From the NCBI RefSeq assembly GCF_000835165.1, contig NZ_CP007790.1, positions 2,046,001-2,110,000 of the forward strand: a stretch of DNA of 64,000 nt. The letters are read 5' to 3'. The notes under the pieces are model-generated. The model had not been told where the DNA came from. It ran no database searches and worked only from the letters and a program-made list of their open reading frames with translations. Shown here in pieces: positions 1 to 64,000 of this stretch (position 1 is the stretch's first letter; every line of letters begins with the position of its first letter). The position numbers and the translations under genes are program-made. The stretch is from Corynebacterium marinum DSM 44953. GTDB lineage: Bacteria > Actinomycetota > Actinomycetes > Mycobacteriales > Mycobacteriaceae.

Positions 1-1614
1 CGCTACGAACCGGAACCCGGCACTGTGGGGGTCCTCGGTTTCATCTACCCGGGCAAGGGCCACGACGATGTCATCCGCGCGTTGGCGGGCACGGGGCTGA
101 AGGTCCGCGCGCTCGGGGGAGTGAGCGCCGGCCACGAGAACTGGGCCCGCCACCTGCGGGAGCTCGCCGCCGAGTGCGGCGTCGACCTGCACATCACCGG
201 CTACCTCTCCGACGCCGATCTCGCCGCGGAGATGGGCCGGATCGCGGTGCCCGTGTGCGCGCACCGCCACTACTCCGCCTCCGGCTCGCTCATGACGTGG
301 CTGGGCGCCGGCCGCCGGGTCCTGGTCAGCGATTCGCCCTACACCCGCGAGATGGCCGGGCAGTGGCCCGGGCGCATCGGCATCGTCTCGGACTGGCGCA
401 CCTCGCTTCTCGACGCCGCCTCCTCCCCCACCCCGCCCATCGGCGCCGCCGCCGGCTGGGACTGGCCCCAGGTCGCCGACGCATGGGCGCAGGCCTGGGT
501 GGATCTGTGGCCTGCGGTGAGTGTGGTCATCCCCTACTACAACAACGCCGACGGTCTGCGGGAGGTGGTCGCCGGCGTGCGCGCCCAGGACTACCCCGGG
601 CCGGTGGAGATCGTCGTCGCCGACGACGGTTCCTCCATCCCGCCCCCGGAGCTGGGCTGCGTGGTGGTGCGCCAGGAGGACCTGGGTTTCCGGGCGGCGG
701 CCGCCCGCAACCTCGGCACCGCGGCGGCGCGGGGCGAGGTGCTCGCCTTCTTCGACGGCGACACCGTCCCCGCCCCCGGCTACCTGCGCGCCGTGGTGCC
801 CCACGTGGTGGCGGACCGGCGGGCGGTGGTGGCCGGCACACGGCTCACCGGCCCCGGGCGGACCGAACCCGCCTGGCTGAGGCAGGCCTGGGACCGGACG
901 GGGCACCTGTCGCGACCGGATGAAACCAGCTGGCGCTTCATCATCTCCGCCGTGCTGACCTGTGCGAGGTCGTTCTTCGACGAGGTCGGGGGCTTCGACG
1001 CCACCATCGTCGGCTACGGCGGGGAGGACTGGGAGTTCGGTTTCCGCGCCTGGCATGCGGGGGCGGTCTTCATCCACGAGCCCCGGGCCGTGGCCACCCA
1101 CGACGAACCAGACTGGGGCGGCCGCTCCCCGGACGCAGCCCAGAAGAACGCCGAATCGATCGCGCTCGCCCACCGGGTCACGCATCCCTCAGCCCGCCCT
1201 GCGGGCGTGTTTTTCGAAGCCGCCGACATCTGCGTCCGCGTCCCCTCTTTCGTCGCCCCGGGGGTGGCGGAGACCGTCATCGCCGGGTGGTTGCGGGCCG
1301 GCGATGTCTTCGTGATCACGGACACGGTGCCGGAACTCTTCCGCGCCGACCCGCGGGTGCGCACCGGCGCACAGGGCCAACGCATCACCTTCACGCTCGC
1401 CCTGCCCGCGGTGCCCGCCGGGCCGGTCGCGGACCTGGTCGAGCGGATCTGCGCGGCGGGAGGCGACGCGGAACTCACCGTCGGCCAAGAGGTGGCGGCG
1501 GCGGCGCGCACGCGGCGCCGGGAAGCACTCGGCGGGGAAACCGTCACCCTCCCGGTCGACTGGGAGATCGTCGAGGGACCCCGGCGCCTGGAACGCGACT
1601 TCGCCGGGTGGTGA
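1..1614 (+). CDS. Two-domain glycosyltransferase, 5' end outside window
   Basis: The frame is open from base 1, so the GTG at 25 is internal and the true start lies upstream. The visible 537 residues hold the end of a GT-B-like domain (about 1-165, with a GSLMTWLGAGRRVLVSD stretch typical of the nucleotide-sugar side) and then a family 2 domain from about residue 173 (VSVVIPYYNN, VVADDGSS, the DxD-like FFDGDTVP, and GGEDWEFGFR near 340). The last 130 residues match nothing I recognise. It probably transfers sugars to a cell-envelope glycan or surface polymer; donor and acceptor cannot be read from the sequence. It ends 61 bases before the convergent rpiB, with a hairpin between them. Confidence 0.8.
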   Translation, partial: RYEPEPGTVGVLGFIYPGKGHDDVIRALAGTGLKVRALGGVSAGHENWARHLRELAAECGVDLHITGYLSDADLAAEMGRIAVPVCAHRHYSASGSLMTWLGAGRRVLVSDSPYTREMAGQWPGRIGIVSDWRTSLLDAASSPTPPIGAAAGWDWPQVADAWAQAWVDLWPAVSVVIPYYNNADGLREVVAGVRAQDYPGPVEIVVADDGSSIPPPELGCVVVRQEDLGFRAAAARNLGTAAARGEVLAFFDGDTVPAPGYLRAVVPHVVADRRAVVAGTRLTGPGRTEPAWLRQAWDRTGHLSRPDETSWRFIISAVLTCARSFFDEVGGFDATIVGYGGEDWEFGFRAWHAGAVFIHEPRAVATHDEPDWGGRSPDAAQKNAESIALAHRVTHPSARPAGVFFEAADICVRVPSFVAPGVAETVIAGWLRAGDVFVITDTVPELFRADPRVRTGAQGQRITFTLALPAVPAGPVADLVERICAAGGDAELTVGQEVAAAARTRRREALGGETVTLPVDWEIVEGPRRLERDFAGW

Positions 1615-1630
1615 GGCCGGGAAGGTGAAA

Positions 1631-1656
1631 CGGCCCCGCATACAGGTGCGGGGCCG
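1631..1656. terminator. Bidirectional hairpin between glycosyltransferase and rpiB
   Basis: A perfect 10-bp stem (CGGCCCCGCA pairing with TGCGGGGCCG) closes a 6-base loop between two convergent genes. There is no strong T run, so it may stop transcription weakly in either direction. Confidence 0.6.
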
Positions 1657-1675
1657 AGGTTCTGGGGGGTGCGTG

Positions 1676-2149
<474 letters not shown>

Positions 2150-2185
2150 GGCACTGACTCTACCTGGCAGGCAGACACCTGAAGG

Positions 2186-2803
2186 TTAGACCTGCGGGTT
2201 CTCCGTGCGGGAGCGCTTGATCTCGAAGAAGTAGGGATACTCGGCGAGGCGCACGGCGGCGTCGAAAAGCTCGCCGGCCTCCTCACCGGCGGGAACACGG
2301 GTGATCACGGGACCGAAGAAGGCGGTGTCGCCGAATTTGATCACCGGGGTGCCCACGTCGTCGCCGACGCCGTCGATGGCGGCCTGGTGGAAGTCGCGGA
2401 GCTGCTCGTCGACCTGCTCGGAGTTGGCCACCGTGGCGTAGGTGGCGTTGAGGCCGGCCTCGTCGAGCGCCTGCTCGATGACGCCGTCATAGGCGCCGAA
2501 ACCCTTCTTGCCGCTCTCCTTGCCGGCGTGGACGATGGTGCCCATGGCGGTGTAGAGCTCGTCGACCTTCTCCGGTTCCTCGGCGGCGACCTTGGCGAAG
2601 ACGCGGGCGGGGCCCCAGGCGGCCTTCATCATCTCGGTGTAACCCTCGTCGAGGTCGCGGCCGTCGTTGAGCACGGCCAGGGACATCGGGGTCCACTGGA
2701 CGGTGATGTCGCGGACCTTCTCCACCTCCTTGATCCAGCGGGAGGTCTGCCAGGCGAAGGGACAGGTGACGTCGAACCAGAAAGTAACGGTGTTGGTGGT
2801 CAT
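2186..2803 (-). CDS. DsbA-family mycothiol-dependent nitroreductase homologue (Rv2466c-like)
   Basis: At 205 residues, it is a thioredoxin-fold DsbA-like protein with strong likeness to M. tuberculosis Rv2466c: DVTCPFAWQTSRW at the N-terminus, MSLAVLN, AWGPARVF, GDDVGTPVIKFGDTAFFGPV and the terminal EYPYFFEIKRSRT. Rv2466c uses a CPWC motif with mycothiol. Here the motif is Cys14-Pro-Phe-Ala17, so the resolving cysteine is missing and a monothiol mechanism is implied. I start at the ATG at 2803, because the frame extends further upstream but without family likeness and would run into pepN. It lies divergent to pepN with a 70-base gap. Confidence 0.85.
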   Translation of the reverse strand: MTTNTVTFWFDVTCPFAWQTSRWIKEVEKVRDITVQWTPMSLAVLNDGRDLDEGYTEMMKAAWGPARVFAKVAAEEPEKVDELYTAMGTIVHAGKESGKKGFGAYDGVIEQALDEAGLNATYATVANSEQVDEQLRDFHQAAIDGVGDDVGTPVIKFGDTAFFGPVITRVPAGEEAGELFDAAVRLAEYPYFFEIKRSRTENPQV

Positions 2804-2873
2804 GGCTCCCCACGATAGCGCCGGATTAGGCTGTGGGTGATCCCACACGGCCCAACGAGCAGGAGACCGCCCC

Positions 2874-5441
<2,568 letters not shown>

Positions 5442-5451
5442 GACGGCCGGT

Positions 5452-5468
5452 CCCGCATCAGATGCGGG
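5452..5468. terminator. Short hairpin after pepN
   Basis: CCCGCAT and ATGCGGG form a 7-bp stem around a 3-base loop, 10 bases after the pepN stop and just before the convergent GntR gene end. It is a weak candidate terminator without a T run. Confidence 0.4.
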
Positions 5469-5473
5469 CGGCG

Positions 5474-6211
5474 CTAGGCGTACTGTGCCTCGGTGACCAC
5501 CCGGACGTGTGCGATGTCGGGGCGCAGCACGTCCCGGGAGTACTCGACGGGCAGCCCGCCCTCGGTCAGGAGGGTTCGGCAGATGTGCAGCAACGGCAGG
5601 TCCCGGTCCACGGCCAGGGCCTCGGCCTCGTCGTCCGCGGCCAGGCCTGGGGCGATGACCTCGGTTTTCCGGGTCAGCCGGAGGTTCCAGCGGGTGTGGA
5701 GGAGCTCCGGGATCGACTGGGAGAGGTCCTCCTCGAGCAGTCCCGGCACGAGCGCGGGCGGATAGAAGGAGTGCTGGATGATCAGCGGGGTCCCCTTCAC
5801 CGAACCGAGGCGGGCGACGCGGTAGACGGGCTCGCAGGGGGCGATCTGCAGGGCTGCGGCGACGCAGGGGTCCGCGTCGACCTGACCCGCGTGGAGCACC
5901 CGGGCGGTGATCTCCAGGCCGTCCCGGCGCAGCTGCTGGGGCAGCCCTTCCATGCAGTTGAGTTCCACCACGGACGGGACAGTGCGGACGAAGGTGCCTC
6001 CGCTGCGGCCTCGTCGGCGTTCGATCAGCCCCTCCTGCTGCAGGACGTCGAGCGCGCTGCGGACGGTCATCCGGGCGACGCCGAACTCCTCGACCAGTTC
6101 ACGTTCGGTGGGGAGCCGGTCCCCGCCGGTGAGCCCGCACCGGCTGATGCGTTCGCGGACGGCATCGGCGATGGCCAGGTAGGCGGGGCGTCGGGAGAGC
6201 GGGAAGTTCAC
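5474..6211 (-). CDS. GntR-family (HutC subfamily) transcriptional regulator
   Basis: This 245-residue regulator carries an N-terminal winged helix (about 25-75: GGDRLPTERELVEEFGVAR, then TVRSALDVLQQEGLIERR) and a C-terminal UTRA ligand domain (about 90-240) with the usual HSFYPPALVP, LTRKTEVIAPG and PVEYSRDVLRPD motifs. Such proteins sense small metabolites such as sugar phosphates or histidine-pathway compounds; the ligand here is unknown. It is 42 bases downstream of the SDR gene on the same strand and is likely co-transcribed with it. A GTAATTAC palindrome in the gap could be an autoregulatory site. Confidence 0.88.
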   Translation of the reverse strand: MNFPLSRRPAYLAIADAVRERISRCGLTGGDRLPTERELVEEFGVARMTVRSALDVLQQEGLIERRRGRSGGTFVRTVPSVVELNCMEGLPQQLRRDGLEITARVLHAGQVDADPCVAAALQIAPCEPVYRVARLGSVKGTPLIIQHSFYPPALVPGLLEEDLSQSIPELLHTRWNLRLTRKTEVIAPGLAADDEAEALAVDRDLPLLHICRTLLTEGGLPVEYSRDVLRPDIAHVRVVTEAQYA

Positions 6212-6244
6212 GCGACCATCTTAGTTGCATTAAAACTGGGTTAT

Positions 6245-6252
6245 GTAATTAC
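6245..6252. promoter_or_regulatory. Candidate GntR-type half-symmetric operator
   Basis: GTAATTAC is an 8-bp palindrome in an unusually AT-rich patch 34 bases upstream of the GntR gene start. It fits the loose GT-N-AC pattern of HutC-type sites, but short palindromes are common, so this is a weak inference. Confidence 0.25.
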
Positions 6253-6253
6253 C

Positions 6254-6988
6254 TCAGCCGCGCGGGGGTTTCCGGTCCCCCACCTCGATGCGCGGGCGCA
6301 CGGAGATGTCGGTGATCTGGGCGCTCGGGCCGGCGTCGACGACGGTGCGGACCGCGCGGGCGACCTCCACCGGTTCGATGTAGTGCTCAGCGACGTACTC
6401 GGCGCCGCTCTGCGCCTGCAGCCGCTCGAGCATCGGGGTGTCGGTGGGCCCCGGGGCGACGGTGCTCACGCGGACGCCCGCCCCGGATTCGGCCTTGCGC
6501 AGGCCGTCGGCCACCGCGTAGAGGGCGTGCTTGGTGGCGGCGTAGACGATGTTGTCGCCGTAGGACCCGCGGCCGGCACCGGAGTTGATGAACACCACCG
6601 TGCCCCGGGCGGCGCGCAGGGCGGGCAGCACCCTCCGGGTGAGCTCGGCGGGCACCACGACGTTGATGTCCAGTGCGGTGCGCCAGTCGGCGACCCGCGC
6701 GGATTCCACGCTGAACTTCGTGGCGACGGCGGCGGCGTGCACGACGACGTCGATACGCGTGAGGTCCAGCAGCCGGGCCACCGGGGAGGGCGCCTCCGTG
6801 CCGCCGAGCAGGTCGGTGACCAGGTCGGTGGACACGGGGGTGACGTTGGAGAGCGCACCAAGTTCGGCCAGAGCGTCGTCGTTGCGCCCGAGGGCGTAGA
6901 CGTGGTGGGTGCGGGCGAGTTCGGCGACGATCTCGCGCCCCATGCCGCCCGTGGCTCCCGTGACGATGGCGATTGCTTCGGTGGTCAT
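6254..6988 (-). CDS. Short-chain dehydrogenase/reductase
   Basis: This is a classical SDR of 244 residues: cofactor motif TGATGGMG at about 10-17, a NAG-like segment replaced by HAAAV, catalytic Ser in INSGAGRGSYG, and Tyr-x3-Lys in YAATK. It should carry out NAD(P)-dependent oxidation or reduction of an alcohol or ketone; the substrate is unknown. It is followed by a GntR regulator on the same strand and is divergent to a YdcZ-type transporter 60 bases away, which suggests a small accessory metabolite locus not shared with the mycobacterial gene order. Confidence 0.85.
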   Translation of the reverse strand: MTTEAIAIVTGATGGMGREIVAELARTHHVYALGRNDDALAELGALSNVTPVSTDLVTDLLGGTEAPSPVARLLDLTRIDVVVHAAAVATKFSVESARVADWRTALDINVVVPAELTRRVLPALRAARGTVVFINSGAGRGSYGDNIVYAATKHALYAVADGLRKAESGAGVRVSTVAPGPTDTPMLERLQAQSGAEYVAEHYIEPVEVARAVRTVVDAGPSAQITDISVRPRIEVGDRKPPRG

Positions 6989-7048
6989 ACCATGGACTCT
7001 AGCCGGGGCCCCGTGCGCGCGGTCTCATCTGTCCGAAAGAGGAGGAGC

Positions 7049-7990
7049 ATGTTCGGAGTCTTGTTCGGCATCCTGGTCGGGCTGGTGATGCCCGTGCAGA
7101 CCAACGCCAACTCCCGCCTGCGCTTGTCGGTGGGTTCGCCGTTCCTGGCGTCGCTGGTGTCCTTCACCGTGGGTTTTCTCACCCTGCTGGCCGCGGCCCT
7201 GCTTCTCGACGGCCGCCTGCCCGACCCCGCCCTCACCGCCGGGCGGCCGGCCTGGTTGTGGTCCGGCGGGCTGCTCGGCGTGGCCGTGCTGACCGGAAAC
7301 ATCTTCCTCTTCCCCCGGCTCGGCAGCGTGCAGACGGTGGTGCTTCCCGTCACAGGGCAGGTGATCATGGGCCTGCTCATCGACCACTTCGGCTGGTTCA
7401 ACGCCCCGCAGGCCGCACTCGGCGCCACGCGCATCCTGGGGGCGTTGCTGCTGGTCTCCGGCGTACTCGGCGCGATCGGCCTGGCGGACGCCCTGCTGCG
7501 CCGGGACCGGGTGGTCGGCACCGGGTCGAGCGCAGGCCTGAGCCTGTGGGCCTGGCGGTGTGCCGGCGTCGTCTTCGGTATGTTCTCCGCCACCCAGACC
7601 GCCGTGAACGGTCAGCTGGGCGTGGTGCTGGGCACCGCGACCGGGGCGGCACTGGTCTCCTTCACCGTCGGGGTGGCCGTCCTGCTGCTCATTGTGCTGG
7701 GCACGCGGGCGACGTGGGGGCTGGGCGTGCCGGCGGGCATGGACCGCAACCCGTGGTGGATGTGGATCGGCGGTTTCCTGGGCGCGGCGTTCGTGTTCGG
7801 CAACGCTTTCCTGTCGCCGGTCATCGGCACCGGGCTGACGGTCATGACGATCCTGCTGGGCATGATGGCCGGCAGTCTGCTCATCGACCACTTCGGGCTG
7901 CTGGGGGCGCGCAGGAAGCCGACCACCCTGCTGCGGGCCCTGGGGCTGGCATGCATGGTGGCCGGTGTGGCCGTGATCCGGCTGTTCTAG
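7049..7990 (+). CDS. YdcZ (DUF606)/DMT-family membrane transporter
   Basis: The 313-residue protein has about ten hydrophobic helices arranged as two related halves: TNANSRLR...SFTVGFLTLL in the first and TQTAVNGQLG...SFTVGVAVLL in the second, with GLLIDHFG and SLLIDHFG at matching places. This internal duplication is typical of fused DUF606 pairs in the drug/metabolite transporter superfamily. Substrate unknown. I start at the ATG at 7049, preceded by GAGGAG; the frame stays open far upstream through pepN but only as a shadow. It is divergent to the SDR gene. Confidence 0.85.
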   Translation: MFGVLFGILVGLVMPVQTNANSRLRLSVGSPFLASLVSFTVGFLTLLAAALLLDGRLPDPALTAGRPAWLWSGGLLGVAVLTGNIFLFPRLGSVQTVVLPVTGQVIMGLLIDHFGWFNAPQAALGATRILGALLLVSGVLGAIGLADALLRRDRVVGTGSSAGLSLWAWRCAGVVFGMFSATQTAVNGQLGVVLGTATGAALVSFTVGVAVLLLIVLGTRATWGLGVPAGMDRNPWWMWIGGFLGAAFVFGNAFLSPVIGTGLTVMTILLGMMAGSLLIDHFGLLGARRKPTTLLRALGLACMVAGVAVIRLF

Positions 7991-8010
7991 GCGGGGTGGC
8001 CGTCGGTGGA

Positions 8011-8068
8011 CCCGGCATTCCTAGTTGCCCCCGGCGCAGAAGCACCGGGGGCAACCAGGAATGCCGGG
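8011..8068. repeat. Long hairpin repeat, copy 1
   Basis: A 24-bp stem with a single mismatch (8011-8034 against 8045-8068) closes a 10-base loop. The right arm is identical to the right arm of the hairpin at 9125-9182 and the loop differs by only two bases. It sits just after the YdcZ gene and just before the AbiEi-like gene, so it could end transcription, but the near-identical second copy on the other side of that gene suggests a mobile or dispersed repeat. Confidence 0.85.
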
Positions 8069-8149
8069 GGTAAGGCCCCCGGGGAACCTGCCCGTCACCC
8101 GCGGAGTCCAACTACGGCGAAGAGATTTCCGCAACCGTCGAGGGGGATC

Positions 8150-9112
8150 ATGCCCACACCTGCCGCAACCAGACTGCTCCACCAGTGCACCAGACGCCCC
8201 GATGGGCTGATTCTGAGCCGGGACCACCGGTATCTGGCCGACGCCGCCGGAATCTTCCGCACACTGTTGCGCCACGGGGTGCTGCTCAAGCTCAGCCGCG
8301 GGGCGTTCGTGGAGGCCGAGAAGTACCTCCCGCTCCCGGACTGGGGCAGATACAACCTGGATGCCCGGGCCGTCGGGGCCACTGAAGGGAGAATCCTGGC
8401 CGGGTACTCGGCCGCGGCGGTGCACGGACTATGGCGTTACCTGCCGGTGCCCGCCTCGCACACGATCTACCGGCGCAGCACCGGCCACCGGATCCGGACC
8501 GGTCCCGCGCTGGTGGAACTCCATGCGGAACTGCCCGGCCACCACCGCACCACGGTGGACAGTCAGCCCGTCACCACCATCGAGCGCACCATCGTCGATC
8601 TGACCCGGGTGCACGGTTTCGGGGCGGGCTTCGTGGCCGCATGCGGGGCGCTCCGGGCGGGCCTGGCCAGCATCGACGGCATCCGCGCGCACGCGCAGGG
8701 CCGGCGCGGTGTTACCCACCTGCCGTTACTCCTCGAACACGCCACTCCCCTGGTGGAGTCCGCCCTGGAGTCGATCTTCCTGGCGCAGACGGTGTTCTTC
8801 GGGGGTTTCGAGGTGATCCCGCAGGTCGAGGTCGAGGGGGAGAGCGGTCGGAAGTACCGGGTTGATTTCCAGGTCGAGGGCACCGACCAGTTCGTCGAGC
8901 TCGACGGCGGCGGAAAGTACGGCTCGGCTGAAGCAGAGCAACGGTTCGTCCTCGCGAAGGAGAAGACGCGCTCCGACGAACTCGTCCGGGCCAGCGTCAG
9001 GATGAACCGTTTCGGGTACCGGGACGTGGTGGGGTTCCATGCCTACCGTGGCATGCTCCACCGGCTCGAACTGCCACCGAGGCCGCACCTGCCGCCGATC
9101 CACTTCCCCTGA
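8150..9112 (+). CDS. AbiEi-like antitoxin-domain protein with C-terminal nuclease-like fold
   Basis: This 320-residue protein starts with a winged-helix region like the AbiEi antitoxin N-terminal domain (DAAGIFRTLLRHGVLLKLSR, about 24-45) and ends with a DUF559/Vsr-like segment (about 220-300: VIPQVEVEG, YRVDFQVEG, FVELDGGGKYGS) that resembles restriction-endonuclease-fold proteins. Single genes of this kind are common in actinobacteria and are usually annotated as hypothetical; a cognate AbiEii toxin is not next door. The ATG at 8150 follows GAGGGGGATC. It is boxed between two copies of a 58-base hairpin repeat, which suggests it moved in as a unit. Function unproven. Confidence 0.7.
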   Translation: MPTPAATRLLHQCTRRPDGLILSRDHRYLADAAGIFRTLLRHGVLLKLSRGAFVEAEKYLPLPDWGRYNLDARAVGATEGRILAGYSAAAVHGLWRYLPVPASHTIYRRSTGHRIRTGPALVELHAELPGHHRTTVDSQPVTTIERTIVDLTRVHGFGAGFVAACGALRAGLASIDGIRAHAQGRRGVTHLPLLLEHATPLVESALESIFLAQTVFFGGFEVIPQVEVEGESGRKYRVDFQVEGTDQFVELDGGGKYGSAEAEQRFVLAKEKTRSDELVRASVRMNRFGYRDVVGFHAYRGMLHRLELPPRPHLPPIHFP

Positions 9113-9124
9113 AGCACACACGGC

Positions 9125-9182
9125 CCCGGGGTTTCTGGTTGCCCCCGGCGCAGGTGCACCGGGGGCAACCAGGAATGCCGGG
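9125..9182. repeat. Long hairpin repeat, copy 2
   Basis: This is the same 58-base hairpin as at 8011-8068: right arm 9159-9182 identical, left arm 9125-9148 with three mismatches toward its outer end. It lies between the convergent AbiEi-like gene and metB and would also act as a terminator for either. Confidence 0.85.
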
Positions 9183-9207
9183 TCAATCGGAGGCGACTCT
9201 GGACAGG

Positions 9208-10392
9208 TCAGGCGTCCGCGGAGACCCCGGCGCTGGCCTCGACCGCGCTGACGGCGGCCAGTGCGACATCGATGTCGGCGAGGAGGTCCTCGATGTCCTC
9301 GATGCCGATGGAGATGCGCACCAGGTCACGCGGGACCTCCAGCTGGGAGCCGGTGGCCGAGGAGTGGGTCATGGTGGCCGGGTGCTCGACGAGCGATTCC
9401 ACGCCGCCCAGTGATTCCGCCAGGCAGATCAGCTTGGTGTTGAGGCAGAACACACGGGCGGCCTCCTCGGAGTGGAAGCGCACGGAGATCATGCCGCCGA
9501 AGCGCTTCATCTGACGCTTGGCCACCTCGTGGCCGGGGTGCGAGGGCAGGCCCGGGTAGAGGACGGTGGACACCAGGTCGGAGGCCTCCAGATGCTCGGC
9601 GACGGCCTCTGCGTTGTCGCAGTGGCGGTCCATGCGCACGGCCAGGGTCTTGATTCCGCGGGCGGTGAGGTAGGCGTCGAAGGGCGAGGGGATGGGGCCG
9701 ACGCCGCCCTGGAACCACAGCAGCTGCTCGTCGAAGGATGCGTCGTTGGTGACCACCACGCCGCCGACCACGTCGGAGTGGCCGCCGAGGTACTTGGTGG
9801 TCGAGTGCAGGACGTGGTCGGCGCCCAGCGCCAGGGGATTCTGCAGGTAGGGGGAGGCGAAGGTGTTGTCGACCACGAGGGCGGCGTCGCCCTTGATGGC
9901 CGCGACGGCGGCGATGTCGGTGATGCTCAGCGCCGGGTTGGTGGGGGTCTCCAGCCAGATCAGCCTGGTGTTCTCCCGCACGGCGCCGGCGACGGCGTCG
10001 ACGTCGGTGGTGTCGACGACCGTGTACTCCACGCCCCACGGGCCGAAGGCCTGGTCGATGAGGCGCCAGGTGCCGCCGTAGGCGTCGTGGCCGAGGACAA
10101 GGTGGTCGCCCGGGCGCAGGAGGATGCGCAGGATGACGTCGGTGGCCGCCATGCCGGAGGAGAAGGCGCGGCCGTAGTCGGCGCCCTCCAGGTTGGCGAC
10201 GGTCTTTTCCAGGGCGTCAATCGTCGGGTTGCCGCAGCGGGTGTACTCGAACCCGCCGCGCAGTTCGTTGAGGCCGTCCTGCGCGAAAGTCGTCGACGCG
10301 TAGATCGGGGTGTTGATCGGGCCGTAGAGGCTGTCGGGCTCGTATCCGGAGTGGATGGAGCGGCTCGAGAAACCATTGAGTCCGTGAGTCAT
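9208..10392 (-). CDS. metB: Cystathionine gamma-synthase
   Basis: The 394-residue PLP enzyme of the Cys/Met metabolism family joins O-acetylhomoserine or O-succinylhomoserine with cysteine in transsulfuration. Seen motifs: FEYTRCGNPT, FSSGMAATD, LVVDNTFASPYLQNPL, the PLP lysine in HSTTKYLGGHSD, and ATMTHSS near the end. The start at 10392 (MTHGLNGF) is chosen over an upstream in-frame start because it matches the family N-terminus. A TAGAC-N6-GTCCA palindrome 12 bases upstream of the start fits the McbR repressor that controls sulfur genes in C. glutamicum. A MetB/CGL distinction by sequence alone is imperfect. Confidence 0.93.
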   Translation of the reverse strand: MTHGLNGFSSRSIHSGYEPDSLYGPINTPIYASTTFAQDGLNELRGGFEYTRCGNPTIDALEKTVANLEGADYGRAFSSGMAATDVILRILLRPGDHLVLGHDAYGGTWRLIDQAFGPWGVEYTVVDTTDVDAVAGAVRENTRLIWLETPTNPALSITDIAAVAAIKGDAALVVDNTFASPYLQNPLALGADHVLHSTTKYLGGHSDVVGGVVVTNDASFDEQLLWFQGGVGPIPSPFDAYLTARGIKTLAVRMDRHCDNAEAVAEHLEASDLVSTVLYPGLPSHPGHEVAKRQMKRFGGMISVRFHSEEAARVFCLNTKLICLAESLGGVESLVEHPATMTHSSATGSQLEVPRDLVRISIGIEDIEDLLADIDVALAAVSAVEASAGVSADA

Positions 10393-10403
10393 GACGGCCA
10401 CTA

Positions 10404-10419
10404 TAGACCAAGCGGTCCA
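10404..10419. promoter_or_regulatory. McbR-like operator upstream of metB
   Basis: TAGAC-N6-GTCCA differs by one base from TAGAC-N6-GTCTA, the known C. glutamicum McbR site, and sits 12-27 bases upstream of the metB start. The wider palindrome (TATAGACC and GGTCCATA around AAGC) supports a dimer-binding site. Confidence 0.75.
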
Positions 10420-10441
10420 TAGGTCCAGCACTGCTCCGGAA

Positions 10442-11221
10442 TTATATGCAGAGCGCGAACCAGCGCCCGGAGACGGTCTCCAGGGACACCGGCAGGTCGT
10501 AGAGTTCGGAGAGATTCTCCGACGTCAGCGTCTCCCCCACCGGGCCGGCGGCCAGGATGCGGGCGTCTTTCATCAGCAGGACATCGCTTGTCGACGCCGC
10601 GATCTCCTCCACGTGGTGCGTCACCAGCACCGTGGTCAGGTCGGGGCGTTCCGCGCGCAGCTCGTCGATGACGCGCAGGAGCAGTTCCCGGCCCGGGAGG
10701 TCGAGGCCGGTGGTGGGCTCGTCGAGAAGCAGCAGCTCCGGTTCGGTGATCAGGGCCCGGGCGATGAGCGTGCGGGCGCGTTCACCCTGGCTCAGCTCCA
10801 TCCACCGGCGCTCCGCCCGGCCGGCCATGCCGGTCAGTTCCAGCAGCTGCGCCAGCCGCCCGAGTTCCTCCGCCGACGGCGTCCAGCGCGGGAGCAGGCC
10901 GTTGGATCCGGCGACTCCGCTGAGGACGAGGTCGGAGACCGTGTGATCGCCGAGACGCTGGCGCGGATCGACCCAGCCGATGCACCGGCGCAGCTTGAGC
11001 AGCTCCACCCGGCCCAGGCGCCGCCCGAGGATGTCGACGGTGCCGGTCGTCGGGTACCACCAGCCGCCGGCCAGCTTCAGGGCCGTCGACTTGCCCGCCC
11101 CGTTCGGGCCCAGCACCGCCCAGTGGGAACCGGTGGGCACACGCCACGTCAGCCTATCGACGAGGCGGGCGCTCCCCCGCCGGACGGTGACGTCGTCGAG
11201 GACGAGTGCGTGGTCGCTCAT
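10442..11221 (-). CDS. Stand-alone ABC transporter ATP-binding protein
   Basis: The 259 residues have all the ATPase motifs: Walker A GPNGAGKST, a Q-loop region around DPRQRLGD, signature LSQGERART, Walker B LLLLDEPTTG and the switch histidine in VTHHVEE. The pattern resembles ModF/PhnL-like ATPases and iron/molybdate-type importers. No permease gene is adjacent, so the partner is unknown. The start at 11221 (MSDHALVLDD) is chosen because the family begins there; the upstream open frame overlaps glbO antisense. It is divergent to glbO with a 24-base gap. Confidence 0.88.
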   Translation of the reverse strand: MSDHALVLDDVTVRRGSARLVDRLTWRVPTGSHWAVLGPNGAGKSTALKLAGGWWYPTTGTVDILGRRLGRVELLKLRRCIGWVDPRQRLGDHTVSDLVLSGVAGSNGLLPRWTPSAEELGRLAQLLELTGMAGRAERRWMELSQGERARTLIARALITEPELLLLDEPTTGLDLPGRELLLRVIDELRAERPDLTTVLVTHHVEEIAASTSDVLLMKDARILAAGPVGETLTSENLSELYDLPVSLETVSGRWFALCI

Positions 11222-11245
11222 GCGGGCCAGTCTAGGCTGGGGACC

Positions 11246-11665
11246 ATGAGCACCGAGACGTCCCTCTACGAAGCGGTCGGCGGCGACGCCACCTTCTCCC
11301 GGATCGCAGCCGGGTTCTACGAGCAGGTCAAGGAAGACGACATCCTCGGCCCCATGTACCCCGACGACGACTGGGAGGGGGCGGAAAACCGCCTCAAGTG
11401 GTTCCTCGCCCAGTACTGGGGCGGACCCACGACCTTCAACGAGCAGCGCGGCGCGCCGATGCTGCGCCGCCGCCACTTCGAGTTCCCCGTCGACCGGGCC
11501 GCCGCCATCCGGTGGCTGGAAATGATGAAGGTCTCCCTCGACCGGATCGACGACGAGACGATTCCGCCCGCCTACCGCCACCAGATGTGGGACCACATGG
11601 AACGGGTGGCGGCGATGCTGATCAACCGGCCAGATCCGGGAACGCCCGGCGCACCGGCTCACTGA
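11246..11665 (+). CDS. glbO: Group II truncated haemoglobin
   Basis: The 139-residue globin has the 2-on-2 fold landmarks of TrHbO: SLYEAVGG at the start, the FYEQV/ILGPMYP region, FLAQYWGGPTTF, the proximal-histidine segment RRRHFEF and the group II tryptophan in RWLEMM. In actinobacteria these proteins bind oxygen and help protect respiration or detoxify NO and peroxide. It matches Rv2470 in the conserved gene order. Its last 44 bases overlap the 3' end of the convergent ald gene. Confidence 0.93.
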   Translation: MSTETSLYEAVGGDATFSRIAAGFYEQVKEDDILGPMYPDDDWEGAENRLKWFLAQYWGGPTTFNEQRGAPMLRRRHFEFPVDRAAAIRWLEMMKVSLDRIDDETIPPAYRHQMWDHMERVAAMLINRPDPGTPGAPAH

Positions 11666-12716
11666 CCAGGCTTCCCGCGCTGGTCATCAGGCCCGGGGCA
11701 AGCCCCGGGAACCGTGCGGTCGCGCCCTCGACGCCGAGCTCCGCGATGCCGCGGACATAGGGCAGGGTCGCGCCCGTGAGCGCCCGGGTGGAGGTGTTGG
11801 CCACCGCGCCGGGCATGTTGGGCACACCGTAGATGAGGGTGTCGTGGACGCGGAAGGTCGGCTCCTCGTGGCTGGTTTTGCGGGAGGACTCGAAGCAGCC
11901 GCCCTGGTCGATGGCGACGTCGACGAGCACCGCCCCCTTTTTCATCCGGGACACCAGATCGTCGGAGACCAGCGTCGGGGCCTTGGCGCCGGCGACGAGG
12001 ACGGCGCCGATGACCAGGTCGGCGTCGAGAAGCTCCTCCTCGACGGTCATGGGATCCGAGAGGATGGTGCGGACGTTGCCCTGGTAGAGGTCGTCGAAAC
12101 GCTCCAGCACCCGCGGGTCGAGGTCCATGACGGTGACCGAGGCACGCGCGCCCTGCGCCATGGCGACGGCCGACGCCCCCACCTGGCCCCCGCCGAGGAC
12201 GACCACCTTCGCCGGCGAGGTGCCGGGCACGCCCGCCAGCAGCACGCCGCGGCCGCCCTTGTGGCTCATCAGGTGGTGGGCGCCCTCCTGCACCGCCAGC
12301 CGGCCGGCGACCTGGCTCATCGGGGTGAGCAGCGGCAGGCCGCCGCGGGAATCGGTGACGGTCTCGTAGGCCAGCGCCGTGATCCTCGAGTCGATCAGCG
12401 CCTGCGTGCACTCGCGGGAGGCGGCCAGGTGCAAGTAGGTGAACAGGACGAGGTCCGCGCGGAGGTACCCGTACTCCTCCGGCAGCGGTTCCTTCACCTT
12501 GAGCACCAACTCCGCCCGCTCCCAGGTCTCGGCGGCGGTCTCCACGATGCGGGCGCCCCGCTCCGCGTACTCCGCGTCCGGGAAGGAGGACCCCTCCCCG
12601 GCGCCTGTCTCGACCAGCACCTCGTGGCCGTCCGCGATGAGGGTGGCGGCACCGGCGGGACTCAGCGCCACGCGGCCCTCGTGAATCATGATCTCTCTGG
12701 GGATACCGATGCGCAT
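11622..12716 (-). CDS. ald: Alanine dehydrogenase
   Basis: At 364 residues, it belongs to the alanine dehydrogenase/PNT family: MRIGIPREI at the N-terminus, HEVLVETGAGEGSSFPD, KVKEPLPEE, the NAD motif VVLGGGQVGASAVAMA (about 168-183) and the terminal GVPNMPGAVANTST signature. It interconverts alanine and pyruvate with ammonium and NAD(H). The ATG at 12716 gives the family N-terminus; the open frame further upstream is not coding. The 3' end overlaps glbO by 44 bases on the other strand. Confidence 0.94.
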   Translation of the reverse strand: MRIGIPREIMIHEGRVALSPAGAATLIADGHEVLVETGAGEGSSFPDAEYAERGARIVETAAETWERAELVLKVKEPLPEEYGYLRADLVLFTYLHLAASRECTQALIDSRITALAYETVTDSRGGLPLLTPMSQVAGRLAVQEGAHHLMSHKGGRGVLLAGVPGTSPAKVVVLGGGQVGASAVAMAQGARASVTVMDLDPRVLERFDDLYQGNVRTILSDPMTVEEELLDADLVIGAVLVAGAKAPTLVSDDLVSRMKKGAVLVDVAIDQGGCFESSRKTSHEEPTFRVHDTLIYGVPNMPGAVANTSTRALTGATLPYVRGIAELGVEGATARFPGLAPGLMTSAGSLVSEPVRRAFPDLAG

Positions 12717-12842
12717 GGCGTGACTACCCTCTCTGTGGCCGATCGATGTGACCGTGGTTTCAGAACGTTCCGACCATTGTGCCACGTCAACCCGGGCTGG
12801 CCGACAGGCGGCACCCGGCGGGTGGGGCCCCAACCGCCTAGC

Positions 12843-14048
12843 ATGTGGGCGGTGAACAGGGAACAGGCATCCGGCCGGAATCTCGGCGAAGTGATCCGCA
12901 GTTTCGGCCTCCTGGGCGTGACCGCCTTCGGCGGTCCGACAGCCCACCTCGGATACTTCCGCGAGGAGTTCGTCACGCGGCGGAACTGGCTGAGCGAGCG
13001 CAGTTACGCCGACATCGTGGCCATCGCACAGTTCCTGCCCGGCCCCGCATCATCCCAGGTGGGCATGGCCCTGGGTTACCACCGGGCCGGCTGGGCCGGG
13101 ATGTTCGCCGCCTGGGTGATGTTCACCCTCCCCTCCGCGGCGATCCTCACGGCGTTCGGCCTGATCATGTCCACCTCCGCGGTCGACGGCGGGCAGGGCT
13201 GGATCAGGGGGCTGCTCGCCGCGGCCGTCGCCGTGGTCCTCCACGCGGTCGCGGGCATGGCCCGGGGCATGGCGAACACGAGGATCACCGCCACCGTCGC
13301 GGTGATCGCCGGCCTGGTCGTGCTGGCGGTGCCGAGCCCGCTGACCCACGTCGCGGTCATCCTCGCCGCCAGCGCGGCGGGCGTCCTGCTGCTGCGGGGA
13401 AAGGGACCCGGGGACGGTGACGGCGGCGGCCTCGACCAGATCCGGCCGGTGTCCTCCCGCGCGGCGGTGGTCAGCCTGGTGCTGTTCTTCACCCTGCTGG
13501 CCGGCCTGTGGCTCGGCGCCGCCACGCTGGGCGGCGGACTGCTCGACCGGGCCTCGGCCTACTTCCAGACCGGCGCTCTGGTCTTCGGCGGCGGGCACGT
13601 CGTGCTGCCGCTGCTCGAACAGCAGACCGTGGTCACCGGCTGGGTCACGCAGTCCCAGTTCCTGGCCGGCTACTCCGCCGCCCAGGCGGTGCCCGGGCCG
13701 CTGTTCACCTTCGCGTCCTTCCTCGGCGGCGTCGACGGCGGGGTCGGGGGCGCCGTCCTGGCGACCGTGGCGATATTCGCCCCCTCCGCCCTGCTCATGA
13801 CCGCAGGTCTGCACTTCTGGGGCCGCTGGCGTCGTTCCCCCGTGCTGCGCGCCGCGTTCACCGCGGTCAACGCCGCGGTCGTGGGTCTGCTCGGCGCGGC
13901 ACTGTGGGACCCGGTGCTCACGCACGGCGTCACCGGGACCGCCACCCTGGCCATCGCGGCGTTGTGCTGGCTGGGGCTGGCGAAGTGGCAGCTCCCGCCG
14001 TGGTCGATCGCGCTGTTCGCGGCGCTGGCCGGCTGGATCCTGCTCTAG
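12843..14048 (+). CDS. chrA: Chromate transporter (ChrA/CHR family)
   Basis: The 401 residues form two homologous CHR halves. Each carries the family pattern: FGGPTAHLGYFREEFV and QFLPGPASSQ in the first half, FGGGHVVLPLLEQ and QAVPGPLFTFASF in the second. About ten to twelve membrane helices are predicted. Members export chromate in a proton-coupled manner, though many are only homology-assigned. The ATG at 12843 is chosen, with a GTG at 12852 possible. It runs into the convergent Rv2474c-like gene with a 4-base overlap. Confidence 0.88.
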   Translation: MWAVNREQASGRNLGEVIRSFGLLGVTAFGGPTAHLGYFREEFVTRRNWLSERSYADIVAIAQFLPGPASSQVGMALGYHRAGWAGMFAAWVMFTLPSAAILTAFGLIMSTSAVDGGQGWIRGLLAAAVAVVLHAVAGMARGMANTRITATVAVIAGLVVLAVPSPLTHVAVILAASAAGVLLLRGKGPGDGDGGGLDQIRPVSSRAAVVSLVLFFTLLAGLWLGAATLGGGLLDRASAYFQTGALVFGGGHVVLPLLEQQTVVTGWVTQSQFLAGYSAAQAVPGPLFTFASFLGGVDGGVGGAVLATVAIFAPSALLMTAGLHFWGRWRRSPVLRAAFTAVNAAVVGLLGAALWDPVLTHGVTGTATLAIAALCWLGLAKWQLPPWSIALFAALAGWILL

Positions 14049-14668
14049 AAGAGCGACAAGGTCGTGGAGCGGTAGACGGTGCCGAAGGGGGCGTCGACAC
14101 GCACCCACCGACCGGACACCGACACCCGCAGGTGGCGGGGGATGTCCATCGGCGCGGAGAAACCCGGGATCAGGCCGAGCGAGGTGCAGGTGAAGATCAT
14201 CCGCATGGTGATCTCCGCGGTTCCTGCCTCGCCCTCGACGGTGAGCACCGTCTGGTCCAGCAGGCTGGCCGGGGGGCCCAGGGGGCCGGAGAACTGCCGC
14301 GCCAGGGCCTGGCCCTTGTCCGCGAGCTCCCGGACGACGCTGACGGGAATGTTGTCCACCAGCGTGAAACCCTCGGCGGGCGGCAGCGCGCCGGGCCAGT
14401 TCGGATCCCGGGCGGCGCCGATGGTCTCGGTGCCGGCGCGGAGGGCGTCGATGAGCTCCACTGCGGAGACCACCGCGCCGTCACGGGAGGCAGTGCCCTC
14501 GATCCGGCGGGAGGCGACGACCTGGAACGGGGTGGTGACGAACACGTCCACCCACTGGCCGAGCTGGCGGAACCGCACGGACGCGGAGGCGTCGAGATCG
14601 GCGGCGCGGCCGATCAGCGACTGGAGCCCCGGCGCGCCGTCGAGGATCCGCAGCGACTCGGTGATCAC
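14045..14668 (-). CDS. Conserved actinobacterial protein (Rv2474c-like position)
   Basis: I recognise no enzyme family in these 207 residues. It is soluble, lacks a signal peptide or membrane helix, and has mixed alpha/beta character with a central segment rich in small residues (LPPAEGFTLVDNIPVSVVRE). It overlaps the upstream thioesterase gene by 4 bases (ATGA), so the two are translationally coupled; the same pair appears as Rv2474c-Rv2475c in mycobacteria. That coupling suggests a shared role, perhaps in acyl-CoA or cofactor metabolism, but this is inference only. Confidence 0.75.
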   Translation of the reverse strand: MITESLRILDGAPGLQSLIGRAADLDASASVRFRQLGQWVDVFVTTPFQVVASRRIEGTASRDGAVVSAVELIDALRAGTETIGAARDPNWPGALPPAEGFTLVDNIPVSVVRELADKGQALARQFSGPLGPPASLLDQTVLTVEGEAGTAEITMRMIFTCTSLGLIPGFSAPMDIPRHLRVSVSGRWVRVDAPFGTVYRSTTLSLF

Positions 14669-15114
14669 TTGCCGACGTCGCCGGACTCAAGCTGGTCGAC
14701 GTCCTCGGCGCGGGTGAGGATCTTGACTTCCTTCTGGGTGATCGAGCGTGGCCGCTCGGTCGTCATGTCGATGGCAACCTGCACGCACTCGACGACGCAG
14801 GCGACACGGCCCTGCCGGTCCTTGATCTCCTGGCGGGTGGTGAAGGAGGTGTTGCCGATCTCCACGACCTGCGTTTCGATGAGCAGTTCCGTGGTGTCGG
14901 GCAGCACCGGACGCAGGTAATCGACGTCGAGGTGGCGGACGAACACGGCGAAGTCGTGGCCCCGGGCGGTGAACTCGTCCTCGGCGAACTGCAGGCGCGC
15001 CTCCTGTGCGACCTCGACGTAGTTCGCGTTCATGATGTGGCCGTAACGGTCGAAATCGGACCAACGGACCGGCACGGTCGTCACATGCAGGGCGGAGTTC
15101 TGGTCGGCGTTCAT
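14665..15114 (-). CDS. Acyl-CoA thioesterase, hot-dog fold (4HBT family)
   Basis: The 149-residue single hot-dog domain protein shows the YbgC/4-hydroxybenzoyl-CoA thioesterase signature: VRWSDFDRYGHIMNANYVEVAQEAR, with the catalytic Asp in SDFDRYGH. It should hydrolyse a short or aromatic acyl-CoA in the cytosol; the substrate is unknown. It corresponds to Rv2475c by position and starts a two-gene unit with the downstream conserved protein (4-base overlap). Confidence 0.88.
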   Translation of the reverse strand: MNADQNSALHVTTVPVRWSDFDRYGHIMNANYVEVAQEARLQFAEDEFTARGHDFAVFVRHLDVDYLRPVLPDTTELLIETQVVEIGNTSFTTRQEIKDRQGRVACVVECVQVAIDMTTERPRSITQKEVKILTRAEDVDQLESGDVGK

Positions 15115-15265
15115 GTGGGGGCTGTTCCTCTTCAGGTGTTGCTCGCGGGATTAATCACGGAGTTGATCACGGTGTGCGCGGATTGTTCCCGTCCAATCTA
15201 TACCGGATCGCCGGCAGGTGGGCCTCGGGCTGCGCCGCTCCGCCGGGAGACACCGGGAAAACGAA

Positions 15266-15294
15266 GGAGCGGGCCGGCTGATCCGGCCCGCTCC
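15266..15294 (-). terminator. Terminator of the arsenic operon
   Basis: A perfect 12-bp GC-rich stem (15266-15277 with 15283-15294, 5-base loop) lies 20 bases past the last ars gene. On the minus strand it is followed by TTCGTTTT, giving a rho-independent shape. Confidence 0.8.
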
Positions 15295-15313
15295 CCCGCT
15301 GATTGAGCATCTT

Positions 15314-15940
15314 CTAACGGACGGTCTGCCAGAGACCCTTCACGCGCTCGTCGATCTCATCGACGATGGCCTCCACCTGCTCGCGGCCCTGGTCGGCCGG
15401 ATCTGCCAGATCCCAGTCCAGGTAGTGCTTGCCGGGGTAGATCGGGCAGACGTCGCCGCAGCCCATCGTGATGACGTAGTCGGCTGCCCGCACCACGTCG
15501 TCGGTCAGCGGCTTCGGGTAGGCGCCGGTGAGGTCGAGTCCGCGGTCCCGGAGGACCTCGACCGCCATCGGGGAGATCTCGTCGCCGGGGGTGGAACCTG
15601 CGGAACGCACCTCCACGCCGTCACCGGCGTAATGCTTCAGCAGGGCGGCGGCGATCTGGGAGCGTCCGGCGTTATGGACGCAGACGAACAGTACCTGCGG
15701 CACCACGGAGGCGATCTTGCCCTCCGCCTGGGCCAGCGCCCGCAGGCGGTCCTTGGCGAAGCGCTCCGCGAGGACCGGAAGGTAGGTCTGGACCTTGGCC
15801 GTGCGGGCCAGTGCCGTGTAGGACTCGTAGACGTAGCGTTCGATGGTCTCGGCGGAGAAAACCCCCCGGTAGGTGTCGGTGAGGTTGCCGGTGATCCGCT
15901 TGAGGAGGTTGGTGTGCAGCGCAGAAGCGTCGGTGGACAT
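15314..15940 (-). CDS. Arsenate reductase with N-terminal three-helix domain (ArsC1'-type)
   Basis: The 208 residues combine an N-terminal helical domain (about 10-85, ITGNLTDTYRGVFSAETIERYV) with a C-terminal low-molecular-weight phosphatase domain whose P-loop is CVHNAGRSQ, followed by TMGCGDVCPIYPG. The layout matches the C. glutamicum ArsC1' type, where reduction of arsenate uses mycothiol and mycoredoxin. The start at 15940 follows AGGAAAGG; seven further upstream codons belong to the leader. It is the last gene of the operon, 44 bases after the second reductase. Confidence 0.88.
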   Translation of the reverse strand: MSTDASALHTNLLKRITGNLTDTYRGVFSAETIERYVYESYTALARTAKVQTYLPVLAERFAKDRLRALAQAEGKIASVVPQVLFVCVHNAGRSQIAAALLKHYAGDGVEVRSAGSTPGDEISPMAVEVLRDRGLDLTGAYPKPLTDDVVRAADYVITMGCGDVCPIYPGKHYLDWDLADPADQGREQVEAIVDEIDERVKGLWQTVR

Positions 15941-15984
15941 GCCGTGCCTTTCCTGGAGCATGCAGGTGACGGTGGGTGGGGTGG

Positions 15985-16398
15985 TCAGGGGATCAGTTCA
16001 GCGAGCAGAGCGGTGACACGGCCCTTGATGTCGTCGCGGATGGCGCGGACAACCTCGAGGTCCTTGCCGGCCGGATCCTCGAGCTGCCAGTCCTCGTAGC
16101 GTTTGCCGGGGAAGACGGGGCAGGTGTCGCCGCAGCCCATGGTGATGACCACGTCGGAGGCCTGGACCGCCTCGGTGGTGAGCACCTTCGGGGAGGCCTG
16201 CGTCAGGTCGATGCCCTCCTCCGCCATGACGGCCACCGCGGCCGGATTGAGCCGGTCACCGGGTTCGGAGCCGGCCGAGAGCACCGACACCTTCCCGCCG
16301 GACAGCTCCTGCAGGTAGGCGGCGGCCATCTGGGAGCGGCCCGCGTTGTGCACGCAGACGAACAGGACGCTGGGCCGGTCGTTTCCGGTGGCGGCCAC
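15985..16398 (-). CDS. arsC: Mycothiol-dependent arsenate reductase, single-domain
   Basis: The 137 residues are one low-molecular-weight phosphatase domain: P-loop CVHNAGRSQ at about 15-23, GSEPGDRLNP, and TMGCGDTCPVFPGKRYEDW. Actinobacterial enzymes of this type form an arseno-mycothiol adduct that mycoredoxin reduces to arsenite, which Acr3 then exports. It lies 3 bases after the preceding ArsX-like gene. Confidence 0.92.
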   Translation of the reverse strand: MAATGNDRPSVLFVCVHNAGRSQMAAAYLQELSGGKVSVLSAGSEPGDRLNPAAVAVMAEEGIDLTQASPKVLTTEAVQASDVVITMGCGDTCPVFPGKRYEDWQLEDPAGKDLEVVRAIRDDIKGRVTALLAELIP

Positions 16399-16401
16399 GG
16401 C

Positions 16402-16818
16402 TCAGCCCGCGAGTTCCGCGACGAGCTGCTGGACGCGGGCGTCGATGTCGTCGCGCACCAGGCGCATGCGCTCGACGCCCTCGATGCCGCGTTCCGACGG
16501 TTCGTCGGTCACCCAGCGCTCCAGCGTTCCGCGCGCGTCCGCGGGCAGCTCAAGCTCTGCGTCGGCGCCGAGGATGACGGTGAGGTCGACCCCGCGCAGC
16601 AGCTCGGGGTCGATGCCCTTCGGCGTCCCCTGGGACATGTCCGCGCCGACCTCGGCGATGGCTTCGACGGACTGGGCGTTGAGCTTGCTGCCCGGCTTCG
16701 TGCCGGCGGAGTGGATCTCCAGGCGGTCGCCGGCGTGCTTGGCGGCGAGTGCGGCGGCCATCTGGGACTTGCCGCCGTTGCCGACGCAGACGAACAGGAC
16801 GGAAGGTGCAGTGGTCAT
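16402..16818 (-). CDS. arsX: Low-molecular-weight phosphatase-fold protein with altered P-loop (ArsX-like)
   Basis: The 138 residues have the same fold as the two reductases downstream, but the P-loop reads CVGNGGKSQ, so the invariant Arg is Lys and the CGD-CP segment is absent ([12 protein letters not shown] instead). A gene of this kind follows the arsenite exporter in C. glutamicum (arsX), which is the basis for the symbol. It may be a variant arsenate reductase or have another thiol-linked role. Its start overlaps the acr3 stop by 4 bases, so translation is coupled to the exporter. Confidence 0.8.
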
Positions 16819-17933
16819 GATGCGACGGTTTCCTTTGCAGTGGTGTGGTTGGTGGAAGGCGTCCTGCCGGTCGGCAGGGTGGGATCGTTCGGGAAGAGCT
16901 TCGGTCCCACCCACAGCATGACGTAGACGAGGCCGACGAGCACGGGGATCTCGATGAGCGGGCCGATGGTGCCGGCCAGCGCCTGGGCGGAGGTGGCGCC
17001 GAAGGTGCCGATGGACACCGCGATGGCGAGCTCGAAGTTGTTGCCCGCGGCGGTGAAGGACACCGACGCGGACTGGGCGTAGCCCATCCCGGACGCCTTC
17101 GAGGCGAGCAGCGCGATGGCGAACATGCCGACGAAGTAGGCCAGCAGCGGGATCGCCACCCGTGCCACGGTCCAGGGCTGGGAGGTGATCTGCTCACCCT
17201 GCAGGGAGAACAGCAGGACAATGGTGTAGAGCAGACCGATCAGCGCCAGCGGCGAGATCGCGGGGATGAACTTCGACTCGTACCAGCGCCGGCCCTTGAT
17301 CTTCTCGCCGATCACCCGGGACAGCACACCTGCCAGCAGCGGGATACCCAGGAATACGAGGACGGAGGTGACGATGGACCAGAAGGAGAACTCCGCGGAG
17401 GTCGTCTCCAGGCCCAGCCAGGAAGGCAGGACCTGCAGGTAGAACCAGCCCAGGACGCCGAACATGAGGACCTGGAACACGGAGTTGATGGCCACGAGCA
17501 CGGCCGTGGCCTCGCGGTCGCCGCAGGACAGGTCGGACCACACGAGCACCATGGCGATGCAGCGTGCCAGGCCGACGATGATCAGGCCGGTGCGCAGCTC
17601 CGGCTCATCGGGCAGGAAGATCCAGGCCAGGGCGAACATCAGGGCCGGGCCGACGATCCAGTTGAGGATCAGGGAGACAGCCATCAGGCGTTTGTCTGCG
17701 GCGATCTCGCGGGTCTTGTCGTAGCGGACCTTGGCCAGCGGCGGGTACATCATCACCAGCAGGCCGAGGGCGATCGGCAGCGAGATGCCGCCGACCTCCA
17801 ACGCACCAAGGGCGTCGCCGATCCCGGGGACGGTGCGTCCGATGATAAGGCCGGCGGCCATAGCGAGGATGATCCATACCGGGAGATACTTGTCGAGGAA
17901 GGACATACGAGGGGGTCTGACTGGTGCAGTCAT
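16815..17933 (-). CDS. acr3: Arsenite efflux transporter Acr3
   Basis: The 372-residue membrane protein has about ten helices and the ACR3 signature [26 protein letters not shown], the conserved cysteine in [17 protein letters not shown], and [17 protein letters not shown]. It exports arsenite, the product of the reductases encoded downstream. The ATG at 17933 follows a short leader that contains the ArsR operator. It is first in a four-gene operon transcribed away from arsR. Confidence 0.95.
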
Positions 17934-17949
17934 GCGACACCTTTCAAGA

Positions 17950-17967
17950 TATTGACGATTATCAATA
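17950..17967. promoter_or_regulatory. ArsR operator 1 (acr3-proximal)
   Basis: TATTGA-N6-TCAATA is a perfect interrupted palindrome 17 bases upstream of the acr3 start, in an AT-rich intergenic gap. The spacing fits binding of an ArsR/SmtB dimer. Confidence 0.7.
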
Positions 17968-17983
17968 AACAAGATACTTCCCT

Positions 17984-18001
17984 TATCGACATCCGTCAAT
18001 A
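17984..18001. promoter_or_regulatory. ArsR operator 2 (arsR-proximal)
   Basis: TATCGA-N6-TCAATA repeats operator 1 with one mismatch, 34 bp centre to centre from it and 14 bases before the arsR start. One site per divergent promoter is the simplest reading. Confidence 0.65.
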
Positions 18002-18014
18002 TATGCTGGCCTAC

Positions 18015-18362
18015 ATGACCGCCGTGCAGATTCTCCCCCTGGCCGACCTCTCCGCATGCTGCTCGCTCGGCACCGACCCGCTCACCGACGACGAGGCCAA
18101 CCGCTATGCCGCGCTGTTCAAGGTGCTCGCCGAGCCCGCCCGGCTGCAGATCCTCTCCCAGTTGGCTGCCGGGGGCTGCGGCCCGGTCAGCGTCAACGAG
18201 CTGACGGACCTCATCGGGTTGAGCCAGCCGACGGTCTCCCACCACCTGAAGAAACTGACCGAGGCGGGGCTGCTGGAGAGGATCCGGGAAGGCCGGACCG
18301 TCACCCACCGGGTCCGTCCCGAGCTCTTCGCCGAGCTGCGCACCGTCCTGCAGATGGATTAG
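18015..18362 (+). CDS. arsR: Arsenical-resistance repressor ArsR
   Basis: The 115-residue ArsR/SmtB winged-helix protein contains NRYAALFKVLAEPARLQILS, the recognition helix VNELTDLIGLSQPTVSHH and the wing RIREGRTVTHRV. I choose the ATG at 18015 rather than 18003 because it places cysteines at 15, 16 and 55, exactly the arsenite-binding positions described for C. glutamicum ArsR. Without arsenite it should repress both itself and the divergent acr3 operon through the two TATTGA-type sites. Confidence 0.93.
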   Translation: MTAVQILPLADLSACCSLGTDPLTDDEANRYAALFKVLAEPARLQILSQLAAGGCGPVSVNELTDLIGLSQPTVSHHLKKLTEAGLLERIREGRTVTHRVRPELFAELRTVLQMD

Positions 18363-18448
18363 GCGTCACGGGGACCGGTTAGTGGGGTCCGACCCCCCGG
18401 CCTTCCCGGTTGGCCTGGTTGGCCCGATTGGCCTGGCCGGCCAAACGG

Positions 18449-18536
18449 CGCGATCTCAACTACGCGATCGCGCCTTCTGTCACCACTATGTGCGCAATAG
18501 GCGTCATGGATGAGTGATCGCGTAGTTGAGATCGCG
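18449..18536. repeat. Perfect 21-bp inverted repeat with 46-base loop
   Basis: The arms 18449-18469 and 18516-18536 are exact reverse complements and read ATCTCAACTACGCGATC in their core. They lie in the gap where arsR and ettA transcripts converge. The length and perfection exceed a normal terminator and there is no T run, so this may be a small non-autonomous repeat element. No further copy is visible in the window. Confidence 0.8.
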
Positions 18537-18613
18537 TCTTTTAGTCCCGTCCCGCCCCCTCGCCCCTCAACCCAGATCCACCCAGCCCCGGCCCGCACCC
18601 CGGGAACGCCGAA

Positions 18614-18641
18614 GGCCCGCACCCCGGATGGAGTGCGGGCC
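18614..18641. terminator. Hairpin after ettA
   Basis: GGCCCGCAC pairs with GTGCGGGCC (9 bp, 10-base loop) 18 bases beyond the ettA stop on the minus strand. There is no T run, so termination strength is uncertain. Confidence 0.5.
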
Positions 18642-18658
18642 TCGCCCAAAAAGTCGTG

Positions 18659-20329
<1,671 letters not shown>

Positions 20330-20391
20330 TTCTCCCCTTGCGTGTAGTGCGTCAAAGACACTCCACAGGGTACATCACCGGGGGTGATCTG

Positions 20392-20955
20392 CTAGAACCC
20401 CGGATGGTCCCCCTCCGGAGACTGCGGCTCGTCCGGCACCGGCACACTCATGGCGGTGATGTTGACGACCCCCTCAGAATCATCTTCCCCCTCCCCTGCT
20501 CCCAGCGCGGGCGCGGGCGCCTCGACGATCACGTCGTAGAGCTTGTCAACCTCGTAGGCGGGGATATTCAACCCCTGGACCCGTTTGTCCTCCGGGTCCG
20601 TCTTCCGCGAGGACGCGATGTGCCAGCTGAGGTCCAGTCCGACGTGGGTGGCCTTGAGAATGACCTGGGTGCGGGGATGCTTCTCCCCCTCCACCTGCCA
20701 CTGGGAGGGCACGAGGTGGCCGGTGGCGACGATGGGCATGCCCCGGATGAGCGAGATCTTGCAGTTGCGGGCCAGCTGGCCCCACACCTCGACGCTGATG
20801 AACAGCGTCGGGCCGTCCTCCCACTTATCGCCCTTGCGGATGCGTCGGTTGACGGCCACGCGGAGCCGGCCGCTCTCGGTGCCGGATTGCTGGAAGTACT
20901 TGAGTTCCGGGTCCCTGGTCAGGTTGCCGGTGATGGTGGTCGTTGATTGTGCCAC
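20392..20955 (-). CDS. Single-stranded DNA-binding-like protein (second SSB paralogue)
   Basis: The 187 residues contain an OB-fold SSB domain over about 1-115 (TTTITGNLTRDPELKYF, FISVEVWGQLARN, RGMPIVATGHL). The tail is acidic but does not end in the DDDxPF motif of replicative SSB; it ends in EGDHPGF. It is therefore likely a specialised paralogue, as in mycobacteria, where Rv2478c holds the same position beside ettA. It is 62 bases upstream of ettA on the same strand. Confidence 0.85.
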   Translation of the reverse strand: MAQSTTTITGNLTRDPELKYFQQSGTESGRLRVAVNRRIRKGDKWEDGPTLFISVEVWGQLARNCKISLIRGMPIVATGHLVPSQWQVEGEKHPRTQVILKATHVGLDLSWHIASSRKTDPEDKRVQGLNIPAYEVDKLYDVIVEAPAPALGAGEGEDDSEGVVNITAMSVPVPDEPQSPEGDHPGF

Positions 20956-21047
20956 GGTGAATTCCCCCCTTGGGTGTCATGCGGATGATCGTGACACCCC
21001 GGACACTGCCACTGACCTGGGGCGGCGGCAAGGGCGGCGCCGTCACG

Positions 21048-21076
21048 CCTGTGGATGAACCCCCTCCATCCACAGG
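21048..21076 (-). terminator. Hairpin after ctiP
   Basis: CCTGTGGATG and CATCCACAGG form a perfect 10-bp stem with a 9-base loop, 20 bases beyond the ctiP stop. Confidence 0.6.
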
Positions 21077-21095
21077 CACGGGTGCGGCGTCCGGG

Positions 21096-23189
21096 TCAGC
21101 GCTTGCGGAATTCCCCTTCTTCCTGTCCGGGATACCCGCCGCGTCCCTCGGCCATGCGAGCGAGCATCTCGTTGTAGACCTCGTATTCATCGGACTCGCC
21201 GGACTCGACCCTCTTGTCGTACTCGACCTCGGTGACCCGGTCATCGCGGCGCCAGCCCAGGAAGAGCAGGAAGAAGACCAGCCCCAGCGGGAAGGACCCC
21301 GAGGCCCAGCCGATGCCGCCGCCGACCCGCTGGTCCTCCAGCAGGTTCAGCTCCCACGGCAACCCCAGGCTCAGGTAGAACTCCTCGCCCATGATGGTGG
21401 TCAGCTGCATGAGGTAGATGCCCGCGAACAGGTGGAAGGGCATGGAGCCCACCAGCCACGCGAGACGGATCGCGGTGGGGCGCTTCACCGGAACGGGGTC
21501 CGGCCCGACCAGCTCCCAGAAATACAGGTAACCGGAGAGCAGGAACACCCAGTTCATCGACAGGTGGCCGGCGTGCTCGGAGATCATCAGCTCGTAGAAC
21601 GGGATGAAGATGTAGAGCACATAGAAGAAGAACAGGAACTGCAGCGTGTTCACCAGCGGGTGGGTGAGGAACTTCAGCAGCGGAGCCCGGGTGATCGCCA
21701 CCACCCAGTCGTGCGGGGAGGGCCGGCCGGGCTCGCCCGGATCGTAGGCCGCCATGATCAGCGAGAGCGGGCCACCGAGCGCCAGGAACAGCGGCACCAC
21801 CATTGACAGGATCATGTGCACGATCATGTGCATGGAGTAGGTCGCCGGCATGTTCATGCCCAGGCCGGAGCTGGTGGTCACGAGCAGCGAGAGAGTGCCG
21901 GCCAGCCATGCCGCGGTGCGCAGCCACGGCCACTGCCCGCCCCGGCGGCGGACGCGCCACACGCCGTAGAGGTATCCGGCGGTGATGAGGATGGCGATGG
22001 TGCCGAACATGACGTCGAAACGCCACATCGTGAACACGTTGGCCAGGGTGGGCTTCTCGTAGAGGTCGTAGCCCATCTGGATGGCCATCTGCGAGAGGTT
22101 CGGGTCCCGCGGCGGGGGCGGTGGGGTGCGGCCCATCGTGATGGCCACGCCCGTCACCGCAGCCATGACCAGCGCCTCCACGACCGCGAAACGCAGGAAC
22201 ATCCGCGGCTGCGAACCGATCCGCGGGATGGTCACCGACCGGTGCGCCCACCCCAGGAAACCCAGCGCCAGCAGCCCGACTGTCTTCGCCACCAGGATGT
22301 AGCCGTACGTGGTGGTCAACCAGTCGGACCACTCCACCCGCACCGCCGCGTTGACCAGACCCGACACGGTCATCACGATGATGGCGAACAGCGCGATCCG
22401 GGAATAGCGGCGCAACCCCAGCTCCATGTCCGGGCCGAGCCGCCGGCCGTGGGCGATCAGCGCCAGCAGACCGCCCACCCAGATCATCATCCCCACCAGG
22501 TGCCACAGGTAGGAGTTCGTGCCGTAGTCGTGCGCGCCGCCGGCCGCGGCGTGGCCCTCCATGCCCAGCGGGACGATCATCAGGATCGCGCCGACCAGCA
22601 GCAGCGGCTGCGCGATCCACTTGCGGAAGACCAGGCCCCCGAGGCCGACCACCAGGGAGAAGCCCGCCACCACGGCCCACGCCTGCGCGGTGGACACCTG
22701 GTTGATCGCCACGCCCCACATCTCCAGCGCCAACGCATCCTTGAACGGCGTTCCCGACACGTCCGAGAGCACCAGCGGAATCATCAGCAGCGCGATCAGC
22801 CCGAAGCTCAGCGCGGAGAACGCGCCCGTCCGCGCCGCGATGTCGCCGTCGACCGTCAGCGGGGCCCGGACCAGCCGCGAATTGTCATTGTCCGGCACCT
22901 TCGGCGAAATGTAGAACGCCGAGAACATGAAGGAACCCACCGACAGCGCCGCGAGCATCCATCCCACGGCACGGAAGAACGGCAGCCCCCAGGTGGTCAC
23001 CGGGCCCGGATCCGGGATCCCCAGCGCCACCAGGGAGTCCGTGAGCAGACCGAAGGAGATCGTCGCGCCCACCAGCCCCGCGACAGCAAAAAACAGCAGG
23101 TAGAGCGGCCATGTCGGCCGCACCCTGCTCCCCTTGCTTATCGACGCCGTCGCTTCCCGAACTTCTGCCGTGATCTGCGGTGCTGACAT
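21096..23189 (-). CDS. ctiP: CopD/CtaG fusion, copper transport integral membrane protein
   Basis: The 697-residue protein has about 15 membrane helices. The N-terminal half (to about 330) is CopD-like (WHLVGMMIWVGGLLAL, WLTTTYGYILVAKTVG); the C-terminal half is a CtaG/caa3 assembly domain (MHMIVHMILSMVVPLFLALG, HPLVNTLQFLFFFYVLY, HAGHLSMNWVFLLSGYLYFW) rich in conserved His and Met. C. glutamicum CtiP has this layout and supplies copper to cytochrome aa3 oxidase. The ATG at 23189 is preferred to a GTG nine bases upstream. The last 60 residues are charged and cytoplasmic. Confidence 0.88.
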   Translation of the reverse strand: MSAPQITAEVREATASISKGSRVRPTWPLYLLFFAVAGLVGATISFGLLTDSLVALGIPDPGPVTTWGLPFFRAVGWMLAALSVGSFMFSAFYISPKVPDNDNSRLVRAPLTVDGDIAARTGAFSALSFGLIALLMIPLVLSDVSGTPFKDALALEMWGVAINQVSTAQAWAVVAGFSLVVGLGGLVFRKWIAQPLLLVGAILMIVPLGMEGHAAAGGAHDYGTNSYLWHLVGMMIWVGGLLALIAHGRRLGPDMELGLRRYSRIALFAIIVMTVSGLVNAAVRVEWSDWLTTTYGYILVAKTVGLLALGFLGWAHRSVTIPRIGSQPRMFLRFAVVEALVMAAVTGVAITMGRTPPPPPRDPNLSQMAIQMGYDLYEKPTLANVFTMWRFDVMFGTIAILITAGYLYGVWRVRRRGGQWPWLRTAAWLAGTLSLLVTTSSGLGMNMPATYSMHMIVHMILSMVVPLFLALGGPLSLIMAAYDPGEPGRPSPHDWVVAITRAPLLKFLTHPLVNTLQFLFFFYVLYIFIPFYELMISEHAGHLSMNWVFLLSGYLYFWELVGPDPVPVKRPTAIRLAWLVGSMPFHLFAGIYLMQLTTIMGEEFYLSLGLPWELNLLEDQRVGGGIGWASGSFPLGLVFFLLFLGWRRDDRVTEVEYDKRVESGESDEYEVYNEMLARMAEGRGGYPGQEEGEFRKR

Positions 23190-23299
23190 GCGATACACCC
23201 TAATGCCCGCCCCGTGCGCGGCCTAGCCGGTGTGAATTGACTTACCACCAGGGAACTTTTCTGCTTCTGCGGCGTGGTGCGCTAATATCCATCCCGCAT

Positions 23300-23373
23300 G
23301 CCTCCGTAGCTCAGTGGATTAGAGCAGTCGGCTTCTACCCGATTGGTCGCGGGTTCGAATCCTGCCGGGGGCA
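23300..23373 (+). tRNA. tRNA-Arg(TCT)
   Basis: The cloverleaf is complete: acceptor GCCTCCG with CGGGGGC, D-arm GCTC/GAGC, anticodon stem GTCGG/CCGAT with loop CTTCTAC, T-arm with TTCGAAT. The anticodon is TCT, reading AGA. The 3' CCA is not fully encoded. Confidence 0.95.
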
Positions 23374-23380
23374 CCGATGA

Positions 23381-23413
23381 AAACCCCAGGCAGAGGCCAC
23401 CTGCCTGGGGTTT
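23381..23413 (+). terminator. Terminator of tRNA-Arg
   Basis: A perfect 13-bp stem (AAACCCCAGGCAG with CTGCCTGGGGTTT) and a 7-base loop start 8 bases after the tRNA and end in a short T run. Confidence 0.85.
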
Positions 23414-23508
23414 CTCCGTTGTCCGGGCCCGGATCCGTCGAAGGGTGGTCTTCGACGCCCGGATCCGCCGATTCTTGTCCCGAGGTCCACTCTGCGGCGG
23501 ATCCCGTT

Positions 23509-24651
23509 CTACCCCGCCACCGGAAGTTTCTCGTGGGAGGCGGCGGCGAAATCACCGTGGTAGTACTCGGCTTCGCCGTGGACGGCGAGGGTCGCGAGCA
23601 TTTCGCCCAGCGCCGGGGCCATCTTGAAGCCGTGCCCGGACAGGCCGGTGACCACCACGGCGTTGCCGAAGACGTCGATGATCGGGTCGCGCGAGGAGGT
23701 GAAGGTGTCGTAGTGGACGCTGAATCGGTTCGGCTCGGGCTGGACACCCGGGAACATCTCCGCCACCCGGGCGCCGAAGGCGGACAGCTTCGCGCGGTCG
23801 AGGCGCAGATCGCACTCCTCGATGTACGGTCCCTCCGGCCCTCCCCAGATGTCCATGCCGGAGATTTTGACGGAGTAGCCGTCGACGCTGGGGGCGCCGA
23901 AGACGTGGAAGCCGTCGCGGTCCCGGATGAAGCAGGGCAGGCGTGCCGGGTTGAAGTCAGCCAGGACGTGGGGCAGGAACCAGGTGAGTACCAGTTTCCG
24001 GATCTCCACCAGGTCCACGACCTGTGGAACGAGCTCCCTCACCCAGGCGCCGGCGGTGACGACGATCTTGTCCACGGTCACCTGCCGTTTGGCGGTGGTG
24101 ATGGTGACGTTTTCGTCGTCCTCGATACGCAGGATCTTCTCGTTCTCGAAGATCGTCGCGCCGTTCGCGCGGGCCTGTTCGACGGCGCTGAGTACGGCCG
24201 ACTCCGGGCGCATCGCTCCGCCGAGCAGGTCGATGATGCCTGCCTCGTCGTCCCGGAAATCCATGCCCGGGTAACGGCGGCGCATCTCCTTCGCCGTGAC
24301 GCGTTCGTGGGGCAGGTCGTAGGTGTCGATGGAGTCGAGCATGCGCTGGAACGGGGCGCCGTCCTCGGGGCCGACCGTCAGGCAGCCGAACGGGTGCAGG
24401 AGGGTGCGGCCGGAGGCCTCGCCGAGTTCCTCCCACAGTTCCCGGGCGCGCACCAGGAGCGGCACGTACTTGGAACCCTCGTGGTAGGCGGTGCGGAAGA
24501 GCCGTGATTCCCCGGTGAAGGCGCCGTAGCTGTGGCACAGGCCGAACTGTTCGAAGCCGGTGACCTCGACCCCGGGAATGCGGCTGAGTTGCCAGGCGGC
24601 CATGGACCCGGTGGTCCCCAGGCCGATGACGGCGATGCGGGTGGTGGACAT
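23509..24651 (-). CDS. soxA: Monomeric sarcosine oxidase-like FAD oxidase
   Basis: The 380 residues belong to the MSOX/MTOX family of FAD-dependent amine oxidases: dinucleotide motif VIGLGTTGSMAAWQL at about 7-21, HSYGAFTGESRLFR, VVTAGAWVREL, and the C-terminal GLSGHGFKMAPALGE. It should oxidise an N-methyl or secondary amino acid with oxygen, giving a nitrogen source and peroxide. It is the third gene of an amtA-ocd-soxA unit, 12 bases after ocd; the same order is known in C. glutamicum under AmtR control. Confidence 0.9.
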   Translation of the reverse strand: MSTTRIAVIGLGTTGSMAAWQLSRIPGVEVTGFEQFGLCHSYGAFTGESRLFRTAYHEGSKYVPLLVRARELWEELGEASGRTLLHPFGCLTVGPEDGAPFQRMLDSIDTYDLPHERVTAKEMRRRYPGMDFRDDEAGIIDLLGGAMRPESAVLSAVEQARANGATIFENEKILRIEDDENVTITTAKRQVTVDKIVVTAGAWVRELVPQVVDLVEIRKLVLTWFLPHVLADFNPARLPCFIRDRDGFHVFGAPSVDGYSVKISGMDIWGGPEGPYIEECDLRLDRAKLSAFGARVAEMFPGVQPEPNRFSVHYDTFTSSRDPIIDVFGNAVVVTGLSGHGFKMAPALGEMLATLAVHGEAEYYHGDFAAASHEKLPVAG

Positions 24652-24663
24652 GATGGGTGCTCC

Positions 24664-25821
24664 TTAAGCCAGTTCCGGTTCGTCCCAGAGCGTGAGTTCG
24701 GTGCCGATCCCGCGCTCCATGGCGTTCAGGTAGATCTCCGTCGCCCAGGCGACGTCTTCGACGGGCATGCCTCCGACGGAGTAGAGGAAGATCTGGTCGT
24801 CGCTGGTCCTGCCCGGGAGACGCCCGGCGGCTATATCTCCGATGTTTACCAGCTTCTCCGCCGGAATCTGCCCCTCTTCCTTCATGTCCCACCAGCGGTT
24901 GCCGGGGATCCCGAAGAGATCCTCGTAGGCGACCCCGGGCCCGTTCTCGTGGAACCATTCGGCATAGAGGCCGTCATAGTCGATGACCAGGTTCGCTTCT
25001 TCCGAGGTCAGGAAGCGATCGTCGAAACGCGCGGCCGCCGGGGCGAGCACCAGGGCGCCGGGCTTGAGCCACTCCCGTTTGAAGTACGGGAATCCCGCCG
25101 GACCTTCCGGGGAGGTGGAGGTGCCGGCGATGAGGATGTCCGATCCCTCGATGGCGGCCTGCTCGGAGTCGACCACTTCGACGGACTCGAGCTGCGGGTA
25201 TTTCGCCCGCAGCCACCCGGCGGCGCGCTCGGTGGAGGCAGCGGAGCGGCCCTTGATCTTCACGTGGCGGATGCCGGGGCGCTGGAAGATCGCGGAGTCG
25301 AAGCAGGTACGGGACATGACGCCGGGGCCGATGATGCCGACGGTGGTGGCGTCGATAAGCGCGAGGTGCTTGACGCCGACGCCGGGCACGGCACCGGTGC
25401 GGTAGGCGGAGAGCAGGTTGGCGGACATGATCGCCTTCGGTGCGCCGGTGACAGTGTCGTTGAGGATGAACAGGTGGATCGAGCGCGGCAGGCCGGTGGC
25501 GCGGTTGTCCACGTTGGAGCCGTACCATTTCACGCCGGTGGCATTGAAGCGTCCGCCCAGGTAGGCGGGCATGGCCATGAAACGGCGGTCGGGGCCGTCG
25601 GCGGGCATTCCGGCGTGGACCGGGTCTGCGGGGAAGTTGATCTGGGAGCCGTGGGAGTTCGCCGACTGGCCGGCCATGCGGTAGTCGCCCTGCGCCAGGA
25701 GGATGAGCGTCTCCTCCATGACGTCGACGCAGCGGGCGGAGTCGGTGACACCGGCGGCGATCATCTCGGGCTCGGACAGGTGGAGGTAGGTGATGGCGGT
25801 GTCCGGGGCGGTGGTGGTCAT
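24664..25821 (-). CDS. ocd: Ornithine cyclodeaminase/mu-crystallin family protein
   Basis: The 385-residue protein has an ornithine cyclodeaminase-type Rossmann domain (VGIIGPGVMSRTCFDSAIFQ) and the preceding NVDNRATGLPRSIHLFILND region. It is longer than classical OCD and close to the proteins some databases call tyramine oxidase subunit B. A role in amino acid or amine nitrogen release is likely; cyclisation of ornithine to proline is not proven. Its start overlaps the amtA stop by 4 bases, so it is translated with the ammonium transporter. Confidence 0.85.
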   Translation of the reverse strand: MTTTAPDTAITYLHLSEPEMIAAGVTDSARCVDVMEETLILLAQGDYRMAGQSANSHGSQINFPADPVHAGMPADGPDRRFMAMPAYLGGRFNATGVKWYGSNVDNRATGLPRSIHLFILNDTVTGAPKAIMSANLLSAYRTGAVPGVGVKHLALIDATTVGIIGPGVMSRTCFDSAIFQRPGIRHVKIKGRSAASTERAAGWLRAKYPQLESVEVVDSEQAAIEGSDILIAGTSTSPEGPAGFPYFKREWLKPGALVLAPAAARFDDRFLTSEEANLVIDYDGLYAEWFHENGPGVAYEDLFGIPGNRWWDMKEEGQIPAEKLVNIGDIAAGRLPGRTSDDQIFLYSVGGMPVEDVAWATEIYLNAMERGIGTELTLWDEPELA

Positions 25822-27176
25822 TTCTGCTCCTTCAGGTCTGCCTGGGCGGTGGTGACGACGGGGGCGGGGGCGGCGGCGCGGCGGTCGGAGACGGTGTCCG
25901 CCGGATCCTCGGCGGGGCGCGTGCTCAGCCCGAAGGCGGAGGTCATGCGCAGGTCGTAGCCGTACTCGGAGTGGACGGCGCGGTCGATGCCGGCGTCCTC
26001 CTCCTCGCGGGAGATACGGATGTCGATGACCAGGCTCATGGCCTTGGCCAGGAGCCAGGTGACGCCGAAAGACCAGGTGAGCGTGACCAGGATGGCCAGC
26101 GCCTCGCGCCAGATCTGGCTGACCTCGCCGCCGAGGAGGACGCCACGGATGCCCGCCGGTGCGCGGTCGTCGCCGAGGAAGGTGACGAACAGGACTCCGG
26201 CGATGCCGGCGATGCCGTGGACGGCGAACACGTCGAGGGAGTCGTCGATGCCGTGGCGGTTCTTCCAGGTGATGGCCCACGCCGCGGCAGCCGCGGCGAG
26301 GATGCCGACGGCGACGGCCCCGAAGGGGTTGACCGCGTCGGCGGCCGGGGTGATGCCCACCAGACCCGCGATGACGCCGGTGGCCAGGCCGAGGAGGGTC
26401 GATCGACCGTTGCGCAGCTTCTCGACGACCGCGAACCCGAGCATGCCGCCGCCCGCCGCGAGCAGGGAGGTCAGGACGACGTAGGTGGCGGTGAAGTTGG
26501 CGCCGCCGGCGGTGCCGCCGTTGAAGCCGAGCCAACCGACCATGAGCATGCCGGCCCCGAAGAGGGTGAGGGGGAGGTTGTGCGGGCGGGCGGGGCCGCC
26601 CCGGCGCGGGCCGAGGACGAGCGCGAGGGCCAGGCCCGCCGCGCCGGCGTTCATGTGGATGGCGGTGCCGCCGGCGAAGTCGTGGAAGCCGATGCGGTTG
26701 GCCAGCCAGCCACCGACGGTGCCGGCGTCCGGGTCGTCGAAGGCGAATACCCAGTGGGCGAGCGGGGCGTAGACGACGAGGATCCAGACGGCGCCGAAGA
26801 TGAGCCAGGCCCAGAATTTCATGCGCCCGGCGGCTCCGGAAGCCACCAGCGCCAGGGAGATCCCGGCGAAGAGGATGTTGAAGGCGCCCCACAGGGCGGC
26901 GCCCGAGCCGTCGTCGGCCATCGCGTTGCCGAAGAAGAGCCACTCCCCCGGGTTTCCGATGAGTCCCAGGCCGCCGACCGAGTCGCCCACGACGAGGCCG
27001 TGGCCGACGGCGACGTAGACCACCGTGGCCACCGCCAGGGAACTCATCACCATCATGAACATGTTCAGTACCTGCCCGCTCCCGAGCATCCCTCCGTAGA
27101 GGAATGCCAGCCCGGGGAACATGATCGCCACGAGCGCAATTGCCGTGAGGATCCAGGCGATATCCGCTGCTTGCAT
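25818..27176 (-). CDS. amtA: Ammonium transporter Amt
   Basis: The 452-residue membrane protein has 11 predicted helices and the Amt signature: FPGLAFLYGGML near the start, DFAGGTAIHMNAGAAGL, GWLGFNGGTAGG, and the paired pore histidines (the second in VFAVHGIAGIAG). It transports ammonium and is followed by ocd and soxA in one operon. The ATG at 27176 follows GGGAGGAAT; an in-frame start 12 bases upstream lacks such a site. An AmtR-type box 42 bases upstream predicts induction under nitrogen limitation. Confidence 0.93.
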   Translation of the reverse strand: MQAADIAWILTAIALVAIMFPGLAFLYGGMLGSGQVLNMFMMVMSSLAVATVVYVAVGHGLVVGDSVGGLGLIGNPGEWLFFGNAMADDGSGAALWGAFNILFAGISLALVASGAAGRMKFWAWLIFGAVWILVVYAPLAHWVFAFDDPDAGTVGGWLANRIGFHDFAGGTAIHMNAGAAGLALALVLGPRRGGPARPHNLPLTLFGAGMLMVGWLGFNGGTAGGANFTATYVVLTSLLAAGGGMLGFAVVEKLRNGRSTLLGLATGVIAGLVGITPAADAVNPFGAVAVGILAAAAAAWAITWKNRHGIDDSLDVFAVHGIAGIAGVLFVTFLGDDRAPAGIRGVLLGGEVSQIWREALAILVTLTWSFGVTWLLAKAMSLVIDIRISREEEDAGIDRAVHSEYGYDLRMTSAFGLSTRPAEDPADTVSDRRAAAPAPVVTTAQADLKEQK

Positions 27177-27218
27177 AATTCCTCCCAATCGACCAGGTCA
27201 GGCTCTTGCCTGACGTCC

Positions 27219-27238
27219 TTTCTATCGGACAACAGAAA
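27219..27238. promoter_or_regulatory. AmtR box upstream of amtA-ocd-soxA
   Basis: TTTCTAT-N6-ACAGAAA matches the C. glutamicum AmtR consensus TTTCTAT-N6-ATAGAAA with one mismatch. It lies 43-62 bases upstream of the amtA start, where a repressor would block the promoter. Confidence 0.8.
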
Positions 27239-27475
27239 CGCTAGTGGGTTTCTACCTGTCATTCAATTGGTATTGAGGAAATGTGCCGACAGTCACCTGA
27301 CAGTCGGCCGGAGGCCCCCGTTGCCCCGTCGGCACTCCCCCGAATCCGTGTCCGCGCCGACCTCGACGGGAAAAGCGACGGTTTCTGCCACCGAGGTCAG
27401 CGCGAGCACCGATTTCCCGGCAGGACCCGCAGTCCCTGCGCTCGCCCGACCACGGCGTCGATTAGCGTGTAGGAC

Positions 27476-28279
27476 ATGACTCTCCCCTCCCCCAGCCCGC
27501 AGACTCATGCGCTCGTCACGGGCGCCAGCCAGGGCATCGGCATGGCCATGGCGCGCGACCTCGCGTCGATGGGCCACAACCTGATCGTGGTCGCCCGCCG
27601 AGAGGCGGTGCTCAAGGACTTCGCCGCCGAGCTCGAGGCCGCCCACGGCGTGGACGTCGAGGTGTTCGCGGCCGACCTGAGCAAGCACGACGAGGTCACC
27701 CGCCTCATCGGGCTCATCGACGCCCGCGAGGTCTCCATCCTCATCAACTCCGCCGGCATCGCCACCTTCGGCCCGCTGGTCAAGCAGGACTGGGACCACG
27801 AGGTCGATCAGTTCAACCTCAACGCCACCGCCGTCTTCCGCCTCACCCGCGCCGTCCTGGGCGGCATGATCGAGCGGAAGTCGGGCGCAATCTGCAACGT
27901 CGGTTCGGCGGCCGGCAACGTGCCCATCCCCAACAACGCCACCTACGTGTTCACCAAGGCCGGCGTCAACGCCTTCACCGAGGCGCTGCACTACGAGCTC
28001 AAGGGCACGGGCGTGACCTGCACCCTGCTGGCCCCCGGTCCGGTCCGCGACGCCGTGGTCCCGGAGGACCAGAAGTCCATCGTCGACCGGGTCGTCCCCG
28101 ATTTCCTGTGGACCACCTACGACTCCTGCTCCCGCGAGACACTCGAGGGCATGTCCAAGAACCAGCGCCGCGTGGTCCCCGGACCGCTGAGCAAGGCGAT
28201 GAACATCATTTCAAAGGCCGCGCCGACGGGGCTCATCGCTCCGCTGGTGGGCAAGTTCTACTCCAGGATGGGTGAATAA
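27476..28279 (+). CDS. cmrA: Mycolate reductase CmrA (SDR family)
   Basis: The 267-residue SDR has cofactor motif TGASQGIGMAMARDL, DLSKHDEV, INSAGIATFG in the NAG position, catalytic Ser in VGSAAGNVP and Tyr-x3-Lys in YVFTK. The C-terminal part is extended and basic. Its position 3 bases before orn matches the close cmrA-orn pairing of corynebacteria and mycobacteria (Rv2509, Rv2511). CmrA reduces the 3-oxo intermediate to mature corynomycolate in cell-envelope synthesis. The assignment rests on synteny plus family. Confidence 0.82.
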   Translation: MTLPSPSPQTHALVTGASQGIGMAMARDLASMGHNLIVVARREAVLKDFAAELEAAHGVDVEVFAADLSKHDEVTRLIGLIDAREVSILINSAGIATFGPLVKQDWDHEVDQFNLNATAVFRLTRAVLGGMIERKSGAICNVGSAAGNVPIPNNATYVFTKAGVNAFTEALHYELKGTGVTCTLLAPGPVRDAVVPEDQKSIVDRVVPDFLWTTYDSCSRETLEGMSKNQRRVVPGPLSKAMNIISKAAPTGLIAPLVGKFYSRMGE

Positions 28280-28282
28280 ACA

Positions 28283-28921
28283 GTGATCGAGAACAATGTC
28301 GCACCGAAGAACGACCGCCTCGTGTGGGTCGACCTCGAGATGACCGGCCTCGACCCGGAGCGCCACGTCATCGTCGAAGTCGCCGCCCTGATCACGGACG
28401 CCAACCTCAACATCATCGGCGAGGGCGTCGACCTGGTCGTCCACGCCACCGAGGAGGAGCTGGCGGAGATGGACGCCTTCGTCACCAACATGCACTCCAC
28501 CTCCGGCCTGACAGAGCAGATCCGCCGCTCCACCGTGACCATGGCCGAGGCCGAGACGGCAGTCCTGGCGCTCATCGCCGAGCACTGCTCCCCCGAGCAC
28601 CCCGCGCCGCTGGCCGGCAACTCCATCGCCACGGACCGCGCGTTCATCCGCCAGCAGATGCCGCGTCTCGACGCCGCCCTCCACTACCGCATGGTCGACG
28701 TCTCCTCCATCAAGGAACTCGCCCGCCGATGGTTCCCCAAGGCCTACTTCTGCCAGCCCGACAAGGGCCTCGCCCACCGGGCCCTGGCCGACATCGTCGA
28801 GTCCATCCGCGAGCTCGACTACTACAGGCGCACCGTTTTCGTCCCCTCCCCCGGGCCGGACTCCGCCGCAGCACGGGAGCAGACGGCCGCCGTCAACGAG
28901 CACTACCAGCAGTTTTTGTAA
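28283..28921 (+). CDS. orn: Oligoribonuclease
   Basis: The 212 residues are a DEDDh 3'-5' exonuclease: [20 protein letters not shown] carries the first Asp and Glu, [13 protein letters not shown] the second Asp, and the [11 protein letters not shown] segment the His and last Asp. It degrades two- to five-base RNA and pGpG and is nearly universal in actinobacteria. The start is a GTG at 28283, three bases after cmrA. The last 35 residues are a flexible tail. Confidence 0.95.
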
Positions 28922-28969
28922 AAACCCGGTCATAGGTTAATCTGTAGTCCGCTGCGCTTGAGCAGCAAT

Positions 28970-29043
28970 GGTGGCTGTAGTTCAGCTGGTAGAGCACCAG
29001 GTTGTGATCCTGGGTGTCGCGGGTTCGAGCCCCGTCAGCCACC
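28970..29043 (+). tRNA. tRNA-His(GTG), island attachment site
   Basis: Acceptor GTGGCTG pairs with CAGCCAC, with the extra 5' G at 28970 and C73 that mark tRNA-His. The anticodon stem CCAGG/CCTGG holds the loop TTGTGAT with anticodon GTG. Bases from 29006 to its end, plus 5 more, recur exactly at 45891-45933. Confidence 0.95.
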
Positions 29044-29048
29044 CCGAA
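29006..29048 (+). repeat. attL: 43-bp direct repeat within tRNA-His
   Basis: The 43 bases starting GATCCTGGGTGTCGCGG and ending CCACCCCGAA are identical to 45891-45933. They cover part of the anticodon arm, the T arm and the acceptor end, the usual target of tRNA-specific integrases. Confidence 0.92.
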
Positions 29049-29049
29049 T

Positions 29050-29088
29050 AAGTACCCTTGCCTGCACAAACAGGTAAGGGTACTTTTC
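29050..29088 (+). terminator. Terminator after tRNA-His (island copy)
   Basis: A 15-bp stem with one G-T pair (29050-29064 with 29071-29085) and a TTTT tract follows the tRNA. It lies inside the island, so it replaces the original terminator now stranded after attR. Confidence 0.8.
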
Positions 29089-29130
29089 ATGTCTGTGCCA
29101 GTTCGGCTTGACGCTACGCTTAAGCATTCA

Positions 29131-29179
29131 GGGTTAAGGGAAGAAATGTGTGCTTTTGCGGCGTGTCGGGTTAAGGGAA
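29131..29179. repeat. Direct repeat GGGTTAAGGGAA near attL
   Basis: GGGTTAAGGGAA occurs at 29131-29142 and 29168-29179, 37 bases apart, both followed by a GTGTGC sequence at slightly different spacing. It is near the island end and might be an accessory recombinase site, but could also be chance. Confidence 0.5.
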
Positions 29180-29243
29180 ATTTCGTGTGCTCGCCGTCCC
29201 CGGCCACTGACCCCGGATAGTGGGTGTGAGCAGCCGGGACAGC

Positions 29244-30176
29244 TTATCTACCTAGCCAACCGCGGCGGATGCCCATAGAGTTCGTCGGTGTGGCATCGAT
29301 ACCGGTGTCATAGGTAGCCGGTCGACCGTCTTCACGGCCGACGTCAGGCTGCTGCTGGTTGATCAGGTCGGTGACTTTGGCGAGTCCGACCTTGCCCCAC
29401 TGCTGCTGCCTGGCGATGCTGATCGGGTCGTCAGGCAGCTGCGTATGGGTGTACAGCCACCAGTCCACCGCGATGCGTTGATGTTCATCGAACATGCCGC
29501 GGTGGTGACGCGCCAACGCCTTGATCTGCGCGTTGACCCCGCCTTCCAGGCAGTTGGTCGTCGCCTTGACCGGGGTGGTGACCCCTTCCGGTGGGGTGAG
29601 GAAGGTGAACAGGTGACCGCTGGTGGCTAGTTTCTCCAGCAGTTTGTAGGCGCGGCGGTGTCGGTGGTGGGTGAACCACCAGGCCTTGTTGGTGCGTGCG
29701 AACGCCGGGACCTGGTCGGCAGGGACATCTGCCTTGTAGGTCTTCTCGTTCAACCAGGGGCCGTAGACGCCGTGGAACTGCTGCAGCAGCACCAGCCAGG
29801 TGGCGGCCTGTTCGGGCGTGGTCACCCGTAGAAGTTTCAGCGACAGCTGTCGTAGTGCCTTGCCGGCCGGTAGCTGGGGGCGGAGGGTGACGTGGGTCTG
29901 GATGTTGCGTTTGACGTGCACGATGCAGCGCTGGATGGTGGCCTGTGGCCAGGTGTCCCTGATGGCTTTGAGCGCTCCTTGTTGGCCGTCGGTGGTCACA
30001 ATCAACGGGGCTGGGATCTGGTCGAACAGGCGGGTGTAGCTGTCGGAGTCCTCCCGGGTGCACCAGTGCCAGGCCACGACGTGTTCGGCGGTGCACACCA
30101 CCAGCAGGCACGTGGTGTTGAAGTAGGTGCCGTCGATGAACAGCTGGTCGTGGACGCGGCGGGTATCGGTCGGGCC
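29244..30176 (-). pseudogene. IS1249-type (IS256 group) transposase, 5' truncated
   Basis: The reading frame carries the C-terminal two thirds of a mutator-like transposase: FIDGTYFNTTCLLVV with the first Asp, LIVTTDGQQGALKAI with the second, CIVHVKRNIQTH, and TTNCLEGGVNAQIKALARHH with the catalytic Glu. The N-terminal part is missing because an IS3-family element begins at 30177; the apparent coding upstream of that is the IS3 leader. It cannot be functional alone. Confidence 0.85.
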
Positions 30177-30239
30177 TGACCCCCGTTTAGTGGACACGCT
30201 GGAACTGGTCCAGACTGGACCGGAGAAAGCAGAGACACT

Positions 30240-30569
30240 ATGCCGAAAAACACTTACTCCGATGAATTCAAAGCCGACGCGGTCCGGCTCTACGAGACCA
30301 CCGAGGGAGCCTCGTATTCCTCGATCTCGGAAGACCTCGGGATCGCCCGCGGCACGCTGAAGACCTGGGTCCACAAGGCCCGTCGGGACCGAGGGCAGAT
30401 TCCCTCGACGTCCCCCGCTGGTGCCGACCAGGGGCTGGACCCCGAGGATGAGCTGGTCCGCCTGCGGTCAGAGGTCCAACGCCTGAAAGCCGAAACAGCG
30501 AAGCTGACGACCGAGCGCGACATCCTGCGCAAGGCGGCCAAATATTTCGCGGGAGAGACGACCTGGTGA
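30240..30569 (+). CDS. IS3-family transposase OrfA
   Basis: At 109 residues, it has an N-terminal helix-turn-helix (YSDEFKADAVRLYETTE, YSSISEDLGIARGTLKTWV) and a C-terminal leucine-zipper coiled coil (VRLRSEVQRLKAETAKLTTERD). It binds element ends. It overlaps orfB by 4 bases, where a -1 frameshift would give the OrfAB fusion; the orfB part is broken, so the element is probably inactive. Confidence 0.88.
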   Translation: MPKNTYSDEFKADAVRLYETTEGASYSSISEDLGIARGTLKTWVHKARRDRGQIPSTSPAGADQGLDPEDELVRLRSEVQRLKAETAKLTTERDILRKAAKYFAGETTW

Positions 30570-31468
30570 GCCGCTTCCAGTTCGCCTGCGACCACCACAC
30601 CACCCACGGGGTGAAGCGGTTGTGCCAGGTACTCGGCCTGAACCGGTCGAGCTTCTACAGATGGCGGGCCGGACGCGACGCCCGCGCCGCCCGCCGAGAC
30701 GCCGACAAAGCGCTGGTTAAGCGCATGCGCGAGTACCACCAGGAATTCGACGGCACCATCGGAGTCAGGAGAATGACCATCGAACTCAATGAGAAAGCAG
30801 ATCAGCCGATCAACCACAAACGCGTGGAACGGCTGATGCGCACCCACAACATCGTCGGTGTGAACCTACGTAAACCGAAGAAGACCACGGTCAAGGACCA
30901 GGGCGCACGCGTTGTCGACGACTTCCTCAAACGCAAGTTCCGGGCTGAGGCACCGAATCAGGTCTACGTCGGCGACATCACCTACCTGCCCTGTGGCCAG
31001 GGGCAATTCCTCTATCTGGCCACCGTCATCGACGTGTGCTCCCGGCGTCTGGTCGGCTGGTCGATCGCCGACCACATGCGCACCAGTCTCGTCGAAGACG
31101 CCCTGGAAAACGCGGCCCGGGCGCGGGGCTCGTTGGCCGGGGCCGTATTCCACTCCGACCACGGACGGCAAGGCGGATTCAACTGGTCGTCGCAACACCC
31201 CTTTTGATGGAGGTGTTCAGCTGTGGCGACGAAGGATTGGATCGGCTCGAGTGCGGATAATGCGATGGCCGAGTCGTTCAACGCCTCCCTCAAGCGAGAA
31301 ACTCTCCAAGGTGCTCGTGGGTGGGACTCTGCCGAGGTGTGCCGTCGCGAGGTCTTCCGGTGGGTCACCCGCTACAACACTCGCCGGCGCCACTCAGCCC
31401 TGGACTACCGCTCGCCCCTTGCCTTCGAGACCGCGACGACGGCTGCTACCGTAGGCCTCGTTGCCTAA
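30566..31468 (+). pseudogene. IS3-family transposase OrfB, disrupted by IS30 remnant
   Basis: The first 201 codons are intact rve/DDE integrase sequence (YVGDITYLP with the first Asp, VFHSDHGR with the second). At 31172 the frame enters an IS30 left end and stops at 31205-31207. The C-terminal part with the catalytic Glu region (SADNAMAESFNASLKRE, YNTRRRHSALDYRSP) resumes at 31245 and ends at 31468. The CAA at 31169-31171 is one copy of the IS30 target duplication. Confidence 0.85.
31172..31244 (+). mobile_element. IS30 left-end remnant (73 bp)
   Basis: These bases match the first 73 of the IS30-family element at 41803, starting with the terminal repeat GGCGGATTCAACTGGTCGTC. The rest was lost in a deletion joined at GGATCG (31239-31244), a 6-base sequence found both inside the IS30 (41870-41875) and in the IS3 orfB tail (43365-43370). 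Confidence 0.88.
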
Positions 31469-31641
31469 CCCGGATCTTTCACGGGTCTTGTCGTCCAGTT
31501 CTCGGCGTGGGGATGCCCGACCGTAGGGTCGGCTGAGTCCCGGCGGGTGCTGGGCCGGGGAACCGAGGGGTCCAAGTTCATCTCGTGGGCGGGGCGTGAA
31601 GGACTGCAGTGACACAAGCGCGGGGCCGGACAGGTCCAGGA

Positions 31642-32170
31642 TCAGACTGACTGTCTGATCCTGGACAAACCGTGCTCCAACAACTCACGGTGCGGTGCAG
31701 CGGCATCACACCGCAGGATGACCTGCCGGGCGTGACGGACCACAACAGCAGCGATCGACAACATCCGCGCCCGTAGAGTCTTCGGCTCCCATACCCACCA
31801 CCGCGACCGCTGGCGGGCAGCATCACCATCGGCAGCGGTAATCAACCCGGCCCAGGTGATCAGGCTCAGACTCAGCACCGCCACGTGACACCACACCTGA
31901 TTCATCCGGAAGCCTTCGTGCGGGAGTTTCCCCAACCCACAGTCCTTGAGATCCCGGATCCGTTGCTCACACCGACCTCGTGCCCGGTGGATGACATCCA
32001 ACCTGTTGGCATGCCCGGGCTGGTTGGTGACAAAGGCCTGCACACGGCGGCCGTCCACGTCGGTGATGCGCAGCTGCGCACCAGAGGCAGGATGCTCCAC
32101 GCGGATGATGATCCGCATATCGTCGGGATAATTGTTCAAGTCGGTGCCAAGCGGTTCACCTGCCCAGGAG
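31642..32170 (-). pseudogene. IS1380-family transposase fragment A (C-terminal part)
   Basis: The frame encodes the last 170 or so residues of an IS1380-type transposase (VEHPASGAQLRITDVDGR, RCEQRIRDLKDCGLGKLPH, FRMNQVWCHVAVLSLSLI). Its 5' end is cut by the IS1634 element starting at 32171. The element end appears to be at about 31470 (GGATCTTTCACGGG), directly after the IS3 orfB stop; the 170 bases between are non-coding IS tail. Confidence 0.82.
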
Positions 32171-32198
32171 CCCGACTTTTATCAAATTAGTGCGGAAG

Positions 32199-33693
32199 TC
32201 AGTCGCCCTGGATCCCGGCGATCAGTTCGGCAATGTCTGTGGGCACCGGTGACGCCGCGTGGATCGTCTGCCCCGCGACCTGCACCTGGAAGGTCCGGTA
32301 CTTCCTCAACGTCCGCACCAGCCGCTTCAACGACAACCCCGAGCGTTCCTCCAGCAGATGGCCCACAGCCATCGCGGCCATCACCACGCTCAGGTGTGCC
32401 TCGATGGATTCTCGTTTGTGGTGGTAGATCGGCCGGGCCTTGAGATCGGACTTCGACATCCGGAAAGCCTTCTCGATCTTGAGCAGCTGCCGGTAGGCGT
32501 GGATGACCTGTTCCGCGGGCAGGTCCACCCGGGAGGTCTCGTACCCCCTTGATCCCTGCCAGGGCTTTGTTCTTGTCCACCAACGTCCAGTTGACCTGTT
32601 TGTTCGGTGCCTTGAGGTCCACGAACCGGTTGCGCTTGACTGGCAGCTTGCCGGCCACGGCCTTCTCAGCTTTGGCGACCTGCTCATCAATACCCTTGAG
32701 CGTGCGGCGTGCCCTGTCCCAGGAGTACTGGTAGTAGGTAACCGAGTGCGGCACGCCGTCGGGGCCACGCCCTGTCCGGTCGGCGTAGGTCCAGATCTGT
32801 TTGTCCTCGTAGTCCTGGCCGGGATGGTGTTTACGCCACTGCGCCACCGGGTAGGGGATGTCTTTGAATTTCACACCGAGGATGTAGTGCAGGCCGGCCT
32901 CGATGATCGCGGCCTTGTTACCGGCAGAGAACATCCCGGCGTCCGCGACGACGGTGACATCCTCCACGCCGTAGGCATCCTGGAAGTTTCTGATCATGGG
33001 CAGCATCGTGCGGGTTTCGGCCATGTTCCCTTCAAACGCACCCACGGCCAGCGGAAAGCCGTGGGCATCGGAGAGCAGGCCGACGGTGATCTGCGGTTCG
33101 AGTCGGCGTTCCTTGGAAAAGCCTGGTTTGCGGAAGTCATCACCTTCGTCGGTTTCGAAATACAAGGTGGTGACATCAAAAAGAACCAGGACTCCGGGGC
33201 CGATACCGGCATGCGTGGCGCAGGCCCGGGTGAGCGCATCCCTAAAGCCACCGGTCGCGTAGGCCGGTAGCCGCCGGTTGATAGTGGGATAGCTGGCAGA
33301 GGCCACGCCGAGTTCCGCGAGGGTTTCGATGCTGTCGAATGTTGAGCCTGGCTGCACGATCCGGGCGATGAGCAGATCCCGGAACACCTGGTCACCGCCG
33401 GTGGCTGTATCCAAACCCAGTTCGGTGTAGGCATGGTGGATGACGTCGAGGAGGTGACCAGCGCGTTCCGAGGTGATCGGGACCGGCGCATCCACCGACC
33501 CGCTGCCGGAAGGTGTGGTGTCCACACCAAGAGCCAGGCTCATCTGATCGCCGTCGACCAGGCGTCGGGCCTGGGCCTTCAACAGGGCAAGATCTTCGTC
33601 GGTGTGCGCCGAGCCGAGGTGCTTCATGCTCTTAGCCTGGATCCGCCGATGGTCTTTCGGTGATCGGTTGATTTCGGCTGCGGGCACCACCAA
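32199..33693 (-). pseudogene. IS1634-family transposase, main part with frameshift
   Basis: The frame runs from the IS1380 insertion (ILVVPAAEINRS, then KHLGSAHTDEDLALL) through the DDE core (VLFDVTTLYFETDEGDDFRK, VADAGMFSAGNKAAI) to NKALAGIKG near 32548. There the minus strand has five G where four would keep the frame (32544-32548); the rest (GYETSRVDLPAEQVIHAYRQ, KIEKAFRMSKSDLKARPIYH with the final Glu, MAVGHLLEERSG) continues in another frame to 32199. The start codon is on the far side of the IS1380. Confidence 0.88.
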
Positions 33694-35297
33694 GATTTTC
33701 GGGCAGGAATGATCCCCAGATCACGTCGTCGTCTGGTTGTTCCACGAATTGGTAGGTCGGCTCGGGCCGGAGGGTTTCGGCTCAGGTGGTCAGGAAGAAA
33801 CAACAGCCGGTGGCGAGTGACCGTGCTCGAACAGCTTCCGCCACTGCGGCTCCCATTTCCAGCCCTGCGGTAGGTGCAGGACCAACCGTCGTGCCCTACG
33901 AGCAATGCGGGCCGCCACCATGACGATCCGACGCCGGATCGTCGCAGTCGTAGCCCTGGCCAGTGCCCCGGCCGCGATGGTCCCGGCAGCCCTGGTGAGG
34001 TTGAAGGCCATGACCGCCACCACCAACCACGCCGCGTTCGCGGTGAACACACCTGAAGGCATATGCGCCAGCGCACTGTTCTTCAGATCGGCGTTGACCT
34101 GCTCGATGACCGCATGCTGCCGGTGGGTCTTGTCCGCGGCCACGGTACCCAGCAGGTCTGGGTCGGCGGTGGTGAATACCGCGTGGAAGCGGTGCAGATC
34201 AAACAGGCCCGGCTGATCGATATTCTTCTTGTTCAACTCCGGGATCCGGCGCACCACCAGCCGACCGGGAACCTGATCAGCTGCCTTCTTCGACGCAAAC
34301 GCGATGAAGGGGACTTCCGCGACTTCCGCTGAGGAGATCCAGGTCTGGGTGTCCTCATCAAAGAGCGCGTCGGTGTACTCAATTGTTTCCCAGGACGTGT
34401 CCGGGATCGTGGCAATCGCGTTCTGGATGTTGGGCGTCATCCGCGCGGTGATGGACACATCCGCACCGGCGGTGAGTGCTGCGTGGATGCTGGGCCGGCC
34501 GTAGAAAGCGGAGTCCGCGCGTACGAGGATTTTCTGCTGGGCCATGGCGGGTAGGCGTCGGGTGGTGGTGATGGCATCGGCAATCAACCGGCCTGCCCCA
34601 CGCGCCGAACCACAGGACCCTCGGCGCAGGCGCTGGGCTACGACCACCGGGGCAGACTCTGTCGTGGTGACCGTCGCCAGCAGAGCATTGAGCCCACGGA
34701 CACCGGAGTAGCCGAAGCCGGCGCCTTGTTTCTGGTGGCCGTGGACTTCGATGATGGTGTCGTCGACATCGACGAAGACATACCCGCTGGTGGCAGCTGG
34801 GGGTGCGGGTACCAGGCCCGGTGACTGGTCAGCCAGGTTGATCAGGAAGCGGGAGGCCACGGCATCCAACTGGCGCACGTGCCCGAAGGTGAAGGCCCGG
34901 AGGAAGGATCCCAGGGTCGACGGCGCGTAGATCCGGGTAAAGAGTCGGTTCATGCCGCCGTGGCGCAACAGGTCCATGTCGTCAATCGAGTCGGCACCGG
35001 CGACCATGCCTGCGACCAGTGAGGAGATCTTCGCCCCGGCGTTGGCACCCTTGTCGCCTGCGATACTCATCCTGTGCTGTGCCAGGGTCGACAGGCCAGC
35101 AGTGTCGGCCAGGCGCATGGCTGGGACCAAGCCGGCGGCCGACACGAGGTTGGGGTCATCGAATGAAATAGAGAGTGCCGCGGGAGTGTGAGATAGTTGC
35201 ACCTGAGAGATGCCCTCCTGGATGGGGAATATAGACCTTCGACAAGTCGTATTATCCCAGTTCAGAAGGGTATTTCTCTTTTTCCCACGCCGCTACC
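33694..35297 (-). mobile_element. IS1380-family element B inserted in the IS1634 transposase
   Basis: About 1604 bp flanked by CCAA at 33690-33693 and 35298-35301, read as the target duplication. Removing it plus one CCAA restores the IS1634 reading frame (TDVILVVPAAE). The exact ends are uncertain because GATTTT-type end similarity extends a few bases into the flanks. Confidence 0.78.
33790..35202 (-). CDS. IS1380-family transposase, intact
   Basis: The 470-residue protein is full length for the family: N-terminal helical region (SFDDPNLVSAAGLVPAMRLA), FVDVDDTIIEVHGHQKQGAG with the first Asp, LVRADSAFYGRPSI with the second, and HAVIEQVNADLKNSALAHMP with the catalytic Glu. It is the best-preserved transposase of this IS cluster and might still be active. 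It differs in sequence from the IS1380 fragment at 31.6 kb. Confidence 0.9.
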   Translation of the reverse strand: MQLSHTPAALSISFDDPNLVSAAGLVPAMRLADTAGLSTLAQHRMSIAGDKGANAGAKISSLVAGMVAGADSIDDMDLLRHGGMNRLFTRIYAPSTLGSFLRAFTFGHVRQLDAVASRFLINLADQSPGLVPAPPAATSGYVFVDVDDTIIEVHGHQKQGAGFGYSGVRGLNALLATVTTTESAPVVVAQRLRRGSCGSARGAGRLIADAITTTRRLPAMAQQKILVRADSAFYGRPSIHAALTAGADVSITARMTPNIQNAIATIPDTSWETIEYTDALFDEDTQTWISSAEVAEVPFIAFASKKAADQVPGRLVVRRIPELNKKNIDQPGLFDLHRFHAVFTTADPDLLGTVAADKTHRQHAVIEQVNADLKNSALAHMPSGVFTANAAWLVVAVMAFNLTRAAGTIAAGALARATTATIRRRIVMVAARIARRARRLVLHLPQGWKWEPQWRKLFEHGHSPPAVVSS

Positions 35298-35406
35298 CCA
35301 AAATCACATCGGTGGATCCAGGCTTAGAGCCACGCTTTTCCGAGTAGACGACCTGCACGGCAGTCGCCCCGGAGGTGGTGCGCACAGTGCGGATGTACGG
35401 GCTCAT
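35298..35406 (-). pseudogene. IS1634-family transposase, N-terminal part
   Basis: From the ATG at 35406 the minus strand reads MSPYIRTVRTTSGATAVQVV and on to STDVILG, then stops inside the IS1380. These 36 codons are the missing start of the transposase at 32199-33693; an upstream purine-rich leader and the right terminal repeat at 35518 follow. Confidence 0.85.
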
Positions 35407-35724
35407 GAAAATCAATCTAACCGCCCACCCCGAACCCCACCCCCTTAGTGCGGCAATTTCTTCCCGGAGCACGCGAATCTACTGGCCTACGCGTCAATAT
35501 GTTCCGCGTCACACCATTTTGATAAAAGTCGGGTTTATCGGAACCGTGCCCACAACTAGATGTCTAGCGGTCTGTGAGTTTCGGTTGAGTCATGGTCTGC
35601 AGGTTCATTGAGTACTGCTCTCGAGCGGTTTAACAAAACATCCACAGGCCCGTCACTTTTACAGAGTTTCAGGGTCTGGCGGCATCTACTTCTTGTTGGC
35701 GGTACCCGATTCTCGAAGATCCCT

Positions 35725-36471
35725 TTAAGGAGTATATTTAGTACCGTCTGCCCACAGCCTTTCAATCTGCGCACGGAAGTGATCGAACCATTTGCCATCA
35801 TCAGCTTCCAAGAGGAAGACGGGAGCACGTTCAGTACCGTCGGGTCTGTATTCATACATCTGAACCATGATTTTTCCTGCTGGATGTTCTATGTCCCAGC
35901 CGTTGATACTTATATGAGGCATGATGTCGGTGGTGCGTAGTTCGAGATTTCCACCTGCGTTGCGGCATTCCTGTGCCAGTTCGAAAGAGTGCTTGATAGA
36001 GCTTTTGATGGTTGCGGCGCTCCTGTCGGAACGGCCCTTTGCGATGGCTTTCATCAATTCATGATTGTCTGGGTTCGGTAGAAGTATTCTTGTTGAACCT
36101 CCCTCCCTGAGGACGCGACGAATATGACGTTGCATCGCAGTCATAGTGCGCCCCATCGTTTCCCCGGCATAAAAGTAGCTCTTAGATACAGTTCTTTGCG
36201 CGTCTCCATAACCAGGTGGAAAATCATCCCAGAAGATTTCCGTCCTCGCGCGGTGCCATGTATCTACCACTTCGTCGACTTGGAATCGATTCATAAGCTG
36301 GGAAAAGGCAAGAACTCCGAGTAGAACAACAACGACGGACCTTAAAATTTCATCCGAAAAAGAGCCAAAAATACTAAATCCTGCCACAACGAAAGAAGCG
36401 ATGGTTAAAACATATGTGTCAGGATTATCTTTTATTGATTTCCAGGTAAATACTTTTCTTAGTCTGGTCAT
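35725..36471 (-). CDS. Two-helix membrane protein with DUF5919-like C-terminal domain
   Basis: The 248-residue protein has two N-terminal membrane helices (about 18-37 and 43-60) and a soluble domain from about 65. The latter has RILLPNPDNHELMKAI, then SFELAQECRNAGGNLELR, PHISINGWDIEHPAGKIMV and a final FDHFRAQIERLWADGT. That pattern resembles the inactive phospholipase-D-like DUF5919 domain found with regulator domains in actinobacteria; this is my comparison by eye. Its start overlaps the cupin-like gene by 4 bases. GC content is lower than the chromosome. It could be a membrane effector or sensor; no catalytic motif is seen. Confidence 0.7.
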   Translation of the reverse strand: MTRLRKVFTWKSIKDNPDTYVLTIASFVVAGFSIFGSFSDEILRSVVVVLLGVLAFSQLMNRFQVDEVVDTWHRARTEIFWDDFPPGYGDAQRTVSKSYFYAGETMGRTMTAMQRHIRRVLREGGSTRILLPNPDNHELMKAIAKGRSDRSAATIKSSIKHSFELAQECRNAGGNLELRTTDIMPHISINGWDIEHPAGKIMVQMYEYRPDGTERAPVFLLEADDGKWFDHFRAQIERLWADGTKYTP

Positions 36472-37145
36472 TCCGTGGCCCCTTTATTGAGCACAGTTTG
36501 CCGCTCTAAATGATGAAGCAAGCTCATCTTCTCATCTGAAGTCAACGCTGGACGATGGTAACTGCTGGGGTTGATCTCCTCAGGCGAATAAACGTGGACC
36601 TTCTCCAAGATCGGCGGGGAAGTGATCAGAAGAGTCGCAGTGAACTCTCCATCGCTGATAGATGTTTCATGCGGAATCCCAGCGGCAACCTCATGGTATT
36701 TCCCCTCAGTCGCTTCCACCTCGATGGTCGGCTTGAGCAAGGAGGTCCCAGGATCGGTGACGGAATTCTTGTCTTTCAGGTATTTGATGGTTCCCCTGTA
36801 ATAGTGTCTGGTCCCGACCGTTTCGGAGACAGCCTCTTCGTAGATCGTTTCTGTGTAGGTACCAGCTAAAACACGACTACATAAATGCCATGCATGCGTA
36901 TGGATTGGTGCCCCATCAGGTCTGCTGACTCGTCTAGTGTCGGGCCAAATATGGAGCCGTAGGTTCCCAAGTTCGTGATGGTCGTTGAGATGGAAAACGG
37001 CAAATCCGTTTGGGTGCCATCTACTTTCCAGGGAGGAAAACTGCGCAAAGCCCTGCTCGAGCAACCGGTTTGCTTCCTCCTCGAGAACGCTTCGCGCTAA
37101 CTCTCGGAATGCTTGATAATTTACTTGGTTAGGATCGTGGGTCAT
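36468..37145 (-). CDS. Cupin-like metal-binding protein of unknown function
   Basis: The 225 residues hold a probable cupin fold: GAPIHTHAWHLCSRVLAGTY gives a metal-binding HxHxWH motif at about 88-107, and AAGIPHETSI a second motif. This resembles cysteine-dioxygenase-like or oxygen-dependent cupins but without a clear match. The N-terminal 60 residues are helical. The ATG at 37145 is chosen over an upstream hydrophobic extension. It is the first gene of a two-gene unit with the membrane protein (ATGA overlap) in an AT-rich stretch of the island, so a joint role is likely. Confidence 0.7.
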   Translation of the reverse strand: MTHDPNQVNYQAFRELARSVLEEEANRLLEQGFAQFSSLESRWHPNGFAVFHLNDHHELGNLRLHIWPDTRRVSRPDGAPIHTHAWHLCSRVLAGTYTETIYEEAVSETVGTRHYYRGTIKYLKDKNSVTDPGTSLLKPTIEVEATEGKYHEVAAGIPHETSISDGEFTATLLITSPPILEKVHVYSPEEINPSSYHRPALTSDEKMSLLHHLERQTVLNKGATE

Positions 37146-37362
37146 TCGTGCTCCGAGGTCAGGGTACAAGTAGATCGTGCGGAAAAGTTTCCTTGAACCT
37201 GTAAATATAACGAGGGTGATCAGTAATGCCACAAAGTGGTGGTCAATCTGAAAGGTTCCCCTTCCTGCCCTCAGGTCTCCTGCAATTCGGGCGCTGATCT
37301 ATGCGTGTGCTTCACGGTTATCTGGTGGCCTTCCCATAGCATTCCCTACCCAGACCGGTCGG

Positions 37363-37968
37363 CTACATGGGCTTACTGGAGGGCTTCTTCTGCCGTGTAG
37401 GTAGTGTCCCGGCTTCTTTGCGTAGTGCCCGGTAGACGGTGGTGCGGCTGACACCGAGGACCTCGCCGATCTGGGCGACGGTCATGTCTTTTTGCTCGTA
37501 GAGTTGGCGCGCGGTGCGCAGCCTGTCCCCCGACAGCAACGGGGGCCGGCCACCCACCCGCCCCCTCGCCCGGGCGGCCTGAAGCCCGGCGTTGGTGCGT
37601 TCCCGGATGAGGTCTCGTTCGAACTCGGCGAGGGAGGCGAAGATGTGGAAGACTAGGCGCCCGCCGGAGGAGGAGGTGTCGATGTTTTCCTGCAGGGACC
37701 GAAACTCCACCCCACGCTCCTGGAGCGTGGCGAGCTGATCGATCAGGTGCCGGATGGAACGTCCGAGTCGGTCGAGGCGCTACACCACCAACGTGTCGCC
37801 GGGGCGGAGTTGATCAAGCAACTTGTCGAGTTCGGGACGCGACTGCAACGATCCGGAAGCGGTGTCGGTGTAGATCCGGTAGCAGCCGGCCCGGGTGAGT
37901 GCGTCGTGTTGGAGTCGGGCGTCCTGGTCCCCGGTGGAGACCCGGGCGTAGCCGAATGCGTGTCCCAT
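37363..37968 (-). pseudogene. Serine recombinase (resolvase/invertase) with in-frame amber codon
   Basis: The frame encodes a complete Tn3-type resolvase apart from one stop. The N-terminal part has the catalytic Ser in GYARVSTGDQDARLQHDAL and GDTLVV; a TAG at 37780-37782 then stands where the family has Trp (VVWRLDRLGRS), and the frame continues with RLDRLGRSIRHLIDQLAT, FASLAEFERDLIRERTNAG and a C-terminal helix-turn-helix (VAQIGEVLGVSRTTVYRAL). A single base change would restore it. It may have served a lost Tn3-like transposon. Confidence 0.9.
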
Positions 37969-38217
37969 ACCCGAAAATGTAGCAGAACCCATACACAGAG
38001 CCTCGAATAGGCACATAGATTCCGGCACTGGGTTCCGCTACAGAGTTACGTGATCCCCACCTTTATATATGGGGCCGTTGGGGGATCCGGGTTTTTTGTG
38101 TCAGAAACGAACGTTTTCGACACGGCCACGCACCGGGTAGGAAATGCGCCATACCCTGCCCTTGCGCAAGGTCGAGAAAAACGTTCAGGGTCAACAATCC
38201 GTGCCATACTTCCCCTC

Positions 38218-38817
38218 ATGGACTCCTACCAGTTTTCCTTCGCCTCGTTCCTCTCCCTGGTCATTCCGCTCGTAGTCATCCCCGCGGCGATCGGGGTGGG
38301 GATAATCTGGCTGACGACCCGCTCTGCGACGTCGGATCCCCGTCCGGCTCCCCACGGGGTCCGACCGTGGGTGGGATGGTTAACCGGTGGGCGCCTGGGC
38401 CTATGGACGACGGGACTTGCGGGTGTGGTGTGGGGGTTTCTCGCGTGCGCGGGCTGGCTGAGCTGGACCGCCTCCGATAAAGGCGGAGGGTTTACCGGCC
38501 CCGGTTTGCCGGCGCCAACTAGTTTCCCGACCTGGCAGGTGGTCGCCTGCGGGATCACGGTGGTGGCCGGGGCCGTGCTGGTCTCGGTGTGTTCTCGTCG
38601 TCTGGTCCCGGGCGCACTGGCCGCGGCTTTAGGGGTGGCGACGGGGTTTTCCACCGCTTTTGCCGTAGGCGTCGCCACGGAGGTCACCAGCCAGGAAGGA
38701 ATCGGCGTGGGACTATCGATGATGGGGCTAACCATCGGCCTCGGGATGGTCACGTGGTGTGTCGCAGGTGTGCGGGACTGGCAGATCCGCCGGCACCCGC
38801 GGGACAGGCGGGCCTGA
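38218..38817 (+). CDS. Hypothetical membrane protein
   Basis: The 199 residues have five hydrophobic stretches (about 8-32, 62-80, 105-123, 131-150, 165-184) and a basic C-terminus (RDWQIRRHPRDRRA). I recognise no family. The ATG at 38218 is chosen because it follows a promoter-like gap; the frame stays open upstream without coding character. It is an island cargo gene between the broken resolvase and an IS6 end, with GC content nearer to the host than the cupin pair. Confidence 0.6.
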   Translation: MDSYQFSFASFLSLVIPLVVIPAAIGVGIIWLTTRSATSDPRPAPHGVRPWVGWLTGGRLGLWTTGLAGVVWGFLACAGWLSWTASDKGGGFTGPGLPAPTSFPTWQVVACGITVVAGAVLVSVCSRRLVPGALAAALGVATGFSTAFAVGVATEVTSQEGIGVGLSMMGLTIGLGMVTWCVAGVRDWQIRRHPRDRRA

Positions 38818-38894
38818 GGGGGATACGGCGCCCAGGCCAGGGATGAGGTCACTGCTCACCGACTTCGATATCACCCTGGGACAGTAACTAATCC

Positions 38895-38908
38895 GGTGCT
38901 GTTGCAAA
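38895..38908 (+). mobile_element. IS6-family terminal repeat remnant
   Basis: GGTGCTGTTGCAAA is a near match to the conserved IS6-family end GGCTCTGTTGCAAA. It stands in the same orientation as the end at 40195, on the other side of adhA; no transposase follows it. Confidence 0.6.
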
Positions 38909-38962
38909 CTCGCGTTTTGGGCCGGGGGTGTCCCCCGATATTCCTGCCGTCCACCCGTCCCT

Positions 38963-38978
38963 CTGGGGTATACCCCAG
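38963..38978. promoter_or_regulatory. 16-bp perfect palindrome
   Basis: CTGGGGTATACCCCAG is an uninterrupted palindrome between the membrane protein and adhA. It could be a repressor site for a gene now lost; no promoter is evident. Confidence 0.35.
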
Positions 38979-39063
38979 GGCGACTGAACGGCTATTTATG
39001 CGATCCGGACGGTTGCTTCGAAGCGGACGGCGATGCGCCAAGATGCGAGAGCGGGAAACTGCT

Positions 39064-40098
39064 TCAGTATCTGATCGACACTCGGCCCTCTACCCGGCCC
39101 CGGCGCAGGTCCTCAAAGACCTCGTTGACATCTTCCAGGGAGCACTCCCGGACCGCGGGATGGATGTTGCCCCTGGCATAGAAGTCGAGCGCCTCGATCA
39201 TGTCCTGGCGGGTCCCCACCAGCGAACCACGGATGGTCAGACCTTTGAACACAATGTCGAAGATCGGAGCTGGGAAATCCCCCGGCGGTAGGCCAATGAA
39301 GACAATTGTGCCGCCCTTGCGCGCCATACCGATCGCCTGACCGAAGGCGTCCGGGTGCACTGCGGTGACCTCCACCCCGTGGGCTCCGCCATTGGTGTAC
39401 TCGACTACCGCGGCCACCGGATCAGTCTCGGTCGCGTTGACGGTGAACTCGGCCCCGTTCTTGCGGGCGAGTTCCAGCTTGTCCTCGGCGATATCGACGG
39501 CAATCACGCGCATACCCATGGCCACGGCATACTGCACGGCAATGTGCCCGAGGCCGCCGACACCGGAGATGACCATAAACTGCCCTGGCTTGGTGTCGGA
39601 CATCTTTAGACCCTTGTAGACGGTCAAACCAGCGCAGAGGATGGGCGCGACCTCGACTGGGTCAACACCATCCGGGATGAGCGCGCAGTAGCGGGTGTCC
39701 ACGAGCATGTATTCACCGAAAGAACCGTTGACCGTGTACCCGCCATACTGGGCTTCATTGCACAGGGTCTCCCGGCCGGTGCGACAGTACTCGCATTTCC
39801 CGCAGGCCGACCACAGCCAAGCGTTGCCCACAATATCGCCAACCTCAACGTCGTGCTCGCCCGGTCCGAGCTTGACAACCTCGCCCACACCCTCGTGGCC
39901 GGGCACGAAGGGCGGCGATGGCTTGACCGGCCAGTCTCCCTCGGCTGCATGGAGGTCGGTATGGCAGATTCCGCTGGCGTGGAGCTTGACCAAGGCCTGG
40001 TTCCTGCCGGGCTCGGGCAGATCAATTTGCCTGATGGTCAGTTCGGGGCCGAACTTCTCGACGACGGCGGCGGTGTACTGATCGACTGTAGCGGTCAT
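39064..40098 (-). CDS. adhA: Zinc-dependent alcohol dehydrogenase
   Basis: The 344 residues are a medium-chain zinc alcohol dehydrogenase: catalytic zinc ligands in GICHTDLHAAEGDWP and PFVPGHEGVGEV, the four structural cysteines in CGKCEYCRTGRETLC, and the NAD motif SGVGGLGHIAVQYA. It oxidises ethanol and other primary alcohols, with AdhA of C. glutamicum as close relative. Here it lies inside the island and between two IS6-type ends, so it is probably an imported or relocated copy. It has a leader of about 40 bases before mobile sequence begins. Confidence 0.9.
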   Translation of the reverse strand: MTATVDQYTAAVVEKFGPELTIRQIDLPEPGRNQALVKLHASGICHTDLHAAEGDWPVKPSPPFVPGHEGVGEVVKLGPGEHDVEVGDIVGNAWLWSACGKCEYCRTGRETLCNEAQYGGYTVNGSFGEYMLVDTRYCALIPDGVDPVEVAPILCAGLTVYKGLKMSDTKPGQFMVISGVGGLGHIAVQYAVAMGMRVIAVDIAEDKLELARKNGAEFTVNATETDPVAAVVEYTNGGAHGVEVTAVHPDAFGQAIGMARKGGTIVFIGLPPGDFPAPIFDIVFKGLTIRGSLVGTRQDMIEALDFYARGNIHPAVRECSLEDVNEVFEDLRRGRVEGRVSIRY

Positions 40099-40194
40099 GA
40101 CGGTTCTCTCCTAGGGATCGTGATACGCCTTAGATCCAAGACACTACCTGGCAATGTGTTCCACGTCACGAAATTGGTGAAAGTCGAGTGGGTC

Positions 40195-40578
40195 GGCGCT
40201 GTTGCAAAGTTGGACCGGGGCCGAAGAACCCAACCTCAAGACATCAGTTGCCTTTGCCTGGGGATGCTTAAGCTGTCTTGAATATCCGGCTGACGATCAC
40301 AGCGTGTGGGTTCGGGTGGCCGTAGACGAACATGGTGCCCTGGCCTTTCCGTAACGAATGCATCGCTTCCATCCTTTTCAACGTCTGGTAGGCGGAAATT
40401 CGGTTTTTGAACGCTCCTTCGGCCCCAGGATTCTCTTAAGTCGGCCATGCTCCCCTTCAATGACGGTGTTGAGGTATTTCACCTGCCACTGTTCTACTGT
40501 TGGCGGGCAGATTCCCCCCTCCTTCAACTCGGCAATTGCCTTGGCCAGGGCCGGCGCCTTGTCGGTGTTCATGGGACC
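40195..40578 (-). mobile_element. IS6-family element fragment
   Basis: The terminal repeat GGCGCTGTTGCAAA begins at 40195 and the transposase tail runs from 40268. The other end is cut at 40578 by an IS3-type end. Confidence 0.78.
40268..40578 (-). pseudogene. IS6-family transposase, C-terminal fragment with frameshift
   Basis: The frame reads TDKAPALAKAIAELKEGGI, VKYLNTVIEGEHGRLKRILG, then changes frame at 40414-40417, where one G of a GGG run seems lost, and continues as GAFKNRISAYQTLKRMEAMH, TMFVYGHPNPHAVIVSRIFK to a TAA at 40268. The conserved D-D-E final Glu is in the remaining part, but the N-terminal half is missing. Confidence 0.82.
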
Positions 40579-40770
40579 TGACCCCTGTTTGGTGGGCACC
40601 CAACACCCCGGCCTCACACCCCGAATGAAAAATAGTCTGCCACCATGCCCAGCAAGACCTACTCCGAAGAATTCCGCCGCGACACGGTGGGGCTTTACGA
40701 GAGCTCACCCGGCGTGTCACTCAACGCCCTCGCCGCAGAACTCGGCGTCAACCGCAACACACTCCAGAGG
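40579..40770 (+). mobile_element. IS3-family fragment C (left end and orfA start)
   Basis: A left terminal repeat starts at 40579 (TGACCCCTGTTTGGTGGGCA). The orfA ATG at 40645 (MPSKTYSEEFRRDTVGLY, helix-turn-helix NALAAELGVNRNTLQ) is cut off at 40770. From 40771 another IS3-like end (CCCGACCCCTGGAAAGTGGA) and 50 bases of leader follow. Confidence 0.75.
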
Positions 40771-40903
40771 GCCCGACCCCTGGAAAGTGGACACAGGGGA
40801 TGTGATCAGGAAGCAGATCTCAGCGTAACAGGGGAACTGACCCCTGTTTGGTGGACACCCAACACCCCGGCTTCACGCCGGGGAGGAAAGGTAGTCTGCC
40901 ACC

Positions 40904-41196
40904 ATGCCGATCAAGACCTACACCGAGGAGTTCAAGCGCGACGCTGTTGCGCTTTATCAGAGCTCCCAGGCTCTTCGGTCCAAGAGATCGCCACTGATCT
41001 CGGGATCAGCCGCACCACGCTGAAGAACTGGATCGCCAAGTACCGCACGAGCACGTCCACCGCACCTAAGACGGCTCACGCCCTGACTGAAGTAGAACGC
41101 ATCCGCCAGCTGGAACGAGAAGTACGCAGACTCCGGGAGGAACGCGACATCCTGCGCAAGGCCGCGAAATATTTAGCGGAAGAGACGAACCGGTGA
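40904..41196 (+). pseudogene. IS3-family OrfA (element B), frameshifted
   Basis: The frame starts MPIKTYTEEFKRDAVALYQS and shifts at about 40965, where one C of a CCCC run is missing, then continues GSSVQEIATDLGISRTTLKN and a leucine-zipper segment to RKAAKYLAEETNR. It overlaps orfB by 4 bases. Confidence 0.83.
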
Positions 41197-41802
41197 TCCG
41201 CTTCCAGTTCGTTGACGACACCCGACACGACCACCCGGTCAAGCGGATGTGCGAGATCCCCGAACTCAACCGGACCTCGTACTACAAATGGAAATCCTCC
41301 CTTCCTGCACGCAGGAAACGACTGGTCAGCGACGCCATCCTCGGAGCCCGGGTCAAGACCATCTTCGCCGCAGAACGCGGATGTTACGGCGCGAAACGCA
41401 TCACGGCCGAACTCAACGATCAACCAGAGGACCTGAAGGTCAATCACAAGCGGGTCGCGAGGATCATGCGGTCGCTGAAGCTGGTCGGCTACACCAGGAA
41501 ACGTAAGGTCACCACCACCGTGGCCGACAAAACCAAAACAGTGTTTCTTGATCCTGGTGGTCCGGAAATTCACCGCGTTGAGGCCGAACCGAACCTACGT
41601 CGGCGATATCACCTACCTGCCGATTGCCGATGGATCCAATATGTACCTCGCGACCGTCATTGACTGTTTCTCCCGTCGGCTGGTGGGGTTCGCGATCGCG
41701 GACCACATACGTACGTCCCTGGTCCAGGACGCTGTGGTGATGGCCAAGGGCCAGCGTGGAAGCCTGCAAGACGCAGTTTTTCACTCGGATCACGGCAGTG
41801 TC
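41193..41802 (+). pseudogene. IS3-family OrfB (element B), frameshifted and truncated
   Basis: The N-terminal part (HPVKRMCEIPELNRTSYYKW) runs to about 41550, where one extra base shifts the frame; the DDE core (RTYVGDITYLPIADGSN, VFHSDHGS) continues in the second frame and is cut by the IS30 end at 41803. Confidence 0.83.
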
Positions 41803-43300
41803 GGCGGATTCAACTGGTCGTCGCAACACCCCTTTTGATGGAGGTGTTCAGCTGTGGCGACGAAGGATTGGATCGCGAGGACGAGCGATGTGCACGAGGG
41901 TGCGCGGCGGCAGTGGCGTGCGGATCGGGCGTTGCGGCCCCCGATGCGGTCGCCCGGTCGTCCGGAACCCTCGCGGGAGGTGCAGCGTGGGTTCTGGCGC
42001 TTGATCGCGACGGGCATCACCTCGGCGGAGGCAGCGCTCAAAGTAGGAGTGTCCGTGCCGGTGGGTACGCGCTGGTTTCGGCATGCTGGGGGCGTGCCAC
42101 CACTGAGCCTGAACGAGCCCTCGGGTAGGTACCTGTCGTTCGAGGAGCGCGAGGAGATCGCGATCCTGCGGGCTACGGGCTTGGGCGTGCGGCAGATCGC
42201 CCGTGAGCTGGGGCGTGACCCGGGGACTGTCTCGCGGGAATTGCGGCGCAACGCTGCAACCCGCAGCGGGAAACAAGAGTATCGGGCGGTGGTGGCGCAG
42301 TGGAAAGCGCAACAGGCCGCGAAGCGCCCGAAAACTGCGAAACTCGTCTCTCACGTGGTGCTGCGTGAGTATGTGCAGGAGCGACTCTCCGGCAACATTC
42401 GCCGTTCTGACGGATCCGTGGTTGATGGGCCGACACCGGTGCCGTGGAAAGGGTTGAACAAGCCGCATCGGGCGGATCGTCGCTGGTCGCTTGCCTGGAG
42501 TCCCGAGCAGATCTCTCACCGGTTGACCATCGATTTCCCCGATGATGAATCCATGCGCATCAGCCCGGAGGCGATCTACCAGTCACTGTTCATCGAGGGT
42601 CGTGGCGGCCTGAAACGTGAGTTGGTCACCTGCTTGCGTACTGGGCGGGCGCTGCGCCGACCCCGGGAACGGTCACGGAATACACCCCAGGGTCACGTCA
42701 CCGCGGACGTCGTGTTGTCCGAACGGCCCGCCGAGGCCGCCGATCGGGCGGTTCCCGGACACTGGGAGGGTGATTTGATCATCGGTACGGGCCGGTCGGC
42801 GATCGGGACGCTCGTGGAACGCTCGAGCCGTTGCACTATGTTGGTGCATCTGCCCCGCCTGACGGGATGGGGCGAGCAACCTGTCGTGAAGAACGGCCCC
42901 GCGTTGGGCGGCTACGGTGCTGGTGCGATGAACGCTGCGCTGAGCACGTCTCTCACAGCGCTGCCTGTTCAGTTACGCAAGACTCTCACCTGGGATCGTG
43001 GGAAAGAGCTCTCCGGACATGCGCAGGTCACGCTTGACACCGGAACCAAGGTCTTCTTCGCTGATCCACACTCGCCCTGGCAACGGCCCACGAATGAGAA
43101 CACGAACGGGCTGCTACGTCAGTACTTCCCGAAAGGCACCGACCTCTCCCGCTGGTCGGCTGAGGACCTCGAAGCCGTCGCCATCGCGCTCAACAACAGG
43201 CCCCGAAAAATCCTCAACTGGAAGACCCCGGCCGAGGTATTCGCTGAGCAGCTACAGTTACTCCAACAACCCGGTGTTGCAACGACCGATTGAACCCGCC
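41803..43300 (+). mobile_element. IS30-family insertion sequence, complete
   Basis: The 1498-bp element has 28-bp terminal inverted repeats matching at 24 positions (41803-41830 against 43273-43300). Its left flank is element-B IS3 sequence and its right flank starts with CAA and A-type IS3 sequence, so the two sides come from different insertion events. Confidence 0.9.
41854..43293 (+). CDS. IS30-family transposase
   Basis: The 479-residue protein has a helix-turn-helix near 95-120 (SFEEREEIAILRATGLGVRQ, REL-GRDPGTVSRELRRN) and the IS30 DDE core: first Asp in HWEGDLIIGTG, second in TWDRGKELSGHAQV, Glu in WQRPTNENTNGLLRQYFPKG. The start is a GTG at 41854 close to the left repeat. It seems intact and the element may be active. 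Confidence 0.9.
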   Translation: MATKDWIARTSDVHEGARRQWRADRALRPPMRSPGRPEPSREVQRGFWRLIATGITSAEAALKVGVSVPVGTRWFRHAGGVPPLSLNEPSGRYLSFEEREEIAILRATGLGVRQIARELGRDPGTVSRELRRNAATRSGKQEYRAVVAQWKAQQAAKRPKTAKLVSHVVLREYVQERLSGNIRRSDGSVVDGPTPVPWKGLNKPHRADRRWSLAWSPEQISHRLTIDFPDDESMRISPEAIYQSLFIEGRGGLKRELVTCLRTGRALRRPRERSRNTPQGHVTADVVLSERPAEAADRAVPGHWEGDLIIGTGRSAIGTLVERSSRCTMLVHLPRLTGWGEQPVVKNGPALGGYGAGAMNAALSTSLTALPVQLRKTLTWDRGKELSGHAQVTLDTGTKVFFADPHSPWQRPTNENTNGLLRQYFPKGTDLSRWSAEDLEAVAIALNNRPRKILNWKTPAEVFAEQLQLLQQPGVATTD

Positions 43301-43629
43301 CAATACACCTCCTCAGCCTTCCAGACCACCTGTCGGCGGTTGGGAGTCCGCCAGTCGATGGGCCGGATCGGTTCGAGTGCGGATAATGCGATGGCCGAGT
43401 CGTTCAACGCCTCCCTCAAGCGAGAAACTCTCCAAGGTGCTCGTGGGTGGGACTCTGCCGAGGTGTGCCGTCGCGAGGTCTTCCGGTGGGTCACCCGCTA
43501 CAACACTCGCCGGCGCCACTCAGCCCTGGACTACCGCTCGCCCCTTGCCTTCGAGACCGCGACGACGGCTGCTACCGTAGGCCTCGTTGCCTAACTGACA
43601 CCAACGCCGTGTCCACTACTCGGGGGACA
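43301..43629 (+). mobile_element. IS3-family element A-type tail and right terminal repeat
   Basis: After the IS30, CAATACACCTCC resumes an A-type orfB (QYTSSAFQTTCRRLG, SADNAMAESFNASLKRE) that ends at 43594; the last 224 bases equal 31245-31468 but for one base. The right repeat at 43609-43629 matches the left repeat of element A better than that of B. Confidence 0.85.
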
Positions 43630-44168
43630 CCCCCGTCTGCAGAAATGTTCATGGTGGTCATTCCCCCCGACTGGTGTACCTGGTCAATGCTCATCCGGCT
43701 CCGATAAAGTCTGCGTCCCTCGCTAGCGAGTTCTGCCCGAAGCATCCCGGTTCCCCAGGCTTTGAGTCCCTTAATGAATCCTCCGTCTTCCAGCTCATCG
43801 ACTGCTTCGTCAATCTCTTGACTACTCAAGCGTCCGCTGAAGTCCTCGGCAAAGTCAGTGTTCAGAAGTTCGGAGGGGGCAGAACCCGGCTGGAGGGTGA
43901 GCCATTCGAGGATCCTCCGCTGCGCCAACGAAGCGCGGTAGGTGTGCTGCATCCTCGACGCTTCAATCCGTCCTCTGGCTGTCAAGAGGAAGCTAAAGCT
44001 TCCATCAATGGTCCTGGTTTCCTCAATCAGTGAGGCGCTGACAAGCTCGTCGTACACGGTCGATAGTTCGTCCGGCGAAATCACGCTATCCGGGACTATG
44101 GAAGCTTGCTGGTTCGGCTGGTCGGTCAGCCATCGGAGAGTTCTCTCTGCAGGAAATGTGATGGACAC
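43630..44168 (-). pseudogene. Winged-helix-like hypothetical gene, 3' truncated by IS3
   Basis: The frame (GTG start at 44168) codes about 179 residues: ERTLRWLTDQPNQQ at the start, two helical regions with repeats of a winged-helix type (LSTVYDELVSASLIEETRTI, IDEAVDELEDGGFIKGLKAW) and a tail SGGMTTMNISADG that runs into the IS3 end. Similar tails precede Asn/Gly-rich segments in some actinobacterial hypothetical proteins. The missing C-terminus was lost to the IS insertion. Function unknown; the AT-richer composition and location mark it as cargo of the island. Confidence 0.65.
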
Positions 44169-44984
44169 AGTTGAGCCCCTAGTTCGGGCCCAACGGATTT
44201 CGTGGACCGGCTGCCACCATAATCGCTAACCTAGACAACCCCTGGCCATTATCGAACTAACTTTCGATCACGGATCCCGAACCGTCTGTGTACTACGTGG
44301 AATGAACAGCACCTTTATGTTTATGCAGCCCATGTCTGTCCGAGAATGAAACTCTAATGATCGACCGGGAATGTGGGGCGGGTGCAGTGATGGCCATTCG
44401 CCTCATGGTGGCGAAATAAGAGGAGGCCAGAGAGTCACTGCCTGGAAAGGAACCGGTCAGAGCGTCCTCTCCGAGCACTGGTCCGATAAGGGAGGTCTCG
44501 CGAGCGGGGCCGGTGCAGGGAGCGCGGCCGGGCCATCGCGGTCTTGCTCATTGCCTCGACGGTGCCTCCATGCTTTTTCAGATAAGGGGTCGAAAAGATG
44601 CAAGGGGTGGCTAAACTGCCTGGTAATTGGGAAAATGTCGGTAAGAACCGAGGCGTTGGAGGCGACGGTGGGAAGGACAGGTACGGGGGATAGCTCCCGG
44701 GGCCAGGGCGAGCGGAAGCATCAGCTCGTTTCCATGAAAATTAAGACGAAAAAGAGAAATGTGCTGGCTACTGCCGCCAGAGCGGCCGAGCGCGCCACCA
44801 AGCATCAGCTCGAGAAGACTGTGGTTGAGGGGTCAGACCTTCATCCAGATATGAGGTGGCCGCAAGGTGGCCGCGCCCGATTCACTACGGGCGTTCGACG
44901 CTGATGTGAGTGTGCATGGCAGGCCAGGCATCATTCGCCGCGAGTATCGACAGTGACGATCCGGCCCGATAACGGAGGAACCCC
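44169..44984. other. Island intergenic region with no convincing gene
   Basis: About 816 bases hold no frame with a family likeness. A 177-codon frame at 44371-44904 lacks a ribosome site and has biased composition. A promoter for the downstream lipoprotein probably lies near the right end. Confidence 0.5.
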
Positions 44985-45629
44985 ATGAAAATGAGAAAGA
45001 ACATCGCCGTCCTGGCCAGCGTGGTTCTGGCGCTCGGGCTGGCTGGCTGCGGCTCGCCCGACACCGCAGAGACGGAGACGGCCACATCGACTGCGACGTT
45101 CACGACCACCACCTCTTCGAAGACATCGACGACCTCGTCCTCCTCGTCTACGGCATCCGCCATCAGCGAGAAGTCGACGACCGAGTCCGTCGAACCGTCT
45201 CCGGAGCCGGCCTATGCCGCCGAGGTTCCGACGACGGCAGAAGCCGCCCCGCAGGGCATCTGGTCTGAGACAGGCGTGGGCTACCGGTGCGGCGCGACCG
45301 ACGCCTGGGTTTACGATCCGGCCAACTGCACCGCCGCCAACCTTGGCGGCGATCCTTCCTACGACCAGCTGTGGGGACCAGCGGCCGCGGTGTCGGCGGA
45401 GGAGTTTTACAACTCCCTGAACAGCCCGGCCCCCACGGAGCAGTACGTGGACCCAGCAACTGTCCCGATCGCGGACGGAGGCGCCTGTCCGGCTTACCTC
45501 TGCGGCTACGGGCACGACGAGAACGGCAATCCGAACCCTTCCAGCGGCGAGATCCAGGGCTGGTGGATGGACTGCATCGCGGTCAACACCGAGGACTACT
45601 GCCGCGCCAACGACCCGTACACCAACTAG
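44985..45629 (+). CDS. Predicted lipoprotein, Ser/Thr-rich
   Basis: The 214 residues start with a lipoprotein signal (basic MKMRKN, hydrophobic core, LAGC with Cys22), followed by a Thr/Ser-rich linker (about 25-70) and a C-terminal domain of about 120 residues with five cysteines (GYRCGATDAW, DPANCTAANLGG, GACPAYLCGYGHDENGN, WWMDCIAVN, EDYCRANDP). The cysteines could form disulfides outside the membrane. No family recognised. It follows GGAGGAA and is the last island gene before attR. Confidence 0.75.
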   Translation: MKMRKNIAVLASVVLALGLAGCGSPDTAETETATSTATFTTTTSSKTSTTSSSSSTASAISEKSTTESVEPSPEPAYAAEVPTTAEAAPQGIWSETGVGYRCGATDAWVYDPANCTAANLGGDPSYDQLWGPAAAVSAEEFYNSLNSPAPTEQYVDPATVPIADGGACPAYLCGYGHDENGNPNPSSGEIQGWWMDCIAVNTEDYCRANDPYTN

Positions 45630-45890
45630 GGAGTGTCTTATGGCTAGTGGTGGGGTCCGCCTTTTCCTGCCCTATTTCTCGGCCGTGCCCCCGGTCGGGC
45701 TGCTTCCCGCCCATGCCACACAGTCCCAGCGACAGCCGGCGGTCAGGTTTCCCGGCACGACCGTGACTGTCTCCGTGTCCAGCCATTTTCCTGTCGCACT
45801 GGGGAGCCGCCATTGTGTCCGGACAGTTTCTGGGTCTGTGGGAGTGTCCGTCTCAGCTATACGGAAATGTCGCCGTGACTGGCCGGTCAG

Positions 45891-45933
45891 GATCCTGGGT
45901 GTCGCGGGTTCGAGCCCCGTCAGCCACCCCGAA
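45891..45933 (+). repeat. attR: 43-bp copy of the tRNA-His 3' end
   Basis: Identical to 29006-29048. Bases before it do not match tRNA-His, so this is only the 3' part, as expected at the distal end of an integrated element. Confidence 0.92.
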
Positions 45934-45938
45934 GAAGA

Positions 45939-45968
45939 GCCCCTGGCCTTGGAGACAAGGCCAGGGGC
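45939..45968. terminator. Terminator after attR, likely the original tRNA-His terminator
   Basis: A perfect 13-bp stem with a 4-base loop starts 5 bases beyond attR and also faces the end of the FAD hydroxylase gene at 45978. Confidence 0.85.
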
Positions 45969-45977
45969 CCCTTCATG

Positions 45978-47201
45978 TCAGGCCCCCACCGGCGCGAACG
46001 CGCGGTCGGCGACGTGCTCATGGATCCAGGCCAGGGAACGCTCCCAGAAGTCGGGCGCGCCCAGACGCGTGTTGCGGGCGTCGGCCAGGGGGCCGTCGGG
46101 CAGGTGCAGGGCATCGGCGGTGGCCAGCGAGGTGATCTGGACCCGGCGCACCCGGTCGGCGCGCAGGTCCTGGTAACGCTGGCGCGCGTCGTCCCAGCCG
46201 GTCCCCTGCTCGAGGCCTTCCATGAGGCAGTCCGCGAGCACGATGGCGTCCTCGATCGACTGGTTGGCGCCCTGCCCGTGGTGGGGGACCATCGCATGCG
46301 CGGCGTCGCCGAGCAGGGTGATGCGCCCGCGACTCCACCGCTGCAGCGGAGGGCGGTTGAACAGCGCCCAGCGCTCCGCTGCGGGGGCGGCGCTGATCAT
46401 CTCCGTGATGGCCGGGTCCCAGCCCTCGAAGGCCGCCAGGTGCTCGTCCTTTTCGGCGGGCACGACCCACGACCGGTCCGCCCACGGGCCGTCGTGCCTG
46501 CGCACCAGCAGGAAGTTCTGCACGCCGCCGCCGATGGGATAGTGCAGGAGGTGACCGCCGGGGCCCATCCAGAACTGGATGCTCTCCGGGTCGGGCAGGG
46601 AGGGGACCTCGTCCGGGGCCACCAGTCCGCGCCAGCCGTGGCATCCGGAGAACTGGGCGTCGTCGTAGCCGAGCATCTCCCGGCGCAGGCGCGAACGCAC
46701 GCCGTCGGCCCCGATGACCAGGTCGGCTTCGACGGAGTCCCCGTCGGCGAAGTGCAGGACGGCCGAGTCCTCACCGTCGTCGACCCGCACGCACTGCTTG
46801 TTCAGGTGCAGCGCGTCCTCGCCCAGGGCATCCTTGAGCATCAGCTGCAGATCTGCCCGGTGGACGCCGTAGTAGGGCGCACCGGCCCGCTCGTGGTACT
46901 CCTCGCGGGAGAGCACCCGGCCGAGGACGCGGCCGTCACGCCCGTCCCGGAAGACCAGGCCGTCGACGTCGGCGGCCACCGCGGCCAGCTGCCCGCCGAC
47001 GCCGATCCGGTCTCGCAGGAAGCGGACGGCGTTGGCGGAGAGCGCGACGGCCGCGCCGACCTCCCGCAGTTCCGACGCCTGTTCGTAGACCTGGGGGTCC
47101 AGTCCCCGGCGGCGCAGCTCCACGGCCAGGGTGAGTCCGCCGATACCGGCTCCGACGATGGCGATCCGCATTCCGGGGCGGGCGGCGATGGTTGACCTCA
47201 T
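45978..47201 (-). CDS. FAD-dependent aromatic-ring hydroxylase-like monooxygenase
   Basis: The 407 residues have the p-hydroxybenzoate-hydroxylase fold motifs: VGAGIGGLTLAVELRRRGLD (about 15-34), the DG motif in LVIGADGVRSRLRR and the GD motif in LLGDAAHAMVPHHGQGANQS. It is closest in look to salicylate and 3-hydroxybenzoate 6-hydroxylases that act on free aromatic acids with NAD(P)H and oxygen. The start at 47201 follows AAGGAG. It is divergent to a PucR-type regulator, 113 bases apart, so it is probably its target. The substrate is not clear. Confidence 0.88.
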   Translation of the reverse strand: MRSTIAARPGMRIAIVGAGIGGLTLAVELRRRGLDPQVYEQASELREVGAAVALSANAVRFLRDRIGVGGQLAAVAADVDGLVFRDGRDGRVLGRVLSREEYHERAGAPYYGVHRADLQLMLKDALGEDALHLNKQCVRVDDGEDSAVLHFADGDSVEADLVIGADGVRSRLRREMLGYDDAQFSGCHGWRGLVAPDEVPSLPDPESIQFWMGPGGHLLHYPIGGGVQNFLLVRRHDGPWADRSWVVPAEKDEHLAAFEGWDPAITEMISAAPAAERWALFNRPPLQRWSRGRITLLGDAAHAMVPHHGQGANQSIEDAIVLADCLMEGLEQGTGWDDARQRYQDLRADRVRRVQITSLATADALHLPDGPLADARNTRLGAPDFWERSLAWIHEHVADRAFAPVGA

Positions 47202-47284
47202 GAGTTTTCTCCTTTGAACGACGATGCCTGACAAGGAGCCTAGGTGCGACACCAGTCACAGAACATCCGCATTGTGTGGCAAGT

Positions 47285-47315
47285 TCCGCGCGGATCTTCC
47301 GACACTCTGTCGGAA
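47285..47315. promoter_or_regulatory. Adjacent palindromes in the hydroxylase/PucR intergenic region
   Basis: TCCGCGCGGA (47285-47294) is followed two bases later by TTCCGACA-N3-TGTCGGAA (47297-47315), a perfect 8-bp inverted repeat that overlaps the PucR start codon. They look like regulator binding sites. Confidence 0.55.
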
Positions 47316-48487
47316 TGGATTACCGTGTCCATGTGGACCGACTACCTGAACTTGACGACGCCGTCCAGGATCTCGCCGAGACCGTGGGCCGCCCCCTGGC
47401 CGTGATGGACCCCTCGATGCGGGTGGTGGCCTATTCGATCCACGAAAGCCCAGAAGACCGACGGCGCCTGTTCCACCTGCTGGCCCACAGCGACGCCTGG
47501 CCGCGCCCCCGCACGAGCAGGCAGGCATGGCAGGTCGAGTCGTTTCCCGAGGTCGGACCGCTGGCTTTCCTGCCGTTGAGCGATCCGCAGCGACACCCCG
47601 TCGGCTATCTGGTCACCCCCGAGGACGCGGCCGACCGTCCGGCGCTCATCGACGCCGCCCCGCAGCTCGCCGAGCTGCTCCGCGCCCGGCGCCGGGAGTC
47701 CGCGGAGCGGGAGGAACGCTCACGCCGCCTCGCCGTCGACCTGACCTCCGGCAACCTGCACGCGCGGGAGTCCGCGGCCGAGTTGCTCATCACCGAACGG
47801 TTCCTCAGTGACGCCGAGGGCTACTGCGCCGTCGCGTTGGGCGTCGACCCCCGCGACCCGACTCCCCTCGCCCGGGAGAAGGCGGCGCAGGCCGTGTCGC
47901 GCACGCTCCGGTTCGTCCGGGAGACCTCGACCGCCACGGTCATCGGCGGGATCATGGACGCCCCGGTCGGGGTCCTGGTGTTCCCCCGGCCCGTGGTGGT
48001 CCCCCGTCTCATCCGCATCCTGGAACAGCCGCAGGTGGCCCCGGTCCGGGCGGGTGTGGGCACGCTGCTCCCTCTCGCGGATGTGCACCACTCCTTCGGG
48101 CAGGCACGCCTGGCGTGGCGCGCCAGCTGGCTCGCCCCCGCCGACCACCAGATCGTGACCACCTGGGACGGCGCCGGCCTGGACGCGACGCTGGCGCGTC
48201 TGCCCCTGGAGGACTTCACCCTCGCCGATCTGCCGCCGTCAACGAGAGACCTGCTGGGCACGATCGACTCCCCGCTTCTCCTGGCCACCCTGGAGGCGTA
48301 CCTCGACGCCGGCGGGGACGCCCAGCGGACTGCGCGCGAGCTGAACATCCACCGCTCGACGCTCTACTACCGGCTGGACAAACTACGCACCGCCGTCCCC
48401 GGCGATCTCGCTGACGGGACCCTGCGACGCGACCTGCACACCGGGTTGCGGATGGCACGTCTGGCAGGGCTGGTGCCGCAGCCGTGA
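47315..48487 (+). CDS. PucR-family transcriptional regulator
   Basis: The 390-residue protein has an N-terminal sensor-like domain (about 1-120, RLPELDDAVQDLAETVGRPL, SMRVVAYSIH), a GGDEF-like central domain, and the C-terminal PucR helix-turn-helix (TLEAYLDAGGDAQRTAREL, NIHRSTLYYRLDKLR). I start at the ATG at 47315. Regulators of this type activate catabolic genes, here probably the divergent FAD hydroxylase. Confidence 0.87.
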   Translation: MDYRVHVDRLPELDDAVQDLAETVGRPLAVMDPSMRVVAYSIHESPEDRRRLFHLLAHSDAWPRPRTSRQAWQVESFPEVGPLAFLPLSDPQRHPVGYLVTPEDAADRPALIDAAPQLAELLRARRRESAEREERSRRLAVDLTSGNLHARESAAELLITERFLSDAEGYCAVALGVDPRDPTPLAREKAAQAVSRTLRFVRETSTATVIGGIMDAPVGVLVFPRPVVVPRLIRILEQPQVAPVRAGVGTLLPLADVHHSFGQARLAWRASWLAPADHQIVTTWDGAGLDATLARLPLEDFTLADLPPSTRDLLGTIDSPLLLATLEAYLDAGGDAQRTARELNIHRSTLYYRLDKLRTAVPGDLADGTLRRDLHTGLRMARLAGLVPQP

Positions 48488-48488
48488 G

Positions 48489-49766
48489 CTACCCGCTCAG
48501 GTGCCCCCGCAGCGTGGTGCCGGTGTACTCCGTCCGGAACAGGCCCCGTTCCTGGAGGACGGGGATGACCAGGTCCACGAAGTCCTCGATGCCCGCCGGC
48601 AGGGACGGCGGCATGAGGTTGAAGCCGTCCGCGCCACCGCCCTCGATCCAGCGCTGCATCTCGTCGGCGATCTGCTCCGGGGTGCCCACGAAGGTGGCGT
48701 GCCCACCACCGGCGGCGAGGTAACCCAGCAGTTCACGCACGGTCGGGTGCGTCGACTCGATGATGCGCAGGATCGTGGCGTACCGCCCCTTCGGGCCGTT
48801 GAACTCAGCCAGCGGCGGCAGTTCCGGGACGGGGACGTCGAGTTCCCAACCGGAGGTGTCCTGTCCGATGAAGTAGGACAGGCCCTTCAGGGCGTCCGCC
48901 ACCGGAAGCAGCCCGTTGAGGGCACGCTGTTTCTCCCGCGCCTCCTCCCCGGTGCGTCCGACGTAGGTGACCAGGCCCGGCATGACCACGAGCTCATCGG
49001 GGTCCCGCCCGGCCACCTCGGCGCGGCGGCGCACGTCGAGGCGGTACTCCCGGGCCATCTCGAGATCCCAGGCGACGGCGTAGACGCCTTCGGCGTACTT
49101 CGCCGCCAGATTCCGACCCGGCTCCGAGGCCCCGGCCTGGAAGAGCACCGGACGTCCCTGGGGCGGCGCCGGGATGTTGAGCGGCCCCGCGACCGTGAAG
49201 AAGTCCCCGGAGTGATCGAGCGTCGACAAGCGGGCGGGGTCGCCCCACCGCGCGGAAGGATCGTTGAGCACCGCATCAGACGGGAACGAGTCCCACAGGC
49301 GGTTGAGCACGGAGATGAACTCATCGGCGCGGGCGTAGCGCTCGGCGTGCGGGGGCAGCGCGGGCATCCCGTGGTTGCGTGCCTCGGTGTCGTTCATCGA
49401 GGTCACCACGTTGACTCCCGCGCGGCCACCGGAGATGTGGTCCAGGCTGGCCAGGAGACGCGCAGCGTGGAACGGCGGCCAGAATGTGGCGGAGGCGGTG
49501 GCCACCAGGCCGATCCGCTCGGTGGCACGGGCCAGGGCGGTCAGCGTGGTCACGGGCTCCAGGAACCACAGCGGGCCGGACCCGACGCCGCCGAGGTCGG
49601 CGGACTGTCCGTCGGCGAGGAAGACGGCGTCGAGAAGCCCCCGCTCCGCGACCCGGGCGAGGTGCTCCCAGTACGCGATGTCACCCAGCCTGTGGGAGGA
49701 GGAGTCGGACGCGCGCCACGCAGAGGTGTGGTGGCCGGCGGCGAAGGCGAAGAGGTTGAGGTGCAC
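48489..49766 (-). CDS. FMN-dependent monooxygenase (NtaA/SnaA/DszA family)
   Basis: The 425-residue luciferase-like monooxygenase has family features: SSHRLGDIAYWEHLARVAER, FLADGQSADLGG, the SATFWPPFHAARLLASLDHI segment, NVVTSMNDTEARNHG, and LFQAGASEPGRNLAAKYAEG. It needs reduced FMN from a partner reductase. Relatives break C-N or C-S bonds in chelators, sulfones or heterocycles. It is 4 bases after the SDR gene, and both lie behind a TPP riboswitch, which suggests a role around thiamine or its pyrimidine or thiazole pieces. Confidence 0.88.
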   Translation of the reverse strand: MHLNLFAFAAGHHTSAWRASDSSSHRLGDIAYWEHLARVAERGLLDAVFLADGQSADLGGVGSGPLWFLEPVTTLTALARATERIGLVATASATFWPPFHAARLLASLDHISGGRAGVNVVTSMNDTEARNHGMPALPPHAERYARADEFISVLNRLWDSFPSDAVLNDPSARWGDPARLSTLDHSGDFFTVAGPLNIPAPPQGRPVLFQAGASEPGRNLAAKYAEGVYAVAWDLEMAREYRLDVRRRAEVAGRDPDELVVMPGLVTYVGRTGEEAREKQRALNGLLPVADALKGLSYFIGQDTSGWELDVPVPELPPLAEFNGPKGRYATILRIIESTHPTVRELLGYLAAGGGHATFVGTPEQIADEMQRWIEGGGADGFNLMPPSLPAGIEDFVDLVIPVLQERGLFRTEYTGTTLRGHLSG

Positions 49767-49770
49767 GCCG

Positions 49771-50547
49771 TCAGTCCTTCACCAGTCCGCCGTCGACGAC
49801 CAGGTTCTGGCCGGTGACGGCACGCGCCCACGGGGAGGCGAAGAACAGGATCGCGTCGGCGAACTCCTCCGGCGTGGTCACGGACTGCAGTGGTGTCGAC
49901 GCCGCGATGAGGTCGAACACCTCGTCCGGTGTGGCCGCACTGGCGTCCGTGGTGCGCAGCAGGCCACCGGAGAGCATGTTCACGGTGACGCCCCGGGGCC
50001 CGAGGTCCGCGGCGAAGGTGCGGGTCAGGGAGAGCAGTGCGGCCTTGGCGGCGGTGTAGTCGTGGTACGGGACCACCGGGTACTGGAAGAGGTTGGTGCC
50101 GATCGTGACCACGCGGCCCGAACCGGACTCGTCGAAACCGGGCAGTGCGGCCTGGATGACGTTGAGGGCGCCCTGGATCGCGCCGGAGAACTGGTTCTCG
50201 AAACGTCCGTAGGAGATCTCGTCGGCCTTCGGCCGGGCGTCACCGTCGAAGGAGAAGTCCACGAGGGCATTGTTGACCACGGTGGTCACCGGGGCGTCGA
50301 AAACCGCGTGTGCCTGCGCGTACAGCGCCCCGACCTGCCCGCGGTCGCGGACGTCCGCCCGGATGGCGACCGCCCGGCCCGGATGCTCCCGGGCGAGTTC
50401 CTCGGCAGCGTGGGCACTGGAGAAGTAGTTGATGATGACCTTCGCGCCCTCGCGCAGGAAGGCCTCCGAGATGGCCCGGCCGAGGCCGCGGGCCCCGCCG
50501 GTGACGAGCACGATCTGCTCGGAGAGGGCTGGTGCAGTTGTGGTCAT
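49771..50547 (-). CDS. Short-chain dehydrogenase/reductase under TPP control
   Basis: The 258-residue SDR has cofactor motif VTGGARGLGRAISEAF, NNALVDFSFDG, catalytic Ser in TIGTNLFQYP region and YHDYTAAKAALL as Tyr-x3-Lys. It resembles 3-oxoacyl-ACP reductase-type SDRs. Its start (ATG 50547) sits just behind a hairpin that includes its ribosome site, and further upstream is a TPP riboswitch. It likely forms an operon with the downstream monooxygenase. Confidence 0.86.
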   Translation of the reverse strand: MTTTAPALSEQIVLVTGGARGLGRAISEAFLREGAKVIINYFSSAHAAEELAREHPGRAVAIRADVRDRGQVGALYAQAHAVFDAPVTTVVNNALVDFSFDGDARPKADEISYGRFENQFSGAIQGALNVIQAALPGFDESGSGRVVTIGTNLFQYPVVPYHDYTAAKAALLSLTRTFAADLGPRGVTVNMLSGGLLRTTDASAATPDEVFDLIAASTPLQSVTTPEEFADAILFFASPWARAVTGQNLVVDGGLVKD

Positions 50548-50552
50548 GTGGA

Positions 50553-50571
50553 CGCCTTTCCGGGAAAGGCG
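50553..50571 (-). promoter_or_regulatory. Hairpin covering the SDR ribosome site
   Basis: CGCCTTT and AAAGGCG pair across a 5-base loop; the 3' arm includes the GGAAAGG ribosome-binding sequence about 6-12 bases before the start codon. It could be the expression platform of the TPP riboswitch. Confidence 0.6.
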
Positions 50572-50616
50572 AAGGTACCCCGCTGGGCCCCACCGGGGTA
50601 GGCCTCGGCGGGGCAG

Positions 50617-50698
50617 TGGACATTCCCTTCGCCAGCATTAACTGGATCAGGTTCGACGGGTGTGTTCTCAGCTGCCCGCGGGCAGCACCCCGTGTCAC
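50617..50698 (-). promoter_or_regulatory. TPP riboswitch (THI element)
   Basis: Read on the minus strand it contains CTGAGAACACACCCGT, then GAACCTGATCCAGTTAATGC and GGCGAAGGGA, the conserved core of the TPP aptamer, with a closing stem GACA/TGTC. It lies about 70 bases upstream of the SDR gene. Confidence 0.93.
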
Positions 50699-50785
50699 GC
50701 GGAACTCACCGTAGCAGTCCCCGACACCCCGTCACAGTTTTCGGTAACCTCGGTCACACATCGCCCCGAACTTATAGGAGTGACC

Positions 50786-51670
50786 ATGACCGACATGCGC
50801 GACCCCCGCACCCTCCACCCGAAGATCGACCCGCCGAAGCAGACGCAGCCCCACCCTGGCCTGGACGCCGAACTCGAGCCCAAGGGGGACCTGGGCCTGG
50901 ACACCTACCAGGGCAACGGCCGACTGAAGGGCAGGAAGGCCCTGATCACCGGCGGCGACTCCGGCATCGGTGCCGCCGTGGCCATCGCCTACGCCCGGGA
51001 GGGGGCGGACGTCGCCATCGCCTACCTCCCCGAGGAGGAGCCGGACGCGGAGAAGATCATCCAGGCGATCGAGGACGCCGGCCAGAAGGCCCTGGCACTC
51101 CCGGGCGACCTGCAGGAGCTCGCCCAGTGCGAGGCCATCGTGGAGAAGACCGTCGAAGCCTTCGGTGGCCTGGACATCCTGGTCAACAACGCCTCCCGAC
51201 AGATCTGGCACGACGGCATCGGGAACATCCCCGACGATGATTTCGACGCCACCATGAAGTCCAACATCTACAGCTCCTACCGGGTGACCAAGGCCGCCCT
51301 CCCCCACCTCAAGCCGGGTTCCTCGATCATCTTCACCTCCTCCATCCAGGCGTACGAGCCCTCCCCCCACCTCCTCGACTACGCCATGACCAAGGCCGCG
51401 ATGAACAACCTGTCCAAGGGTCTGGCCCAGCAGCTCGCGCCGGAGGGAATCCGCGTCAATGCCGTCGCGCCGGGCCCGGTGTGGACCCCTCTCCAGCCCA
51501 GCCACGGCCAGCCGCAGGACAAGATCGAGGGTTTCGGCCAGCATGCTCCCCTGGGCCGGGCGGGCCAGCCCGCCGAACTGGCCGGGGCCTACGTGTTCCT
51601 GGCCTCCGACGAGGCGTCCTACGTCATGGGTGAGACCCTCGGTGTGACCGGCGGCTCCCCCACCCCCTAG
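50786..51670 (+). CDS. Short-chain dehydrogenase/reductase, YghA/general stress type
   Basis: The 294 residues have an extended N-terminus (about 1-45, KIDPPKQTQPHPGLDAELEP) before the SDR core: TGGDSGIGAAVAIAYAREGA, NNASRQIWHDG, TSSIQAYEPSPHLLDYAMTK with catalytic Ser, Tyr and Lys, and VAPGPVWTPL. Such proteins (YghA, general stress protein 39) reduce aldehydes or ketones with NADPH. The start follows ATAGGAG. It is divergent to the TPP riboswitch and overlaps the next gene end by 4 bases. Confidence 0.88.
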   Translation: MTDMRDPRTLHPKIDPPKQTQPHPGLDAELEPKGDLGLDTYQGNGRLKGRKALITGGDSGIGAAVAIAYAREGADVAIAYLPEEEPDAEKIIQAIEDAGQKALALPGDLQELAQCEAIVEKTVEAFGGLDILVNNASRQIWHDGIGNIPDDDFDATMKSNIYSSYRVTKAALPHLKPGSSIIFTSSIQAYEPSPHLLDYAMTKAAMNNLSKGLAQQLAPEGIRVNAVAPGPVWTPLQPSHGQPQDKIEGFGQHAPLGRAGQPAELAGAYVFLASDEASYVMGETLGVTGGSPTP

Positions 51671-52629
51671 GAACCGCCCAGCTCCGCCAGCAGCTCCTCC
51701 GAGCGGGCCCTGCCCGCCAGGTCGCTCATGCCGCCGGTGACGAGGATTTCCTCGGCGCCGGCGGCGTGGAGAAGCTCCCGGAGCCGCGCCCCGACCTGCG
51801 CCGGGGTGCCGTGGACGGCACCCGCCAGGGCCTCCTCGACGCGGCGCCGCTCCCGACTGCTGAGCGAGGCTTCCTCCAGCTGCCCCACGGGAGACAGACC
51901 GTCGAAGGACCCGGTGGAGCGGGCCCTCGCCTGCGCCCAGGCCTCGGGGAGGAGCAGGTCGCGGGCAGCCTCAGCTGTGTCGGCGACGGCGATGATGAAG
52001 GAGAGGATGATCTGCGGGGCGTCGATGAGCCCGGGCCGGAAGTTCTGCCGGTAGAGCCGGGCGGCGTCGACCTGATTGGGGCCGCCGAGGATCACGCCGA
52101 GGCCGAGTTCGGCGGCAAGCAGCACCGAGCGGAAGCCCGCCAGCAGGAACACCGGCGTGGCGCCGTGATTGGCCGGCCGGGCGGTGACCGCCGCCTCGCC
52201 GCGCAGATATCCGAGCAGCTCCCGCAGGTCATCAGGGTACCGCTTCTTCAGCTCCGCCACGTCGCCCTGGCGCAGGGCCGCGCGGACGGGCGCGGTGAAA
52301 CCGAGGGAGGAGCCGATGCCGGCGTCCACACGCGAAGGGAACAGGGCCTCCAGGGTGGCTATCTGCTCCGCGACGATCAGGGGCTGATGATCAGGCAGCA
52401 TGATGCCCGCGGTGCCGATCCGGATCGATTCCGTGGCGGCCCCCACCGCCGTGGCGAGCATCGCCGGCTGGGATCCCGGCAGCCCGGGGACGGCGTGGTG
52501 CTCCGCGACGAGGAAGCGCCGGAACCCCCGCGATTCAGCGGAGCGTGCATGCTCCAGCACGCCCTGGAGCACCTCCGATTCACTGAGCCCGGCGATGGCG
52601 TTGGCACGGTCGAGAACAGAAAAGCGCAT
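51667..52629 (-). CDS. Luciferase-like (MsnO8-type) flavin oxidoreductase
   Basis: The 320 residues form a bacterial luciferase-like domain: SVLDRANAI, RFLVAEHHAVPGLPGSQPAM, ESIRIGTAGIMLPDHQPLIV, FPSRVDAGIGSSLG, and GTPAQVGARLRELL near the end. The protein probably uses FMNH2 or F420; the substrate is unknown. I choose the ATG at 52629; a GTG 12 bases upstream is possible. It is convergent to the SDR gene with a 4-base overlap. Confidence 0.86.
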   Translation of the reverse strand: MRFSVLDRANAIAGLSESEVLQGVLEHARSAESRGFRRFLVAEHHAVPGLPGSQPAMLATAVGAATESIRIGTAGIMLPDHQPLIVAEQIATLEALFPSRVDAGIGSSLGFTAPVRAALRQGDVAELKKRYPDDLRELLGYLRGEAAVTARPANHGATPVFLLAGFRSVLLAAELGLGVILGGPNQVDAARLYRQNFRPGLIDAPQIILSFIIAVADTAEAARDLLLPEAWAQARARSTGSFDGLSPVGQLEEASLSSRERRRVEEALAGAVHGTPAQVGARLRELLHAAGAEEILVTGGMSDLAGRARSEELLAELGGS

Positions 52630-52650
52630 GCCCCCCACCATGCCACGCGG

Positions 52651-53847
52651 TCACCAGCTGGAGGTCCCGTCCGCGTTGCCCGCCCGCCAGGTTTTCCAGG
52701 GGATGTTCCAGTCGCCGAGGCCGTCGTAGCCGGACAGCACCCCTCCGACGGTGTTGCGCACCTCGACCGGGTCACCGCGTTTGACCACGTCCTGGAACCA
52801 TGCGGCGGCTTCGGTGGTGACGTTGATGCAGCCGTGCGAGACGTTTCTGCTGCCCTGGTCGCCCACCGACCACGGCGCGGCGTGGACGTAGATGCCGGAC
52901 CAGGACATCTGCGTCGCGTACTCCACCTCGGTGCGGTAGCCGCCCTGGTCGTAACCCAGACCGAACGTGGTGGAGTCCATGACCATGGACTCCCGCTCGT
53001 CGCCGATGATGTAGGTACCGTTCGGGGTGGCCCACTTTTCGGTGCCCAGGGAAACGGGGATGGTGCGCAGGACCTCGCCGTTGCGGTAGACCGTCATCGA
53101 TTTGGTGGCGTCGTCGACCACCGTGCGCACATCCTCGCCGATGGTGAAGCTCATCCGGTTGTCCTGCGAGCCGTACACTCCCCCGCCGAGGTTCGCGCCG
53201 TAGATGTCCGCCCGTACGTCCACCTGCGTGCCGGGGGTCCAGTACTCCTTCGGCCGCCAGCGCAGCTCGGAGTTGTTCAGCCAGTAGAAGGCGCCCTCGA
53301 CTTCCGGGGACGTGGTGATAGTGATGGCGTCCTGCGCAGCCTGCCGGTCCTTGACTGCGGCGCCGAACCGCAGCGTGACGGTCTGCGCGACGCCGACCGT
53401 GGCGCCGTCCAGCGGCGCGAGCGACACACCGGCCGTCGACGCCGGGCTCACCGTGCTGAACGTGGTGGCAGTGGTCCGCCCCGCCCGGTCCTCGGCCTTG
53501 ATCGTGTACGTGCGGTGGTAACCCAGATCCTCGGCTGTCGACCACTCGCGGCCGTCCGCCGACAGCTCAGAGTCGACGACCTTGCCGTCCTGATTGGTCA
53601 TCGTGACCTTCTTCAGGCCCTCCGCCGAGGTCACAGTCACCGGCTCGGAGGGATCGACGCCCTTCGCCCCGTCCACCACCGAAACAAGCGGCGGGGCAGG
53701 CTCCGACTCCACCACCGGGGACTGCGCCTCACTCACCGGCTCCTGCCCGATCGTGCAGCCTGTCAGCGTTCCCGCTGTGAGAACCGCCGCGACGAACGCA
53801 ACGAACACTGTCCTGCTCCGCCCGGCAAGGGGGATCCCGACCTTCAC
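52651..53847 (-). CDS. lppS: L,D-transpeptidase lipoprotein (LppS-like)
   Basis: The 398-residue protein starts at a GTG (53847, AGAGG upstream) and has a lipoprotein signal with LTGC at Cys31. Then come two Ig-like domains (about 55-145 and 150-250) and the YkuD catalytic domain with [10 protein letters not shown] and [11 protein letters not shown], whose Cys is the nucleophile. It makes 3-3 crosslinks in peptidoglycan at the outer face of the membrane. The position downstream of cmrA-orn matches Rv2518c (lppS); the island and other genes separate them here. Confidence 0.92.
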
Positions 53848-54071
53848 GCACAACCTCTTGATCCGGCACAAACCATATCGATGATTTCTTATGTACAACG
53901 ATCAGGGTAACGCCCCTCCGGCCACCCCACCAATAACTTCGTTCACACCGTTCCAGAAAGTCGCAGAAAAACACCTTCTGACCTGGCGATTTTACTAGCA
54001 ACACCAAAGCCTGTTATATTTTTCCTCGTTGCCGGGACAGCCCAGAACACAGGGAAGAACGGATGACGAAA

Positions 54072-54144
54072 GCGCCATTAGCTCAATTGGTAGAGCATCT
54101 GACTCTTAATCAGAGGGTTCGGGGTTCGATTCCCTGATGGCGCA
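54072..54144 (+). tRNA. tRNA-Lys(CTT)
   Basis: Acceptor GCGCCAT pairs with ATGGCGC; anticodon stem TCTGA/TCAGA with loop CTCTTAA gives anticodon CTT; the T-arm has TTCGATT. Complete cloverleaf, CCA not encoded. Confidence 0.96.
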
Positions 54145-54148
54145 CAAT

Positions 54149-54179
54149 AAGACCAGGCCCCCGCGGCCTGGTCTTTTTT
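54149..54179 (+). terminator. Terminator of tRNA-Lys
   Basis: AAGACCAGGCC pairs with GGCCTGGTCTT (11 bp, 5-base loop), ending in a run of T. Confidence 0.9.
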
Positions 54180-54286
54180 GTTTGCCGGGAGTAGAGGCGC
54201 CACCTGCGAGGCCGCCCCGCCGGGGAATCCGGGGCGGCGGCCTGGCCGGGGTGGGCGGATCATCCGGGCGACGTGAGCGCCGCCAC

Positions 54287-55537
54287 TCAGGTGAGGGCCT
54301 CCACCGTGTCCGCGTAGGTCCCGTCGGAGAATTCCAGGTCGGTGACCACGCCTTCGGGGTCGTAGATGGCGCAGGTGAATCCTTTCTCGCGGAGACGGCG
54401 CAGGCCCTCCTTGACCATGCGCCGGCCCATGCGGTTGAAGGAGGTGACCCGGGAGACGTCGAGAAGCAGTTCACTCCCGCCCAGTTTGTGCGAGCCCAGC
54501 TCGTGGAGGATGTTCTCGGCGGCGGTGAAGTTGATGGTCCCCTGGAGGCGGATGACGGTGGAGTCCCCGTCGCGGGTGATGGACCGGACCCCGGGGACGG
54601 AATGATGGTCGGCCGCCATCAGGTGCAGGCCCATCTCCCGGGACAGGCGCTCGAAGATCTTCACGCCCCGGACGGAGTTCCCGCTGGAGTCCAACCGGGG
54701 GGAGAACGTGGCGATGCCCAACTGCCCGGGGAGGGTGCCGATGAGCCCTCCCGCCACGCCGGATTTCGCGGGGATGCCCACCCCGGCCATCCAGCGGCCG
54801 GCACCGTCGTACATGCCGGAGGAGCTCATCACCGCGAGGGTGCGCCGGCAGACTTCGGAGGTGAGCAGCCGTTCCCCGGTGACGGGTTGGACGCCCCCGG
54901 TGGCGAGGGTGGCCGACATGACCGCCAGGTCGCGGGTGGTCACCAGGATGGAGCACTGCCGGGTGTAGCTGAGCACTGCGTCGTGGGCCTCGTCGTGGAT
55001 GATGCCGTGGCTGCGCAGCATGTGCGCGATGGAGAGGTTGCGGTCGGCGCTGAGTATCTCGGAGTTGCACAGCTCCTCGTCGATGGACAGGTCGCGGCCC
55101 GCGAGGCGGGAGAGCAGGTCGCGGATCTTCTCCACGCGGTCGTCGACGCTGGAGTCCTCCCCGTTGATGAGCTGGTTCACGGCGATGGCCCCGGCGTTGA
55201 TCATGGGGTTGACCGGCCGGTTGTCGTTGTCGTCGAGGGAGAGCTCGTTGAAGGCCTCGCCGGAGGGTTCCAGTCCGACGACCTCGTCGACGGCTTCGGC
55301 CCCGAGTTCCTGGAGCGCCAGTGCGTAGATGAAGGGTTTGGAGATCGACTGGATGGTGAATTCCACGTCGCCGTCCCCGGCGGAGTAGACGTGCCCGCTG
55401 GTGGTGCAGAGCGCGAGGGCGAGGCGGTTGGGATCTGCGTCGCGGAGCTCGGGGATGTAGTCGGCGGATTGTCCCCCGTCGTCGTCGCGCACGTGGTCGA
55501 GAATGTCGGCGAGGTAGTCGGGGATGGGTGGCTGCAT
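54287..55537 (-). CDS. glsA: Glutaminase with C-terminal STAS domain
   Basis: The 416 residues are a serine-dependent beta-lactamase-like glutaminase (about 1-305) with the catalytic SISKPFIYALALQELG, NPMINAGAIA, ELCNSEI, and SGVAGGLIGTLPGQLGIATF motifs, followed by a STAS domain (about 320-405, STVIRLQGTINFTAAENIL, LLLDVSRVTSFNRMG). It hydrolyses glutamine to glutamate and ammonia; the STAS part may regulate it. The ATG at 55537 fits the family N-terminus. Confidence 0.94.
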   Translation of the reverse strand: MQPPIPDYLADILDHVRDDDGGQSADYIPELRDADPNRLALALCTTSGHVYSAGDGDVEFTIQSISKPFIYALALQELGAEAVDEVVGLEPSGEAFNELSLDDNDNRPVNPMINAGAIAVNQLINGEDSSVDDRVEKIRDLLSRLAGRDLSIDEELCNSEILSADRNLSIAHMLRSHGIIHDEAHDAVLSYTRQCSILVTTRDLAVMSATLATGGVQPVTGERLLTSEVCRRTLAVMSSSGMYDGAGRWMAGVGIPAKSGVAGGLIGTLPGQLGIATFSPRLDSSGNSVRGVKIFERLSREMGLHLMAADHHSVPGVRSITRDGDSTVIRLQGTINFTAAENILHELGSHKLGGSELLLDVSRVTSFNRMGRRMVKEGLRRLREKGFTCAIYDPEGVVTDLEFSDGTYADTVEALT

Positions 55538-55605
55538 GGGCTTCAGCCTACCGGCGGAATTCGCCTCCCCCACGTCATCGCCCGGGGGTGGTTAAGCTCT
55601 AGACC

Positions 55606-56706
55606 ATGGCTGACGGCGTGACCATCTACGACATCGCGGAGTTGGCGGGGGTCTCCGCCTCGACGGTGTCGCGGGTCTTCTCCCGGCCGGACCGGGTGAG
55701 CTTCCGGACCGCGGAGAAGGTGCGTGCGGCCGCCCGGCAGCTGGGCTACCGCCTGGACGTGGAGACCGGCAGTTCCGGGTCCGCGCAGCGGGCAACCCGG
55801 AATCTCGGGCTGGTGGTCGCCGACATCACCAACCCCTTCTTCCAGGAGGTGTTCCGGGGGGCGGAGCACGCCGCACGCCAGGAGGGGATGCTGCTGACCA
55901 TCGCCGACACCCACGAGTCCGTGCGCCGGGCGAAGGCCGCCGTGGAGCTGCTGATGCCGACGGTGGACGGGCTGCTGCTGGCGTCGACGCGGCTGGCCAA
56001 CGGCGACATCCAGAAGATCGCGCGCCTGATACCCACGGTGTGCATCAACCGCCCGGTCCCGGGGGTGCCCAGCGTGCTGGTGAACAATTACGAGGGCGCG
56101 ATCCGGGCCGCCGAGCACCTGGAGAGTCAGGGGGTGCGGTCGATCACCTATCTCGCGGGCCCGACCGACTCGTGGGCGGACGCCTCGCGCTGGCGGGGGC
56201 TTCTCGACGCCGTCGACCCCCATGCCCTCAGCACGGACCGGAACATGACAGCCGTCGTCGATCCGGCACCGGTGCCGTTCACCCGCAGCGCCCCGCTTTC
56301 GCCGGAGACCGTCGCCCGCCTGTCGCGGTTGACGGTGCGCCAGCAGCGGGTCGAGGAACCGACCACGGTGGGCGGGCGGCGCGCTTTCGAGCTGTGGCGC
56401 AAGAATCCGACGGATGCCGTCATCTGCTTCAACGATCTGGTGGCCATCGGTTTCCTCGATCAGGCCCGGCGGGCGGGGGTGGACGTCCCGGGCGACGTGG
56501 CGGTGGTCGGCTGCGACAACACCGAGGTCACCTCCCTCGTGCATCCCGGGCTGACGACGATCGCCGGCCCCCTCCGGTCGATGGGGCGCGTCGCCGCAGC
56601 CAACCTCATGGCCGTGATCCGCGGGCTGAAGGGGCCGTCGGCGCAGCCCCGGGTGCTGCCCACGCGCCTCATCGTCCGCGCCTCCAGCTTGCACGTGAGG
56701 GAGTGA
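55606..56706 (+). CDS. LacI-family regulator of the glucuronide operon
   Basis: The 366-residue protein has the LacI-type helix-turn-helix (TIYDIAELAGVSASTVSRVF, about 6-25) and a periplasmic-binding-like sensor domain (NLGLVVADITNPFFQEVFRG to GCDNTEVTSLVHPGLTTI). It lies 83 bases upstream of uxaC in the same direction, so it is probably the local repressor responding to glucuronate or fructuronate. Confidence 0.88.
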   Translation: MADGVTIYDIAELAGVSASTVSRVFSRPDRVSFRTAEKVRAAARQLGYRLDVETGSSGSAQRATRNLGLVVADITNPFFQEVFRGAEHAARQEGMLLTIADTHESVRRAKAAVELLMPTVDGLLLASTRLANGDIQKIARLIPTVCINRPVPGVPSVLVNNYEGAIRAAEHLESQGVRSITYLAGPTDSWADASRWRGLLDAVDPHALSTDRNMTAVVDPAPVPFTRSAPLSPETVARLSRLTVRQQRVEEPTTVGGRRAFELWRKNPTDAVICFNDLVAIGFLDQARRAGVDVPGDVAVVGCDNTEVTSLVHPGLTTIAGPLRSMGRVAAANLMAVIRGLKGPSAQPRVLPTRLIVRASSLHVRE

Positions 56707-56746
56707 GGCCCGCCTGACCTGCGGATAAGTGTGAGGAAACTATCTG

Positions 56747-56756
56747 CAACTCGTTG
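56747..56756. promoter_or_regulatory. Candidate LacI-type operator before uxaC
   Basis: CAAC-TC-GTTG forms an inverted repeat in the 83-base gap upstream of uxaC, 34 bases from its start. It fits a LacI-family half-site pattern but is short. Confidence 0.35.
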
Positions 56757-56789
56757 TCCATGGGGCGGGCCGACGAGTGGAATGAGGTC

Positions 56790-58201
56790 ATGAGTACCTC
56801 ACACGCTGCGCACCCGGACCGGCTTCTGCCGGTGGATCCCGGCACCCGGTCCATCGCACGTAGGCTGCTTGCCCACGTCGAGGATCTTCCCGTCATTTCC
56901 CCGCACGGCCACCTCGACCCGGCCATGTTCGTCCACGACGAACCCTTCTCCGACCCCACCTCCCTGCTGATCACCCCGGACCACTACGTGACGCGGGTCC
57001 TGCACTCCGCGGGCGTCGATCTGGCCGACCTCGGCGTCGGCGGGTCGGACGCCGACAAGCAGGCGGCGTGGCGGATCTTCGTCCGCAACTGGCCCCTTTT
57101 CGCGGGCACCGCGTCGGGTTACTGGCTGGAGCAGGAGTTCGAGCACGTCTTCGGCATCAACCCCGACCGGCTGGCCGACGGCGGCGCAGACACTGCGGAC
57201 GAGATCTGGGCTGAGTTGTCCGAGGTCCTCGACCGCCCGGATTTCCGCCCGCGCGCCCTCGCCGAGTCCTTCGGCCTGGAGGTGCTGGCCACCACGGACG
57301 ACCCGCTGGACGACCTCGCCCACCACAAGATGCTGGCCGAGGACCCGGACTTCAGCCCGCGGGTGCTGCCCACGTTCCGGCCCGACGCCTACACCAAGAT
57401 GTACAACGCGGGGTTCGGGGAGAACGTCGAGAAGCTCATCGACGTCGCGGGCGAAGGCCTGACCGGCTACGCCGGGTACCTGCGGGCCCTGCGCAACCGG
57501 CGCCAGTACTTCATCGAGCACGGTGCGACCAGCGCGGACCACGGAACCCACAACGCAGATTCCCGGCCGCTGGACGACGCGGAGGCGCAGCGCATCCTCG
57601 ACAAGGGCCGCGCCGGCACCGCCACCCGCGCGGAGGCCCTGGCGTTCGAGGCGAACATGACCTACCGCTTCGCGGAAATGAGCCAGGAGGACCACCTGGT
57701 GATGACGCTCCACCCGGGCGTGCACCGCAACCACTCGGCCTCCGCCTTCGAGCGTTTCGGCGCCGACACCGGCCACGATATCCCCTTCAGCCTGGACTAC
57801 ACCGCCGGGCTGCAGCCCCTGCTCAGCGACTTCGGCGAGAACCCCGACTTCCATTTCGTCCTGTTCACCATGGACGAGACCGTCTTCTCCCGCGAGCTGG
57901 CCCCCCTGGCCGGCTACTACCCCAGCGTGTATCTCGGAGCGCCCTGGTGGTTCATCGACGAGATCGACGCCATGAATCGCTACCGCTCCGCCACCACCGG
58001 CACCGCCGGGTTCTCCCGCTACTCCGGCTTCATCGACGACACCCGCGCGTACTGCTCCATCCCGGCGCGCCACAACACCTCGCGGCGGGTCGACGCCGCG
58101 TACCTCGCCCGTCTCGTCGGCGAGCACCGCCTCTCCGAGGACCGGGCCGCCGACATCATCGTCGATCTCATCGACTCCTCTCCCCGAAGGGTGTTCAAGC
58201 T

Positions 58202-58205
<4 letters not shown>
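56790..58205 (+). CDS. uxaC: Glucuronate isomerase
   Basis: The 471-residue uronate isomerase belongs to the amidohydrolase superfamily: VISPHGHLDP near the start gives metal-binding His residues, YWLEQEFEHVFGI, TTDDPLDDL, and ALAFEANMTYRFAEMSQEDH follow; GAPWWFIDEIDAMNRYR is near the end. It converts D-glucuronate to D-fructuronate. The ATG at 56790 follows GAGG; an in-frame start 36 bases upstream is less likely. It overlaps uxuB by 4 bases. Confidence 0.94.
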
Positions 58206-61398
<3,193 letters not shown>

Positions 61399-61435
61399 CC
61401 CCCGAAACCACCACTGATCTCCCCGAGGAGAAACC

Positions 61436-63571
61436 GTGTCCACCGCAACCAAGGCCCCTCCCGGCGCTCCCGCCTCCGGCAAACTGCCCGGCCACCGGGT
61501 GCTCACCTACGCCCTGGGCGACGTGGCCAACAACCTGACGTTCATGATGACGTCGATGTTCCTGACGATGTACATGACGGAGATCGCCGGGCTGTCCGCC
61601 GGTGTCGCCGGCGCCATCTACGGCATCACCAAGGTGTGGGCCGGCGTCGCCGACCTCCTCGCTGGCCAGACCGTCGACCGGGCGAACACCCGCTGGGGCC
61701 GCCTGCGACCCTGGATCCTCTTCGGGTCCACCCCGCTGGCCGTGGTTTTCGTGCTGCTGTTCAGCACCCCGGCGGGACTGTCCGGCGCGGCGACGGTCGC
61801 ATGGATCTTCCTTTTCGACGCCGCCTTCCAGCTCGCCTACTCCTTCGTCAACATCCCCTACGGCTCCCTGTCGGCGGCGATGACCCAGGACCCGGTCGAC
61901 CGGTCCCGGCTCTCCGGCGCCCGGTCCATCGCGTCGTCCGTCACCGGCGTCATCCTGTCCGCGGCCATCGCGCCCCAGTTCCAGGACACCACCGCCGACG
62001 GCGTCCGGCTGAAGTTCACCATCACGTGCCTGATCCTCGGCGTGATCGCCGTGGCCCTGTACCTGATCTGCTTCGCCAACGCACGCGAAGTCGTGCCTCG
62101 CTCCCCGGGCAAGATCTCCTTCAGGTCCACCTTCGTCATGCTGAAGCAGAACCGTCCGCTGCTCATCCTCAGCCTCGGCGCGTTCTTCCTGTTGGCGGCG
62201 ATCTTCACCATGAACGCCGTGGGCCTGTATTACGCCCGCTACGTGCTGGGCAACGCCGCCTGGTACACCTACCTCATGCTGGCCAACTCCGTCGGCACGA
62301 TCGCCGTCGCGACGGTGGTGCCCACCCTCACCGTCCGGCTGGGCAAGCGCAACGGCTACATCGCCTGCGCACTGGTGGCGGTCCTCGGCTACTCCCTGGT
62401 CTTCTTCATTCCGGCCGGCAACCTGCCCGTCGCCGTCTTCGCCTGGCTGCTGCTGGGCGTCGGCACGGGCGGCACCAACGCACTGATGTTCTCCATGCAG
62501 GCGGACACCGTCGACTACGGCGAGTGGAAGGCGGGCATCCGCTCCGAGGGCGGCTCCTACTCCATCCTCTCCTTCATCCGTAAGGTCGGCCAGGGCCTCG
62601 GCGGCTGGCTGGGCCTGGCCGTCATGGGCGCCATGGGATACGTCGCCATGGCGCCGGACCAGAGCGCAGACGCGCTGCAGGGCATCCGCATCTCCGCCGG
62701 CCTCATCCCGGCCGTCCTCGCGATCCTGGCCATGGTCGTCCTCATCGCCTACCCGCTCGACGCCAAGCTGCACGCCCAGGTCGTCTCCGACCTCAACGAG
62801 CGCCGCACTCAGGACGCCGTCGCGGAGACCAAGGCCGTCGACGTCGAGCGGGTCCGGGTTGACACGGTCGGTGACGGCCGCAGCACCCTGCTGCGCCGCG
62901 CAGGCGACGCGAACCCGCCGATCCTCACCGTCTTCGGCCAGCGGGGCTCCGGCGCCAGCGAGATCGCCCCGATGCTGGCGAAGGCGCTCAACGTGCCCTA
63001 CATCGGCCAGAAGTTCGCCTCCGAGGAACTGACCCAGGTGGACCCGTCCGACCTCATCAGCGACTCCACCTTCGACCGTTGGCTGCGCACCGTGTCCTAC
63101 AGCGGTTCGCAGAACACCGACCTGGCCGCCGCGACCGAGATGTCCGCGAACCGGAAGATCGCCGCGGAGAACACGCAGCACGTTCTCGCGGCCGTCGACA
63201 AGGGCGGCGTGGTCCTGGGCCGCAACGGCGCACTGGTGCTGGGCAAGGTGGTCGGCGCGATGCACATCCGCCTGATCGCCCCGCTGGGCAAACGCATCGG
63301 GCGGGTGATCCACACGACCGGGTTGCTGGCCTCAGAGGCGGCCGAGCAGTGCCGGGCGGAGGACCGCATCCGTGCCGAAATGTCGCAGGCGCTCTACCGC
63401 TGGAACCCCAACAGCGACGAATCCTACGACCTGGTCATCAACACCGGTTCCATGACCTACCAGCAGATCGTGGACCTCATCGTGGACATGTACCAGCGGA
63501 AATACCCCGGGTACCAGTCCCTGCCGGGGTACGGATTCAGCGGAAACACTGGCCATGATGCTACCAATTGA
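61436..63571 (+). CDS. GPH-type glucuronide transporter fused to a cytidylate-kinase-like domain
   Basis: The 711 residues start with a UidB-like sodium- or proton-coupled glycoside transporter (about 20-450, twelve helices; [53 protein letters not shown]). From about residue 496 a cytosolic domain of the cytidylate-kinase-like family (Cytidylate_kin2) follows: [71 protein letters not shown]. The P-loop lacks the usual Lys, as in that family. The start is GTG behind GAGGAG. Substrate by context: glucuronides. The role of the kinase-like domain is unknown. Confidence 0.88.
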
Positions 63572-63675
63572 GGCATGATGTAGGCAGCGACCGTTCAACC
63601 TCCCCTGCGGATCCCCGCGGATCCCGCAACCCCCTCAGCCACCTCGGGCGCAGCCCGAAAAAGAAAGGATCGACA

Positions 63676-64000
63676 ATGTCCGCCAAGATCATCAAGGCCG
63701 AGGTCTTCGTCACCTCCCCCAGCCGCAACTTCGTCACCCTCCGCCTGACCACCGACGACGGCGTGATCGGCATCGGCGACGCCACCCTCAACGGCCGCGA
63801 GCTCGCCGTGGCCACCTACCTGCAGGAGCACGTCGCGCAGCTCATGGTGGGCCGCGACTCCCGCAACATCGAGGACACCTGGCAGTTCCTCTACCGCGCC
63901 GCCTACTGGCGCCGCGGCCCGGTCACCATGGCGGCCATCGCCGCCGTCGACATGGCGCTGTGGGACATCAAGGGCAAGATGGCCGGCATGCCGGTCTACC
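63676..64000 (+). CDS. manD: D-mannonate dehydratase ManD, 3' end outside window
   Basis: The first 108 codons show the N-terminal capping domain of the enolase-superfamily ManD/RspA group: [58 protein letters not shown] and [17 protein letters not shown]. It would dehydrate mannonate to 2-keto-3-deoxygluconate, in place of UxuA. The ATG follows GAAAGGA. Catalytic residues lie beyond the window. Confidence 0.9.

Follow-up and report, generated by a model that had tools for sequence, protein, structure and literature searches.

The DNA analysed here (the window) is a stretch of 64,000 nucleotides from Corynebacterium marinum DSM 44953, and it contains an island of 16842 bases between two copies of the 3' end of the tRNA-His gene. 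This island is very likely the decayed remnant of an integrative element, which entered the tRNA-His 3' end by means of a tyrosine recombinase and later lost its integrase. The original mover would most likely have been a tyrosine recombinase of the family that uses the tRNA-His site in other Corynebacterium species.

Repeat, tRNA-His gene and island content

Direct comparison within the window showed that 29006-29048 and 45891-45933 are identical over 43 bp with no mismatch, and the identity stretches to 55 bp at 93%. The repeat begins with the last base of the anticodon (29006) and covers the rest of the tRNA and the three bases after it (GAA). An intact tRNA-His(GTG) was identified by ARAGORN at 28971-29045 (anticodon 29004-29006), and it is the only tRNA-His in the window. 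An earlier sequence-only reading had claimed an exact 43-bp duplication, with the left copy completing a normal tRNA-His and the right copy holding its 3' part only, and both statements are borne out. At up to three mismatches, a 30-mer of the repeat has two sites in the window and none in 100 shuffles. Blast with the tRNA region also found two repeat sites, both on contig C1, and no third in the three-contig assembly. The limits of the repeat are near the core limits of other tRNA-His elements. With a direct repeat of the tRNA 3' end at both island borders and the tRNA left intact, the sequence supports that the copies act like attL and attR of an integrative element at tRNA-His.

The features of the island and its borders are listed below, with gene content assigned by Pfam and NCBIfam.

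28971..29045, + strand: tRNA-His(GTG), the integration site, only tRNA-His found
29006..29048, + strand: attL core, last anticodon base to tRNA 3' end plus GAA
29046..29128, + strand: element-borne left arm (blast against the G195 and G213 elements), a hairpin, then TTCGGCTTGACGCTACGCTTAAGC
29129..30170, - strand: IS1249-family copy; the transposase frame 29244-30374 runs into its neighbour
30240..31469, + strand: first IS3-family element, broken by the left end of an IS30-type element
31642..32139, - strand: C-terminal remnant of an IS1380-family transposase, under the model cut-off
32171..35533, - strand: IS1634-family element, inverted repeats 32171-32192 and 35512-35533, transposase 32182-33693
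33790-35202, - strand: transposase of an IS1380-family element apparently nested in the IS1634 element
35725..37232, - strand: two overlapping cargo genes of low G+C (49-54%)
35725-36471, - strand: cargo gene, no family match
36468-37232, - strand: cargo gene, weakly cysteine-dioxygenase-like
37363..38028, - strand: small serine recombinase (resolvase) split over two frames
38050..38817, + strand: uncharacterised ORF of 255 aa, no family match
39064..40098, - strand: zinc-dependent alcohol dehydrogenase
40570..43595, + strand: second IS3-family element, split by an IS30-family element (transposase 41854-43293)
43572..44168, - strand: protein of 198 aa, no family; 69% DNA match in G021
44985..45629, + strand: putative lipoprotein, weak match to the LpqN model, under cut-off
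45630..45890, no strand: right arm, unlike those of the 14 other tRNA-His elements compared
45891..45933, + strand: attR core, tRNA-His 3' fragment (repeat comparison)
45934..45974, + strand: strong hairpin with its main stem at 45939-45968, probably the terminator that tRNA-His first had in the host (by comparison of the left arm)
45978-47252, - strand: FAD-dependent hydroxylase, outside the att copies
47276-48487, + strand: PucR-type regulator, outside the att copies

IS-rich blocks (29129-35533 and 40570-43595) occupy 9431 bases of the island (56%). The IS1249 copy is listed as 100% identical over 1042 bp to C1:1839058-1840099, and three other copies of the IS1380 element in the genome are listed at 100%. 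Therefore at least these two are recent, and they need not have arrived with the island. The resolvase resembles recombinases of actinobacterial plasmids. When the whole island was compared with plasmids, 69 records matched, and among the best 25 of the 69 the matched ranges were IS and resolvase parts. The cysteine-dioxygenase-like protein was found in none of the 241 other genomes of the genus, and no plasmid record matched it at E <= 1e-5. When five window proteins were scanned with PADLOC, there was one marginal match (E 0.0095), which was not accepted as defence.

The island is missing at the same place in the compared relatives, 20 loci of the same genus, where matches of at least 100 bp to island DNA are confined to 29265-30168, a part of IS1249. 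The claim that everything between the att sites was acquired is right only in a loose sense. About 56% of the interval is IS-rich, including IS copies listed as 100% identical to others elsewhere in the genome, and the right arm lies outside the family of the left arm, so the island is not one intact block.

The sequence-only reading had also seen no tyrosine integrase, and we agree: Pfam, PHROGs and tblastn all found no tyrosine recombinase between the copies. Relatives of the G151 integrase, polymerase-like protein or relaxase (see below) were not found in the window by tblastn either.

The tRNA-His site in the genus

The 3' 30-mer of tRNA-His was searched at up to two mismatches in 242 genomes of the genus, one genome per species. 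It matched in 238 of them and had two copies in 15 (G000, G016, G069, G076, G079, G105, G110, G118, G140, G143, G148, G151, G195, G213 and G217; the copies are on different contigs in G110, G195 and G217). With the G151 integrase as query, 30 of the 242 genomes matched at E <= 1e-8. Integrases at least 55% identical to that of G151, taken here as one family, were present in 12 of the 14 two-copy genomes other than the window's (G151, G148, G217, G195, G213, G079, G118, G110, G140, G143, G069 and G076) and in 0 of the 227 remaining genomes, four of which have no 30-mer copy. The Fisher p of 1.5e-18 for this association is not corrected for kinship and is too small because the genomes are related. 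The other 18 matching genomes showed 30-40% identity, and their matches are away from tRNA-His where the place is listed (nearest in G030, about 63 kb). The exception is G016, which has an integrase remnant (31%, one stop) beside the distal copy.

In eight of the 12 family members (G151, G148, G217, G079, G118, G110, G195 and G213) the integrase stops 122-158 bp short of the distal 30-mer; the gap is 1.0-7.7 kb in G140, G143, G069 and G076. The integrase is complete (401 residues) in G151, G148 and G217, and shorter or split in the other nine. In G213 it is reduced to the last ~120 residues, with an IS256 transposase gene just upstream, and this genome looks like the preceding step of decay. 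G105 has a different integrase between its copies, next to the left copy. It is outside the 30 matches of the G151 integrase, so the tRNA-His site is used by more than one kind of integrase.

The G151 element (L081) encodes the integrase, a MobA-type relaxase with MobC, a winged-helix (MarR-like) gene product and a polymerase-like protein of 847 aa. The last matches a PHROG DNA polymerase (E 7e-8), and PF03175 below threshold (E 0.059); comparison with PDB gave a chance-level match only. The protein contains the segments DWDLQSAYP, NSCYG and TTDG, which would be type-B polymerase motif positions. Relatives of all G151 element proteins were found in G148 (L080), and pieces of the polymerase in G195 and G217. 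Among the proteins tested, the relaxase occurs only in G151 and G148, which are more distant from the window by left arm. DNA shared between the window and the other tRNA-His elements comprises the left arm, IS parts and one 30-nt piece of the resolvase; a further 23 short pieces from outside the IS parts, the left arm included, came from tblastx and are mostly of low identity. A search of viral contigs that reaches close relatives only did not confirm any relative of the G151 integrase or of the polymerase-like protein. We found no published account of the tRNA-His site in the accessible portions of the literature on Corynebacterium tRNA-His integrases and pipolins.

The two arms and the origin of the island

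The hairpin after the left copy has -27.1 kcal/mol (z -7.5) and that after the right copy -34.1 kcal/mol (z -6.8), and their sequences differ. The two different strong terminators claimed before are therefore strong and different as hairpins, but a simple scan for terminators with a T-tail listed neither of them on the + strand. A CCTG...CAGG hairpin pattern was found in 13 of the 15 two-copy genomes and also in 14 of the 227 others, which rules it out as an exclusive mark of the element. The pattern lies away from the listed tRNA copy in G106 and G114, and at the distal copy in G016.

By blast, the left arm matches the left end of the G195 element (90% over 83 nt) and that of G213 (82% over 82 nt). 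Over 90 nt aligned globally from a uniform start, where shuffles gave a mean of 49.4 and a maximum of 56.4, the identities were 88.9% for G195, 80.9% for G213, 72.0% for G079, G118 and G110, 67.7% for G151, 66.7% for G140 and G143, 63.3% for G016, 60-61% for G148, G217, G069 and G076, and 53.0% for G105. The nearest chromosomal relatives gave 47.9% (G018), 49.5% (G019) and 49.0% (G029), and 19 one-copy loci gave 47.4-60.6%. One-copy loci chosen for the hairpin pattern (G191, G130 and G161) reached 62.6-68.8%, level with G151; so moderate similarity of the left arm is no proof of an element, and only G195 and G213 are diagnostic. In G195 an IS481-type insertion appears to have parted the left arm from the tRNA later (the contigs are not joined).

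The orn gene next to tRNA-His is ranked in the opposite way: 83-86% in G018, G019 and G029, 80% in G195 and 77% in G213, where the last two values cover about 530 of 639 bases. It means that the left arm follows the element and not the chromosome. Since the left arm is G195/G213-like and at shuffle level in the chromosomal relatives, it is the left end of that element family. The left terminator and the bases following it belong to the element, and the right terminator is probably the host's, as had been proposed before.

The right arm does not show the same relationship. The bases 45641-45890 were compared with 13 right arms (200 shuffles each), and none rose above the shuffles; the same was true against G105. 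What counts, since right arms of different subgroups (G151 and G213) have no mutual match anyway, is the failure to match G213 and G195: these two share their left arm with the window and match each other in the right arm (score 138, shuffle maximum 26). The 5' end of the right-copy core is at the same position as in G213. When 43596-45890 was compared with the 242 genomes, 63 matched, in the end of the IS, the gene of the 198-aa protein, the lipoprotein region and some short stretches; among the rows listed, none matched the last 260 bases before attR. Because the right arm matches no compared element, the island is either eroded at the right or composite, and its two ends need not share one event.

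The neighbourhood is also variable past the right copy, since 45978-48487 is absent at the same place in G018 and G019, whose synteny returns at ~48.49 kb with a luciferase-like monooxygenase gene. The best match of the FAD-dependent hydroxylase among 60 relatives is from another family (G055, 54%), and the best in the genus is 37%. The bases after tRNA-His in G018, G019 and G029 are 48-50% identical to those after the left copy and 52-58% to those after the right copy, neither beyond shuffles, so comparison of the empty site between species is uninformative.

The proposed course of events would start with an integrative element entering the tRNA-His 3' end by site-specific recombination with a tyrosine recombinase. 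Integration would rebuild the tRNA using the element's own 3' part, which would be the left copy with the element terminator and left arm, and the host's former 3' fragment and its terminator would come to lie at the right end. Subsequently the integrase and any transfer genes would be lost, IS elements would accumulate in the island, and either a deletion or the accretion of a second element would replace the right arm. The end state would be attL and attR cores without recombinase, as in a cis-mobilisable (CIME-type) element.

This reading can take two forms, to which we give similar weight. Quite possibly the island is composite: at least two tRNA-His elements would have stood in tandem, a G195/G213-type element giving the left arm and an unrelated element at the same site giving the right arm, and the inner att and both integrases would have been deleted. 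The unlike arms agree with this, as does the other kind of integrase in G105, which shows the site serving more than one kind. Tandem accretion of IMEs with decayed elements is described in the available excerpts of PMC5704250. But neither a third att copy in the window nor a fragment of a second integrase was found. It is also possible that a single element was eroded, with the right arm and the integrase removed or replaced by IS-driven deletion or insertion and the att core spared. The IS-rich island points this way, and so does the IS256 transposase gene abutting the integrase fragment beside the distal copy of G213. However, the att core borders on unrelated DNA from its very first base, and this would be rare for a random deletion end.

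The sequence-only reading left it between a lost mover and one acting in trans. Both att cores are intact, and there are five other Phage_integrase matches elsewhere in this genome. However, no member of the G151-type integrase family, which uses this site, was found in the genome at E <= 1e-8; therefore loss is likelier and action in trans unlikely. As the right arm is also unrecognisable, an element still mobile with an integrase in trans is highly improbable. The probability is smaller still that the repeat arose by chance or by a duplication without integrase, such as segmental duplication, IS transposition or assembly error. IS elements are abundant, and IS481-type ends abut the tRNA-His 3' end in 7 of the 242 genomes. 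Against this, 43 bp are exact where no 30-mer is expected, the copies have limits like the cores of other elements, and both copies are on one contig; the match of the left arm to integrase-bearing elements already contradicts such an origin.

So integration followed by loss of the integrase explains the island best, and by its sequence the island would be an ordinary kind of remnant at a site which related elements have used repeatedly in the genus. We tentatively propose that an undescribed family of integrative elements in Corynebacterium has repeatedly used the 3' end of tRNA-His as its docking site. Some of them would be mobilisable and encode a divergent type-B DNA polymerase (pipolin-like, predicted); most would decay in place, and remnants could combine into composite islands with mixed arms. 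The decay series would run from a full integrase (G151, G148, G217) to a shortened one (G079, G213), a stop-bearing one (G016) and none (the window). An orphan island would then become the end point of a series of integrase loss, traceable in sequenced genomes at the same site and core. The likely mover can be named, and polymerase-bearing mobilisable elements are pointed to at a fixed, predictable address in Corynebacterium.

Comparison with known systems

AICEs of Actinobacteria have tyrosine recombinases that integrate at tRNA 3' ends, and tandems are reported (PMC3218068, excerpts). The island is similar in its presumed integration at a tRNA 3' end by a tyrosine recombinase, but the scanned window proteins included no recognisable AICE gene for transfer or replication.

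Pipolins have a tyrosine recombinase, a primer-independent type-B DNA polymerase and att repeats overlapping a tRNA gene (PMC7385651, PMC9710591, excerpts), and they are reported from Actinobacteria among others (PMC7385651, excerpts). The relatives at the tRNA-His site are similar in having a tyrosine recombinase and a predicted type-B DNA polymerase-like protein. In the window the att repeats overlap the tRNA gene, but neither a relative of the G151 polymerase (tblastn, E <= 1e-3) nor a tyrosine recombinase was found, and the window is not counted as a pipolin.

The Corynebacterium tRNA-His elements are like the island in site, core region and related left arm (best G195 and G213). Unlike it, they keep all or part of the tyrosine recombinase, and they have no clear cargo in common with it.

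A CIME is described as an element without integration and transfer genes which keeps attL and attR, and accretion of further elements follows (PMC5704250, excerpts). The island differs in that its two arms do not belong to one family and IS elements make up about half of its length. Its left arm is homologous to integrase-bearing elements, but among the proteins tested a relaxase was seen only in the more distant G151 and G148. On the other side, it has two att sites at a tRNA 3' end with exact attL and attR cores, of which the left arm is recognised and the right arm is not, and no integrase or transfer genes were found in the window. These features match, and the island may work like a cis-mobilisable (CIME-type) remnant.

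Low-G+C cargo genes and genes beyond the right border

Two overlapping low-G+C genes of the island lie on the reverse strand at 35725-37232 of the window. The first (35725-36471) had no match in family libraries, and the second (36468-37232) is weakly cysteine-dioxygenase-like, with no relatives in the 241 other genus genomes and none in plasmid records. At the end of the island's IS1380 element, 35205-35321 matched the sRNA family Ms_IGR-7 (RF02469) with 45.8 bits, barely above the cut-off of 45 bits. Outside the island, 45978-48487 carries genes for an FAD-dependent hydroxylase and a PucR-type regulator, which are missing at the corresponding place in G018 and G019, two of the nearest chromosomal relatives.

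IS481-type ends and a polymerase-like protein at tRNA-His elements

IS481-type ends (TGTC....GTCG) directly adjoin the tRNA-His 3' end, or the distal att copy away from the intact tRNA, in 7 of the 242 genus genomes, at loci that include:
L066
L068
L081, the tRNA-His element locus of genome G151, after the distal copy
L086/L140
L141

The transposase of L081 belongs to family IS481. In genome G195, two contig ends around an IS481-type insertion have 16 bp in common, which is possibly a target duplication. L081 also encodes, at 6917-9460, a predicted divergent type-B DNA polymerase-like protein, of a kind that occurs in tRNA-His elements holding a relaxase and an integrase.

IS30-family insertions in IS3-family transposase genes

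Twice in the window, an IS3-family transposase gene is interrupted at the same codons, just past HSDHG/HSDRG, by an IS30-family element or by the left end of one:
31158-31230, in the first IS3-family element (30240-31469)
41803-43375, in the second (40570-43595)

At its left end, the IS3 element at 40570-43595 carries a partial tandem duplication (40570-40706 against 40829-40965, 82%). A Rhodococcus IS30-family copy (L150) had no annotated IS3 adjoining. The element inside these transposase genes looks like a target-specific IS30. A Gordonia plasmid and two plasmids from Streptomyces (L147, L148 and L149) have an IS30-family element, or the left end of one, at this same codon position.
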